From the NCBI GenBank assembly GCA_009786175.1, contig WQTQ01000239.1, positions 1 through 51,702 on the forward strand: a DNA stretch of 51,702 nucleotides, in the 5' to 3' direction. The stretch's first letter is position 1, and each line of letters starts with the position of its first letter. The notes under the pieces were generated by a model. The model had not been told where the DNA came from, made no database searches, and was given only the letters and a program-made list of their open reading frames with translations. Below are positions 1 to 51,702 of this stretch, piece after piece. A program made the position numbers and the translations under genes. The stretch is from Bacillota bacterium. Its GTDB lineage: Bacteria > Bacillota_A > Clostridia > Lachnospirales > WQUN01.

Positions 1-161
1 CTTAATGCCTTGCTTTTCTATGCACATTTTTCGGCTCACCTGTGGATAACTTCTTCTTTTTCTGCTCTTTCTTTGGAATTTGGAATCAAGTTATCCCTAT
101 ATATTTAACTCTGACATTATATTAGGAATTTGCCCAATAAGCAACGGCAGTTTTTCGGAAT

Positions 162-170
162 TGCTATAAT
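162..170 (+). promoter_or_regulatory. Extended -10 promoter for the ABC-F leader
   Basis: The sequence reads TG-C-TATAAT, a perfect extended -10 element. No convincing -35 lies 16-18 bp upstream, which is common for extended -10 promoters. It sits about 40 bp before the small upstream ORF and would give a leader of roughly 275 nt before the ABC-F start. The call rests on pattern only. Confidence 0.5.
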
Positions 171-209
171 ACACCGGTTGTGCTAAAATAGTCCTTAGGA
201 GGGCTTTAC

Positions 210-293
210 ATGCTCATTTTAGATTTTTACGGCTTAGCCTACGGGCTTGGCTCCGTTCAAATGGATAACGGCGAGACGTTGTGCGGAGCTTAA
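210..293 (+). CDS. Putative 27-residue leader peptide upstream of ABC-F gene
   Basis: An ATG at 210 follows a strong Shine-Dalgarno (AGGAGGG, 197-203) at good spacing and opens a 27-codon reading frame, MLILDFYGLAYGLGSVQMDN followed by GETLCGA, then TAA. It lies between the promoter and a strong RNA hairpin and ends about 160 nt before the ABC-F start. Several antibiotic-inducible ABC-F and erm genes of Firmicutes have such a leader ORF, whose stalled translation changes downstream RNA folding. I infer the same arrangement here. The peptide has no recognised family, and the ORF could also be a chance frame behind a good ribosome binding site. Confidence 0.5.
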   Translation: MLILDFYGLAYGLGSVQMDNGETLCGA

Positions 294-321
294 TCAGGGA
301 GTTTTAATTCTTCCGAGGTTC

Positions 322-384
322 GTCGGTAATAAGGCAAAATACGTGTAGCTTCGGCTATGCTTATTTGGGTTGCCTTTTACCGAC
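322..384 (+). promoter_or_regulatory. Leader hairpin before ABC-F gene (candidate attenuator)
   Basis: The arms 322-337 (GTCGGTAATAAGGCAA) and 370-384 (TTGCCTTTTACCGAC) pair almost perfectly with one bulge. The loop contains a second small hairpin, TAGC-TTCG-GCTA at 346-357, closed by a very stable UUCG tetraloop. There is no clean U-run after the stem, so simple intrinsic termination is uncertain. Sequestration or a transcription-pause role is as likely. Placement between a leader ORF and an ABC-F gene suggests ribosome-dependent regulation. Confidence 0.5.
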
Positions 385-452
385 ACTATAATGATTAGGA
401 TATGGCTGCGGGCGTTTTGTCTGCGGTTTTTTATTTTATATGGAGGACTAAA

Positions 453-2312
453 ATGGGACTAATAAATTTCACAGATATAAGAAAAGCATTTAACAACCAA
501 GAAGTACTAAAAGGCGTGTCTTTTTCCATAGAGAAAGGGGAAAGGGTTGCGCTGGTGGGCCCAAATGGTGCTGGAAAAACTACACTTTTGCGTATTGCCC
601 AAGGCCTGGAAACAGCAGACAGTGGTTCGGCAACCTTTGCGCGAGGGGTTATTCCCGGGGTCTTGACCCAAGATTTATCTCAGCTTGCAGGAGAAACAAC
701 AGCATTGGAATGGCGCGAAATAGTGGAAATTGAGCGCAAGCTGCGAATGTTGGAGGGCGAAATAGCCGCTGCTGCCGGTAATGTTGGCGATTTAATGAAG
801 CAGTACGACCGTCTAACAGCGCGGTATGAGGCCATTGACGGCTACACAATGGAAATCCGGCTAAAAAATATGCTGCTGGGGCTGGGGCTAAAGGAAGAAA
901 CCCTGTTAACATCCTTAAATCTTTTATCAAGCGGCGAAAAAATGCGCGCAGCACTGGCAAGGGTATTGCTAAAGCAGCCGGATTTACTGTTGCTGGACGA
1001 GCCCACTAACCATCTTGATATTGGCGCGTTAGAATGGCTGGAAGATTTTCTGATACGCTTCGAAGGCGGCGTATTATTTATCTCCCATGACCGTTATTTC
1101 CTAAACCGTGTAGCAACCCGTGTCGTGGAATTATCCGGCGGCACAATTCTGGAACACAAGGGCAGTTACGCAAATTTTATGAAGCAGAAGGAAATCCGCA
1201 GGCAGCATGCCATGGATGAAACCGCAAGGCTGCGCTATGAAATAAAGAATAAGAAAAAGCATATTACCATGGCTTACAACTTCCGCCGCCATACCGCGCT
1301 GCATATGTATGAAAAGCAGCTGGCCCGTTTAGAAAAGGAAAAAGCCGACATAGCCAACGAAAAAATATCGGGGCATTTAGATTACGGAAGAAGCGCGTCA
1401 ATTAATTTAGACTATGGCATAAACAGAAGCAAGCGCATAGCAGAGGCGGTAGATGCAGCAAAAGCATTTGGAGACATGGTGTTGTTTGAAAATGTGAATT
1501 TTCTTGTTAGCGGCGGCGACCGTGTAGGTATTGTAGGTACAAATGGCTGCGGAAAAACTACTCTTCTGCGCATGTTACTTGGCCGCGACAGCAATTTTAC
1601 GGGCAGGTGCAGCCTGGGACAGTGGGTAAAATATGTGTTTATAGACCAAAATGCTTCTTTTGAAGATGAAAACCGCACGTCACTGCAAGAAATTCATGCC
1701 TGCCACAAGCTAACCGAACGGGAAGCACGGGACGCGCTGGCTGCCGTCGGCCTGTACGAAGACGAATACCGCAAACCTATTTCTGTACTGTCGGGAGGGG
1801 AACGGGTAAGGCTAAAGCTTGGCCTGGCTATGCTGGACAAGCCACAGTGCCTAATACTTGACGAGCCAACCAACCATTTGGATTTGCCCGCACGGGAAGC
1901 AGTTGAAGAGGCACTTGCCCAATTCCCGGGGAGTGTTATTGCCGTATCACACGACCGTTCGTTCCTTAACACATGCGTCAACAAACTGTTTATAATGGAA
2001 AACAGACAGCTAACAGTTTTTGACGGAAACTGGAACGAATATCAACAGTCAAAAAACGCGCCTGCAAAAGTGATAAACGAGAAAGCCAAGGCACAAAAAA
2101 AGCCCGCCAAACCTGCGGTTAATGATATTCTTCCTGCCAAAATTAAGGCCCTGGAAGAAGAAATATCATTTTTAGAGCAAGCAAAGGCAGACCTGGAAAA
2201 GCTATTTGAGCAAGGCGAAAGTATACCGGAACAGTCCGATTATGAGGAATACGGGATTATTGACGGCAAATTGACAGAGTTGTATGCGGAATGGGAAGCG
2301 TTAATCGAATAA
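453..2312 (+). CDS. ABC-F family ATPase (ribosome-associated, YdiF/Uup-like)
   Basis: This 619-residue protein has two ABC ATPase domains and no membrane segments, which is the ABC-F architecture of ribosome-binding translation factors and antibiotic-protection proteins. Visible motifs are Walker A GPNGAGKTT (36-44), signature LSSGE, Walker B/D-loop LLLDEPTNHLD, then a charged interdomain linker of the P-site-tRNA-interaction type, second Walker A GTNGCGKTT, second signature LSGGE and a second DEPTNHLD. The C-terminus carries a Lys/Ala-rich stretch and a predicted coiled coil (ALEEEISFLEQAKADLEKLF), as in Uup and YdiF. I chose the ATG at 453 because GGAGG (442-446) precedes it and homology starts there; the frame is open 17 codons further upstream without an RBS. 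The last 12 bp overlap the convergent flavoprotein gene. A housekeeping YdiF-like role and an inducible resistance role are both possible; the leader argues for inducibility. Confidence 0.9.
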   Translation: MGLINFTDIRKAFNNQEVLKGVSFSIEKGERVALVGPNGAGKTTLLRIAQGLETADSGSATFARGVIPGVLTQDLSQLAGETTALEWREIVEIERKLRMLEGEIAAAAGNVGDLMKQYDRLTARYEAIDGYTMEIRLKNMLLGLGLKEETLLTSLNLLSSGEKMRAALARVLLKQPDLLLLDEPTNHLDIGALEWLEDFLIRFEGGVLFISHDRYFLNRVATRVVELSGGTILEHKGSYANFMKQKEIRRQHAMDETARLRYEIKNKKKHITMAYNFRRHTALHMYEKQLARLEKEKADIANEKISGHLDYGRSASINLDYGINRSKRIAEAVDAAKAFGDMVLFENVNFLVSGGDRVGIVGTNGCGKTTLLRMLLGRDSNFTGRCSLGQWVKYVFIDQNASFEDENRTSLQEIHACHKLTEREARDALAAVGLYEDEYRKPISVLSGGERVRLKLGLAMLDKPQCLILDEPTNHLDLPAREAVEEALAQFPGSVIAVSHDRSFLNTCVNKLFIMENRQLTVFDGNWNEYQQSKNAPAKVINEKAKAQKKPAKPAVNDILPAKIKALEEEISFLEQAKADLEKLFEQGESIPEQSDYEEYGIIDGKLTELYAEWEALIE

Positions 2313-4274
2313 TGCGTCATTACGGTACTGTTCCCAAACCCGCTCGAACCAGGTGTCATCATTGGGGATTTCGCGGACGGGTTCAAAATATGTTTGTACC
2401 CGGTGCCCGCTTTTGTCATACACGGAAACATAAGCCATGCCGCTTAGGGCGGTATCAATAGAATAATTAAAGTTGAGCAGGCCGGTATCAAAGCTATGCG
2501 ACCCATCTTGCTCTACAATTACATAGGAACCACGGCTTTTCCCGCCGTTTTTAATGTATGCCAGCATGGAATGTAAACAGGTGTACTGGCAAACCAGCAT
2601 GTCGTAGCTGCGAAAAACTTCGGGTATTTCCGCAGCGGAGAATATTGTGGCGTTAACGAAGACTTGTTCCAATGCTGATTTAACCACAGGGATATACTTA
2701 TCTATTTCTTTTTCACTGCGGAAAAACGCGGCAGTTCTTGTCATTCGCTTTTGATAATACTCCCGCAGTTGCAGCGTATTGGACTCACCTACCTGTACAG
2801 ACTTTGCTTGTTGATATTTCACGTCCAATTGCCCTGCGGCTTTTTGCAAAAATACGTCTTCACTTATAGGCGAATGAGCCCGTTTCTTGCAAATATACGC
2901 TGCCGCGCGTACGCCGCCTGTCTGGGTAGAGTTAAGTGCAGACCCGCCGGGGCGGTATACTCCAAGGGTCCCGGCAACCTCGCCCACAGGGAAAAAGCCC
3001 TTTAAATTGCTTTGCCACCAAATATCCACCTGTAAGCCGCCATTGTTGTGCTGGGCACAGACATCAATTTCTAAATATTCGGCTGTTATGTCGATTCCGT
3101 TTTTGACGTACAAGTCTATCGCTAACGGATTCATTTTTTTCAGGCGGTCAATTGGCTTGCCGAATAGGGCATCGGAGTTGGCCAGGTAGTCGTAGCTTTC
3201 TTTGGACAGGTGGCTGAAAAGATTTGCTTCGAAATGACAGGCGGTTACCGGATATGATGGGTTTTGCGTGTAATCCAAAAATACACGCCGCCCTTTTATT
3301 TGTGTCTCTATATACACCAAAATATCAATTACGGACGAGCCGAAATTCACCAGCTTACGCGAATCAAAAGGCCATTGGTAACCTTTTAAAAACACCGCGT
3401 CGCACATTTGTCCAAAATTTTCGAAGTAATCATGCAAAAGTTCCCGCTCGTCCTGCATATTTTCGTCTGTGGAAATATACCGGGGCAGCACTTGCTGATA
3501 AGTGCCGGACACATTCCAGCGGAACTTTGTAGACGCAAGGCCATACTGCCATTCACCCAGGTTAACCCCGGCCACACCTGCCGCAAGGGCAACACCGGTA
3601 CCGCCAAACTGACTTTTAGGGAAAACAGAGTTCCAATACATACAGGCCGGGCCGCCTGTACAATAAATTATATTTGTGCAGTTGAACAGCGTAAAACCAT
3701 AATCCGTATCATTGATGCGCATCAAATTGATGCATAATAAACCAATAACTTCATTGTCTTCCCCGTCCTTCAAAATTTCGATTACCTGGTGGTTGTCGAA
3801 AATATCAATGCCCTTATCCCACACTTGCCTCTCCAAGCACTCCGTCATGTACTTTGACGTTAGCGGCCCTGCAGAGCTGGCCCTTGCATACGGGTCATGA
3901 TCGGTTTTGTACCCCACGTACTGGCCGTATTTATCAGTTGGGAAAGGTACGCCAATGCGCGCAAGGTTGTAAAAATTGGCTGTGGACAATGCCGCTTCAA
4001 TAAGCGCGGTGTCGCCGTGCATTCCGCCGCCGTCGAAAAGGGTTTTTGCCATGTGGTATGGGCTGTCCGGGGCCTGGCCGCTTGTGGACATTTTATAATA
4101 CGTTTGCTTGTCAGATCCTGTGTTGCGGGATGTGCCTTTGTTGATCCCCTCCGTTACAATGGCAATGTCTTTCTGTCCCATTTCAAACAGCACATTGGCC
4201 GCGTTAAATGCTGCCGCGCCACTGCCAACAATTACAGTTTGATACGATTTGATGTGGTTCGTGATAGACTCCAT
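2301..4274 (-). CDS. FAD-dependent fumarate-reductase/aspartate-oxidase-like flavoprotein
   Basis: This 657-residue protein begins with a dinucleotide-binding fold (VIVGSGAAAFNAA near residue 15) and carries late FAD-contact segments typical of the FrdA/SdhA superfamily, such as GEVAGTLGVYRPGGSALNST. No signal peptide, heme motif or covalent FMN site is visible, so it is probably a soluble cytoplasmic reductase or oxidase. It is the third gene of a minus-strand operon, beginning one base after the SDR stop. With an Old Yellow Enzyme and an SDR it could form a reductive set for alpha,beta-unsaturated carbonyl or hydroxy compounds; the substrate is unknown. Its 3' end overlaps the 3' end of the ABC-F gene by 12 bp. 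Confidence 0.8.
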   Translation of the reverse strand: MESITNHIKSYQTVIVGSGAAAFNAANVLFEMGQKDIAIVTEGINKGTSRNTGSDKQTYYKMSTSGQAPDSPYHMAKTLFDGGGMHGDTALIEAALSTANFYNLARIGVPFPTDKYGQYVGYKTDHDPYARASSAGPLTSKYMTECLERQVWDKGIDIFDNHQVIEILKDGEDNEVIGLLCINLMRINDTDYGFTLFNCTNIIYCTGGPACMYWNSVFPKSQFGGTGVALAAGVAGVNLGEWQYGLASTKFRWNVSGTYQQVLPRYISTDENMQDERELLHDYFENFGQMCDAVFLKGYQWPFDSRKLVNFGSSVIDILVYIETQIKGRRVFLDYTQNPSYPVTACHFEANLFSHLSKESYDYLANSDALFGKPIDRLKKMNPLAIDLYVKNGIDITAEYLEIDVCAQHNNGGLQVDIWWQSNLKGFFPVGEVAGTLGVYRPGGSALNSTQTGGVRAAAYICKKRAHSPISEDVFLQKAAGQLDVKYQQAKSVQVGESNTLQLREYYQKRMTRTAAFFRSEKEIDKYIPVVKSALEQVFVNATIFSAAEIPEVFRSYDMLVCQYTCLHSMLAYIKNGGKSRGSYVIVEQDGSHSFDTGLLNFNYSIDTALSGMAYVSVYDKSGHRVQTYFEPVREIPNDDTWFERVWEQYRNDALFD

Positions 4275-4275
4275 A

Positions 4276-5046
4276 TTAAAGCCTCCTGATGTGGTATCCG
4301 CCGTCTACATTTATTACATCCCCGGTGCAAAAATCAAACTCGCCCCGGCAAAGGACAGCCACGACCCCGGCCACGTCTTCCGGCTGTCCCCAGCGTTTTA
4401 TTGGAGAAAGCCCTTCGGCAATAAGTTTGTCGTATTTTTCGGACACTACCGCTGTCATGTCTGTTTGTATAACCCCCGGGCGAACTTCAAATACGCGGAT
4501 GCCATCCTGTGCCAAACGGTCTGCAAACAGCGTACGCACCATAGACAAAGCCGCTTTAGAAATGCAGTATTCACCCCGGTTGGCAGAGGATACATACGCA
4601 GAGATGGAGGAGATAAAAATAATCCTGCAAGCGGTATTGTTTTCCTGTTTCAACATTTGGTTTGCCGCCATTTGTGACAGGAAAAACGCACCTTTCAAAT
4701 TTATGTCCATTACATAATCGAAGCTTTCTTCCGTAAGCTCCAGTATATCCTTACGCTCTTTTGGGGCGACACCGGCGTTATTAACCAAAATATCTACCCT
4801 GCCAAAGCGTTCCAGGGTTTGGGCAAGGAGTTTATCACGGTCTGTTTGACGGGATACGTCGGATTGAACATATAAAACCTCGCTGCTATACTGTTTTAAT
4901 TGGGGCAATACATCCGTTGTCTCGCCCCTGCCGGTGATTACTATGTTGCAGCCTTCTGCCGCAAGGGCTTTAGCTATGGCAAAGCCTATTCCTCTGGTAC
5001 CGCCTGTTACAATCGCGCATTTTTTCACATGGTCACCCACTTTCAT
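4276..5046 (-). CDS. Short-chain dehydrogenase/reductase (SDR, FabG-like)
   Basis: This classical SDR of 256 residues has the NAD(P)-binding motif TGGTRGIG near residue 15, the NNAG motif, a catalytic Ser in FISSISAY, and the active-site YCISK (YxxxK). It ends in GDVINVDGGYHIRRL, the usual C-terminal fold of FabG-type enzymes. It is a soluble oxidoreductase acting on a hydroxy or keto group; the substrate is not deducible. The start codon overlaps the stop of the upstream Old Yellow Enzyme gene in an ATGA arrangement, so the two are translationally coupled. A GTG six codons downstream would give the more typical MKKCAIVTGG start and is an alternative. Confidence 0.88.
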   Translation of the reverse strand: MKVGDHVKKCAIVTGGTRGIGFAIAKALAAEGCNIVITGRGETTDVLPQLKQYSSEVLYVQSDVSRQTDRDKLLAQTLERFGRVDILVNNAGVAPKERKDILELTEESFDYVMDINLKGAFFLSQMAANQMLKQENNTACRIIFISSISAYVSSANRGEYCISKAALSMVRTLFADRLAQDGIRVFEVRPGVIQTDMTAVVSEKYDKLIAEGLSPIKRWGQPEDVAGVVAVLCRGEFDFCTGDVINVDGGYHIRRL

Positions 5047-6374
5047 TTATTGTAAGTTTCCTTGTAAAGCGGCAGATAAGCTTCCGCATCACGTACAACA
5101 CAGCCGCAAGTGCCTGCGTTCCTTTTAAGGAAGCTGCACTTACTGCAAGACACGCAGACTTTACTTGGGTTAAGCCACCCTTGCCCAACTATGTCTTTAT
5201 ACACATCCGGGTAGGACAAAATTTGCCGCCCGTACCCAATCATGGCTGCTTTTCCTTCTTCCAACACCGCCGCAGCTACATATGGCGAAAACCCCCTAAA
5301 CCAGGAGTACCCAACGCCCACAATTTTTGCCACCGGTACGGCTTTTTGCAAGTCTGCCGCGCCTTTGATAAGACGGTACACCCCTTGCAGCGGCGTTTCT
5401 TTCGGCTCGTAGGCCCCTAAATCGTAGGGCCTGTTTATATGGGGGATAAAATACGGGTTGCCCATGGTAATACTAACAAGTTCCACACCTTTTTCCACAA
5501 ACAGCTGTGTAAGCTTAATTGGCTCTGTAAGGTCAACGTTTTCGCTGCCCGGGTAGGCCATGCCAAAGCCATGGCTAACGGGCAGTGCGTCAAAAATATT
5601 TATACGGCTGGCAATTATAAAATTCGGGTTGGGAATGGCCGCCCGTATTTCGTCAATTATACGCAGCATTAATTTTACGCGGTTTTCGAAACTGCCGCCA
5701 TACTTACCATCTCGGTTGTGGCAAGACAGTAATTCATGCAGCAAATAGCCGTGACAGGCTTTTACATCCACGCCGTCAAACCCTGCTTCCTTTGCCAAAA
5801 CTGCGGCTTTTACAAATTGGGCAACCAGACCGTCTAAGTATTCGTCAGTTACAAGGGGGTAGGTTTCATCTATGCCAAGGCGCGCATCCAACTCCGGTAT
5901 GTGGCTTGCAATAATGGGTGCAGACTTGCCCTTCGGCTTGCTGTACCGCCCGCTGTGGTTAAGCTGCATTATAAGAAGGGGCCGCTCCCCCGCCGGGTGA
6001 AAAGTTTCCGCCGCCTTTAGGGTCCGGTTTATCAATTCCTTAAAGCCCGGCAAAGTTTTGTCGTTAATCCACAATTGTCCGGCGTTAGACCGCCCTTCTT
6101 TGCATACACTAACCGCCTCGAACCATATCAGCCCAAAACCCCCTTGGGCAACCCGTTCGTACTTACGAAATGTTAAATCTGTAGGGTTGCCAACCACGTC
6201 CGAGTCGCCGCCCTCCATGGGGTGAGCCGCAACAGAGTTTGGGATTGTCATGCTGCCCAGTTGCACAGGCTTTTTTAGGGCGTTGAAGTTATTGGATAAA
6301 TTCAGGTCTATACCAAGATTTTCTATGTCTTGCTGTAGGTTTTGCAAGGTTTTGTAGTTGAATTTCTTAAACAT
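5043..6374 (-). CDS. Old Yellow Enzyme-family NADH:flavin oxidoreductase with C-terminal Cys cluster
   Basis: The 443 residues form an FMN TIM barrel of the OYE family: the substrate/flavin segments LNHSGRYS, HGYLLHELLS and YGGSFENR are all visible. After the barrel there is a Cys cluster, C407-x2-C410-x2-C413-x9-C423-x-C425, where 2,4-dienoyl-CoA reductase and bile-acid BaiCD relatives bind a 4Fe-4S cluster. The FAD/NAD domains that follow in those proteins are absent. Electrons must therefore come from a separate partner, conceivably the flavoprotein encoded two genes downstream. It is first in the three-gene minus operon. Expected chemistry is reduction of an activated C=C bond; the substrate is unknown. 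Confidence 0.85.
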   Translation of the reverse strand: MFKKFNYKTLQNLQQDIENLGIDLNLSNNFNALKKPVQLGSMTIPNSVAAHPMEGGDSDVVGNPTDLTFRKYERVAQGGFGLIWFEAVSVCKEGRSNAGQLWINDKTLPGFKELINRTLKAAETFHPAGERPLLIMQLNHSGRYSKPKGKSAPIIASHIPELDARLGIDETYPLVTDEYLDGLVAQFVKAAVLAKEAGFDGVDVKACHGYLLHELLSCHNRDGKYGGSFENRVKLMLRIIDEIRAAIPNPNFIIASRINIFDALPVSHGFGMAYPGSENVDLTEPIKLTQLFVEKGVELVSITMGNPYFIPHINRPYDLGAYEPKETPLQGVYRLIKGAADLQKAVPVAKIVGVGYSWFRGFSPYVAAAVLEEGKAAMIGYGRQILSYPDVYKDIVGQGWLNPSKVCVSCSKCSFLKRNAGTCGCVVRDAEAYLPLYKETYNK

Positions 6375-6443
6375 GCCGCACGTCCTTTATATAGTTAATA
6401 GGAAGCAATGCCAGTATAACAGCTACCTGCGCGATGGGGAATA

Positions 6444-6490
6444 AAAACTTACCCCCTGATATCACATCGTGATATCAGGGGGTAAGTTTT
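6444..6490. repeat. Palindromic repeat, copy 1 (22-bp arms)
   Basis: The arms 6444-6465 and 6469-6490 are perfect inverted repeats around a 3-nt loop and contain CCCCCTGATATCA on one side and its complement on the other. The element lies between two divergent genes, where a terminator is not expected to be needed. The same core occurs at 24570-24609 and 51337-51356. The flank GGGGTAAGTTTTAT is shared with 25970-25983. Confidence 0.8.
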
Positions 6491-6619
6491 ATATTGTGCC
6501 ATGACAACTTCGTAACATTTACAAACCCATAACAACTCCGTGACGGTTTCATTAAAAGCCCGCGCTATAGTATTAACCGTGAGGCCCACAAAAACAAAAT
6601 CATGAGAGGAAAATTTAAA

Positions 6620-7561
6620 GTGAAAAAAGAATTTATCAAAGTGGCAGCAGCCACGGCCCTATGTATCGGGGTGTTTTGCGCAGGCTTTTTGGGCGTAAAC
6701 AACTTAGCCCTTGCGGCGGCACTGGATGTAACGGAAAACATACGGCCTGTTACAACGTCTGTGGCTGTACCGGCACCTCCTACAGTGGTATCGGAAGACG
6801 CCGGGCAAAGTGATTTCCAACCGCCGGAGTTGACCGTTATACAAAGTATCGTTTTGGCTAACAACGAGACAGAAATTATTCCATGTACAAATGCATTATC
6901 TGTTGAAGACGCAGCACAAAATGGTGCACGGTACGTATGGGATATTTTTGGCGAATGCATGGACGGCGCAGTTGTTTTTATGAGCTATGCAGCTTGGCCT
7001 TCCTACAATAGAAATTATTGGATTGGCGTTTTTGCGGAATCTGAAGAAGCTCTCTTTGACCAGCGAGAATTTTTCCGCTTCACAATTGACGCGGTTACCG
7101 GTGAAAGAATAGATATATTTGGCCCTAATAGAACGCAAATGTTTGCAGACCCGGAGATGGCAGATGAAGTAATGGCTGCTGTTATGGAATTACGCAGGGA
7201 TCCTAACAGAAATACCGACGGATTTAACGCGTTTAATGCCTTTTTTCAACTCCGCCAAGGAGAAACAGCTGTAGATTTTGAAGAACATGCCCAAGCCGCT
7301 ACAGAATTTGCAACAATACATTTTGCAAACACAGAAGTCGTGTCTGTTCAGGTTAAAGGTGTCGCAACATCAGCCTGGGGCTTTGACGAAGACGGAAATT
7401 TAATTTCAATTGCCCGCCATATCATACTATCTGCCACAGACTGCACCGGTCGCATTGCGGACATTGCCATAGACGAAGAAACAAAAACACTAATCCGGCT
7501 TACCACAATGCACAATGACATTATCCCCGGGTTCCGTAACAGAGGCCCCGCAGAGTATTAA
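6620..7561 (+). CDS. Secreted protein of unknown function
   Basis: I place the start at the GTG at 6620 because GAGAGG (6604-6609) precedes it by 10 nt; an in-frame ATG at 6602 has no RBS. The 313-residue product starts with a classical signal peptide: MKKEF, then a hydrophobic stretch rich in Ala, Cys, Gly and Val, ending ALAAALD. A Pro/Val-rich spacer (PVTTSVAVPAPP) follows. The remainder is a soluble acidic domain with two segments of alternating beta-strand character. I do not recognise the family; the PepSY-like flavour of FRFTIDAVTGERIDIF is suggestive only. It is a monocistronic gene with its own terminator, and divergent from the OYE operon. Confidence 0.75.
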   Translation: MKKEFIKVAAATALCIGVFCAGFLGVNNLALAAALDVTENIRPVTTSVAVPAPPTVVSEDAGQSDFQPPELTVIQSIVLANNETEIIPCTNALSVEDAAQNGARYVWDIFGECMDGAVVFMSYAAWPSYNRNYWIGVFAESEEALFDQREFFRFTIDAVTGERIDIFGPNRTQMFADPEMADEVMAAVMELRRDPNRNTDGFNAFNAFFQLRQGETAVDFEEHAQAATEFATIHFANTEVVSVQVKGVATSAWGFDEDGNLISIARHIILSATDCTGRIADIAIDEETKTLIRLTTMHNDIIPGFRNRGPAEY

Positions 7562-7579
7562 TGCGTAATTCTATAAATT

Positions 7580-7603
7580 AAAAAGTGGCGTCAGCCACTT
7601 TTT
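7580..7603. terminator. Bidirectional intrinsic terminator
   Basis: AAAAAGTGGC and GCCACTTTTT form a perfect 10-bp stem around the loop GTCA, with T-runs on both strands. It sits between the convergent ends of the secreted-protein gene (plus) and the Gly/Arg-rich gene (minus). Confidence 0.88.
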
Positions 7604-7610
7604 GTTTGCC

Positions 7611-7988
7611 CTAAATTGCGTTGTGGGTAAAGCTTACAATCTTGCAGATGGGGATTTCTGTTACGGAACCAAGCCAGTTCCAGCCCCAACCCCAGCCGCC
7701 ACGGCCACCACGGCCACGACCACGGCCACAGCCGCCGCGTGCGCACATACCTACACCGGTAAAACCACCTTCTGCTTCGCCTTCAAAAACAGGAAAGCCG
7801 CCACAGCATGCACTGCCGATAGGACATGATGGTGGAGCACCAATATCTGTGATTAATCTTACGCAACCGTTGCAGATACCGGCCAAAACTCCGGTGAAGC
7901 CATTACCGGACAACCCACCGCTGGTGGTAAAAATTGTTACTGTTTGCCCCAGATGACGGGTCATACTTTCAACTAAGAATTCGCCCAT
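7611..7988 (-). CDS. Small Cys-, Gly/Arg/Trp-rich protein (spore-coat-like?)
   Basis: A strong RBS (AAAGGAGG) six bases before the ATG supports this 125-residue gene, although a plus-strand frame also runs through it. Residues 10-50 look like a small beta domain (GQTVTIFTTSGGLSG, GFTGVLAGI, VRLITDIG), similar in style to short Firmicute coat-associated proteins that bind through an LSm-like fold. This is followed by CPIGSACCGG and then a low-complexity tract of GRGRGRGGRGG and WGWGWNW. There are seven Cys. A structural or envelope/spore surface role is inferred from composition only. It has a hairpin-containing leader and shares the bidirectional terminator at 7580-7603. Confidence 0.7.
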   Translation of the reverse strand: MGEFLVESMTRHLGQTVTIFTTSGGLSGNGFTGVLAGICNGCVRLITDIGAPPSCPIGSACCGGFPVFEGEAEGGFTGVGMCARGGCGRGRGRGGRGGWGWGWNWLGSVTEIPICKIVSFTHNAI

Positions 7989-8020
7989 GGGAATCCTCCT
8001 TTTAACATTACTTGAGTTGA

Positions 8021-8066
8021 CGCAGGTGAGGGCGATATACCGCCATTAACAATTCACTCACCTGCG
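8021..8066 (-). promoter_or_regulatory. Nested hairpin in the leader of the Gly/Arg-rich gene
   Basis: The arms CGCAGGTGAG (8021-8030) and CTCACCTGCG (8057-8066) are perfectly complementary. Inside is a second stem, GGCG-ATATAC-CGCC at 8031-8044. On the minus strand it would be transcribed just upstream of the RBS of the 7988-7611 gene. There is no U-run, so it is more likely a 5' UTR structure or operator than a terminator. Confidence 0.45.
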
Positions 8067-8154
8067 CCTAATCTATATAAAGGAACTCGAGGTCCTGGTA
8101 CATACTATGTAGTGTTGTCCTTTTATGTTACAAGCTTGCCAATTTCGATAATTC

Positions 8155-8183
8155 TTGCGCAACGGCAGCAATTTTATGATATA
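8155..8183 (+). promoter_or_regulatory. Candidate sigma-A promoter of the PPK2 gene
   Basis: TTGCGC (8155-8160), a 17-bp spacer, then GATATA (8178-8183) lie about 35 bp upstream of the chosen start codon. This matches four of six positions in each box. Confidence 0.4.
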
Positions 8184-8216
8184 CTTATTGCAGAAGGTTT
8201 ACGAAAGGTGAGACAA

Positions 8217-9695
8217 ATGCTATCTGAAATAAATTTAAACAAAACCATGGACAAAAAGGAATATAAAGAAACTTTAACTCAAATGGAAGACACCTTATCA
8301 CAATTACAGCAGCAAGTACGGGAAGCAAACCTGCCTGTTATTTTAGTATTCGAAGGATGGGGGGCATCGGGTAAAGGCACATCTATCTCCCGCATTACAA
8401 ACCCGCTGGACCCGCGCTACTTCGACGTACGCACCGCGGGTAAAATAACCGAAGACAAAATAATGCGCCCTTTTCTATGGAGCTTTTGGACATATCTGCC
8501 TGCAAGGGGACAAATAGCGATAATGGACAAAAGCTGGCACAGGATAATTTTACCCGGCGTAAGGGAAGAGTGGAGACTTTCAAATATGGAAGCCAACGGC
8601 TTTTATTTTGATGTAAACGCCTTCGAACGGCAGCTTACAGAGGACGGCTACCTAATAATAAAATTTTTCCTGCACATTGGAAAAGATGAGCAGCGCCGCC
8701 GCTTTAAAAAATTGGAAAAAGACCCAAACTCATCTTGGCGTGTGCGCCCACATGACTGGGCACAAAACGATAACTATGAGCAGCACCTGCATCTTTTTGA
8801 AAAGACATTAAAAATGACATCAACGGAAGAAAGCCCCTGGCATATAATAGAAGCAGAAGACAAACGGTTTGCCGCCTGCAAAGTAATGGGTACGATAATT
8901 GAAAAGGTATCAGCCAAGCTTGAGGAAATGCGTAAACCGCCAGAAACTCCGCCTGCCATACCTGCAATTTTACAAAACATACCCCATACATTACAAAATA
9001 TTTCCCCGGACGAAACTATCAGCGACGCGGAATACAAAGACCAACTGGAATATTACCAGGACCGTATGCGCAAGCTTTGCAATAAAATGTACGTCACCCG
9101 CCGTTCGGCAGCAATTGTATACGAAGGCTGGGACGCCGCAGGTAAAGGCGGTAACATCAAGCGTCTAACCTCGGAAATAGACCCGCGGTGTTACGCCGTA
9201 GTTCCCATAGGGCCGCCTACTTCCCACGAACTGGCAAGGCATTACCTGTGGCGGTTTATGGTTAAAATGCCAAAGGACGGACACCTTACAATTTTCGACC
9301 GCTCTTGGTATGGCCGCGTATTAATAGAGCGGGTGGACAAGCTTACGCCGGAACATATTTGGCGGCGCGCTTATCAAGAAATAAACGAAATGGAGCAGCA
9401 CTTAGTTAGCCATGGCATGATAATGCTAAAATTTTGGCTGCACGTAGACAAAGACGAGCAGCTACGCCGCTTCGAAGAACGTCAAAACAATCCGTTAAAG
9501 CAGCACAAAATCACCGAAGCGGACTGGAGTAACCGCTCTAACTGGGATGAATACGAAGTTGCCGTAGATGAAATGCTTGCCCGCACCCACACATCTCACG
9601 CCCCATGGATAATTGTAGAATCCAACAACAAAAAGTTTTCCCGTATAAAAGTATTAAAAACCGTAACCGATGCCCTAGATGAAGCTATGCGGTGA
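8217..9695 (+). CDS. Two-domain PPK2 polyphosphate:nucleotide phosphotransferase (PAP-like)
   Basis: The protein of 492 residues consists of two tandem PPK2 domains, the arrangement of class II PPK2 enzymes (polyphosphate:AMP phosphotransferase). Domain 1 has the P-loop GWGASGKGT (47-55) and MDKSWH; domain 2 has GWDAAGKGG (about 304-312) and FDRSWYGRVLIERV, the lid/Walker B region. In characterised class II enzymes the C-terminal domain is the active one. The expected reaction is transfer of phosphate from polyphosphate to AMP, giving ADP, in the cytoplasm. I start at the ATG at 8217, preceded by GAAAGGTGAG; the frame is open 35 codons further upstream without support. The radC-like gene follows at once, so they are probably co-transcribed. 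Confidence 0.9.
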   Translation: MLSEINLNKTMDKKEYKETLTQMEDTLSQLQQQVREANLPVILVFEGWGASGKGTSISRITNPLDPRYFDVRTAGKITEDKIMRPFLWSFWTYLPARGQIAIMDKSWHRIILPGVREEWRLSNMEANGFYFDVNAFERQLTEDGYLIIKFFLHIGKDEQRRRFKKLEKDPNSSWRVRPHDWAQNDNYEQHLHLFEKTLKMTSTEESPWHIIEAEDKRFAACKVMGTIIEKVSAKLEEMRKPPETPPAIPAILQNIPHTLQNISPDETISDAEYKDQLEYYQDRMRKLCNKMYVTRRSAAIVYEGWDAAGKGGNIKRLTSEIDPRCYAVVPIGPPTSHELARHYLWRFMVKMPKDGHLTIFDRSWYGRVLIERVDKLTPEHIWRRAYQEINEMEQHLVSHGMIMLKFWLHVDKDEQLRRFEERQNNPLKQHKITEADWSNRSNWDEYEVAVDEMLARTHTSHAPWIIVESNNKKFSRIKVLKTVTDALDEAMR

Positions 9696-9700
9696 TAATT

Positions 9701-10432
9701 ATGCAGGACAAAAACACGGAAACAAATATACACGCAAACCACCGTCAGCGTATGCGTAAGCGTTATCAAGAGCATGGCATTGATAATTTTCACGACCACG
9801 AAGTTTTGGAAATTCTGCTGTACTATTGTTATCCTCGGTGCGACACAAACGAAATCGCCCATAAAATGCTAAAGGAATTCAAAACCTTACAGCATCTTTT
9901 TGACGCAAACGTAGAAACTATAATGGCAAGGCTTGGCTGTTCAGAAAATGTTGCCGTACTAATGAGCCTTATGCCCGCAATTGCAAAACGTTACTTGCGC
10001 AGCAAGTGGGGCAGCAAAGTAGCTATTAACGAACCAAAAACGGCCGGTGAGTACGCGATAGATTTATTCGTAGGCGAACAAGTAGAAACTTTTTATGTAC
10101 TGTGCCTGGACACGCAGCTGCGGATTAACCGGGCAGCGCAAATAGCCAAAGGCACAATAGACGAAGTGCCTGTATTTACCCGGGAATTGGTGCGTACTGT
10201 ATTGGATTATCACGCCGCCAATGTAATTTTGATACACAACCACCCGGGCGGTTCAATTACCCCATCCCACAACGACAACGCTCTTACCACAAGGGTAAAA
10301 GATGCGCTAAAATTAATAAATGTTCCTGTAATTGACCACATTATAGTCGCTGGGGATAAATATTTCAGCTACGCCCAAAGAAGCAGTAAACACGTGGATG
10401 GATATTATACCGTCGGCGGCACGGGAAAGTGA
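9701..10432 (+). CDS. radC: RadC-like JAB/MPN-domain protein
   Basis: This protein of 243 residues has an N-terminal helix-hairpin-helix-like region (HEVLEILLYYCYPRCDTNEIAHKML split over residues about 30-55) and a C-terminal JAB-type metal site HNHPGGSITPSHND, as in RadC/UPF0758. RadC proteins were once linked to DNA repair, but their function is not settled. The ATG at 9701 lies six bases after the PPK2 stop; a GTG at 9692 overlapping that stop is an alternative start. A small hairpin covers its stop codon. Confidence 0.85.
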   Translation: MQDKNTETNIHANHRQRMRKRYQEHGIDNFHDHEVLEILLYYCYPRCDTNEIAHKMLKEFKTLQHLFDANVETIMARLGCSENVAVLMSLMPAIAKRYLRSKWGSKVAINEPKTAGEYAIDLFVGEQVETFYVLCLDTQLRINRAAQIAKGTIDEVPVFTRELVRTVLDYHAANVILIHNHPGGSITPSHNDNALTTRVKDALKLINVPVIDHIIVAGDKYFSYAQRSSKHVDGYYTVGGTGK

Positions 10433-10447
10433 AGCTCCTTCCCGTGC
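10419..10447 (+). terminator. Hairpin at the end of radC-like gene (weak terminator candidate)
   Basis: GCACGGGAA and TTCCCGTGC pair perfectly across an 11-nt loop that contains the radC-like stop codon. There is no T-run after it, so it may stabilise the mRNA end rather than terminate. Confidence 0.35.
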
Positions 10448-10560
10448 GCAGTACAGCAGACAAATTTATTTTGTTTGCGTATATGTATTCATAAATATTC
10501 ATTAAAGCATGAGCCATATTCCTATACCAAGGGAATGAAAAATAAGGAGGAGGATGCAAC

Positions 10561-10806
10561 ATGAAAAAAAGATTATACAAATCTAACACAAACAGGGTTA
10601 TCAGCGGGGTATGCGGCGGCATAGCCGAGTATTTTAACATAGACCCTACCATTGTACGTATAGCATGGGTATTACTTGGGTTTTTCAGCGCGGCTTTCCC
10701 GGGTATAATTCTGTATGTTGTGTGCGCAGTTGTTATGCCAAGTTCTGTTAACACACCACCGCCGCAAGATTATACCGACTATACAGACCATAATCGCCAT
10801 AATTAA
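10561..10806 (+). CDS. PspC-domain membrane protein
   Basis: This is a complete PspC domain of 81 residues: a short basic start (MKKRLYKSNTNRVISGVCGG), the conserved GGIAEYFNIDPTIVRI, and one long hydrophobic segment (about 36-61) that would span the membrane. A short Pro/Gln/Asp-rich tail follows. PspC proteins sense or modulate envelope stress; in Firmicutes they often stand alone as here. A strong AAGGAGG precedes the ATG by 10 nt. Confidence 0.9.
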   Translation: MKKRLYKSNTNRVISGVCGGIAEYFNIDPTIVRIAWVLLGFFSAAFPGIILYVVCAVVMPSSVNTPPPQDYTDYTDHNRHN

Positions 10807-10832
10807 CTTACAAGGTCACTCCATTGCAATCT

Positions 10833-10865
10833 TAGGGGAATCGCAAAACCAATGCGGTTCCCTTA
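10833..10865 (+). terminator. Hairpin after pspC-like gene
   Basis: AGGGGAATCGCA and TGCGGTTCCCTT form a stem with G-U pairs, followed by an AT-rich but not strictly T-rich tract. It is a possible terminator between the PspC and flavin reductase genes. Confidence 0.4.
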
Positions 10866-10896
10866 TCATTATATTTAGATAGAAGGAGCGCGTCTT

Positions 10897-11502
10897 ATGG
10901 ATAATACTGCGTTATTTAAAATTGGATACGGGCTATATGTACTAACTGCTCAAGACGATGAAAAAGACAACGGCTGCATAATAAACACAGTTTTACAGGT
11001 AACAAGCACGCCTCTTGTTGGCGTTATTGCGGTCAACAAACTAAATCACACCCACGAGATGATAAACAAAACCGGCAAATTTAACGTATCTGTTCTTACA
11101 GCAGAAACCCCTTTCGCAGTATTCGAGCATTTTGGTTTTCAATCCGGCGCGGTGGTAAATAAATTTGCCAATTACGACAATATGTCCAGAAGCGAAAACG
11201 GAATAATTTATCTTCCTAGGTACGTCAACGCCTATTTATCCTTCCAAGTGACTGATACAATTGATTTGGGTTCACATACCATGTTTAAAGCCAACATTGT
11301 CGGCGGAGAGGTCATTGACAATGCAGAAAGCCTGACATATGCTTATTATCAGCAGCATATAAAACCAAAAAAGTCGCAAGCCGCAATAAAAGGCTACCGT
11401 TGTAACATTTGCGGCTATATTTACGAAGGTGAACCCTTGCCCGCAGATTTTATTTGCCCCATATGCAAACACGGCGCAAGCGATTTTACAAAAATATTAT
11501 AA
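10897..11502 (+). CDS. Flavin reductase-rubredoxin fusion (high-molecular-weight rubredoxin, Hrb-like)
   Basis: Residues 1-155 form an FMN-binding split-barrel flavin reductase domain (VTSTPLVGVIAVNKLNHTHE, FNVSVLTAE). Residues about 164-201 are a rubredoxin with CNICGY and CPICKHG, the two Cys pairs that bind one iron. This fusion is known in acetogens and clostridia as Hrb, an NAD(P)H-dependent electron donor to flavodiiron proteins that reduce oxygen or NO. No flavodiiron gene is in this window, so the partner must lie elsewhere. A good RBS (AGAAGGAG) precedes the ATG. Confidence 0.9.
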   Translation: MDNTALFKIGYGLYVLTAQDDEKDNGCIINTVLQVTSTPLVGVIAVNKLNHTHEMINKTGKFNVSVLTAETPFAVFEHFGFQSGAVVNKFANYDNMSRSENGIIYLPRYVNAYLSFQVTDTIDLGSHTMFKANIVGGEVIDNAESLTYAYYQQHIKPKKSQAAIKGYRCNICGYIYEGEPLPADFICPICKHGASDFTKIL

Positions 11503-11513
11503 AAGGTGATTAC

Positions 11514-11885
11514 ATGCTTACATTTGAAGAAGCCCAAGAGGCTTTGGATCAATTATTAGAAGAACTGCCACCGGAAATATTTAAGGGGCTTAATTGCGGT
11601 GTCTCCCTTAGGCCGGATGTGATATTTGGCAGCAACGGCCTGTTAATATTGGGACAATACCATGTAGAGCCTCGCGGGCTGGGCAGGTATGTAACCATCA
11701 ATTACGGTTCTATTGCGGCGGCCCACGGGCATCTATCGCCGGAAGAATTTAAAGATAAGCTTAAATATGTACTGCACCATGAACTGACTCACCATTTGGA
11801 AAGCCTGGCCGGTGACCGCTCATTGGAAATCAAAGATGCCCATGACGTAAGACGGATGCTTATGGGAAGGTTCAGAAGAACATAA
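11514..11885 (+). CDS. Zincin-like metallopeptidase family protein (PF06262 type)
   Basis: The 123-residue protein has the HExxH zinc site HELTH at 89-93 and the overall pattern of the short PF06262 zincin-like family. It lacks a signal peptide. The start at ATG 11514 follows AAAGGTG; the open frame upstream overlaps the rubredoxin gene and lacks support. It is 11 bp after the Hrb-like gene, so likely co-transcribed, and is followed by a good terminator. The proteolytic target is unknown. Confidence 0.85.
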   Translation: MLTFEEAQEALDQLLEELPPEIFKGLNCGVSLRPDVIFGSNGLLILGQYHVEPRGLGRYVTINYGSIAAAHGHLSPEEFKDKLKYVLHHELTHHLESLAGDRSLEIKDAHDVRRMLMGRFRRT

Positions 11886-11889
11886 TAAA

Positions 11890-11920
11890 GGCGGGGATTG
11901 AAAAATCTCCGCCCATTTTT
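11890..11920 (+). terminator. Intrinsic terminator
   Basis: GGCGGGGATT and ATCTCCGCC pair around GAAAA, and the stem is followed by CATTTTTT. It ends the Hrb-like/zincin transcript and precedes the convergent YesL gene. Confidence 0.9.
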
Positions 11921-11932
11921 TCGCATTATAAA

Positions 11933-12652
11933 TTACTCGTTTCCTATATCATCTTCATATTCATCATCCATCGTATGAATGCCTCTGCTGCGACGCTCTT
12001 CAGCCTTTTGTGCTTCAATTTCCTGAATTTCGATACGGGGGTCTTTGTCCATTTCCGGACGGTATTTTTTAAACACACGCATTATCATGTACGAAGAACC
12101 CATAGCATAAGCCCCGGGGGCGGCAAAAAATAGAATATTAATGAAATCCGTAACTATAATAACCAAGCCCAAAAGCATTACAACGCATGTAACCGTTGTA
12201 AAAATGTGACGGATTGACATATAAAAACTGCTTTTTATAATCTGCTTTATGCCCATTTCAAACCTGGCTGTCATGGGAAACAAGTAAACAGAGATAAATG
12301 CAATTAAAAGCAAAAATACATATTGTGCCGACAGCATAAAAGTGGCCATTGCCCCCGCAATTTCAATGTTCATAATGTTAAAAATCATTATTAATACAAA
12401 TACCAGAATAAGCATCCACAGTATTGTGGCTTTTTTAAAGTTTGCCTTAAACGCCACCCAAAAATCGCTGGTAATGTAACCTTCCCTTTCGGCTATGCGC
12501 CTGGTTGATACATAAAACATAGCTGTAGTTGACGCGCCAATTGTAACAATGGGGATGCTGAAAAATATCCACAGCAGGCTTAATATAATCGTATCCGCTA
12601 AATATCCGCCATATTTGTTAAAGGGGCCGTCCAAACTAAAAATATCACGCAT
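11933..12652 (-). CDS. YesL/DUF624 family membrane protein
   Basis: The 239 residues include about five hydrophobic membrane segments. The N-terminal pattern (FNKYGGYLADTIILSLLWIFFSIPIVTIG split around residues 11-40, then STTAMFYVSTRR) is characteristic of the YesL/DUF624 family found near sugar transporters in Firmicutes. The C-terminal 50 residues are charged and cytoplasmic. RBS AAGGAA precedes the ATG. There is no carbohydrate gene beside it here. The function of the family is unknown. Confidence 0.85.
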   Translation of the reverse strand: MRDIFSLDGPFNKYGGYLADTIILSLLWIFFSIPIVTIGASTTAMFYVSTRRIAEREGYITSDFWVAFKANFKKATILWMLILVFVLIMIFNIMNIEIAGAMATFMLSAQYVFLLLIAFISVYLFPMTARFEMGIKQIIKSSFYMSIRHIFTTVTCVVMLLGLVIIVTDFINILFFAAPGAYAMGSSYMIMRVFKKYRPEMDKDPRIEIQEIEAQKAEERRSRGIHTMDDEYEDDIGNE

Positions 12653-12787
12653 AAAATTCCTTCTTTCTAATGGGGCTTAAACCGGGTTCACCCGGTTTCT
12701 TATCAACTGCATTATACCACCATGAATGCGATATGGGCAAATAGGGAATAATAACATTAATGAAGTAATAATGAAAGGAACATGAAA

Positions 12788-12940
12788 ATGAAAAAATGTA
12801 ACAAATACAAACCAAGCCCGGTAATTTTGGCCGACCATCACCGCAGCCCCAAAGGAGACTGCAAAGACTGCGTGTATTTTTCTAAATTTAATTGCGGAAC
12901 GCATACACAAACGGCAGAACAAAATACTGTTTTTGGATAA
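12788..12940 (+). CDS. Small Cys-containing protein, 50 residues
   Basis: An AAAGGA (12774-12779) lies eight bases before the ATG at 12788 and opens a 50-codon frame ending TAA at 12940; an ATG two codons earlier is too close to the RBS. Four Cys are present, with the motif CKDCVYFSKFNC in the middle, which could bind a metal. I recognise no family. It stands alone between YesL (minus) and the carboxypeptidase promoter. Confidence 0.5.
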   Translation: MKKCNKYKPSPVILADHHRSPKGDCKDCVYFSKFNCGTHTQTAEQNTVFG

Positions 12941-13005
12941 TTTCAAATACCTCCCATATGTACTTTCGAATGTAATATCAGGGGGTGCTTTCTCTATGGT
13001 TTTTC

Positions 13006-13033
13006 TTGCTTTTTTCAATGGATTTGCTATAAT
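13006..13033 (+). promoter_or_regulatory. Sigma-A promoter of the carboxypeptidase gene
   Basis: TTGCTT (13006-13011), a 16-bp spacer and a perfect TATAAT (13028-13033) with an extended TG one base upstream. It lies 37 bp before the GTG start at 13070 and may drive the whole dac-to-fmt block. Confidence 0.7.
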
Positions 13034-13069
13034 CTATAGAAAATGGCTTAGATACGAGGATGCAACAAA

Positions 13070-14464
13070 GTGTGCAAAAAAATTTTTCTTTGTTTTTTAT
13101 TGTTATTAATGATATTATCTCCGTTAAATGTATATGGGCAAAACCAGCTGCCGCTGCAAGCATCGGCAGCCATTCTTGTTGAACAAACTACCGGGCGCGT
13201 TTTATACGCCAGAAATACCCATGCGCGAATGTATCCTGCCAGCACTACAAAATTACTTACGGCTCTTCTTGTAGAGCAATATTTAGATTTAGATGAAATT
13301 GTAGTTATCGGACAAGAAATACGCGGCATGCCGGCGGGCTTTGCCACAAACCTTCACGCAGAAGGGGAAACAATTACCGTCCGTGTCTTGCTAAAAGCCT
13401 TGCTGATACGCTCCAGCAACGAGGCCGGTCGGATACTTGCCCTTGAAGTTGTCCGTACTGTAGAGGGCCGCAGAAACATTCCATATTCAGAAGCTAAAAC
13501 CAGGTTTTCCGGCCTAATGAACGGCAAAGCCGGTTCTCTTGGAGCGGTAAACAGCAATTTTAATAACCCGTACGGCCTACACAGTGACGCGCATTTTACT
13601 ACAGCATACGATATGGCACTTATCGCGCGCGCATTTATGGATATTCCTATACTTGTAGAGATTGCCGGGATGCTTCACTTCGAAGGGGACAGCCTGGGTG
13701 GCCGTTATTACACGGAAGCTAACGTACGCCAGTATTCATGGACAAACACAAACCTGATGTTACCCGGTGCGGTTTTTGGCCACCCGTATGTTATCGGCGG
13801 CAGAACCGGGTTTACAACCCCTGCGGGGCATTGTTTCGTGGGTATGGCTTATCACAATGGCTTGGCACTGGTTTCTGTAGTGCTGTACTCTGCAGAGCCT
13901 GACCGTTGGCAAGATACCAGAGTACTTTTAGACTACGGCTTCATTAATTTCAACTTTAGAGAAATTGCAACAGAAGGCCAACTATTGGAAACCGTAATTA
14001 TTGAAAACCCCCGTCTTGGGGATCCGGATACTCTTGACATTCTTTTGCCGGAAGGTCGTGTCGAACTGCTTAGTCATGCAGAATATGCATCTATCCGGCA
14101 TGAAATAACTTTTGACCCTTTATTATTAGTAGATAATAACGGCGACAATACCATTTTGCGCGCACCGATAGAAAATGGCGAAACAGTAGGAAGCATAACA
14201 TTCCGTACCGGAAACGAAATTATATTTTACGCCCCTGTAGTGGCGGCACGGCAAGTCCATGAGCGCACTTTCGACAGCGATATGGATTACTACATTGATA
14301 TGGTTTTAAGTAATATTTTTACCCGCCGCGCTTTGCCATACTGGTTTGGCGTTTTCGGTACGCTATTTGGTATTGTGGGCATGAGCCTGGCCGTTACCAT
14401 AAGTCGCAGGGCCCGAAAGCAAAGCCGCTGGGATATATCGGAGCCACGACGGTACAGAAGGTAA
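13070..14464 (+). CDS. D-alanyl-D-alanine carboxypeptidase (DacF/PBP5 type) with RTG in place of KTG
   Basis: A signal peptide (MCKKIFLCFLLLLMILSP) leads into a class C low-molecular-weight PBP. SxxK is S58-T-T-K61 (PASTTKLLTALL), SxN is S115-S116-N117, and the third motif is R245-T-G instead of the usual KTG. A beta-rich C-terminal domain follows, then a membrane anchor near residues 434-455 with a basic tail. It trims the terminal D-Ala of peptidoglycan stem peptides outside the membrane. The GTG start is preceded by GAGG and the frame is closed shortly upstream. It is the first gene of a long same-strand block. Confidence 0.88.
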   Translation: MCKKIFLCFLLLLMILSPLNVYGQNQLPLQASAAILVEQTTGRVLYARNTHARMYPASTTKLLTALLVEQYLDLDEIVVIGQEIRGMPAGFATNLHAEGETITVRVLLKALLIRSSNEAGRILALEVVRTVEGRRNIPYSEAKTRFSGLMNGKAGSLGAVNSNFNNPYGLHSDAHFTTAYDMALIARAFMDIPILVEIAGMLHFEGDSLGGRYYTEANVRQYSWTNTNLMLPGAVFGHPYVIGGRTGFTTPAGHCFVGMAYHNGLALVSVVLYSAEPDRWQDTRVLLDYGFINFNFREIATEGQLLETVIIENPRLGDPDTLDILLPEGRVELLSHAEYASIRHEITFDPLLLVDNNGDNTILRAPIENGETVGSITFRTGNEIIFYAPVVAARQVHERTFDSDMDYYIDMVLSNIFTRRALPYWFGVFGTLFGIVGMSLAVTISRRARKQSRWDISEPRRYRR

Positions 14465-14485
14465 TTATTAAGAAAGGATTAGATT

Positions 14486-15397
14486 ATGGCCAAAAGCATG
14501 ACAGGGTTTGGAAGCGGCGAATGCATTCGCTACGACAGACGCATAAAAATTGAAATAAAGGCCGTCAACCATAGGTTTAACGACGTTACAATTAAGCTGC
14601 CGCGGTTTCTAAACTATTTTGAAGATAAAATACGGCGGCGTTTGGCAGAAGACATTACCCGCGGCAAAATAGACGTGTGGGTAAACTTTGAAAGTTTCGC
14701 AAAAAAAGATGCTATGGTTAATGTGGATAACACACTTGCTGACGCTTACATCGAAGTTTTGGCAGAGTTAAGCATCCGCTACAATTTAGGACCGCTGCAG
14801 CAAAACCCCGCATTAGATTTACTGGCAAAAAACCCGGACATAATTGTATTGGATAAGTTTGGCCATTCATTGCTTTCAGAAAATGACCAGGCAGAAATTT
14901 GGGAAACATTAAGCGAAGCCCTTGAAACTGCCATATGTCAGTTTAACAAAATGCGCACCGTAGAAGGTGCTGCAATGGTAGCAGACATAGAAACCAGCCG
15001 TGTGGCGGCACAAAACATAATAGAAGAAATTATCGCCCGCGCACCCCAAGCTTTAAACGAACAGTCTGCAAGGTATCGGGAACGCCTGGAAGATTTAATC
15101 GCAAAAATGGCGCAAAGGCCTGATGAATCAAGGCTTATTACAGAGTTGGCCATAATCGCGGATAAAGGCTGCATTAACGAAGAAATTGCGCGCTTACAAA
15201 GTCATTTATCGCAATTACAAACAATGCTGCATGAAAATGATGCCATAGGGCGCAAGCTGGAATTTTGGGTTCAGGAATTAAACCGCGAAGCAAATACTAT
15301 AGGTTCAAAATCCGGAGACATTGCCATTACAGCTTTAGTAGTTGAACTGAAAAGTTTGATAGAAAAAATGCGAGAGCAAGCTCAAAACATAGAATAG
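14486..15397 (+). CDS. yicC: YicC/YloC family endoribonuclease
   Basis: The 303-residue protein begins MAKSMTGFGSGE, the hallmark of the YicC/YloC family, and ends with the conserved E-L-K-x-x-I-E-K-x-R-E-Q-x-Q-N helix (DUF1732 end). Family members are RNases affecting small RNA and mRNA decay. The position just before remA and gmk matches B. subtilis yloC. RBS AAGAAAGGA precedes the ATG. Confidence 0.93.
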   Translation: MAKSMTGFGSGECIRYDRRIKIEIKAVNHRFNDVTIKLPRFLNYFEDKIRRRLAEDITRGKIDVWVNFESFAKKDAMVNVDNTLADAYIEVLAELSIRYNLGPLQQNPALDLLAKNPDIIVLDKFGHSLLSENDQAEIWETLSEALETAICQFNKMRTVEGAAMVADIETSRVAAQNIIEEIIARAPQALNEQSARYRERLEDLIAKMAQRPDESRLITELAIIADKGCINEEIARLQSHLSQLQTMLHENDAIGRKLEFWVQELNREANTIGSKSGDIAITALVVELKSLIEKMREQAQNIE

Positions 15398-15407
15398 GTA
15401 GGTATTT

Positions 15408-15713
15408 ATGGTAAATGCACGCTTAAAATTAATTAATGTGGGGTTTGGCAATACTGTACCTGCGGGAAGAATTGTAGCAATAGTAGGCAACGATTCATTA
15501 CCGATAAAACGCAGCATCGCCGACGCTAAAGAACGTAAGCTTATAATCGACGCAACACAGGGGCGCAAGACCCGCGCAGTTATTTTTACAGACAGCGGAC
15601 ATGTGGTACTTAGTGCCCTTCAACCGGAAACTATAGCAAACCGCTTTACCAGTTCGCCGGAAGAACCCGCAAACCGCAGCGTAAGTTCTGCCGACGAAGC
15701 TGATGAAGTATAG
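15408..15713 (+). CDS. remA: Extracellular matrix regulator RemA (DUF370)
   Basis: The 101 residues match the RemA/YlzA pattern: [20 protein letters not shown], then [28 protein letters not shown]. RemA is a DNA-binding activator of biofilm-matrix genes in Bacillus; its role in clostridia is less known. The C-terminal 15 residues, Ser/Asp/Glu-rich, extend beyond the usual length of about 87. It ends one base before gmk. Confidence 0.93.
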
Positions 15714-16364
15714 ATGGCTATGGATGGGTTGCTGGTTGTAATCTCGGGGCCTTCGGGCGCAGGCAAGGGAACCGTAGTAAAAAAGTTAATTTTAGAAGAC
15801 GTATACGCCTTATCCATCTCCGTTACAACCCGAATGCCGCGCACAGGGGAAGTTGACGGGCGAGAGTACTTTTTCACTACAAAAGAAGATTTCGAAAAAC
15901 TAAGGGACGACAACAATCTTCTTGAACATGCCACATATGTTGATAATTACTATGGCACGCCCCGCAAATATGTTGAAGAGCAAGTTGCCCTTGGCAAAGT
16001 TGTTCTGTTAGAAATTGAAGTAGACGGCGCACTGCAAGTAAAGGAAAAATTCCCGGAAGCTGTGCTTATTTTTATCGCGCCCCCATCATTGGAAGAATTA
16101 GAGCGGCGTCTTGTAAAGCGCAATACAGAAAGTGAAGCATTAATAGCGTCCAGGATAAAAAAAGCACAAGTTGAACTGGGCTTGATAAGCCATTATGACT
16201 ATGTTGTTGTGAATGACAGCGTCAAATTAGCAGTAGAAAAAATTAATGCAATAGTAACGGCAGAACGGCTGCGCCGCTTCCCGAAGGCAAAGCCAAGGAA
16301 GTGTAGCAAAGATTCACTCCCTGCAGAACGGCGGAGTTTGGGGCAGAGCCCCATTATTAATTGA
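15714..16364 (+). CDS. gmk: Guanylate kinase
   Basis: The P-loop GPSGAGKGT lies near residue 12, followed by the GMP-binding SVTTRMPRTGEVDGREYFF and the lid segments. It catalyses ATP + GMP to ADP + GDP. Its length of 216 is about 10 residues longer than usual owing to a basic C-terminal tail. The ATG abuts the remA stop; a second ATG two codons later is also possible. Confidence 0.96.
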   Translation: MAMDGLLVVISGPSGAGKGTVVKKLILEDVYALSISVTTRMPRTGEVDGREYFFTTKEDFEKLRDDNNLLEHATYVDNYYGTPRKYVEEQVALGKVVLLEIEVDGALQVKEKFPEAVLIFIAPPSLEELERRLVKRNTESEALIASRIKKAQVELGLISHYDYVVVNDSVKLAVEKINAIVTAERLRRFPKAKPRKCSKDSLPAERRSLGQSPIIN

Positions 16365-16378
16365 AAGGAAGAGGATTT

Positions 16379-16897
16379 ATGTTAACACCATCTTATTCAG
16401 ATTTAATGGAATCCATTAGACAAAGCGGTAAAGTAGACCCGCGTGTAGCAAGCCGCTACACAGTAGTTTTGGCGGCGGCAAAGCGGGCCCGTCAACTTAC
16501 GGAAGGTGCAGAACCCTTAACTTACGCACCTACAGACCGGGCGGTTTCCATTGCCGTAAAAGAAATGAACGAAGGCAAGCTGCGCATAAAAGTACAGGAA
16601 GAATTAATGGACGGCAGTCAAGAGCGTATGGTAAAAGACCAATACAAATACCGCGTAATAACAGCACTTTCAAAGGATGATTTACGCGAAGACTTGAAAG
16701 ACGACTACACTCCTTCACGCACTTATACCATTGAAGAGGACGACGATGTAGCCGGAAGCGATCTTTTCCCGGATGATCCCTTTGTTGTGGTAGCAGATGA
16801 CGTTGACGTTGACATAGATGAGCCAAAAGACGATTTCGATTTATACGAAGATATAGACGACGAAGATATGGATCCAGAGGAAAGTTTTGACGAATAG
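16379..16897 (+). CDS. rpoZ: RNA polymerase omega subunit with long acidic C-terminal tail
   Basis: Residues 1-65 match omega: LTPSYSDLM, then SRYTVVLAAAKRARQLTEG and the PTDRAVSIAVKEMNEGKLRI helix. Firmicute omega is usually 60-80 residues, but this is 172. The extra region from about residue 85 is extremely acidic (clusters such as EEDDDVAGSD and DVDVDIDEPKDD) and probably disordered. The ATG at 16379 has a clear AAAGGAAGAGG; position after gmk is as in Bacillus. The 3' end overlaps priA by 11 bp. Confidence 0.9.
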   Translation: MLTPSYSDLMESIRQSGKVDPRVASRYTVVLAAAKRARQLTEGAEPLTYAPTDRAVSIAVKEMNEGKLRIKVQEELMDGSQERMVKDQYKYRVITALSKDDLREDLKDDYTPSRTYTIEEDDDVAGSDLFPDDPFVVVADDVDVDIDEPKDDFDLYEDIDDEDMDPEESFDE

Positions 16898-18941
16898 TGC
16901 AGGCTTTGCCCTGGTTTGTGTAGACGTTTTGCATGGCGATGTAGATCGCTTGTTTCACTATGCCGTACCGCAGGGGATGGAAGTAACGGAAGGAATGCGC
17001 GTACGCGTACCTTTCGGTAAAGGAAACAAGCCTATTTTTGGCTATGTAATTGAGACTTTAAGCGCGCTGCCGGGTGATGGTGAAATAGCTATAGACAAAA
17101 TTAAGGCAATAGATTCTGTGGCAGATGGCTTCCCTGTGCTTACAAAGGATACTTTGGCCCTTGCCCGCTGGATGAAAGATAAATATTACTGCACTTTGGC
17201 TGCTGCCATAAGATGTGTCTCACCAAGTACAAAAGCAGACGGGCGTTTTCCAATGGCGCGGCGCAAAAGAGCTGCGGTAAAACCGTCTGCGGTGCCGGAC
17301 ATTACTCTAACTCCAGAGCAGCAGCTGGCCGTTGAAAAAATTTCGGGCAGTGACACACTGACAAAAGTTTTTCTGCTGCATGGCGTAACCGGCAGCGGCA
17401 AAACGGAAGTGTACTTGCATGTCATAGAAAAAATCCTTGCAGAAGGGCGGCAAGCCATTGTGCTTGTGCCGGAAATTGCACTAACCCCACAAATGGTTAA
17501 TCTGTTTACGGCCCGTTTTGGGTCCCAAGTGGCAGTAACCCACAGCAGGCTAACCGCCGGTGAACGTTTTCAAATATGGAAACTTGCTTTAGAGGGGGAA
17601 ATTGAATTGGTAATTGGCCCCCGCTCGGCAGTGTTCGCGCCTTTCGCAAATTTGGGGCTTGTTGTAATAGATGAGGAACACGAGCATACCTACCATTCAG
17701 AAACCACACCAAAATATGACGCACGGGAAGTTGCAATAAAACGGGCAGAATTAGCAAACGCCACAGTTGTATTGGGCTCTGCAACGCCAAGTTTAGAAAG
17801 TTATTTTTATACCCAAAGCGAATACACAGGGCAGCAAAAATATGAACTGCTTGAACTTCCCGAGCGGGTAAATAAAACTAACCCGGATGTAACAATCCTT
17901 GATATGCGCAAGGAAATTGCACAGGGCAACCCTTCATTGTTTGCCTTGGAATTTCAGGAAGCCTTAAAAGAAACTATTGAAGCCGGGCGGCAAGCTATCC
18001 TATTTTTAAACCGCCGCGGCTATTCCTCATTTGTATCCTGCCGCTGGTGCGGCTTTGTTCTTGCCTGTGCCCAGTGCCGTGTGAACCATACATATCACGC
18101 GGACAAAAACCGTATGCTGTGTCACTATTGCGGAACCGGCACCACCCTTCCTACAGAATGCCCCGCATGTAATTCTAAGCATATAAAGTTGTACGGCATG
18201 GGTACACAAAAAATTGAGGAAGAGGTCAAGGCTCTGTTCCCGGATGCTGGCATTTTGCGGATGGATATGGACACCACCCGGGGTAAATTCGGCCATGCAA
18301 AAGTACTGGAGACTTTCCGTAAGGGCGAAGCACAAATTCTTATCGGTACGCAAATGGTGGCAAAGGGGCTAGACTTCCCCAATGTAACAATGGTCGGGGT
18401 TGTAGCGGCAGACTTATCCCTTAATACAGGTGATTTCCGTGCGGGAGAGTACACTTTCCAACTTCTTACCCAGGTATCCGGCCGCGCAGGCCGGGCTCTT
18501 CATTCCGGCAAAGTTTTTTTACAAACTTACAACCCACAGCATTACGCCATAACTTTTGCCCGTCAGGCAGATTACAAAAATTTTTATACCCACGAAATTG
18601 CCATACGCCGGGCAATGGTGTACCCACCATTTTCCCATGTGTTTTCCGTAATGTTTAGCGGCGGGTCGGAAAAAGAAATTATCCTTGCGTTGCAAAAGCT
18701 AACCGCTATAATGGAATATTGCAACACCCGTGACGGAAGAAACCGCTTTGCCATAATAGGTATTTCGCCTGCTTTTGTATCAAAAATAAAAAATCAGTTC
18801 CGCTGGAAGCTGCTTGTCAAATGCCGTGAAGAGGAACCGCTAAAAGCATTTGTACTGTACTGCATGAAAAAGCTTAGACAAAACGACCCCCTTACGGGCA
18901 TAACCGTTCACCTAACCTTAAACCCAATAATGATGGAGTGA
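16887..18941 (+). CDS. priA: Primosomal replication protein N' (PriA helicase)
   Basis: The 684-residue protein has the N-terminal DNA-binding domain (VDVLHGDVDRLFHYAVP), helicase Walker A GVTGSGKTE, DEEH in VVIDEEHEHTYHSE, a zinc-binding insert with four Cys pairs between about residues 385 and 430 (CRWCG, CAQCR, CHYCG, CPACN), and helicase motifs including QMVAKGLDF and VSGRAGR. It restarts replication at stalled forks. The start is TTG at 16887, inside the rpoZ end, with AGAGG six bases upstream. In B. subtilis coaBC sits between rpoZ and priA; it is missing here. Confidence 0.95.
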   Translation: MTNSAGFALVCVDVLHGDVDRLFHYAVPQGMEVTEGMRVRVPFGKGNKPIFGYVIETLSALPGDGEIAIDKIKAIDSVADGFPVLTKDTLALARWMKDKYYCTLAAAIRCVSPSTKADGRFPMARRKRAAVKPSAVPDITLTPEQQLAVEKISGSDTLTKVFLLHGVTGSGKTEVYLHVIEKILAEGRQAIVLVPEIALTPQMVNLFTARFGSQVAVTHSRLTAGERFQIWKLALEGEIELVIGPRSAVFAPFANLGLVVIDEEHEHTYHSETTPKYDAREVAIKRAELANATVVLGSATPSLESYFYTQSEYTGQQKYELLELPERVNKTNPDVTILDMRKEIAQGNPSLFALEFQEALKETIEAGRQAILFLNRRGYSSFVSCRWCGFVLACAQCRVNHTYHADKNRMLCHYCGTGTTLPTECPACNSKHIKLYGMGTQKIEEEVKALFPDAGILRMDMDTTRGKFGHAKVLETFRKGEAQILIGTQMVAKGLDFPNVTMVGVVAADLSLNTGDFRAGEYTFQLLTQVSGRAGRALHSGKVFLQTYNPQHYAITFARQADYKNFYTHEIAIRRAMVYPPFSHVFSVMFSGGSEKEIILALQKLTAIMEYCNTRDGRNRFAIIGISPAFVSKIKNQFRWKLLVKCREEEPLKAFVLYCMKKLRQNDPLTGITVHLTLNPIMME

Positions 18942-18946
18942 TAATA

Positions 18947-19453
18947 ATGGGACTACGGCAAGTGCGCCAGCAAGGCGATGCAATTTTGCAAAAGAAATCC
19001 AAAACCGTAAAAGAAATAACTCCTGCCATTTTAACGCTGCTGGACGACATGAAAGAAACAATGGATATAAGAGAAGGCGTAGGCATTGCCGCGCCCCAAG
19101 TAGGGATGTTAAAGCGTATTGTAGTTGTGTCCTACGAAGATGAATTTTATGAAATGATAAACCCGGAAATAATAGAGTCTGAAGGCAGTCAAGTATGTAA
19201 CGAGGCTTGCCTTTCTATTCCCGACCTTTGCGGCGACATTGAACGGCCCATGAAAGTGACGGTTAAAGCCACAGACCGCAACGGTGACGAATATACCGTT
19301 ACGGGTGAAGGCTACATGGCATCTGTGTTTTGTCACGAACTGGACCATTTAGACGGTATACTTTATACAGATAAAGCCGCAAATATTAGGCGGTTGGACG
19401 AAGAAGAACGGGAAGAGCGCAAGAAACGCCGCCGAAAGGATAAAGAAGAATGA
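18947..19453 (+). CDS. def: Peptide deformylase
   Basis: The 168 residues show all three deformylase motifs: GIAAPQVG, EACLSIP (usually EGCLS; the Cys is the metal ligand), and HELDH. It removes the N-formyl group from nascent proteins. The ATG at 18947 follows the priA stop by five bases and the RBS GGAG. The last ten or so residues are strongly charged. It overlaps fmt by four bases (ATGA). Confidence 0.96.
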   Translation: MGLRQVRQQGDAILQKKSKTVKEITPAILTLLDDMKETMDIREGVGIAAPQVGMLKRIVVVSYEDEFYEMINPEIIESEGSQVCNEACLSIPDLCGDIERPMKVTVKATDRNGDEYTVTGEGYMASVFCHELDHLDGILYTDKAANIRRLDEEEREERKKRRRKDKEE

Positions 19454-20457
19454 AAATAATTTACATGGGTACGCCCGCCTTTGCTGTGCCTTCTCTTGAG
19501 GCGTTAGTAAAGTGTCATCAAGTTCTTGCCGTATGCACCCAGCCGGACCGGCCGGCCGGGCGCGGGCACAAGCTTGCCCAAAGCCCCGTCAAAGTTAAGG
19601 CATTGGAATACGGTTTACCGGTTTTGCAGCCGGAAACTTTACGCATTGACCAATCAAAAGAAATCCGCGCTGCGCTCAAAGCTTATAACGCGGATATTTT
19701 TGTAGTTGCCGCTTACGGGCTTCTGCTGCCTAAAGGCGTACTTAACATGCCGCCCCTTGGCTGTATAAACGTACACGCCTCATTACTTCCCAAATACCGT
19801 GGCGCGTCGCCCATACACGCGGCGTTGTTAAACGGCGATAAAAAATCGGGCATAACAATAATGCACATGGACGCAGGCATAGACACCGGCGACATGATTG
19901 TGAAAAAAGAGTTAGACATTTTACCGGATGAAAAGTTCCCAAGCTTGCATGACCGCATGGCGGTATTGGGCGCGAAAGCATTGCTGGAAGCGTTGGCTTT
20001 GCTGGAAAACGGCACCGCACCGCGCATTGTGCAGGATAACGCACTGTCTACTTACGCGCCAATGCTGCAAAAATCTGACGCGTTAATTAACTGGGAATGG
20101 GAAACAGATAAAATTATCAATATGACCCGCGCCCTAGACCCTTGGCCCGGGCCATACACTATGTACGAGGGCAAGCCGCTTAAAATATGGACGTTGGAAC
20201 GGGTAGGCTTGGCAGAATTAAAGTCAAATGATAAGGCATATGTATCTAATTATAAACAACTTGGTCGCTTGCCGTTCTTGAAAAAAGAGCATAAACCAGG
20301 AGAAATTATAGCCGTTGACCCTAAAAAAGGTGTACTGGTTAAAACCGGGGATTCTGCCGTATGGGTAACTGAATTGCAAGGGGATGGCAGCAAAAGAATG
20401 GCCGCCGCAGATTACTTGCGTGGCCGGGAGATAAAAATTGGAGCAACGCTGGGTTAA
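19450..20457 (+). CDS. fmt: Methionyl-tRNA formyltransferase
   Basis: MKIIYMGTPAFAVPSLEAL, the formyl-THF binding loop (HASLLPKYRGASPIHAALLNGD), and the C-terminal OB-fold mark Fmt. It formylates initiator Met-tRNA. The length of 335 includes a short Lys-rich insertion (about 257-280) before the C-terminal domain. It is translationally coupled to def and is the last gene of this block; the next gene converges two bases after its stop. Confidence 0.95.
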   Translation: MKIIYMGTPAFAVPSLEALVKCHQVLAVCTQPDRPAGRGHKLAQSPVKVKALEYGLPVLQPETLRIDQSKEIRAALKAYNADIFVVAAYGLLLPKGVLNMPPLGCINVHASLLPKYRGASPIHAALLNGDKKSGITIMHMDAGIDTGDMIVKKELDILPDEKFPSLHDRMAVLGAKALLEALALLENGTAPRIVQDNALSTYAPMLQKSDALINWEWETDKIINMTRALDPWPGPYTMYEGKPLKIWTLERVGLAELKSNDKAYVSNYKQLGRLPFLKKEHKPGEIIAVDPKKGVLVKTGDSAVWVTELQGDGSKRMAAADYLRGREIKIGATLG

Positions 20458-20458
20458 G

Positions 20459-22192
20459 TTACTCTGCCCAATTATCTGCAATGTTTACATCGGCCTGGCA
20501 GGGTACATTTTTTAGTATCGAGTTCCCTGCTTCTTCCATTACGGACTTTAGCAAAGATGCTGCTTCAACAGCATTATTCGCCGGGGCTTCTAACAATATT
20601 TCGTCATGTACCACACCAATTATGTTTGTGCCTGTACCTTTTAAGCGTGGTATTAGTAAGCCCAGTGCTTTTTTTACAATGTCAGCCGCTGTACCCTGTA
20701 CAGGAGTGTTACATAATGCAGAAAGTCCTGCATTTGAGGAAAATGTAAACTTTCGCCCTGCCATAGTTCTGCTTTCGGTTGGCGGCGATTTTTTAAGTTC
20801 ACTATGCCAACGGGCAATGCCGGTATAAGCGGAAAAGAACCGTTTTCTGAAAGTTTCTGCTTGCTCTAAAGTCATGTCTACGCCATAAGACTGTGATGAA
20901 TATTGCTGCAGCCCCGCCGCGCCCATTGCGTAAATTAGACCAAAATTAACAGCTTTTGCTGCTTGCCGTTCTTGGGCCGATATTGTTTCTATGGGTTTAT
21001 TAAGCATTAGTGAGGCGGTTAGCTTGTGCAAGTCATCACCGTTTTTATAAGCTTTTGTCATTCTTGGGTCATTAGTCATATCTGCGGCTACGCGCAGCTC
21101 TACTTGCGAATAATCTGCAATAATGAGTTTCTTGCCGGGCGCGGAAACAAAACATGCCCTAAAATTCTTATCTCTTGGTATTTGCTGAATGTTTGGACCG
21201 CTGCAGGTCATTCTTCCGCTCCACGCCCCAAATTGTCCATAGCGTGGGTGCAACCGCCCGGTTTTTGGGTGTATCATTGTTGGTATTGGATAAAGAAAAC
21301 TTGATAAAGATTTTGCCGCTTTGCGGTAAGCCGTTAGTGCGCGGACCAATGGTTGATTTGCATAGGGGGATAAATCTCGCTTAGACGTTGACTCCACTTG
21401 GATGCCATTTTTATGCAGCAGCTTCAAAATAAATGGATTGCTGTCAAAGTTATGGCTGTATACAACATCCTCACCGGTTAAAGTCATTTGTATAATTGGC
21501 CGTGATGTGTAACCGTATAAAATATTTAATGCATCGTCACGGGCCTTTACCGTTTTGGCAAGCAGCTTGTCCCATTTTTGAGTATCCAAACAAATGCCCG
21601 AATATTCTATCTGCGCAATCGCACTTGCACAGGAAAACTCTATCAAAGCTATTTCGGACAAGTTATTTTCAAAGATTTTTTCAACCATTACTTCTCTAAG
21701 CCTTAACAAAACATCAGCGTCTTTTGCCGCATACTCTATTTGTTTTTTGCTTAATTCACCGTGCCAATCGCTTTTTTGCTCGTCCTTGCTTATTGTCTCA
21801 TTTAAGTAATGCAGAGCAAGCGCGTCTAAGCCAACACGGGCAGAACCGCCGGATGTCCGCAATAATTGCCCTGCAAGCATTGTATCGAATATTGGTGCCG
21901 GGTAAATGCCGATGGCCATAAAAAATTGCAAATCAAATTTCGCATTCTGAAAAACTTTTACAGAGCGCGTTTCCAAAATCTCTTTAATCAGCTCTATGCC
22001 GTCCGGCAAAAAGGTAAAGCAGTCAATAACAAAAATGGGCTGCCCGGCAGCGGCAATCTGAATAAGCCGTAGTTTGTGCATATGCGGATCCAGTCCTGTT
22101 GTTTCTGTATCAACAGCAATTACTTTTGCCTGTTTAATGTCGGAAACATAGGGCAGCAGATCCTGTGTATTGTAAATTTGCAAAATTTCCAT
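20459..22192 (-). CDS. Stand-alone family A DNA polymerase with 3'-5' exonuclease, no 5' nuclease domain
   Basis: The 577 residues contain a DEDD 3'-5' exonuclease (D28-T-E30 in AVDTETTGLD; NAKFDLQFF; YAAKDADV) and a family A polymerase: motif A DYSQVELRVAA, motif B RQAAKAVNFGLIYAMG, motif C VVHDEILLEAP. The 5'-nuclease domain of bacterial Pol I is absent and the thumb is short, as in phage-like and organellar-like PolA enzymes. Catalytic residues of both activities appear intact. No phage or plasmid genes are nearby. It is a monocistronic gene convergent with fmt. It could be an accessory repair polymerase or a domesticated phage enzyme. Confidence 0.9.
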   Translation of the reverse strand: MEILQIYNTQDLLPYVSDIKQAKVIAVDTETTGLDPHMHKLRLIQIAAAGQPIFVIDCFTFLPDGIELIKEILETRSVKVFQNAKFDLQFFMAIGIYPAPIFDTMLAGQLLRTSGGSARVGLDALALHYLNETISKDEQKSDWHGELSKKQIEYAAKDADVLLRLREVMVEKIFENNLSEIALIEFSCASAIAQIEYSGICLDTQKWDKLLAKTVKARDDALNILYGYTSRPIIQMTLTGEDVVYSHNFDSNPFILKLLHKNGIQVESTSKRDLSPYANQPLVRALTAYRKAAKSLSSFLYPIPTMIHPKTGRLHPRYGQFGAWSGRMTCSGPNIQQIPRDKNFRACFVSAPGKKLIIADYSQVELRVAADMTNDPRMTKAYKNGDDLHKLTASLMLNKPIETISAQERQAAKAVNFGLIYAMGAAGLQQYSSQSYGVDMTLEQAETFRKRFFSAYTGIARWHSELKKSPPTESRTMAGRKFTFSSNAGLSALCNTPVQGTAADIVKKALGLLIPRLKGTGTNIIGVVHDEILLEAPANNAVEAASLLKSVMEEAGNSILKNVPCQADVNIADNWAE

Positions 22193-22266
22193 TCAAAATC
22201 ACCAAATCTATATATTATTAATTATAATACCAGCTTTTGACGCGTAAATAAACCGTGTAAAAATGA

Positions 22267-22296
22267 TTGTGGAAATTATCGCAGATATGGTAAAAT
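22267..22296 (+). promoter_or_regulatory. Candidate promoter of the aldo/keto reductase gene
   Basis: TTGTGG (22267-22272), an 18-bp spacer and TAAAAT (22291-22296), about 55 bp before the start codon. The rest of the 160-bp gap after the polymerase gene is AT-rich with no other clear signal. Confidence 0.4.
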
Positions 22297-22352
22297 TGGC
22301 AACAATAAAAACAAAACAACATTATTGAAATGTTGCAAAGGAGAAACCCCCT

Positions 22353-23531
22353 ATGATGTATCGTGAGTTTGGTAAAACCGGCAAGAAAATATCGGCCTTA
22401 GGCTTTGGGTGCATGAGATTACCCGAAATTAAAGTAGCCGAAATGAGCGAGGAAGAAAAACTCGCCAGAGAAGGCCTTTCCTGGTACGAGTCCCAAAGGG
22501 ATGACACCTGGCAAGTAGACGAAGAAAAAGCGATTCCATTACTTAAAGCGGCGTACGACGCGGGCGTTAACTATTTTGATACCGCAATGTTTTATTGCCA
22601 TTTCAAAAGCCAAGCCACCCTTGGCAAGGCCGTTAAACTTATGGACCGTGGAAAAATTATGGTGGCAACAAAGCTGCCGCTTGGGGAAGTTAGCGAAACC
22701 GCAGATTTCAGGCGTATGCTTGAGCATCAGCTTGGGCTGCTGGACATGAACTATATTGATTTTTATCATTTCCACGGCATTAATAAGCAAGGGTTTGACG
22801 AGAAAATTATGGGCTACGGCTTAAAAAAGGAAGTGCAAAAAGCCATAGACGAAGGGTTGATAAAACACATATCCTTCTCTTTCCACGGCGATGTTAAGGA
22901 TATTCCACATATCGTGGAAACATTCGAGATGTTTTCATCTGTGCTTTTGCAATACAACTTGCTGGACCGTGCAAATGAAGAGAACATTAACTACCTTGCA
23001 GATAATGGCCTTGGCGTAGTTGTAATGGGGCCTATTGCCGGTGGGCGGTTATCCATGCCATCGGTATTATCGCAAAAACTGCTTGGCGATAATTACTCTA
23101 CACCGGAGCTTGCAATGCGCTTTGTCCTTGGCAATAAAAATGTATCCTGCGCGTTGTCCGGTATGGGTGACACTGGAATGCTTGAAAGCAACCTGAAAAT
23201 AGCGAATATGGAAGTACCAATGACAGAAGAAGATTTCCGTAAAGCCGCGTTGATGATGGAAGAGCTGAAAAAGTTCTCTGATTTGTACTGCACGGGCTGC
23301 AATTACTGCTTGCCTTGCCCAAAGGAAATTAACATACCGCATTTATTTAATGCATATACGTATCACAATGTATACGGCTTATCGGAACAAGCTAAAAACA
23401 TGTGGAATGCAAACCGTGGCGCACCGGTGTCCGAATGCTCCGGCTGCGGGATATGTAATACAAAATGCCCTCAGCAAATTAACGTAGTTGAAAAGCTAAA
23501 AGAAGTTGAAAAAATTATGTTAAAATTATAA
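22353..23531 (+). CDS. Aldo/keto reductase with C-terminal ferredoxin-type cysteines
   Basis: The 392-residue protein has an AKR barrel beginning YREFGKTGKKISALGFGCMRLP, with the catalytic-site neighbourhood GVNYFDTAMFY. The C-terminal region carries two Cys clusters, CTGCNYCLPCP and CSGCGICNTKCPQ, as in the clostridial AKR subgroup annotated as putative Fe-S oxidoreductases. The likely role is NAD(P)H- or ferredoxin-linked carbonyl chemistry in the cytoplasm; the substrate is unknown. RBS AAAGGAG precedes a double ATG; either could start. Confidence 0.9.
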   Translation: MMYREFGKTGKKISALGFGCMRLPEIKVAEMSEEEKLAREGLSWYESQRDDTWQVDEEKAIPLLKAAYDAGVNYFDTAMFYCHFKSQATLGKAVKLMDRGKIMVATKLPLGEVSETADFRRMLEHQLGLLDMNYIDFYHFHGINKQGFDEKIMGYGLKKEVQKAIDEGLIKHISFSFHGDVKDIPHIVETFEMFSSVLLQYNLLDRANEENINYLADNGLGVVVMGPIAGGRLSMPSVLSQKLLGDNYSTPELAMRFVLGNKNVSCALSGMGDTGMLESNLKIANMEVPMTEEDFRKAALMMEELKKFSDLYCTGCNYCLPCPKEINIPHLFNAYTYHNVYGLSEQAKNMWNANRGAPVSECSGCGICNTKCPQQINVVEKLKEVEKIMLKL

Positions 23532-23555
23532 GAGCCGACAGAGCGGGAGACACTC

Positions 23556-24545
23556 ATGAAAAAACATTTGGCCCCGGCTGCTTTAATAATTGTGTTGTTT
23601 ACAATATTTGCACCGGTTAGTGCCTTTACAAACTACTTTGTGCCGCGCACCGAGGCCCCTTGCGAATACAACCATCACTTTACCACGGGCAACCCTTTTT
23701 ACCTGGTAGGCCTTGGTATGCCAAATTGCACGGCTTATGCCTGGGGCAGGGCTTACGAAATTTTAGGTCACGCGCCTAATTTAAACATAGGCAACGCAAG
23801 ATATTGGTTTTACAATGACGGCGGGCACCCAAACCCTTACGATAATTTTCAGCGCGGCCAAGAGCCGCGGCTGGGTGCAATTGCTGTATGGGGGGCCAGT
23901 GACCTTAATGCATTTGGCCACGTGGCTATAGTTGAAAGAATACATGAAGACGGGACCGTTGACATTAGTGAATCTTTTTGGGGCGGCGAGCGATTCATGT
24001 TTACACAAAATGTGGACGTCCGGAATTTGGGAGCATGGAGGCCGGAACCGGAATGCCGGAACTTCCTTGGGTTTATTTATTTATGCAGCGTATATACACC
24101 GCCGCCGGAGCGGATACTTCAACCGGAAGAGCCATCGCAGCCTTCGGAAGAGCTGATAATGCCGGACATAATTTTGCCGCCCCCTATTCGTATCATGCAC
24201 TTTGTAATAGGCAGCAGATACTTCATAGACAGCGGTATGCCGCATGTATTGGAAGCCGCGCCGTTTATCGAAAACAACCGTACAATGGTACCCCTTCGCG
24301 CTATAAGTGAAGCCCTTGGGGCAAAAAACCTTAGCTTTAACGCAGGTGTTATAACCTTTGATATTCACGAACAAACTTTTACAATGGAAGTCGGACAGCC
24401 GCTGGCGGGCGATATGGGTATACCTATTATTGTTGATGGGCGCACATTTGTACCATTGGCGTACATCATAAACGAAATGGGCGCGGAAGCCCGTTGGGAC
24501 AGGGATACTCGTGCCGTTTATATTTATATCAAGCAGGACATATAA
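23556..24545 (+). CDS. Secreted CHAP-domain amidase with copper-amine-oxidase-like (stalk) domain
   Basis: A signal peptide (MKKHLAPAALIIVLFTIFAP, then VSA-F) is followed by a CHAP cysteine peptidase/amidase: catalytic Cys in NCTAYAWGRAYEIL and His in FGHVAIVERI. A Pro/Glu linker (near 190-205) leads to a PF07833-type domain (MVPLRAISEALGAK, GRTFVPLAYIINEMGAEARWD), common on clostridial cell-wall proteins. It probably cleaves peptidoglycan cross-links or stem peptides outside the cell. It lies 24 bp after the aldo/keto reductase and may be co-transcribed. Confidence 0.9.
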   Translation: MKKHLAPAALIIVLFTIFAPVSAFTNYFVPRTEAPCEYNHHFTTGNPFYLVGLGMPNCTAYAWGRAYEILGHAPNLNIGNARYWFYNDGGHPNPYDNFQRGQEPRLGAIAVWGASDLNAFGHVAIVERIHEDGTVDISESFWGGERFMFTQNVDVRNLGAWRPEPECRNFLGFIYLCSVYTPPPERILQPEEPSQPSEELIMPDIILPPPIRIMHFVIGSRYFIDSGMPHVLEAAPFIENNRTMVPLRAISEALGAKNLSFNAGVITFDIHEQTFTMEVGQPLAGDMGIPIIVDGRTFVPLAYIINEMGAEARWDRDTRAVYIYIKQDI

Positions 24546-24569
24546 AACGCGCTTACGCGCGCGTTTCGT

Positions 24570-24609
24570 AAAAATTAGTACCCCCTGATATCAGGGGGTA
24601 CTAATTTTT
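24570..24609. terminator. 40-bp perfect palindrome, bidirectional terminator (repeat copy 2)
   Basis: The 20-bp arms are perfectly complementary, centred on GATATC, with A5 at the left end and T5 at the right end, so both strands give a hairpin plus T-run. It sits between the convergent CHAP and permease genes and overlaps the permease stop codon. The core CCCCCTGATATCAGGGGG is shared with 6444-6490 and 51337-51356. A smaller hairpin (AAACGCGC / GCGCGTTT, about 24545-24567) precedes it. Confidence 0.85.
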
Positions 24610-25903
24610 ACTCATATCTTAATGCCTCAATTGGGTCAAGCTTTGCCGCCTTATTGGCAGGATAAAGCCCAAAGAAAATGCCAATTGCCATAGAGAACAG
24701 CATACTTCCTATAACAACAAACGGCGAAATTATAAGCGGTGCGTCAATAAATGGGGTAAGAAGAGCACCTGCCACAATGCCAAGTAGCATCCCAATAATT
24801 CCGCCAACCAACGCGATAACCAACGCCTCTACAACAAACTGCGACTGAATATGGAAATTCTTTGCGCCCAGAGCCTTACGTGTACCAATTTCCTTTGTCC
24901 GCTCTGTTACGGAAACCAGCATAATATTCATTACTCCAATTCCGCCAACCAACAATGAAATTCCTGCAATAAAGGCAACCGTAAGATTGATTGTATTCAC
25001 CATACCTGTAACTGCGTCCAACATTGATGCCCAATTTGTTACACTTATACGCCAATTTTCATTGTCTACATAAAGAATATCAAAGAACGTCTGAAGCATA
25101 TAAGTCACGTCATTCACATCATACCCCGTCGCGGCCAATACTGTAATGGAGGTAAAGTTCTGTTCTATTAAGTCCTGTCTTGCTGTGGTCAATGGGATAT
25201 AGAAAGGCGTGGGAGTATCTTCTCTTGCAGCTAAACCTACAAAGCCCATAGGCTCATATTCGTATATCCCAATAATGGTATAAATCTCGATATTTGTTGG
25301 CATAAACAACTTAACCTGCTGGCCTATAGGATTAGTACCATGAGGGAATATCCTTTCAACAAACCAGTCGGAAACTACTGCGACATTGGCCGTTTCCTGC
25401 AGGTCGGCATCGGATATAAGTCTTCCGTACAGTAAATTTAAATTTTCAGCAATTAAATGGTCGGTATTCACGCCGTGTATCCTAACATTCGCTTCACGTT
25501 CGTCATCTCTGACTACACCAAGCCCCCTGGAATGATTAAGTGACACGCCCTCTATCTCATTAGAGAAAAGAGTCCGCATATCGGCGATCATCTGGTCGGT
25601 TATTAAATCTTCGGACAACGGCGTATCGCCTCGGATACTTCTGCCCGCCGGCTGCATAAGCTGGGCGAAAGGATCATCTACATTATCAACTTCATAACGG
25701 CTTCGTTCCTGTACGCTTACACTAATACTATTCACGCCAAATACCGCCAAGTCTTCCTGAACGACGGCAGTCATACCGTCACCAAGGATAACAATGGTAA
25801 TTATTGACATGATGCCAATTATAATTCCAAGCATTGTAAGCAGCGCACGCATTTTGTTTGCACGCAGCGACGAAAGTGCCAATAATGCATTTTCTATAAT
25901 CAT
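24608..25903 (-). CDS. MacB/FtsX-type ABC transporter permease
   Basis: The 431 residues follow the MacB layout: a short cytoplasmic start (LRANKMRALLTMLGIIIG), one membrane helix, a large extracytoplasmic domain (about 45-300), then three helices, with the conserved SVTERTKEIGTRKALGAK coupling segment and a C-terminal LDPIEALRYE. Such permeases export peptides, lipids or drugs, or act mechanically, using a LolD/MacB-like ATPase. That ATPase gene, normally just upstream, is absent; upstream is 450 bp of AT-rich DNA and then the synthase cluster. A GAGG RBS precedes the ATG. Confidence 0.88.
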   Translation of the reverse strand: MIIENALLALSSLRANKMRALLTMLGIIIGIMSIITIVILGDGMTAVVQEDLAVFGVNSISVSVQERSRYEVDNVDDPFAQLMQPAGRSIRGDTPLSEDLITDQMIADMRTLFSNEIEGVSLNHSRGLGVVRDDEREANVRIHGVNTDHLIAENLNLLYGRLISDADLQETANVAVVSDWFVERIFPHGTNPIGQQVKLFMPTNIEIYTIIGIYEYEPMGFVGLAAREDTPTPFYIPLTTARQDLIEQNFTSITVLAATGYDVNDVTYMLQTFFDILYVDNENWRISVTNWASMLDAVTGMVNTINLTVAFIAGISLLVGGIGVMNIMLVSVTERTKEIGTRKALGAKNFHIQSQFVVEALVIALVGGIIGMLLGIVAGALLTPFIDAPLIISPFVVIGSMLFSMAIGIFFGLYPANKAAKLDPIEALRYE

Positions 25904-25941
25904 AAAGCCTCAACCCATCTTAGTTGTTTTGTCGGAAATAA

Positions 25942-25983
25942 TTCCCCATCACTAGTGGTTATGATTCGTGGGGTAAGTTTTAT
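25942..25983. repeat. Degenerate relative of the palindromic repeat
   Basis: CCCCA and TGGGG bracket an internal palindrome (CACTAGTG), and the segment ends in GGGGTAAGTTTTAT, identical to the right end of the repeat at 6444-6490. It lies in the promoter region of the MacB-type permease. The relationship is suggestive only. Confidence 0.4.
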
Positions 25984-26041
25984 TATAGTTACAAATAATA
26001 ATAACACAAGAAAAAAATAATTTACGTGCATCAAATACATA

Positions 26042-26077
26042 AAAAATTAATTTTATTTTAACATAAAATTAATTTTT
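26042..26077. repeat. AT-only inverted repeat in the intergenic region
   Basis: AAAAATTAATTTTAT and ATAAAATTAATTTTT are perfect 15-bp arms around TTTAAC. It lies midway in the 520-bp gap between the permease and the synthase cluster. The A/T-only stem is weak as a terminator. The rest of the gap is AT-rich without an ORF, apart from the promoter below. Confidence 0.5.
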
Positions 26078-26183
26078 CTGTAACTTTTCCCCTCTATGTT
26101 ATGGCTTCTCCATACTTTTAGTATCAGGCAGGGTGCAATAAATAGCCAAAAACAATTAGTTTATCTTTTATATAAACATTTTG

Positions 26184-26221
26184 TTGACAGCATCCAAATC
26201 GTAATATATAATTACATTTGG
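26184..26221 (+). promoter_or_regulatory. Consensus promoter with overlapping palindromic operator for the lipid-synthase cluster
   Basis: TTGACA (26184-26189), exactly 17 bp, then TATAAT (26207-26212) is a perfect sigma-A consensus. Overlapping the spacer and -10 is an inverted repeat, CCAAATCGTAAT (26194-26205) and ATTACATTTGG (26211-26221), one extra base in the left arm. Such a strong promoter with a palindrome on the -10 suggests repression. A partially similar motif (TAATTATAT with TTACA or CGTAAC) recurs twice at about 26308-26352. The leader to the chosen start codon is about 200 nt. No regulator gene is adjacent. Confidence 0.75.
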
Positions 26222-26422
26222 TTCGACACAAACTTACAATATACACATTGCAGAGTTACAGAATAGTCTGCGTAAATCAAAAAATAGGTAATCGTCAAAA
26301 ATTTATAATTATATCGTAACCAAATTTTAAAGATTGTAATTATATTTACATATATGGCGAAATGGTTTTACAGGTCAAAATTTCTGAAATTAAAACCTAC
26401 GAAAGGTCTGTGGTTAAGTAAT

Positions 26423-29400
26423 ATGACAATACCAATTGCAATCGTTGGAATGGGCGCAATATTGCCTGGCGCAATGGATTTAAGTGAATGTTGGAGTAAT
26501 ATTTTAGCAGCAAAAGACTGCATTGATGATATTCCAAGTCTCTATTGGGATATTGAAGACTTTTATGATCCAAACCCTTTAGCTCCTGATAAATCATACA
26601 GTTATAAGGCAGGGGCTATTGGTGAAGCAGAGTTTGACTCTATCGGTTTTGGAATTTCACCATTGGCAATGGAATCAATTTCTGTAGAACAGCTTTATGC
26701 CCTTGTTGTGGCCAGACAAGCTCTTTTAGATGCAGATATGATAGGCGCAAATGCGAGAAAATTTAATCGTGAAAAAACCGGAGTTATTTTAGCTGCAGGA
26801 ATTGGTAAAAACGCTTTTTCCCTTTCGCGCAGACAAGATATTCCGCGGACAAGAAAAATCCTTGAAAATTCAGGGGTACCTGCCGAACTTATCGAACGGA
26901 TACTTGAACGACTAAAAAATGTTGAAATTGAGTGGACCGAAGACAGCGAACCGGGTTATCTTGCGAATGTAACAGCCGGTAGAATTGCAAGCCGTTTCGA
27001 TTTTAACGGAACAAACTGTGCTGTGGACGCTGCATGTGCCTCAAGCTTAGCTGCTCTAAAATTTGCAGTCGGCGAGTTGTACAGCGGTGATTGTGATGTT
27101 GTTCTTACGGGGGGAGTTAACCTTGATTTAACTGCTTCCGCATTTATATCGTTTTGTAAAACGCCGGCAATCTCAAAAATTGGCATAAGCCGTCCTTTTG
27201 ACGCAGACGCAGACGGCATGATTCTTGGTGACGGCGTCGCAATGGTTGTACTTAAACGCCTAGAGGATGCAGAGAGAGATAACGATCGAATTTATGCGGT
27301 AATAAAGTCTGTAGGCTCATCGGGAGACGGCCGTGCAAAAAGTATATTTGCACCTACAATGGAGGGTCAATCAAAGGCTCTTATGCGTGCGTACGAGAAA
27401 ACAGATGTACATCCGTCTACTATAAGCTTAATTGAGGCCCACGGTACAAGCACTCATGTGGGTGACGGTTGCGAGTTGTCAACTTTAAAGCGTTTCTTTG
27501 AAGGCAGCGGTGCCGAGCAAAATGCCATTGCGATTGGAAGTATAAAAAGTCAAATAGGACACACACGACTGACAGCGGGAATGGCGGGGCTTATAAAAAC
27601 AGCATTATCCCTTTATCACAGAACTATTCCGCCTACCTTAAATGTGTCAACTCGCAGAGCCGACATGATCGAATCTGCTTTCTATACGACACCGGCAGCA
27701 AAACCGTGGACAACAAGTAAGAGATGTAATATTCGAAGAGCAGGAGTCAGTTCCTTTGGGTTCGGCGGAACAAATTTCCATACTGTTTTGGAGGAATACA
27801 AAGGAGATTCTAATAATTGGCGAAGGTTGCACAGGATACCTTCGGGCATATGCTTAGATGCCTCCGACAGCAATGAGTTAATAGCTGTATGCGAGAGTTG
27901 GATAGAATATCTTAATACAGAACCGGCAGCATATGATGTGCTTTTAGACAGCCAAAGAGATGTCAAAGAGATCTCCGGAGACAGGCCGCGTATAGGCTTT
28001 GTGTCCGGGAACGCAGATGAAGCTAAACATAAACTTCGTGTTTGCGCAGACATGCTTAAAAAGAGCGATACCCAAAATATAGAGGAAGCTCATCTTGAAG
28101 CTGAAGGCATATATTTTCGCACAAAAGGTATTGCAGAAGACGCTAAAGTAGTAACTTTGTTCCCGGGGCAAGGTTCGCAATATATAGGAATGATGGACGA
28201 GATTGCAAGAGATTATCCTGAAATGTCCGAGTTCCTTGAACTTTGCGGACATACACTGGAGTCACGCGGGCTTAGGCCAATTGCTGATATTTTATACAGC
28301 GGCGATTTGAAAATTTCACAGATGGAAGCTGAAGCGTCCTTAAAAGACACAAAATATACTCAGCCTGCTCTTGCCGCTGTATGTGGCGGTATGTACGAAA
28401 TTTTAAGAAACCGAGGGTATACGGAAGACTTCATTATTGGACATAGCTTTGGCGAGATTGCGGGGCTTTGGGCGAGTGGCGTTATCGATAAAGAAGCATT
28501 TATAGAGGTAGCCTGTGCCCGCGGACATGCCATGTCAGAAGTATTATGTGAAACCGGCATGATTGCTGTTTCAGGAGACATAGATTCTTGCAGAAAATGG
28601 ATTCAAGACTATGATAACTTATATATTGCAAATGAAAATAGCGATTTGCAAACCGTGGTATCCGGCAATATGGAACAAATTAAAAAGTTTGCCGCCAAGC
28701 TTAGCGAAATGAATGTTGTCAATACAATACTTAAAGTATCCCAGGCGTTTCATTCTCCATATATGACTGATGCGAATAAAGCATTTTGCAAAACAATTGA
28801 CAACACAAAGTTTTCTGCTCTAAAAAAGAAACTTTACAATGGCGCGTCAAGCAAATTCTATAAACAGCAGGCAGCTTTAGTGAAAGAAACACTCGCTAAG
28901 CAAATGGAACTGACCGTGCATTTTGCCGGATGCATCCGTGATGCCTATAAAAAAGGGGCCCGAGTTTTTATTGAAATAGGCCCGGGTAAGGTTTTAACAA
29001 ATTTGACAAACAAAATCCTTGAAGGCAAAGAATATTATGCTCTGGCCGTTAACAGGCTTGGCAGGCGTAAAAATGTGCATGTTCAACTTGAAGAGACCCT
29101 TGTTCACCTCAGGGTGTTGGGTGTTAAGGTTGGCGGTGATTTATACCGCATGAGTACATCGGAAGTATATAAAAGTGAAAAGCCGAAATCATCCTATGTA
29201 ATCAACCCAATGTTGTATATGACACCTAAAAAAAGAGAAGTTGCAGAGGCGGCCATTGAAGTAATAGACCCTTTATACGATTTTGTGCCGGTTCACTCTG
29301 CTGAAAGTAATGAAAACATAAGCGTACTCAAAGAGGAAGCCAGCCCCTATTACGAAGTTACTACTTTAGGGAATTTTTATGATCTGGGAGGAGAGTTAGA

Positions 29401-30136
29401 AATGCGAAAAGATGCAATGGAGTCAATTTTTGACTTACAAAGCTTAAACACGAAAGCTTTAGAGAATTTCTTAACTTCACAAGAAAATCAAATTAAAGTA
29501 TTCAAGGAATTGTTTACAGGTTCAGCCGGAAGTCCTGCCTCAAGCGATGCCTTAAAGTTGATAGGTGCTTTCCAAAATAACAGTCTTAGAGCGTTTGAGG
29601 CCTATATGCATGGGCAGCAAGGAATCATGGGCGGCATTGCCACAATGCCCAAAGAAAATGCTGTCTACAGACAAATAGAGCCGCAACCCATCGAATACAA
29701 TGAATATTCCTCTAATGATGCCGTAACTCATGTAGAAAAGGATATCCATAAAGACATGCCTTTAGTACGCAGAGCTGAGAGCATTGTGTTAAATAATACA
29801 GTTTCTGAGCCAACACCTGTATCTGTGCAAGCTATAGAAAATGTTGCGGCTTTGGAAAGGCCACCGGTTCAAAACAGTGCACCTGCCCTGACAGGTTTCG
29901 ATCCTGTGGCGATGATTATCAGGATAATAAGCGAAAAAAGTGGCTATCCCGAAGAGTTGTTGGATGCCGACATGAATATAGAGTCCGATTTGGGAATTGA
30001 CTCTATAAAAAAGATTGAAGTTTTCTCGGAATTAAACAAGCAAATTCCCGGCGGGCTTGACAATGACGATGTAGAAGCCATTGCAATGCTGCAAACTATA
30101 AGCGAAATCGGTGATTATATACTAAAAAAAAAGTAA
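26423..30136 (+). CDS. PfaA-like synthase, KS-AT-ACP (single ACP)
   Basis: This 1237-residue protein (from ATG 26423; the frame is open to 26354 but homology starts at PIAIVGMGAILPG) is an iterative secondary-lipid/polyketide synthase subunit. The ketosynthase (about 3-455) has active-site C205 in DAACASS, EAHGTST and the GHT segment. The acyltransferase (about 575-885) has FPGQGSQ and GHSFG with S675. A long linker with a stretch low in motifs (about 950-1150) follows, then one acyl carrier domain with LGIDSIK and phosphopantetheine Ser1194. The GIDSIK form is typical of PUFA synthases, but those carry 3-9 tandem ACPs and a KR in the same chain. Here the KR is the next gene. It is the first gene after the consensus promoter. 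A phosphopantetheinyl transferase is not in the window. Confidence 0.9.
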   Translation: MTIPIAIVGMGAILPGAMDLSECWSNILAAKDCIDDIPSLYWDIEDFYDPNPLAPDKSYSYKAGAIGEAEFDSIGFGISPLAMESISVEQLYALVVARQALLDADMIGANARKFNREKTGVILAAGIGKNAFSLSRRQDIPRTRKILENSGVPAELIERILERLKNVEIEWTEDSEPGYLANVTAGRIASRFDFNGTNCAVDAACASSLAALKFAVGELYSGDCDVVLTGGVNLDLTASAFISFCKTPAISKIGISRPFDADADGMILGDGVAMVVLKRLEDAERDNDRIYAVIKSVGSSGDGRAKSIFAPTMEGQSKALMRAYEKTDVHPSTISLIEAHGTSTHVGDGCELSTLKRFFEGSGAEQNAIAIGSIKSQIGHTRLTAGMAGLIKTALSLYHRTIPPTLNVSTRRADMIESAFYTTPAAKPWTTSKRCNIRRAGVSSFGFGGTNFHTVLEEYKGDSNNWRRLHRIPSGICLDASDSNELIAVCESWIEYLNTEPAAYDVLLDSQRDVKEISGDRPRIGFVSGNADEAKHKLRVCADMLKKSDTQNIEEAHLEAEGIYFRTKGIAEDAKVVTLFPGQGSQYIGMMDEIARDYPEMSEFLELCGHTLESRGLRPIADILYSGDLKISQMEAEASLKDTKYTQPALAAVCGGMYEILRNRGYTEDFIIGHSFGEIAGLWASGVIDKEAFIEVACARGHAMSEVLCETGMIAVSGDIDSCRKWIQDYDNLYIANENSDLQTVVSGNMEQIKKFAAKLSEMNVVNTILKVSQAFHSPYMTDANKAFCKTIDNTKFSALKKKLYNGASSKFYKQQAALVKETLAKQMELTVHFAGCIRDAYKKGARVFIEIGPGKVLTNLTNKILEGKEYYALAVNRLGRRKNVHVQLEETLVHLRVLGVKVGGDLYRMSTSEVYKSEKPKSSYVINPMLYMTPKKREVAEAAIEVIDPLYDFVPVHSAESNENISVLKEEASPYYEVTTLGNFYDLGGELEMRKDAMESIFDLQSLNTKALENFLTSQENQIKVFKELFTGSAGSPASSDALKLIGAFQNNSLRAFEAYMHGQQGIMGGIATMPKENAVYRQIEPQPIEYNEYSSNDAVTHVEKDIHKDMPLVRRAESIVLNNTVSEPTPVSVQAIENVAALERPPVQNSAPALTGFDPVAMIIRIISEKSGYPEELLDADMNIESDLGIDSIKKIEVFSELNKQIPGGLDNDDVEAIAMLQTISEIGDYILKKK

Positions 30137-30147
30137 TTTCGCCTAAA

Positions 30148-31791
30148 ATGCAAACAGAGCGAATGATTAAGCGTTATGAAGTCGCTTTAAATAGCGTTCC
30201 TGTGGAAACCAATCCAATAAAACCTGTCGGCAATGGAGTGGTTATAGTAAATTTGGATGCCGATGGAGTAGCTCAATTTGTTGCACAGAAATTAAAAAAT
30301 AGAGGTTATCAAGTGGTTTTTTCGGTTATGCCTGAAATAAAACCGAAAGACACAGGAGACTTTAGCTCGTATTCAATTTCATGCGATAACGAAAATACCA
30401 TTGAGGAACTCTTTAATCAGGTTACAGAAAAATTTGACCAACCTTTAGCAGGGTTTATACACATTGCTTCAAAAGAAAACTCTAAAGATAACGACATATT
30501 TTCTAAACGCGAAAGAAATATTTTAAAAACAATATTTTTATGCGCAAAATACTTTGTACGTACCCGGCAAAAAGAGAACAGTTTTTTGGTAAGTGCTGTC
30601 CGTATGGATGGCAATCTTGGGCTTGAAACAAGCAGCAACATTATTCAAGGAGGACTATTTGGCTTACACAAGTCCCTGGCAATAGAAAGCGAAGGCAGCT
30701 TCTTAAGCAAAGCTATAGACCTTGCAATAGAACTGCCTCCGGACAAAGCTGCCGATTATCTTATTGAAGAAATTTTTGACACCGGTTATGAAAAACAAGA
30801 GGTCGGCAGGACTATAGACGGTAAACGCAATACACCGACATTAATTGAAAGATATGTTAATACCGATGTACGCGACACTGCGTTAACACAAAATGATGTA
30901 CTGCTTGTAACCGGCGGGGGCAGAGGCATTACGGCTAACTGCATTATTAATCTTGCAAAGGAATGCGGCTGCGGATTTGTTTTACTTGGGCGTACAAGCT
31001 TGAATCAGGACGTCAGTTGGGCCGAAGGCATACGAGATAAAGTTACTTTGAGAAAAATGGCAATGGACAGGTTGAGAAAAAATAATCCCAAAAGTGTGCC
31101 AAAGCCTTCAGAGATAGACAAGATGGTAAACAGCGTACTTCATCACGCGGATATAATGGATACGATTAACGCGATTAAATCTGCAGGCGGAAGAGTCCTT
31201 TATGAGGCCTGTGATGTACGTGACACAAAGCTGCTTAAGCAAGTTATAGAAAAAAGCGAGCAAGAACTGGGAAGTATTACGGGGCTTATACATGGCGCAG
31301 GTAATATTGAAGATAAAAAAATTCAACGCAAAACAGTTGACGATTTTGATAATGTGTTTGGCTCAAAAATAGAAGGGCTTGAAACTTGTTTAAACTGTCT
31401 TGATACAGGCAAGCTTAAATACTTGGTTTTATTCAGTTCAATTGCGGGATACTTTGGAAATGCCGGACAAAGCGATTATGCCATGGCCAATGAAGTTATG
31501 AATAAGTTTGCGTATTGGCTTAAACGTAAGCAGCCTTTCTGTAAAACAGTATCTATTAACTGGGGATTATGGGATGGAGGAAGCATGGTAAGCGACTCTA
31601 TCCGAAGTGCGATTAAAGACACCGAACTTCGTTTGATTCCGTTAGAAGTCGGCAGCGAATACTTTGTAGAGCAGTTTTTATACGAGAAGGACTCTACTTC
31701 TTGTCAGATTATTATTAACTGCAGTAATCAATTAATAAGACCCAAAATAGATATTCCAGGTATGCAAGCTTTAAGCAGTCATAAGAAATAA
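30148..31791 (+). CDS. Stand-alone ketoreductase of PfaA type
   Basis: The 547 residues match a PKS/PUFA-type ketoreductase: an N-terminal structural half with a degenerate Rossmann fold (VVIVNLDADGVAQFVAQKL, GFIHIAS) and a catalytic half with VTGGGRGIT, LLGRT, catalytic S431 in LFSSIAGYFGNAGQ and Y444/N448 in DYAMAN. It would reduce the beta-ketoacyl-ACP made by the upstream KS. In PfaA this domain follows the ACPs on the same polypeptide; here it begins 11 bp after the KS-AT-ACP stop. No clear RBS is seen before the ATG at 30148, so translational coupling is likely; an ATG at 30163 is another option. Confidence 0.9.
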   Translation: MQTERMIKRYEVALNSVPVETNPIKPVGNGVVIVNLDADGVAQFVAQKLKNRGYQVVFSVMPEIKPKDTGDFSSYSISCDNENTIEELFNQVTEKFDQPLAGFIHIASKENSKDNDIFSKRERNILKTIFLCAKYFVRTRQKENSFLVSAVRMDGNLGLETSSNIIQGGLFGLHKSLAIESEGSFLSKAIDLAIELPPDKAADYLIEEIFDTGYEKQEVGRTIDGKRNTPTLIERYVNTDVRDTALTQNDVLLVTGGGRGITANCIINLAKECGCGFVLLGRTSLNQDVSWAEGIRDKVTLRKMAMDRLRKNNPKSVPKPSEIDKMVNSVLHHADIMDTINAIKSAGGRVLYEACDVRDTKLLKQVIEKSEQELGSITGLIHGAGNIEDKKIQRKTVDDFDNVFGSKIEGLETCLNCLDTGKLKYLVLFSSIAGYFGNAGQSDYAMANEVMNKFAYWLKRKQPFCKTVSINWGLWDGGSMVSDSIRSAIKDTELRLIPLEVGSEYFVEQFLYEKDSTSCQIIINCSNQLIRPKIDIPGMQALSSHKK

Positions 31792-31800
31792 GGAGGACAC

Positions 31801-34800
31801 GTGGACAATATTGCAATTATCGGCATAGGATGCCTTTTTCCTGATTATGCTGACAAGGATAAATTTTGGAACACTATTATAAGTGGAGGCAACTTCTTGT
31901 ATCGCGATCAATTTTTAGAGACCGATATAGAAAGAAGCGGCCTACCCTATTCAGGTTCAGATTTTTTTAAAGGACGTCTTTCAGATGCAGAACTAGAAGA
32001 ACTTACTCCTTTCGGTGAACTATTCAAATGGTGCGCTTACGTTACGGACGAAGCTATGAAAGATGCAGGTTATTTCCATGCTAAAGAAAAATTTGGACGC
32101 ACAGGCATGGTGGTCGGAAGCGTAGCACAAACCATTAGCGATCAAATTGATGTTATGCATCCTTTTTTCACGAAAACTGTAGCAAAGGAAGTAAATGCAA
32201 TTTTAGGAGGAGAGAAGTTTTCTCATTGCTATTCTCCGAAAAACGAAAATTTAAGAATCGAAAGTCTTTTGGCAGATACCGAACCTGTTAGATACATTGC
32301 TCAGAAACGCGGCTTTGGCGGGCCCGTAATTATGTTTAATGCGGCTTGCGCATCCCCGCTATATGCAATTAAGCTGGCGTCTTTTTACCTTAACTCCGGG
32401 GAAGCCGATATTATGATTGCCGGATCTCACTGTTCCAACGAAACAGTTGCAGGTATATCCGGTCTCTTTGACACATTCGGTATATTGTGCGGGGTTGGCG
32501 AAAGCCTTCCTATGGACAAAAACTCAAAGGGCCTGATTACCGGTTCCGGTGCAGGTGTTTTTGTGCTTAAACGCCTTGCAGATGCGGAACGTGACGGTGA
32601 CAATATTTTGGCGGTTGTCGAAAGCATTGGCTGCTCCAATGATGGGGGAACCGGCGGCGGTATGTTGAGCCCGTCTGCTATAGGCCAAATCGAAGCATAT
32701 GAAGCAGCATATACAGGCGGCCTTTCACTTGACATTGATTATATCGAATGCCATGCAACAGGAACGACAGCAGGCGACAAGACAGAAATAGAGTCTATCG
32801 AACGCTTTTTTGGCTATGACTACAGTCTTGGCGGGTCATCTTCAGGCTCGCGCCCTATGCTGGGTGCATTGAAGGGCAGTACCGGGCATTTTTTCACCGC
32901 TACAGCTTGCGCATCAATTGTAAAAGTTATAATGGCAATGCAACATGAAATAATTCCGGCGACTATTGGCGTAAATGACCCGATATGTGAAGGGATTCTA
33001 TTAGAAAACACCCCTTGGAAATCCGGAGAAAAGCTGAGAAGAGCGGGCATTAACGCCTTTGGTTTAGGCGGAATCAACGCACACCTTGTTATTAGCGAAT
33101 ATAGGGGACAAAATCTGCCTGCACCACAGGCCCCTGTCTCTGTAAATCAGAACGATAATCACGCCGGGACAGATTTGGCAATTACCGGAATGGGTCTTCA
33201 CATAGGCAAATTTAAATCTGTAGAAGAGTTTTTACAAGGGCTTTTATCTTCAGATACTGCGTTTGCACAAGCCGACGACGACAGGTTCAGAGGGCTAAAT
33301 AAAGACAAGGCCTACATGGATGCTCTCGGTCTTTTAGAAATGCCAAAAGGTTCATATTTAAACAATCTTAACTTTGATACAATGCGCTTTAAAATGCCCA
33401 TAGTAGGCGACCCGTATTTTCTGCGAAGAGACATGTTAATGCTTGAAGTGGCAGCAGAAGCCCTTGACGATGCAGGCGTTCAAGCGGGCTCATCACCGCG
33501 TACCGCCGTAATTGTTCACTCTGCACCGGACTATACGGATCAGCTCTTTATGGCCAGTGTCGAGCTTAAAGACAGCATACTCGAGAGCCTTAAAGAAACT
33601 TGCCCCGAACTAACTGATGCTCAAAGACAAGAAGTTGTACGAATACTAAAAGAAAACGAAGCCACAAGAGAAAGTGCTGATAATGTACCCGGTATGATTA
33701 CAAATATCAGAGGATGCCGAATATCAGCTCATTGGGGATTCAGTGCCCCGTCTATTACAATTTTTGAAAGAGAAATATCAATACTGCGTTGTTTAGAGCT
33801 TGCCAGATTCTTCATTTCAGAAGGAATCGCCGATCAGGTAGTTGTTGGGGTGTCATCGTTCTCGGGCGAACTTGAGCATATTTACACTCAAAAAGAGTTA
33901 GGTGCTATGGATCTTATGTTAGAACATGGCATTGCAGAGGGCGCAGCTGCTCTTGTTCTTAAGTCCAATGAGGCCGCAACTAAATGCAAGGATAGAGTCT
34001 ATGCAGTTATCAACGGGCTTGGGATTTCAGGTGTATCTCAGGATACTAAAGCTAATGTGGAAACTGCTATTGGAAAAGCTATAGAAGAAGCCAATATAGG
34101 CAAGGGCGATGTCCATGCCGTAGAAATACCTAAAAGCTATGACTTGGAACAAAGAAGTTTAGTTGAACAGTTTTGCTATAAAAAATATAAAAAGTATTTG
34201 GACAGCAAATCTTTCAATGTGTTGGACATAGAAAGCTATTTGGGGTTTGGTTTCAGTTTATCTACAGCCGCGTCCATTATTCGCCATGCACTTCAGCTGC
34301 ATTTATCTCGTGTGTTTATGCCTAATTCAAAAGAAAACCTAAAAACAACAGGTAAAAAACCCGCATCTCTTGTTACAAGCTACGCCAAAGAAAAGCTTTT
34401 TGGCTGTGTCGTTATGACGCAAAGCAGCAGCAACGAACACAGGGATAGAAAACTTGTTTCACAATTTATACCTATTCCCATTCCCTTTGATTCTGTCAGT
34501 GAGCTTGATGAGCGATTACAAGTATTAGAAGCGGCGTTAGAAAAAAAAGGATTAAAACAGCTTCATGCACAATCTTGGCTTGAATACCGTAATGCATGTA
34601 CTGCGAAGGGCAATGGCATGAGCCGGGGAGCAGTTCTTCTGTGCGATTCAAAAGAAACATTGCGTGATGAGATTAGTAAGTTGCGGCGTTGCGTTTCAGA
34701 TAACACTTCTTTCGTCGGTTCCGATCTTGAAATCGACTCATTTGGTTTTGTAGAAGACGAAAACATGGATGAGACGCTTAATATTTTTGCCGAGCAGTTT

Positions 34801-35637
34801 GGCATTTCAAAGGAAATACTGTCCTCTATAGGGGTCAGTAAAGCACTCCTTCTGTATAAGCCTGCTAAATATTTGATGAGTTTAGGCTCGAAGCTCATGC
34901 TGCATGGAATCTCATTTGATTATGATAAGTTTTTTAGCAATTTCGATTTCTATATTCTTAACAAGCCATCCTATATCAGAAAAATACCTACCGGAATGCC
35001 AAATTTTTTGGAGAAGCTAGGCTCAGAAGAAAACAGAAAAAGAATACAAGCATTGGCCGCGAAATCGTATCAACTCCCAGAGGGTTCAATCCCAATAGCG
35101 GCAATACCTAAGTTTCATAAAGGGCAAAAAAGTAATACGCTTATTACAAATATAAGTAAATATTATGAAAGCTTAAATGGCAGCAATTATGTTGCGCCAG
35201 AAAATCAAATGATTGGGAAATTACTTTCAGCCGCACGCTGCGGTGGGATGTATGGTTTAGGAGAAGTTATTACTGAACTTGACTTGCATGAGAATCATCG
35301 GATATTTGAGCTGAACGCCGACAAAAGCATATCATTGTCGAAGACGTTGCTTTTAGAAGCAATAAATCAAACTCATGTATTGTATGCAATTAATGCAGGA
35401 TATTTCACAGATGGAGATTCTCATATTGAATATAGCAATGAGACGCCTGCTAAAATTAAAGTCCCAATTAGCAATATCAAGACTGTCATGCGAAATGAAC
35501 TGTATGTCAAATCAATCAAAGAGCATTGTGGACAAATTGAAATTATTTCAACCTGTAATGTGTTTTTGGAAGATGTATGTGTTTATAAAACAAATAATGC
35601 AGTGATTGTAATTAGCTCTAAAAAATCTAGTAAGTAA
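31801..35637 (+). CDS. PfaC-like subunit: KS, chain-length-factor-like KS, AT-remnant linker, degenerate DH
   Basis: The protein has 1278 residues. Domain 1 (about 1-440) is a ketosynthase with C183 (FNAACASP), ECHATGT and TGHFF. Domain 2 (about 458-835) is KS-like; by manual alignment E658 occupies the Cys position (SITIFEREIS), so it is probably a chain-length factor. Residues about 880-960 resemble the pre-acyltransferase linker of the AT protein at 38130-40898, but the AT core is absent and only a post-AT-like helix (AKYLMSLGSKLMLHGISFD) remains. Residues about 1130-1278 are a hot-dog fold homologous to the C-terminal DH of that protein, but the active-site HF-x2-DPV-x-PG segment is replaced (FELNADKSISLSK), so it is probably inactive. 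RBS AAGGAGG precedes the start, which is GTG. Confidence 0.88.
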   Translation: MDNIAIIGIGCLFPDYADKDKFWNTIISGGNFLYRDQFLETDIERSGLPYSGSDFFKGRLSDAELEELTPFGELFKWCAYVTDEAMKDAGYFHAKEKFGRTGMVVGSVAQTISDQIDVMHPFFTKTVAKEVNAILGGEKFSHCYSPKNENLRIESLLADTEPVRYIAQKRGFGGPVIMFNAACASPLYAIKLASFYLNSGEADIMIAGSHCSNETVAGISGLFDTFGILCGVGESLPMDKNSKGLITGSGAGVFVLKRLADAERDGDNILAVVESIGCSNDGGTGGGMLSPSAIGQIEAYEAAYTGGLSLDIDYIECHATGTTAGDKTEIESIERFFGYDYSLGGSSSGSRPMLGALKGSTGHFFTATACASIVKVIMAMQHEIIPATIGVNDPICEGILLENTPWKSGEKLRRAGINAFGLGGINAHLVISEYRGQNLPAPQAPVSVNQNDNHAGTDLAITGMGLHIGKFKSVEEFLQGLLSSDTAFAQADDDRFRGLNKDKAYMDALGLLEMPKGSYLNNLNFDTMRFKMPIVGDPYFLRRDMLMLEVAAEALDDAGVQAGSSPRTAVIVHSAPDYTDQLFMASVELKDSILESLKETCPELTDAQRQEVVRILKENEATRESADNVPGMITNIRGCRISAHWGFSAPSITIFEREISILRCLELARFFISEGIADQVVVGVSSFSGELEHIYTQKELGAMDLMLEHGIAEGAAALVLKSNEAATKCKDRVYAVINGLGISGVSQDTKANVETAIGKAIEEANIGKGDVHAVEIPKSYDLEQRSLVEQFCYKKYKKYLDSKSFNVLDIESYLGFGFSLSTAASIIRHALQLHLSRVFMPNSKENLKTTGKKPASLVTSYAKEKLFGCVVMTQSSSNEHRDRKLVSQFIPIPIPFDSVSELDERLQVLEAALEKKGLKQLHAQSWLEYRNACTAKGNGMSRGAVLLCDSKETLRDEISKLRRCVSDNTSFVGSDLEIDSFGFVEDENMDETLNIFAEQFGISKEILSSIGVSKALLLYKPAKYLMSLGSKLMLHGISFDYDKFFSNFDFYILNKPSYIRKIPTGMPNFLEKLGSEENRKRIQALAAKSYQLPEGSIPIAAIPKFHKGQKSNTLITNISKYYESLNGSNYVAPENQMIGKLLSAARCGGMYGLGEVITELDLHENHRIFELNADKSISLSKTLLLEAINQTHVLYAINAGYFTDGDSHIEYSNETPAKIKVPISNIKTVMRNELYVKSIKEHCGQIEIISTCNVFLEDVCVYKTNNAVIVISSKKSSK

Positions 35638-35654
35638 AAAGGACTGATTAAGAA

Positions 35655-37109
35655 ATGAAAATCTTATTTATCAATCCAGCGATAAGCATAGAAGAGCCTG
35701 ATGCTATTTGGGCATCGTCACTTAAGCACAATTTGTTTGGAAAGATGAGTTTTATTCCAAGAGCCGCACCTATGGTGTTAGCGGCTGTAACGCCTCCTGA
35801 ATACAGCTTTACTTACTTGGACGAAGATATTGATGAGTTGCATTTCGATAAGGTCGATGCTGACCTTATTGCCATCACAATGATGACAGTTCAAGCCAAG
35901 CGAGCCTATAATCTTGCCGATGAATTCAGGCGAAGAGGTTATCCTGTTATTTTGGGAGGAATCCATGCATCATCATGCCCGGATGAAGCAGCACTTCATG
36001 CTGATGCAATTTGTGTCGGCGAAGGTGAAAACTCTTGGCCTGTTATGCTGGATGATTTTGCAAAGGGGAGACTGAAAAAATTCTATCATGCAAAAGATTA
36101 TCCCCCTGTAACGAAACTAAGCTCTCCAAGAGTCGATATTGTTAATCATGACTCATACTCTGTCTTTCCGCTCCAAGCTACAAAAGGATGTCCTTATCAC
36201 TGCGATTTCTGCTGCATATCATTTTCAAGCGGCCACAAATATAGGACAAAACCCATAGAGCAGGTTGTGGCGGAAATAAAAGAGCTTGAGAAGTACAACA
36301 CAGGCATCCTTAAAAAGCGTTACAATTTCAATGATGACAATTTATATGTTGATAAGGAATATACAATCAAATTGTTTAAAGCCATTATACCCTTAAACAT
36401 TCAATGGATGGGAATGGGTTCAATTAACACCATACAAGATGAAGAAGTTGTAAAGTTAATGGCACAGAGCGGTTGTAGAACCTACGCTATAGGGTTCGAA
36501 TCAATATCTGAAGAGAATCTGCAAGAGGCTAAAAAGAAAAACAGTTCCGTTGCGGAATATAAAAAAGCAGCTCAAGTTTTAATTAAACACGGTATTATTC
36601 CGGCAGGCTATTTCATTTTTGGGTTTGAGCATGACGATATGGATTCTTTTAAACGTACAATAGATTTTGCAATTGAAAACCGCATTATTAATCCGTACTT
36701 TAACATTCTTACTCCATTTCCCGGCACTCAGCTGTATGAGCGCATAAAGGATAGGATATTTGATTGGAATTGGAGCCATTATGGCTCTCTGAAATGTGTT
36801 TACCAACCGGCAACGCTTTCACCGGAGCAATTGGTAGCAGGTTCTTACGGAGCTTCAAGAGAGGTTGCCAGACTTGATATACTTAAAAATCATCTAAAGT
36901 ATTTTTGGTCACATGGCCCTTGGGAGAAAAACCCCAAACTCAAATTTAAAGATAGATTATTTCTTATAATACTTGCGCTAAAAATATGGGGCAAAAAGGA
37001 ACAAAGAAAATTTCTACTTTGGGCAGCATTTAACTCTGCCGCTACCGACACATATCAAATTGTCGCAACAGTGACATTTTATGATATGGCAAAAAGATTT
37101 GTAGTGTAA
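35655..37109 (+). CDS. B12-binding-domain radical SAM enzyme 1 (class B-like)
   Basis: The 484 residues start with a cobalamin-binding-like Rossmann domain (about 1-165: ADLIAITMMTVQ, VILGGIHASSCPDEA, ICVGEGENSWPVML) lacking the DxHxxG lower-ligand motif, as is common in this class. The radical SAM core has C179-x3-C183-x2-C186 (KGCPYHCDFC), followed by the usual GFES and LTPFPGT segments and a DUF4070-like C-terminal region. Relatives include hopanoid methylase-type and other cobalamin radical methylases and some C-C bond-forming lipid enzymes. By eye it groups with the copy at 44096-45607 (NPYF and WSHYG segments, KDRIFD). It sits between synthase subunits, so a role in the same pathway is likely; the site of action on the chain is unknown. 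Confidence 0.9.
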   Translation: MKILFINPAISIEEPDAIWASSLKHNLFGKMSFIPRAAPMVLAAVTPPEYSFTYLDEDIDELHFDKVDADLIAITMMTVQAKRAYNLADEFRRRGYPVILGGIHASSCPDEAALHADAICVGEGENSWPVMLDDFAKGRLKKFYHAKDYPPVTKLSSPRVDIVNHDSYSVFPLQATKGCPYHCDFCCISFSSGHKYRTKPIEQVVAEIKELEKYNTGILKKRYNFNDDNLYVDKEYTIKLFKAIIPLNIQWMGMGSINTIQDEEVVKLMAQSGCRTYAIGFESISEENLQEAKKKNSSVAEYKKAAQVLIKHGIIPAGYFIFGFEHDDMDSFKRTIDFAIENRIINPYFNILTPFPGTQLYERIKDRIFDWNWSHYGSLKCVYQPATLSPEQLVAGSYGASREVARLDILKNHLKYFWSHGPWEKNPKLKFKDRLFLIILALKIWGKKEQRKFLLWAAFNSAATDTYQIVATVTFYDMAKRFVV

Positions 37110-37137
37110 ATTACATGATGTATGAGAGGTTAACTTC

Positions 37138-38136
37138 ATGGCAAAAGTTGAACTAGCAATTATTGGCTTAGGTTTTCACGCAGGAGAATTTAATTCGGTT
37201 GAAAACTTTATGAAAGGTCTTATGATGTCAAAGCAGGCTTTTCATCCGGGTTTGAAAGATAATGAGTCTTATCTTTCAGATAAGGATGAGCTTATTAACA
37301 AAACTGTTTCAGAAGCTCTGGAGGACTCTAATCTTTCGATGGGTGAGAGAAAGGATACAGCGTTTATTTTGCATTGTGCTTCTTCTCCGGAAGAAAAATT
37401 GTTTTGTATCGGCGGAGAGTCAGCACTTGTTTCATCTAATTTTAATTTAGGCGGCCCTGCCTATACCATTTATGACGGAGAAAATTCCATATTTCGCGGG
37501 TTATCACTTGCAGAACACTTAATCATGGAGAAATTAGCCTCTACCATTATAGTCTGTATGGCTCCGCCTATTGATGGTACGCAGGATAAAGCTGAAGGTT
37601 CTGTAGTTTTAATTCTAAAAGAAAAAACCCTTGCACTTAGAAACCATAATAAAATTTATGCTGCAATAAGCGGGCTTAAAATTGGCGAAGGTATGGCAGC
37701 GGAAGGGTTGCAAAATGAAGATTTTGTGGCCGGTGAACTTGTTCACTCTCTAAATATCGCAGCCATCGGAAAGGATGATTTACGCACTATTGAAATTTCA
37801 GGGAAAGGATGCTCTAAATATAGTCAAACGATTAACACTGTTTGCAGGAAGAGGCTTGAAAACAAATTGAGAAAAGATAACCTCTTTTATTCTGATACGG
37901 ACAGCTGGTTTGGAAGCGGGACAAACATTTCAGTTGCGGCTTCGTTTGTGAAGCAAGCTTTACAGCTGCTCTTTTTTCATATTTTCATTTACAGTCCCGA
38001 AACCGCAGGTGCCCCGGGCTTTTTCATAGAGCGTGACCCTTCCATGTGGATTAACCAGGGGAAAAGAGAGCGGCTGCTATTACATCTGATTCAAACGACT
38101 ATCAGACAGGCGGATATGTCGGTTTTGCGGTGTTGA
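37138..38136 (+). CDS. KS-like (chain-length-factor/PfaB N-terminal-type) subunit, Cys replaced by Glu
   Basis: The 332 residues form a shortened thiolase-fold protein whose start (AIIGLGFHAGEFNSVENFMKG) matches the second KS-like domain of the 31801-35637 protein (AITGMGLHIGKFKSVEEFLQG). At the nucleophile position it reads AYTIYDGENS, placing E115 where Cys would be. The HGT and GHT histidine motifs of an active ketosynthase are not evident. It is probably a non-condensing partner. The next gene, encoding AT-DH-DH, starts 7 bp before this stop in another frame. In PfaB, a KS-like domain and an AT are one protein, so this looks like a split version. RBS GAGAGG precedes the ATG. Confidence 0.8.
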   Translation: MAKVELAIIGLGFHAGEFNSVENFMKGLMMSKQAFHPGLKDNESYLSDKDELINKTVSEALEDSNLSMGERKDTAFILHCASSPEEKLFCIGGESALVSSNFNLGGPAYTIYDGENSIFRGLSLAEHLIMEKLASTIIVCMAPPIDGTQDKAEGSVVLILKEKTLALRNHNKIYAAISGLKIGEGMAAEGLQNEDFVAGELVHSLNIAAIGKDDLRTIEISGKGCSKYSQTINTVCRKRLENKLRKDNLFYSDTDSWFGSGTNISVAASFVKQALQLLFFHIFIYSPETAGAPGFFIERDPSMWINQGKRERLLLHLIQTTIRQADMSVLRC

Positions 38137-40898
38137 CGGAATGCATTGATACAATGCTGGAAGACAATGGTTGTGATTGCGATTTGGCACTGTTGCCTCT
38201 TGCATGTAATAGTCCTGATGATTTGTGTCTTAAGCTTATTGAGCTGCAAAAAAAGCTTAAATCACCGAACGGGATTAAAAACATTTGGAATGACGCATGG
38301 AAAGAGTATAAAGCTACTCATATGTTATCTTCATATACTGCAGTTTTGGCGTTCGACTCAAAAGATGGTCTTGATAAGGAGATTGTATCCTTACTTTCTG
38401 CAGTGGGAAATTTAGACGGCAGCAAAAACTTTAACTCTGACTTCCGTTATGAAAGTACACAGGGTTCACACTTTACTGCCGCACCTTATGGTAAAGATGC
38501 AAAAGTAGTCTATATGAATCCGCCGGGCAGTGCGCAGTATCTGTTACTTTTCTTTGAAATGCTTGCACTTTTCCCAAGTTACCGAAATAGATATGCAAAT
38601 TTCCTTAACAGCAAGTTCTTTAGCGAGATAGATAAAATGGATTTTCGATTTGGAAGATTTGCTATAGAGATGTGCATGATTGGTATTGTAAATACAATTG
38701 CACGCGAACGTCTTGGTTTATCACCTCATATTTTGACCGGCGCAAGCCTTGGGGAAATTGCTTCATTATTCTCTTATGACTGCATTGATCACAATCTTGA
38801 AGGTGGGCATGATCAATCGACACTTAAGCTTCTAAAAGCTTTCAATGAAGTATACACATATCGCAGCTATGATATGACTATAAGGTATATAAAAGCTCCG
38901 CTTACAGCGATAAGGGAAGCTCTTATCGGATCACATTGGGAGAATGACATTTATATCCTTCTTGAAGCTTCGCCTGGGGGTGCTTTTATAAGTGGACGCC
39001 CAGAGAAAATTCAGCTTATGCTTGAAGAAACTGGTTTTATTAATTGGGTACTAGATCTTAATTCTCATGTACACACCCCAATACTTGACCAATTTTATGA
39101 ATATTTGTATAACACCGCAATTGAATGCAAAAACACCTTTAAGCCCGATCTTGATGTACAGATTTACAGTGCGTACTATAGAAAGCCGGTTGAAAATACC
39201 GTTGAAGCCATAGCTGAGTATGCTGCTTCTGTACTAATTAAGCCCTGTTATTTTTATGGCCTTTTGGAATTGGTTTATGAAAGGGGCAGCCGCGTATTTG
39301 TGGATATGGGTACGGGCGGAAGCTGTTTAGCATGGGCACAAGAGACATTTGCGGACAGAGATACCCTTTGCTTTTCAATATATCCGTCATTTGTAAATTC
39401 CAAAACAAGCATACTGCTGACTTCTGCAAAGCTCATATCTAACCGCGTTAATATTGATTTGGATGCCCTGGTAAACTCTTTTAAACATTCATTTATGGAA
39501 AGCTGTGAAGATTTTAACAGTGTTGCAACAGTTGTTGAACCTTTAGAAAAATCTCAAGATGCGGCATTAACCCCAAAGCCCGTTACCAGCGATAATGTAC
39601 AAAGTAATGTTCAAAGAACAGTTTTTGGAGTACCGAAGTACAGGCACAAGGGTTTCTATAATAATGCGTATGCATACAGCTTATATCTGGAAAACGAAAA
39701 GCTCTTACTTGCAAAAATAAGGCAAATGCAGCAAAAATCTAAAGCTTATGTATGGGATTATCATGACATATTAGAAATTACAGGCGGTGCGCCTTCGAAG
39801 ATTTGGGGCAAGCGTTACAGCAGTCTTGACTCATTAACAAAACGCGCAAGGATGCCATTGCCCCCATTCATGTTTGTTACCAGGATTATCAATATTGATG
39901 CTGAGTTTGGGGAATTCAAGCCCTCATCCATAGAAATAGAGCTTGACATAACGGATGACTGTATCATGATGATGTCTCCAAGCACAATTTCATATGTCCT
40001 TTTAACAGAATCATCACATGTTGCGATTTTCTTGTTGGCATACATCGGTATAGATTTACTCTATGATGGAGAAGTAAGTTATCGAATATTAAACACTCAA
40101 GAAGCCCTGCATAGCGACTTCCCTATTAAAGGGGACACAATACGCGCTAAATTAGAGTTTGTTGAGTTTACAAAAAATGGTTCAACTACTCTTATAAAAT
40201 CAAAATTCATTTGTCATAAAAAAGATGAACTTTTGATGACCATGGATTTAATGGGCGGGTTTTTTACAGAAGATGAGCTTCGAAACACAAAGGGAATCTT
40301 ACCTTCTATAAAGCCGAATCTAAAAAAGGTGAAGCCTTTATTAACTAAAATGAAGCCGCTTAAGAATCTTAAATTAGATTTGGATGCGTTTTATAACGGG
40401 AAATACGGTGCAAAAATATATCCGACCCGTACATCGGCTGAGGCAGAGTACCTATATGTACATCCGAAAATTAGGATGCTTGATAGAGTTACGACAGTTG
40501 ATTTTGAAGGCGGTGACTACGGATTGGGCCTGATTGTTGCCGAAAAGGATGTTAGTGAGAATCATTGGTCTTTTGACGTACACTTTAAAAATGACCCTGT
40601 GTTTCCGGGCAGCTTGCTTGCAGAGGCCGGAAATCATATTCAATTGGTGTTTGCGTTGAATGCAGGCTATATCGGTGACGGCAACTATATTTTGAGATGT
40701 AAAAATGGGCTTCTTATTAAGTCAGTATTTAGGGGACAAGTACGACGTGTTGAGTCCGTACTGCGCTTCGAACAGCATTTTAAAGAAATCACGGAGACTG
40801 ATACAGGGGTTATTATAGTATCGGACAGTAATGTGTTTTGGCAAGGAAGTCATATATCCAGAACAGAAAACCTTTCTTTAGTGATTGAACAACGATAA
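38130..40898 (+). CDS. Acyltransferase plus two hot-dog dehydratase domains (PfaB AT fused to PfaC DH-DH)
   Basis: The protein has 922 residues. After a pre-AT linker (1-125) comes an acyltransferase (about 125-440) with VVYMNPPGSAQY and G204-A-S206-L-G (in place of GHSxG), then two FabA-like hot-dog domains. The first (about 560-705) shows RARMPLPPFMFV and ESSHVAIFLLAYIGID, as in PfaC DH1. The second (about 760-915) has ENHWSFDVHFKNDPVFPGS with H818 and D822, an intact dehydratase site. It would transfer acyl groups and dehydrate or isomerise hydroxyacyl-ACP. The start is the GTG at 38130 or the adjacent TTG, inside the end of the upstream KS-like gene; no good RBS is seen, so expression depends on coupling or on frameshifting. 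Confidence 0.85.
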   Translation: MLTECIDTMLEDNGCDCDLALLPLACNSPDDLCLKLIELQKKLKSPNGIKNIWNDAWKEYKATHMLSSYTAVLAFDSKDGLDKEIVSLLSAVGNLDGSKNFNSDFRYESTQGSHFTAAPYGKDAKVVYMNPPGSAQYLLLFFEMLALFPSYRNRYANFLNSKFFSEIDKMDFRFGRFAIEMCMIGIVNTIARERLGLSPHILTGASLGEIASLFSYDCIDHNLEGGHDQSTLKLLKAFNEVYTYRSYDMTIRYIKAPLTAIREALIGSHWENDIYILLEASPGGAFISGRPEKIQLMLEETGFINWVLDLNSHVHTPILDQFYEYLYNTAIECKNTFKPDLDVQIYSAYYRKPVENTVEAIAEYAASVLIKPCYFYGLLELVYERGSRVFVDMGTGGSCLAWAQETFADRDTLCFSIYPSFVNSKTSILLTSAKLISNRVNIDLDALVNSFKHSFMESCEDFNSVATVVEPLEKSQDAALTPKPVTSDNVQSNVQRTVFGVPKYRHKGFYNNAYAYSLYLENEKLLLAKIRQMQQKSKAYVWDYHDILEITGGAPSKIWGKRYSSLDSLTKRARMPLPPFMFVTRIINIDAEFGEFKPSSIEIELDITDDCIMMMSPSTISYVLLTESSHVAIFLLAYIGIDLLYDGEVSYRILNTQEALHSDFPIKGDTIRAKLEFVEFTKNGSTTLIKSKFICHKKDELLMTMDLMGGFFTEDELRNTKGILPSIKPNLKKVKPLLTKMKPLKNLKLDLDAFYNGKYGAKIYPTRTSAEAEYLYVHPKIRMLDRVTTVDFEGGDYGLGLIVAEKDVSENHWSFDVHFKNDPVFPGSLLAEAGNHIQLVFALNAGYIGDGNYILRCKNGLLIKSVFRGQVRRVESVLRFEQHFKEITETDTGVIIVSDSNVFWQGSHISRTENLSLVIEQR

Positions 40899-40927
40899 GC
40901 TATTTTTTAGTAGGGAGTATGATAAAA

Positions 40928-42463
40928 TTGAAAAAAATTGTTTTTATTCATCCGAGAAGTAAGTTACAAATTGAGTATTGGTCTTCCGAGGTGTTAAATT
41001 TACTAATGAACCGTGCCACATCTTCGTCACTAAAATTGGCACCGATGATTTTTGCAGCTATAACACCACCCATTTACGAATTTATCTATGTGGATGAAGA
41101 AATTGAAGAGATCGATTTTCAGATGGATGCAGATTTAGTTGCCATTACAGCCATGACGGGGCAGATCAATCGTGCTTATGAGATAGCCGATCAATTTCGC
41201 AGTGCGAAAATCCCTGTTGTAATTGGTGGGATTCATGCATCAGTACTTCCGGATGAAGTGGGCCAGCATTGTGATGTAGTTATGATTGGTGAAGGTGAAA
41301 ATATATGGCCGGCAATGCTTGAAGACTTTGAACATGGAACACTTAAGAAAGTTTATGCAGCCAAAGACTACCCCAAAGTGGAGTATCTCCCAAGCCCCAA
41401 AATTGATGTTGTTAAACATGAACATTATTTAATGTTCCCCTTGCAAGCCACTCGCGGATGTCCTTATGAATGTGAATTTTGTTCGATTAAACACTCCGCA
41501 GGGCATCATTACCGAATGAAGCCAATAGAGCAGGTTATTGCCGAAATTAAGGCGTATGAAAAATATAATAAAAAGACCTTTGGGGTCTATAAAAAGAGTT
41601 ATGTTCTGGTTGATGATAATCTGTACGTTAACCGGGAATATGCCAAGAAGCTGTTTACTGCTATGAGTGAGCTTGATATTTCTTGGATGGGCCAAGGAAC
41701 TTTAGATACTGCATTTGATGAAGAAATACTTACCCTGATGGCGAAAAGTGGTTGTAAGACATATGCTATTGGTTTTGAATCGTTCTCGGATGAAACACTC
41801 AGAGAAGTTAATAAGCCGAAAGTCCACAATATAGATAACTATGATACTGCGATAAAAAATTTGATCCGTCATGGGATTATGCCGGCCGGATTTTTAATTT
41901 ATGGATTTGATAATGACGATGTTAATATTTTTCAAAAAACTATTGACATTATCCAAGAAAAGCATCTTATACAGGCTCATTTTAATCTTTTAACGCCATA
42001 TCCCGGCACGAAGCTTTACGATCGAATTAATGGCGAAGGAAGAATTATCGACCAAAACTGGGATAACTATATTAATATGAAAACTGTATTCGAACCCAAA
42101 CAAATGAGTCCTGCTACTCTTGAAGCGGGATTAAACTGGACCGTAAAAAAGTTTGCTACTTTTGATACGATGGTTAAGCTGTTAGGCTATTTTTGGAGTC
42201 AAGGGCCGTGGCCAAATAACAAAACCCTTAGCCTGCGGGAGCGTATGATTTTGATTATGATGGGTTTAAAGCTGCGAAAATACAGTAAGGGAATGTGTAA
42301 ATTTTTGTTCTGGGCGGCACGTCAGAAAAATGCGTGCAGTTTTGGCACTATTCTTGCGGGAATTGTTGTTTTCGAGGTAGTGGAAAAAGCCAGAGGACAC
42401 CTGGAGCGGCTAATAGCGGTAGAAGGAAACGATATTCCGGCATACATGAAGGCCAAGGATTAA
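40928..42463 (+). CDS. B12-binding-domain radical SAM enzyme 2
   Basis: I start at TTG 40928, giving (M)KKIVFIHPR like its paralogs and a 10-nt spacing from GGGAG (40913-40917); an ATG at 40919 is too close to that RBS. The 511-residue product has the B12-type domain (ADLVAITAMTGQ, VVIGGIHASVLPDE, MIGEGENIWPAML) and the radical SAM motif RGCPYECEFC. The C-terminal region includes the SQGPWPNNK segment shared with copies 3 and 5, with which it groups by eye. As for the other copies, the DxHxxG motif is absent and no second Fe-S motif of SPASM type is seen. Its substrate is presumed to be the synthase product. Confidence 0.9.
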   Translation: MKKIVFIHPRSKLQIEYWSSEVLNLLMNRATSSSLKLAPMIFAAITPPIYEFIYVDEEIEEIDFQMDADLVAITAMTGQINRAYEIADQFRSAKIPVVIGGIHASVLPDEVGQHCDVVMIGEGENIWPAMLEDFEHGTLKKVYAAKDYPKVEYLPSPKIDVVKHEHYLMFPLQATRGCPYECEFCSIKHSAGHHYRMKPIEQVIAEIKAYEKYNKKTFGVYKKSYVLVDDNLYVNREYAKKLFTAMSELDISWMGQGTLDTAFDEEILTLMAKSGCKTYAIGFESFSDETLREVNKPKVHNIDNYDTAIKNLIRHGIMPAGFLIYGFDNDDVNIFQKTIDIIQEKHLIQAHFNLLTPYPGTKLYDRINGEGRIIDQNWDNYINMKTVFEPKQMSPATLEAGLNWTVKKFATFDTMVKLLGYFWSQGPWPNNKTLSLRERMILIMMGLKLRKYSKGMCKFLFWAARQKNACSFGTILAGIVVFEVVEKARGHLERLIAVEGNDIPAYMKAKD

Positions 42464-42512
42464 CGAAAGAGCAATGGGCCTAAAATATGAACAGATTGCA
42501 GAGGTGAAAGAG

Positions 42513-44024
42513 TTGAAAAAAATAATTTTTATTAACCCCGCAGTGCCTAAATTAGAGCGCGGTGTTTTTGCATCCAATGCGTTAGGCGTGTTGATGGATC
42601 ACCCTATATCATCAACACTTAAATTATCCGCTATGGTTTTTGCTGAAATAACTCCCTCAACTTATGAATTTATTTATATTGATGAGGAGATTGAGAAAAT
42701 TGATTTCGAAATGGATGCAGACCTTGTGGCAATAACGGCCATGACCGTTCAAGCTAGTAGGGCATACCAAATTTCAGAGCGTTTTCGCAGCCGTGGAATA
42801 CCTGTAGTTATCGGAGGGATTCATGCTTCTGTATTACCTGAAGAGGTTAAGGAACATTGCGACGCTGTAGCAATAGGCGAAGGGGAAAACATATGGCCTG
42901 AAATGCTTAAAGATTTTGAACAGGACATGCTGAAAGAATTCTACAATGCAAAAGATTATCCACCGGTAGATAAGCTTACAAGCCCCAGAGTTGATGTTGT
43001 CAAACATGACTATTATTTACTTCTCCCGTTGCAAGCAACAAGAGGGTGTCCGTATGACTGCGAGTTTTGCTCTATTAAATTTTCTGCTGGGCACAAGTAT
43101 AGAATGAAACCGGTTGAACAGGTAGTCGCTGAGATCAAAGAGTATGAGAAGTACAACAAAAAGAGACTTGGCGGATTTAAAAAAGGTTATGTATTCGTTG
43201 ATGATAACCTTTATGTAAACCGTGAATATGTCAAAAAATTATTCACCGCCATGAATGGCTTGGGTATCTCATGGACAGGGCAAGGAACCATTAATATGGC
43301 CTTTGATGACGAAATACTGACACTTATGGCGGCCAGTGGGTGCAAGACTTACAGTATTGGCTTTGAGTCCATCTCGGAAGAGTCTTTAAAGGAAGCAAAT
43401 AAGCCAAAAATTAATAAAACAAATGATTACGCTGCTGCAATTGGAAACCTGATTCGCCATGGCATAATTCCTGCCGGGTATTTTATCTATGGTTTTGATG
43501 GTGATGATAAGGGAGTTTTTCAAAAAACTGTTGACTTTGCATATAAGAGTCATCTGCTTCAGCCTTCTTTTAATGTTTTAACACCATACCCGGGTACAAG
43601 GCTTTACGACAGGCTTAAAGCAGAAGGACGAATTTTTGATAACAATTGGGAACATTACAATACATCTAAATGCGTATTTACACCGAAACATATAGAGCCG
43701 CCTATGCTTGATGACGGGGCAATGTGGTCATCAAAACAGCTTGCCGACTTTGAAGTAATTAAGGCACAGCTTAGCTATTTTTGGAGTCAAGGACCATGGC
43801 CAACAATTAAAAGGCTTACTTTATTGGAGAGGGCTGCTTTGTTTGGACTTGCTATGAAATTACGAAAACATGGTAACAAATTTTACAAGTTTTTAATGTG
43901 GGCAGCACGCCAAAAAAATGCACAGGACTTTAGCACGATTATTGCCGCCCTTGTAATACACGAAGCAGTAATTGGAGCTAAGGGTGGGGAATCCTTCGAA
44001 AGCTACGTAAAATCAGGGGAGTGA
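42513..44024 (+). CDS. B12-binding-domain radical SAM enzyme 3
   Basis: The start TTG 42513 is preceded by GAGGTGA (42501-42507) and yields (M)KKIIFINPAVPK, matching paralogs; an upstream in-frame ATG at 42474 lies outside the homology. The 503 residues contain the B12-type domain (VVIGGIHASVLPEEV, AIGEGENIWPEML), radical SAM RGCPYDCEFC, then SIGFESISEE, LTPYPGT and SQGPWP. It is closest by eye to copies 2 and 5 (SAGHKYRMKP and NKPKINKTN segments). Tandem placement directly after copy 2 suggests duplication and divergence. Confidence 0.9.
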   Translation: MKKIIFINPAVPKLERGVFASNALGVLMDHPISSTLKLSAMVFAEITPSTYEFIYIDEEIEKIDFEMDADLVAITAMTVQASRAYQISERFRSRGIPVVIGGIHASVLPEEVKEHCDAVAIGEGENIWPEMLKDFEQDMLKEFYNAKDYPPVDKLTSPRVDVVKHDYYLLLPLQATRGCPYDCEFCSIKFSAGHKYRMKPVEQVVAEIKEYEKYNKKRLGGFKKGYVFVDDNLYVNREYVKKLFTAMNGLGISWTGQGTINMAFDDEILTLMAASGCKTYSIGFESISEESLKEANKPKINKTNDYAAAIGNLIRHGIIPAGYFIYGFDGDDKGVFQKTVDFAYKSHLLQPSFNVLTPYPGTRLYDRLKAEGRIFDNNWEHYNTSKCVFTPKHIEPPMLDDGAMWSSKQLADFEVIKAQLSYFWSQGPWPTIKRLTLLERAALFGLAMKLRKHGNKFYKFLMWAARQKNAQDFSTIIAALVIHEAVIGAKGGESFESYVKSGE

Positions 44025-44095
44025 TTGCAAGTTATCACAGAACATAATCCAGAGACACCTATGATAAAAACTAAATTTTACAGGAGGAACTACCA

Positions 44096-45607
44096 ATGAG
44101 TCGTATTGTGTTTATTAATCCTTCGGTTGACAAGTATGCCGAAATAAAATTGTGGGAATCAGAATTGATAGACTATATTGCCGGAGAGTCAAGGACAGTT
44201 ATGCCAAGGCTGGCACCTATGCTTTTGGCTGCATTAACTCCCGAAAAACATAGCTTCGTTTACATCGATGAAGAAATTGAAGATATCGATTTTGACAAAA
44301 TAGAAGCAGACTTAGTTGCTATAGGAACTATGACAATTCAGGCTCCGAGGGCTTATGAAATTGCTGCCCAGTGCCGCAAACGGGGCATGAAAGTTGTAAT
44401 GGGAGGGATTCATGTTTCTGTTTTGCCGGATGAAGCTGCTTTACATGCCGATTCGATTTGCATTGGTGAAGGAGAAAATGTTTGGCCTGTAATGATTGCT
44501 GATTTTGAGGCCGGTAAATTAAAGCCCAGATACAATGCAAAAGATTTTCCGCCTGTAACCACCATGATTAGTCCTCGTATTGACATAATTAAACACAGCC
44601 ACTACTCGATGTATCCTATTATGGCAACTAAGGGGTGTCCTAACGAGTGTGATTTTTGCTCAATTAAATACTCGAGCGGCAACAAGATTCGCAGGAAGCC
44701 TGTCGAGCAAGTAATGCGGGAAATTGAGTCATTTGAAAAGTATAACAACGGGGCTATGAAAAAAGGCTATCAATTTGTTGATGATAACCTTTACATTAAC
44801 CGGGAGTACACAAAAACGCTGTTTAGAGAGCTTAAAAAACAGAATATTTTCTGGCAAGGGCAAGGAACTCTTAATACAGCCAGTGATGATGAAGTTGTAA
44901 AACTTATGGCCGAAAGCGGCTGTCGCAGTTACAGTATCGGCTTTGAGTCGATTTCCGAGGCAAGCTTAAAAGAAGCAAATAAGACCAGCTCGAATCGCGT
45001 TGCAGATTATGAAGGAGCTATAAAAAAGTTAATCCAATATGGCATTACACCGGCAGGCTTTTTTATTTACGGTTTTGACAGTGACGATAAACACGTGTTT
45101 GAAGAAACGTTGAATTATATAAAGAAAATGCACATATTGAACCCGTATTTCAGCGTTTTGACCCCATATCCGGGTACCGGGGTATACGAAAAGGTCAAAG
45201 ACCGTATTTTTGATACTGATTGGTCTCATTATGGTGCAATTTATTCTGTATACACCCCAATTAATATGACTTCGGAGGAACTGGTGTCGGGTTCATATTG
45301 GTCTTCTCATGAAGCTGCAAGTATGGATACGATTAAACAACAGCTTGAATACTTTTGGCTGCAAGGGCCGTGGGATACAAACCCAAGGCTTACTTTCAAG
45401 GATCGTTTATTATTGATTGCCATGGGGCTTAAGCTATGGAAGAGCAAAAAATTTAGAGAGTATACAAAATTCCTATTTTGGGCAGCAGTACATAAGCGTG
45501 CTGTAGACCCATATATGATCATTGCCTCGATTGCTTTTAACCATATGACAAGAAAATTCTTTAGCAAAGGGCGAAACCCTGCCGTTAGTAAACAATCCAC
45601 AAACTAA
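44096..45607 (+). CDS. B12-binding-domain radical SAM enzyme 4
   Basis: An AGGAGG precedes the ATG at 44096. The 503 residues show the B12-type domain (ADLVAIGTMTIQ, VVMGGIHVSVLPDEA, CIGEGENVWPVM) and radical SAM KGCPNECDFC. The C-terminal half (NPYFSVLTPYPGT, KDRIFDTDWSHYG, GSYWSSHEAA) resembles copy 1 more than its immediate neighbours, so the five copies fall into a 1/4 and a 2/3/5 subgroup. A 71-bp spacer separates it from copy 3, the largest gap inside the cluster, with no terminator seen. Confidence 0.9.
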   Translation: MSRIVFINPSVDKYAEIKLWESELIDYIAGESRTVMPRLAPMLLAALTPEKHSFVYIDEEIEDIDFDKIEADLVAIGTMTIQAPRAYEIAAQCRKRGMKVVMGGIHVSVLPDEAALHADSICIGEGENVWPVMIADFEAGKLKPRYNAKDFPPVTTMISPRIDIIKHSHYSMYPIMATKGCPNECDFCSIKYSSGNKIRRKPVEQVMREIESFEKYNNGAMKKGYQFVDDNLYINREYTKTLFRELKKQNIFWQGQGTLNTASDDEVVKLMAESGCRSYSIGFESISEASLKEANKTSSNRVADYEGAIKKLIQYGITPAGFFIYGFDSDDKHVFEETLNYIKKMHILNPYFSVLTPYPGTGVYEKVKDRIFDTDWSHYGAIYSVYTPINMTSEELVSGSYWSSHEAASMDTIKQQLEYFWLQGPWDTNPRLTFKDRLLLIAMGLKLWKSKKFREYTKFLFWAAVHKRAVDPYMIIASIAFNHMTRKFFSKGRNPAVSKQSTN

Positions 45608-45620
45608 GGGAGTTGTAGAC

Positions 45621-46985
45621 GTGAGAAGTAAAAATTCTATAATCACAGCCAAAACCTTGGGGTCCGATTCGTTCAAAAAAGACTACAAGACAGAATATGC
45701 ATACTATGCCGGTTCAATGGCCAATGGGATTTCATCGGCAAAAATGGCTATTGCCTTGGGAAAAGCAGGATACATGTGCGGTTACGGTGCCGGTGGTTTA
45801 ACACTTCATGAGGTAGAGCAGGCAATTGACAAAATCAAGCAGGCACTTCCGGACGGTCCTTGTCTTATTAACTTGCTGCATTCACAAAACGATTTGGCGC
45901 GGGAAGAAGCAATGGTTACGCTTTTTTTAGAAAAATCTGTTAAAGCAGTCGAGGCTTCGGCATTTATTGAAATTAGCCCGGCACTTATTCGTTATCGATT
46001 AGCAGGGTTAAAAAAATGCGACAAGTTAGGTGTTTACTCAGAAAATCGAATTATTGCAAAAGTTTCCCGCGAAGAAGTAGCACGGAAGTTTATGAGCCCG
46101 CCAAGCCCGGCAGTTGTAGCGGAGCTGCTTGCAAAAGGTATAATTACAGCCCAACAGGCAGAATGGGCAAATCAAATTCCTGTTGCGGATGATGTTACAG
46201 CAGAGGCTGACTCGGGCGGACATACAGATGGCCAGCCTTTTATTTCTTTACTGCCGTTGATGATTAGTGTACGCGATAAAATGCAACAGCAATTCGGTTA
46301 TAGTCAAAGAATCCGTATAGGTGCCGCCGGTGGGATCAGCACTGCCATTGCAGCGGTTGGGGCATTTCAAATGGGTGCCGATTATGTTGTGACAGGCTCG
46401 GTAAATCAGGCGTGTATTGAAGCCGGAACATCTGATTACGTTAAAAAAATGTTGGCTAATACACAGATGTCTGACGTTGTTTTGGCCCCGTCTGCAGATA
46501 TGTTCGAATCAGGCTCGAAAGTTCAGGTAATTAAAAAGGGAACTATGTTCCCCATGAATGCCCAAAAATTGTATGATCTTTATGTCCGGCACGATAACAT
46601 TCATGATCTTCCCGAGAAAGACAGAAAAGCTGTTGAAACACGAATATTCCGCCACGATTTTGCTACAGTATGGGGGTTTGTAGAAGAATATTTTTCAAAA
46701 GCAGACCCAAGGCTGCTTGACCGTGCGCAATCGAACCCCAAATTAAAGATGGCACTTACTTTCCGCTGGTATCTTGGGAACTCTTCGCGTTGGGCTATTA
46801 AAGGCGACGAAGCACGAAAAATGGATATGCAAATTTGGTGCGGTAAATCGATGGGAGCCTTTAACCGATGGGTAGAAAATACCGAACTTGAACAATGGGA
46901 CAACCGGACTGTAGTCAAAGTTGCGGATAAAATAATGAATGAAGCGGCGACTATTATAATGAAGAATTACACCAAGCTTTCGTAA
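45621..46985 (+). CDS. pfaD: PfaD-family FMN enoyl reductase
   Basis: The 454 residues match PfaD, the trans-acting FMN enoyl reductase of PUFA and related synthases: MANGISSAKMAIALGKAGYM, GAGGLTL, a nitronate-monooxygenase-type barrel with SGGHTDGQP, IGAAGGIST and GADYVVTGSVNQ, and the PfaD-specific C-terminal helical region (FRWYLGNSSRWA). It would reduce enoyl-ACP in selected cycles, controlling which double bonds remain. The GTG start follows AAGGGAG. Its presence among the radical SAM genes ties these to the synthase. Confidence 0.93.
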   Translation: MRSKNSIITAKTLGSDSFKKDYKTEYAYYAGSMANGISSAKMAIALGKAGYMCGYGAGGLTLHEVEQAIDKIKQALPDGPCLINLLHSQNDLAREEAMVTLFLEKSVKAVEASAFIEISPALIRYRLAGLKKCDKLGVYSENRIIAKVSREEVARKFMSPPSPAVVAELLAKGIITAQQAEWANQIPVADDVTAEADSGGHTDGQPFISLLPLMISVRDKMQQQFGYSQRIRIGAAGGISTAIAAVGAFQMGADYVVTGSVNQACIEAGTSDYVKKMLANTQMSDVVLAPSADMFESGSKVQVIKKGTMFPMNAQKLYDLYVRHDNIHDLPEKDRKAVETRIFRHDFATVWGFVEEYFSKADPRLLDRAQSNPKLKMALTFRWYLGNSSRWAIKGDEARKMDMQIWCGKSMGAFNRWVENTELEQWDNRTVVKVADKIMNEAATIIMKNYTKLS

Positions 46986-47010
46986 ATCCATATGAGAAGG
47001 GGCAAAGAAC

Positions 47011-48546
47011 TTGAAAAAAATTCTTTTTATCAATCCCAAAACAATTGACTTAACGGTTGGGATTTTTTCATCCAATATGGTGCGTATGTCCAAAAAAAAA
47101 CGACTGTCAATGCCTAATTTGGCACCAATGATTTTTGCCGCATTAACACCGCCGAGTTATGAGTTTACTTTCATAGACGATGACTATAAAGACGTAGATT
47201 TAAACATGAATGCCGATTTAGTTGCCATATCTGCCATGACGATGCAAGTAAACCGTGCATATGAAATTGCCGATCATTTTAGAAAAAAGGGAGTAACTGT
47301 CGTTATTGGCGGCATTCATGCATCTGTGTTACCTGATGAAACCAGTCAGCACTGTGACGCAACAATGATTGGCCAAGGTGAAAACACTTGGCTTGAGATG
47401 CTGAAAGATTTTGAGCAGGGGACACTTAAAAAATTTTATGATACTAAAGACTATCCTAATATCGATTATCTAATAAGCCCTAAAGTTGACATAATTAACT
47501 TCGATCATTACCTAATGTTCCCTATTCAAGCGACACGCGGATGTCCGCACGACTGTGATTTTTGTTCGATCAAGCATACTGCAGGTCATGTTTATCGAAT
47601 GAAACCGGTTTCACAAGTTATTGCCGAAATTAAAGAATATGAAAAATATAATAAAAGGAGTGTCGGCGGATATAAGAAGCACTATTTTTTTGTTGATGAA
47701 AATATTTATGTAAACCGCAAGTATGTTAAAGAATTGTTATCGGCAATGATTGAACTCAAAATATCATGGATGGCGCAAGGGACTGTAGATGCCGCCTATG
47801 ATGAAGAAATGCTTGAGTTAATGGCGAGAAGCGGATGCCGTCAATACGCAATTGGGCTTGAATCCATTTCCGATGAAACACTTGCAGAAGCCAATAAGCC
47901 TAAAATCAACAAAACTCAGTCATATGGCGTTGCCATTAAGAATTTACTTAGACATGGGATTATTCCGGCCGGCTATTTGATATATGGTTTTGATAATGAT
48001 GACCATAATGTTTTTAAAAGAACTGTTGATTTCGCTATTAATAATCATTTGATACAGCCCTATTTTTCTACTTTAACACCATATCCCGGCACAAGGCTTT
48101 ATAATAGGATGAAAGCTGAAAATCGAATTTTTGATAAGAACTGGGACCATTACAACTCTTTGACTCCTGTGCATCACCCAAGGCAATTCAGCCCTGTCTT
48201 GCTTGAAGAAGGGATTGTTTGGTCGTCAAAACAAATAGCAAATTTTGATGTGGTAAAGAAGCAATTTGATTATTTTTGGAGTCATGGGCCGTGGCCGCAA
48301 TTAAAAACTCTTACATTCAAAGAACGTTTACTGTTAGTTTTAATGGCCATAAAGCTAAGAAAACACAATAAAAAATATTGTGATTTTCTGCTTTGGGCGG
48401 CGCGTAATAAAAAGACATGCGACTTTGGTTCCATTTTTGCAGCACTTTTTCTGCATGAGGCCGTTATGCAGTCTGACAAGGGGGAAGCTTTTGAAGAATT
48501 AATACTTGAAGCAGAAAAAAATTCAGTTAACGATAAACCAAGTTAA
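47011..48546 (+). CDS. B12-binding-domain radical SAM enzyme 5
   Basis: The TTG start with AGAAGGGG upstream gives (M)KKILFINPK. The 511-residue protein has the B12-type domain (ADLVAISAMTMQ, VVIGGIHASVLPDET, MIGQGENTWLEML), radical SAM RGCPHDCDFC, then AIGLESISDE, LTPYPGT and SHGPWPQ. It groups with copies 2 and 3. GEGEN of the other copies is GQGEN here, and the segment GFESIS is GLESIS. It is the last gene of the cluster and is followed by a bidirectional terminator. Confidence 0.9.
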   Translation: MKKILFINPKTIDLTVGIFSSNMVRMSKKKRLSMPNLAPMIFAALTPPSYEFTFIDDDYKDVDLNMNADLVAISAMTMQVNRAYEIADHFRKKGVTVVIGGIHASVLPDETSQHCDATMIGQGENTWLEMLKDFEQGTLKKFYDTKDYPNIDYLISPKVDIINFDHYLMFPIQATRGCPHDCDFCSIKHTAGHVYRMKPVSQVIAEIKEYEKYNKRSVGGYKKHYFFVDENIYVNRKYVKELLSAMIELKISWMAQGTVDAAYDEEMLELMARSGCRQYAIGLESISDETLAEANKPKINKTQSYGVAIKNLLRHGIIPAGYLIYGFDNDDHNVFKRTVDFAINNHLIQPYFSTLTPYPGTRLYNRMKAENRIFDKNWDHYNSLTPVHHPRQFSPVLLEEGIVWSSKQIANFDVVKKQFDYFWSHGPWPQLKTLTFKERLLLVLMAIKLRKHNKKYCDFLLWAARNKKTCDFGSIFAALFLHEAVMQSDKGEAFEELILEAEKNSVNDKPS

Positions 48547-48587
48547 ATGCGCACGGCTGCATATGTCTGCGCATTAGACTTTTCTGC

Positions 48588-48639
48588 AAAAAGCCGTGTG
48601 TATTAATGGGCAAACTAAACCATTTAACCGCGGCTTTTT
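48588..48639. terminator. Bidirectional terminator ending the lipid-synthase cluster
   Basis: AAAAAGCCG with following bases (48588-48609) pairs with CCATTTAACCGCGGCTTTTT (48620-48639), giving a long stem with T-runs on both strands. It separates the plus-strand cluster from the convergent B12 importer operon. The 108-bp gap holds nothing else recognisable except a second copy of the GCACGGCT / AGCCGTGT pairing. Confidence 0.8.
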
Positions 48640-48654
48640 GTGAAAGAATCCACT

Positions 48655-49416
48655 TTACTCAACATTATTCCAGCTTGCCAGCGTTTGCCGCATGTAGCCC
48701 ACAACATCTACATCGTACACATTTTTCAGCAGTTCGCCGGTAATAATCCCTTTGCCGTATTTTGCAATTTCTCCGTTACGCATGGCAAGTACATATTCGC
48801 TAAGGCGCATTGCGTGGTTTATGTCGTGCAAAACCCCGACAATGGAACGGTTATTTTCTTTTGCCCAGACAATTAGATAATCCAACAGCTCCACTTGGTA
48901 CTTTAAATCCAAGTGGTTGGTGGGCTCATCCAGCAAAATTATTTGCGGGTCTTGTGCAAGGGTACGGGCTAAAAATACCCGCTGCAATTGCCCGCCGGAT
49001 AGTTTTGTTATGTCCCGGTCTTTTTCGTCCAGCATGTTTACGGTTTTTAGGCAGTGCAGTACCATTTCTTTGTCGTGCCTGGAAGTGGCCGATAATAGCC
49101 CGTTTTTCTCATGTACATACCGTCCCATCATAACTGTATCGTAAACGGAGTAGGAAAAATACAACGCTGTTATTTGGCTTAGCATTGCTATTTTCGCAGA
49201 TATTTCTTTCCGCTTCATATACTTGAGGGGTTTACCGTCCAAAATGATTTCGCCTTTGTACGGCAACAGCCCTGCCATTACTTTTAACAGGGTTGATTTA
49301 CCGCAGCCGTTCGCACCTATAATGGACAAATTTTGCCCCGGGGCAATTTCCAAAGAAATATTCTTTATTATGTCGCCGCCGCCGTAGCCTGCGTTTACAT
49401 TTTTAAGCGTTAGCAT
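48655..49416 (-). CDS. btuD: Cobalamin/iron-siderophore-type ABC importer ATPase (BtuD-like)
   Basis: The 253 residues from ATG 49416 (RBS AAGGGGGG) form a FecE/BtuD-family ATPase: Walker A GANGCGKST (34-42), signature LSGGQ, and LLLDEPTNHLD. It powers import through the permease encoded just upstream, whose end it overlaps by 14 bp. The frame is open 20 codons further upstream, inside the permease gene, without an RBS. The substrate assignment as B12 or a corrinoid comes from the riboswitch, since iron-siderophore systems look the same. Confidence 0.88.
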   Translation of the reverse strand: MLTLKNVNAGYGGGDIIKNISLEIAPGQNLSIIGANGCGKSTLLKVMAGLLPYKGEIILDGKPLKYMKRKEISAKIAMLSQITALYFSYSVYDTVMMGRYVHEKNGLLSATSRHDKEMVLHCLKTVNMLDEKDRDITKLSGGQLQRVFLARTLAQDPQIILLDEPTNHLDLKYQVELLDYLIVWAKENNRSIVGVLHDINHAMRLSEYVLAMRNGEIAKYGKGIITGELLKNVYDVDVVGYMRQTLASWNNVE

Positions 49417-50437
49417 TGCCGCGCCCCCCTTTTGAAAAATACACATACGCGAAGAACGGCGCGCCCACAAGGGCACTTACAACCCCAACAGGCAGTTCCC
49501 CGGGGCTGATTACCGTACGGGCCACCAAGTCGCAAAGCATCATAAACCCGCCGCCGAAAACAGCGGATAGGGGAATAATAAGCCTATGCCGCGAACCGAA
49601 TATGCGGCGTACAACATGGGGGGCAGCCAAATCTACAAAGCCTATTATGCCCACAAAAGCAATGGCACTGCCTGTAATTGCTGCGGCAATTATCAGCAAT
49701 ACCCATTTGACACGGCGCATATTAATACCAATGAGTTGGGCCTGTTCCTCCCCAAAAGTCATAATGTCCAACTCCCTATGGTACCGCAGGGCAAGCAGCA
49801 CACCAACCAGCATAATAGGCGCGAGAATGGCAACTACCGACCATCGCTGGCCGGAAAAGCTGCCCATTTGCCAAAAAATAAGCTGTTGTGCATTTTGCCG
49901 CTGCAAAGCCATTAGCAGTGTTGTAATAGAGTTAATAAAAAGGGAAAGTATCATACCAACCAAAATTATTGTGTTATTGCTCAAACTACCGTCCATTTTC
50001 ATTGCCATTACTACAACCAGCACAATTGTAAGCATACCAAAAGCAAACCCCGATACCGGTAAAAAACTAATGGGAAGTAAAAACACAGAAGCAAGCCCCG
50101 TAAAGAAAAATAATGCCGCCCCCAAGGACGCCCCGCTGGAAACCCCAAGTGTAAAAGAAGACGCGAGAGGATTACGCAATACGCTTTGCATAATTGCCCC
50201 GCTTACAGCAAGTGCTGCGCCAACGATAAACGCCAAAAGTACCCGTGGCAGGCGCAAATACCAGACAATACTTGGGTTGTTATTGGAAATACCGCCAATG
50301 TCGCCTATTCCTACGCTGCGATACAAAATAACACGTAAAATCTCCCCAGGGTGGATGTTGGTGCTGCCAATACCAACGGCAACAAGAAACACAACAACCA
50401 AGACGGCAAGGGATATTGTAATTTTTATTTTACTCAT
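49403..50437 (-). CDS. btuC: FecCD-family permease (BtuC-like)
   Basis: The 344 residues contain about ten hydrophobic helices and the FecCD signature (LRLPRVLLAFIVGAALAVSG, MQSVLRNPLA, and GFVDLAAPHVVRRIFG near the end), typical of BtuC/FhuB-type permeases. The ATG at 50437 follows one base after the binding-protein stop; longer starts inside that gene are unlikely. It forms the membrane channel of the importer. Confidence 0.9.
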   Translation of the reverse strand: MSKIKITISLAVLVVVFLVAVGIGSTNIHPGEILRVILYRSVGIGDIGGISNNNPSIVWYLRLPRVLLAFIVGAALAVSGAIMQSVLRNPLASSFTLGVSSGASLGAALFFFTGLASVFLLPISFLPVSGFAFGMLTIVLVVVMAMKMDGSLSNNTIILVGMILSLFINSITTLLMALQRQNAQQLIFWQMGSFSGQRWSVVAILAPIMLVGVLLALRYHRELDIMTFGEEQAQLIGINMRRVKWVLLIIAAAITGSAIAFVGIIGFVDLAAPHVVRRIFGSRHRLIIPLSAVFGGGFMMLCDLVARTVISPGELPVGVVSALVGAPFFAYVYFSKGGRGNANA

Positions 50438-50438
50438 A

Positions 50439-51311
50439 TCAGTCAAAATACTCTGGGTACACTGCCCGTGCAATTTGCCACATGGCTTGGACAATATTGT
50501 GATTATCGCGGCTGGTAGTGTTTTCGTCTATCAAGTATACGCGGTTGTTAATTACTGCATAAAGACTGTCCCAACCGGGGCGGGATTTTAGTTCGTTTAC
50601 AGCGTTATCCATCCAACCGACGTTAGTAAGAATCACATCCGGGTTGTGAGCAAGAATTTGCTCATCGGCAATGACAGTCCATGGGATAGAGTCGGCAAAT
50701 ATATTAACGGCACCAATTATCTCAAGGATTTCCTGCATAAATGAACCCTGCCCAAAGGTGAATGGCGTAGGGTCGATTTCAAAGTAAACCGTGCGCTTAT
50801 TACTGATGTTTGCAGAAATAGTGCGAACCTGTTCTATTTCCGCCATCATGCTTTGCGTCAGCTCTTCCCCTGCAGGCAAAACATCCATTTCACGGGCGAT
50901 GAAGTGAATATTCTCTATTATCCCGGCGATGTTGTTATGCTGGGGAACACGCACAACATGCGTACCCGATTGTACAAGAAGTTCCAGCACAACGCCATCC
51001 AGATTAAACATATCTGTAAAAAGCAGTGTATCTGGCGCGAGTGCCAGAATTGCCTCCATATCGGGCACCCACATATCAAGCACAAATTCAAGATTACTTG
51101 GCACACCTGGAATAAACGCGGAAAAATTGTCTGCGGCAATTATCCTTTCGCCAAGCCCTAAATCTACTAAAATTTCCGTGATTGCGGGGCCAACGGACAT
51201 TATCCGATTATTTCGGTTGTTTTCCGAAACACCCGGGGCATCCCCGGTAGCGCATGAAGTTAAAATTAACGCCAAAAGTGTAATCATGCATAAGTAGAAG
51301 AATTTTTTCAT
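50439..51311 (-). CDS. btuF: Cobalamin-type ABC importer substrate-binding lipoprotein (BtuF-like)
   Basis: The 290-residue product from ATG 51311 (RBS GAGAGAGG) is a lipoprotein with the lipobox LTSC (lipidated C20). The rest is a helical-backbone class III binding protein with RIMSVGPAITEILVDLGL, LALAPDTLLF and the ILAHNPDVIL segment. It captures the substrate outside the membrane. It is first in a three-gene operon behind a cobalamin riboswitch, supporting corrinoid as the ligand. The frame is open upstream through the leader terminator, which is not coding. Confidence 0.9.
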   Translation of the reverse strand: MKKFFYLCMITLLALILTSCATGDAPGVSENNRNNRIMSVGPAITEILVDLGLGERIIAADNFSAFIPGVPSNLEFVLDMWVPDMEAILALAPDTLLFTDMFNLDGVVLELLVQSGTHVVRVPQHNNIAGIIENIHFIAREMDVLPAGEELTQSMMAEIEQVRTISANISNKRTVYFEIDPTPFTFGQGSFMQEILEIIGAVNIFADSIPWTVIADEQILAHNPDVILTNVGWMDNAVNELKSRPGWDSLYAVINNRVYLIDENTTSRDNHNIVQAMWQIARAVYPEYFD

Positions 51312-51336
51312 TTTGATACCTCTCTCTTTTAATTCA

Positions 51337-51356
51337 CCCCCTGATATCAGGGGGTA
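51337..51356. repeat. Palindromic repeat, copy 3
   Basis: ACCCCCTGATATCAGGGGGT is a perfect 20-bp palindrome in the B12-importer leader, between the riboswitch terminator and the RBS. It shares the core with copies 1 and 2 but lacks the A/T-rich outer arms. Confidence 0.8.
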
Positions 51357-51369
51357 AATGCAGTTTACG

Positions 51370-51398
51370 GATAATAAAAAAACACGCCCCGGGCGTGT
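51370..51398 (-). terminator. Riboswitch expression-platform terminator
   Basis: On the minus strand ACACGCCC and GGGCGTGT pair (51382-51398) and are followed by TTTTTTATTAT (51380-51370). It lies between the cobalamin riboswitch and the binding-protein start, so B12 binding probably promotes termination here. Confidence 0.85.
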
Positions 51399-51419
51399 AA
51401 AAGCGCGTAAAGTCAAACG

Positions 51420-51541
51420 CTGTATTACATCGCTTCGGTCGGGGAAGCCATAAATAATTTATTTTGCGTATCTGGCTTATCGGATACAATATTGTTCCGC
51501 ATCACAGTGACCCGCTCGCAGGGATTCCCACCCTATTCCGC
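51420..51541 (-). ncRNA. Cobalamin riboswitch
   Basis: Read on the minus strand, the leader contains the hallmarks of a B12 riboswitch in order: GGGTGGGAATCCC (51533-51521), GCGGGTCACTGTGA (51515-51502, matching the conserved CCCGC-x-ACTGT region), then ATAAGCCAGATAC (51480-51468, a B12-box variant; GTATC at 51487-51483 pairs with GATAC). A downstream hairpin, GCTTC/GAAGC around CCCGACC (51448-51432), may provide the kissing loop or rear element. A promoter lies just upstream and an intrinsic terminator downstream. It controls the btuFCD-like operon. The B12 box is divergent from the AGCCAGGAGACC consensus, so the subclass is uncertain. Confidence 0.82.
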
Positions 51542-51549
51542 TTTTTGTA

Positions 51550-51578
51550 ATTATACACTGTAAAAATATTTCATACAA
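51550..51578 (-). promoter_or_regulatory. Sigma-A promoter of the riboswitch/B12-importer transcript
   Basis: On the minus strand TTGTAT (51578-51573), a 17-bp spacer and TATAAT (51555-51550). Transcription would start near 51543, just ahead of the riboswitch. Confidence 0.75.
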
Positions 51579-51702
51579 CCCCCTTGCATTTGGTATTATC
51601 CTCGTGAGTTCCGCAGCACGGTAGAAATGAGCACACACTGAATGCCGCAAGTAATCAAAGGTGAAGGGTTCTTTTTTTTTGAAAAATAATAAATAAATAT
51701 GT
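51579..51702. other. End of window, no feature recognised
   Basis: I see no ORF or RNA signature in the last 124 bases. There is a T9 run near 51672 after a possible RBS-like GGTGAAGGG, but no start codon in a usable position. Confidence 0.5.

Follow-up and report, generated by a model that had tools for sequence, protein, structure and literature searches.

The window (the whole stretch of 51,702 nucleotides analyzed here) contains 11 ORFs on the forward strand, at positions 26354–48546. Between them they encode an iterative lipid synthase of the Pfa type, split over several genes, and five paralogous radical SAM (rSAM) enzymes that carry a B12-binding domain. That the synthase and the five rSAMs form one pathway, in which an iteratively built chain would undergo radical tailoring, is well supported by the sequence comparisons described below. 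Position-wise C-methylation is our leading reading of the tailoring chemistry, although we give it somewhat less than an even chance.

A split synthase within one gene run

The 11 same-strand genes of the preliminary description (numbered here g1–g11; Table 1) are separated by 9–71 bp, with a single 7-base overlap, and are likely to be co-transcribed. The consensus promoter claimed for them is present as an exact match to the sigma-70-type consensus, one of two exact TTGACA-17-TATAAT sites in the window against 0.05 expected; its role as a promoter is putative. No Rfam family matches the window at the gathering threshold, so nothing ties the ABC transporter to a riboswitch. A single short array is the only tandem repeat.

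Table 1. Features of the synthase and rSAM gene run
Feature	Position	Strand	Assignment	Basis
TTGACA-17-TATAAT	26184..26212	+	putative promoter, exact sigma-70-type consensus	sequence match
g1	26354..30136	+	KS-AT-ACP, N-terminal part of PfaA	Pfam; TIGR02813; motifs
g2	30148..31791	+	KR, C-terminal part of PfaA	Pfam KR 128 bits; TIGR02813 positions 1755-2265
g3	31801..35637	+	KS-CLF-DH', PfaC-like	6riw; weak FabA-like stretch
g4	35655..37109	+	B12-domain radical SAM	Pfam, tree
g5	37138..38136	+	Cys-less KS/CLF-like domain, 5' part of gene fused in relatives	alignment, model
g6	38130..40898	+	AT + FabA-like DH, 3' part of g5/g6 gene	Pfam, relatives
g7	40919..42463	+	B12-domain radical SAM	Pfam, tree
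g8	42474..44024	+	B12-domain radical SAM	Pfam, tree, structure model pLDDT 92.8
g9	44096..45607	+	B12-domain radical SAM	Pfam, tree
g10	45621..46985	+	PfaD enoyl reductase	TIGR02814; 6lkc
g11	47011..48546	+	B12-domain radical SAM	Pfam, tree

The synthase parts are KS-AT-ACP, KR, KS-CLF-DH', a Cys-less KS, AT-DH and PfaD. The feature set of PfaA (KS-AT-ACP-KR) is present but divided between g1 and g2, which score 850 and 328 bits, respectively, with TIGR02813, both below the full-length cut-off of 1010. Residues 2–834 of g3 align with 6riw (molecule name ORF10; E 2.9e-100), and g10 exceeds the TIGR02814 cut-off (615 bits against 449) and matches the PfaD structure 6lkc (E 3.7e-145). Thus, the KS-AT-ACP, KR, KS-CLF and PfaD assignments made from the sequence alone are borne out by Pfam, TIGR and 6riw, with the FabA-like DH' stretch of g3 falling just short of the Pfam cut-off (22.2 bits against 23). 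Active-site strings were located for the KS Cys-His-His in g1 and g3, the AT serine in g1 and g6, and the ACP serine in g1, each motif being read in its usual meaning; the Cys is missing from the second KS (the CLF half) of g3 and from g5. No PPTase (PfaE) was detected among the 35 window proteins scanned, a set without the short ORFs, and the gene may reside elsewhere in the genome.

In six of seven outside relatives (P0013–P0017 and P0019; the seventh, P0018, is a fragment), g5 and g6 constitute a single ORF, so that the window probably holds one g5/g6 gene in a frame-broken copy, and the run probably comprises ten genes with one frame break. The break, near 38.06–38.11 kb, may be natural or an assembly error. 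The KS-like character originally assigned to g5 is retained, given its alignment to the CLF of g3 (E 6e-26) and the ketosynthase-fold chains among the 50 fold matches listed for its low-confidence model (pLDDT 57.7); its status as a separate gene probably is not. For g6, an AT-DH-DH architecture had been proposed, of which one DH is clear (FabA-like, 92 bits against a cut-off of 23). The AT scores 21 bits, under the cut-off of 32.7, but carries a GxSxG-type serine motif; one of the four relatives scanned passes the cut-off (P0017, 40 bits), and the PfaB chain 9ry8 matches g6 weakly (E 0.0034). The second DH has no Pfam match even at E 5, although two stretches of g6 match the DH chain 2cf2.

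The break raises the question of whether the island is decaying, with the pathway silenced in this strain. The contrast with the six fused relatives would fit such decay, as would the GC3 of the island, at 0.34–0.39 below that of 20 flanking genes (0.39–0.54). Nevertheless, the nine other reading frames are open, every catalytic motif that was checked is preserved, and a single break might stem from assembly, so that we consider decay most improbable.

The rSAM paralogs and their association with iterative synthases

The description of g4, g7, g8, g9 and g11 as five B12-type rSAM paralogs holds: in all five, both the Radical_SAM and the B12-binding domains exceed the Pfam cut-offs. The N-terminal B12-binding Rossmann domain (PF02310) scores 38.8–47.3 bits against 32.1, in agreement with the fold matches, and the three Cys of the CX3CX2C motif are invariant in all 52 aligned rSAMs, the window's five included. 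The domain makes cobalamin binding a reasonable prediction, while being no proof of it by itself. Membership in three described families was rejected for each of the five: TIGR04072, which is ladderane-associated (84–99 bits against a cut-off of 360), HpnJ (TIGR03471; 89–96 against 577.6) and BchE (TIGR02026; 80–94 against 481). In a tree of 70 of the 106 outside close relatives (those of at least 440 aa and with contig size given), the five window proteins and four outgroup rows, the paralog clades cut across the clusters. The clade of g4 has an additional Cys directly after the third cluster Cys; only three clade-signature columns were found among 63 rSAM rows, too few to separate paralog specificities at the residue level.

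The preliminary description had named the occurrence of the rSAM genes apart from a synthase as evidence that would speak against a single pathway. This was examined, and a sister rSAM branch was found to accompany an iterative synthase of a different build from that in the window: in all four checkable genomes the rSAM subfamily occurs together with such a synthase. In one family, with 148 genomes, this rSAM is present in three, and the full-length synthase is present in the same three. The nearest outside PfaD genes have one to four rSAM paralogs on the same contigs, PfaD and rSAM genes having been assigned to a common contig by equal contig size in bp.

In the direction from synthase to rSAM, the association is weak. 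In another family of 197 genomes, the differently built synthase is found in 15 and the rSAM in one, that is, at the cut-off used, it is missing from 14 of the 15 synthase-bearing genomes. Of the contigs of at least 10 kb that bear PfaD relatives, 14 of 15 at 57–69% identity and all 39 at 51–56% agree in size with no contig of the rSAM relatives considered, the 120 listed out of 3528 matches, and may carry remoter rSAMs; this count covers 120 PfaD rows, with a jitter control on the best 36 of the 120. The link is one-directional, and the rSAMs give the impression of tailoring enzymes that a synthase can do without.

The frequency of synthases that lack rSAMs of the window's kind would also be expected if two unrelated pathways were chance neighbors on one strand. 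Given that the rSAM genes are interleaved among the synthase genes and that, in more than one bacterial group, rSAMs repeatedly co-occur with synthases, which are of two types, chance adjacency appears highly unlikely.

A scan of genomes with the rSAM alignment yielded at least 80 loci; two of those listed (L001 and L002) fall within the close subfamily, which may have further members beyond the listing. In searches run with no positive control, whose negative outcome therefore carries little weight, a PfaD of the window's kind was found neither in G001, G002 and two further genomes nor in 148 family-level (E 1e-60), 394 order-level (E 1e-100) or 391 class-level (E 1e-130) genomes. Plasmids gave 10 records, at no more than 35.5% identity, and viral contigs 24 loci, at 20–31%.

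Possible chemistry of the tailoring

Under the favored reading, an acyl chain would grow on the single carrier domain of the split PfaABCD-type synthase, and each rSAM would methylate a different carbon of that chain, with a SAM-derived radical taking the hydrogen and methylcobalamin donating the methyl group, to give a multiply branched lipid. We infer here a shared transcript, cobalamin binding by the enzymes, the synthase's acyl chain as the substrate (ACP-bound or released), a separate position for each paralog and C-methylation as the reaction. The fold and the residues of the cobalamin site weakly favor C-methylation of several carbons, and this combination, likely co-transcription included, is our tentative first choice.

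The main rival retains the single pathway and has the rSAMs form C–C bonds, either rings within the chain or a coupling of two chains. Lipid-coupling rSAMs are known, namely Tes and Grs (PMC8941075) and Mss (PMC11868695), an rSAM acting on a polyunsaturated chain figures in the ladderane proposal (PMC2649909), and double bonds for cyclization would be provided by a synthase that has a FabA-like DH and is capable of making polyenes. The low TIGR04072 scores and the company that the rSAM subfamily also keeps with a synthase devoid of a FabA-like DH by Pfam argue against this rival, which we hold to be unlikely, if by no means negligible; Tes is outside the best 50 fold matches of the modeled rSAM, which does not exclude it.

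Still less probable is another radical chemistry in the same pathway, such as dehydration, desaturation, a hydroxylation-like reaction, methylthiolation, ring contraction or head-group modification. When five paralogs serve a single class of step on the same chain, position-specific decoration is the easier reading, and the B12-binding domain found in all five also weighs against such reactions.

Beyond the window, tailoring by the five paralogs might be one instance of a radical ‘branching code', whereby a B12 rSAM family is mixed and matched between two iterative synthase architectures across distant anaerobes, with one carbon per paralog and the number and mix of the paralogs setting the product. 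This broader scheme is speculative and we deem it rather unlikely; if true, it would point to bacterial lipids with multiple modifications that form a previously unseen class. Environmental markers include bacterial lipids with branches, rings or cross-links, many of which have no known maker. The combination of a PUFA-type synthase with five B12-type radical enzymes would offer a genetic handle on lipid branching or cyclization in anaerobes, and the paralog series a natural experiment in how radical chemistry on unactivated carbons is directed to particular positions.

Relationship to known systems

The dismembered synthase is not new. The survey by Shulse and Allen lists 20 types of Pfa-type clusters (A–T), one of which has a split pfaA and a fused pfaBC (PMC3098273), and the window cluster is a variant of these known ‘secondary lipid' clusters. 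They share KS-AT-ACP, KR, KS-CLF, FabA-like DH, PfaD and a putative separate AT with the window; Type A Pfa clusters contain tandem arrays of 4–6 ACPs, compared with the one that Pfam detects in g1. Unlike the Pfa-type clusters, the window has no PPTase in view, a KS'-AT that is fused to DH in relatives, and a gene run that includes five rSAMs; the term ‘radical SAM' is absent from the text of PMC3098273, and searches of an open-licence full-text library found no paper in which rSAM tailoring is linked with a synthase of the PUFA type.

The cobalamin-dependent rSAM C-methylases TokK, CysS, TsrM and MgmA combine a B12-binding domain with the radical SAM fold, as do the window proteins, and the structures of TokK and CysS hold pantetheinylated substrates. 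Identity to the window rSAM in structural alignments is 12–22%, and the predicted substrate here is a long acyl chain. Tes, Grs and Mss are not known to occur within iterative-synthase operons. Their radical chemistry on unactivated lipid carbons (PMC8941075, PMC11868695) resembles the role predicted for the window rSAMs. The proposed ladderane clusters (PMC2649909) contain type II fatty-acid genes, unlike the window, but resemble it in that several rSAM genes accompany genes for anaerobic lipids.

Architecture of the cluster

The core observation of the preliminary description, a dismembered Pfa-like synthase interleaved with five radical SAM (rSAM) genes on one strand, is sound. The cluster consists of eleven ORFs (g1 to g11, in order) that are spaced by 9-71 bp, with one overlap of 7 bases. 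The window contains two exact consensus promoter sites, compared with 0.05 expected. Judged by eye, no clear ribosome site precedes the initial ATG of g1; the KS match in Pfam begins at residue 27, so that the true start may be Met24.

Coordinates of the cluster, its putative promoter and neighboring features
Feature	Window position	Strand	Remark
Eleven-ORF cluster	26354-48546	+	begins at first ATG of g1 (26354)
TTGACA-17-TATAAT	26184	+	exact consensus match
TTGACA-16-TATAAT	12214-12241		no gene assigned to this site here
g4	35655-37109	+	rSAM
g5/g6 break	38040-38240		bracketed site
ABC importer	48655-51416	-	FecCD/BtuCDF-like, convergent with cluster
Three-gene run	2301-6374	-	FAD-binding protein, SDR, old-yellow-enzyme-like oxidoreductase

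Pfam and NCBIfam searches assign the domains KS-AT-ACP to g1, KR to g2, KS-CLF-DH' to g3, AT-DH to g6 and PfaD to g10. Solved structures are consistent with these assignments: g3 matches 6riw, a marine DHA-synthase KS-CLF (molecule name ORF10; E 2.9e-100, residues 2-834), and g10 matches the PfaD structure 6lkc (E 3.7e-145). For g6, the matches are to FabA-type dehydratases and, at a weak E value of 0.0034, to a PfaB chain. The second DH domain previously claimed for g6 is absent from the Pfam matches even at E 5. The g5 protein shows sequence similarity to the g3 CLF (E 6e-26), and its low-confidence model (pLDDT 57.7) matched ketosynthase-fold chains among the best 50 rows; it is a ketosynthase-type domain that lacks the Cys. 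A search for g6 relatives, with 7997 candidates scored out of 5.8 billion proteins, yielded seven outside proteins. Because six of these span g5 and g6 as a single continuous protein (the remaining one is a fragment), the reading frame of the window copy is apparently broken near 38.06-38.11 kb.

The GC3 of the eleven cluster genes is 0.34-0.39 versus 0.39-0.54 in 20 flanking genes, which suggests, without proving, that the cluster was acquired by transfer; its patchy distribution agrees. The flanks include the housekeeping run YicC-RemA-like-Gmk-RpoZ-PriA-Def-Fmt. The ABC importer, located beside this B12-type cluster, matches the BtuC, BtuF and BtuD models below the cut-offs; its substrate may be a corrinoid or iron.

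Radical SAM paralogs and their link to PfaD

All five rSAM proteins (g4, g7, g8, g9 and g11) carry Radical_SAM and B12-binding domains, each above the Pfam/NCBIfam cut-off. The g8 query retrieved 3528 matches, and among the best 120, which were examined, a close group comprises the 106 outside proteins ranking down to P0126; its members of at least 440 amino acids score at least 460 bits, compared with 356 for the next listed protein of that size. All 52 aligned sequences retain the three cluster cysteines. In a quick tree of 79 rows, g4 (16 rows), g9 (13 rows) and g7/g8/g11 (14 rows) fall into separate, well-supported clades, each including proteins of several contigs. The rSAMs of contig 46040 (contigs are named by length in bp) belong to the g7 clade, the wider g7/g8/g11 group and the g4 clade, those of contig 36512 to the g7/g8/g11 group and the g9 clade, and those of contig 34784 to the g11 clade (one) and the g4 clade (three). 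From this mixing, we infer that the duplications predate the split of the clusters, with different paralogs having expanded in different lineages. In the g4 clade, an extra Cys immediately follows the third cluster Cys (16/16), and Met replaces Gln at position 270 (g8 numbering).

Given that the database carries no gene context, PfaD and rSAM proteins were inferred to share a contig where their contigs are equal in length. Eight of the 120 best PfaD relatives match a close-group rSAM contig, one of these being the window's own; in a control with jittered lengths against the best 36 PfaD rows, the mean was 0.12 matches and the maximum three. For contigs of 10 kb or longer, and among the rSAM matches listed, all five outside PfaD proteins with >70% identity have a match, compared with 1 of 15 at 57-69% and none of 39 at 51-56% identity. 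The PfaD contigs without a match may hold more distant rSAMs because only the best 120 of the 3528 rSAM matches were compared. For five of the seven g6 relatives, the contig equals in length one with two to four rSAM genes.

A two-gene synthase beside the sister branch

A sister rSAM branch is accompanied by an iterative synthase encoded by two genes, ER-KS-AT-ACP-KR and KS-AT-PPTase (loci L086, L087, L088, L089, L122, L123 and L124). In genome G053, rSAM, ER-KS-AT-ACP-KR (2304 aa) and KS-AT-PPTase follow in this order on a single strand. In G057, KS-AT-PPTase adjoins rSAM on one contig and both synthase genes are paired on another; the two KS-AT-PPTase copies are 71% identical. In G001 (locus L001, labelled Clostridiales Family XIII), two rSAM genes share a contig that is distinct from that of the synthase pair, and G002 (L002, labelled Propionibacteriaceae) has the pair and rSAM on the same contig.

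Among the 148 genomes of the G001 family, rSAM (E 1e-90) is present in three, and the same three match the 2304-aa synthase over its full length; three others have partial synthase matches, none better than 1.6e-71. The synthase query came from G053, so that the co-occurrence test rests on the other two genomes among 147; by simple counting that ignores kinship, the chance of this coincidence is 1 in 10731. PfaD (E 1e-60) was found in none of the 148. In the G002 family, the ER part of the synthase (E 1e-40) is present in 15 of 197 genomes and rSAM (E 1e-90) in one, leaving 14 with the ER part without rSAM at these cut-offs. Because rSAM always occurs together with the synthase in the four checkable genomes and the synthase is frequently found without rSAM, the distribution appears to be that of an optional tailoring enzyme.

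KS or KR matches were also detected near B12-rSAM genes in 10 of the 80 loci listed (L002, L004, L005, L008, L016, L021, L032, L038, L063 and L071); nine of these are loci of distant relatives, mostly from other phyla, one of the nine being labelled Candidatus Scalindua.

Tailoring chemistry and known systems

Taking C-methylation, C-C bond or ring formation and other radical chemistry together, a single pathway with radical tailoring is very likely. Methylation is the preferred reading of the rSAM reaction, albeit a tentative one.

Pfa-like clusters have been classified into 20 types, some with a split pfaA or fused pfaBC, and radical SAM is unmentioned in that text (Shulse and Allen, PMC3098273). 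In the accessible parts of the open-licence literature, no work joining PfaD or PUFA synthase to radical SAM was found, and the terms co-occur solely in unrelated places. The action of rSAM on polyunsaturated chains has been proposed for ladderanes (Rattray and colleagues, PMC2649909), there with type II synthase genes. Therefore, as far as the searches of the open-licence literature reach, the rSAM tailoring set combined with a known kind of synthase is a new, previously undescribed variant.
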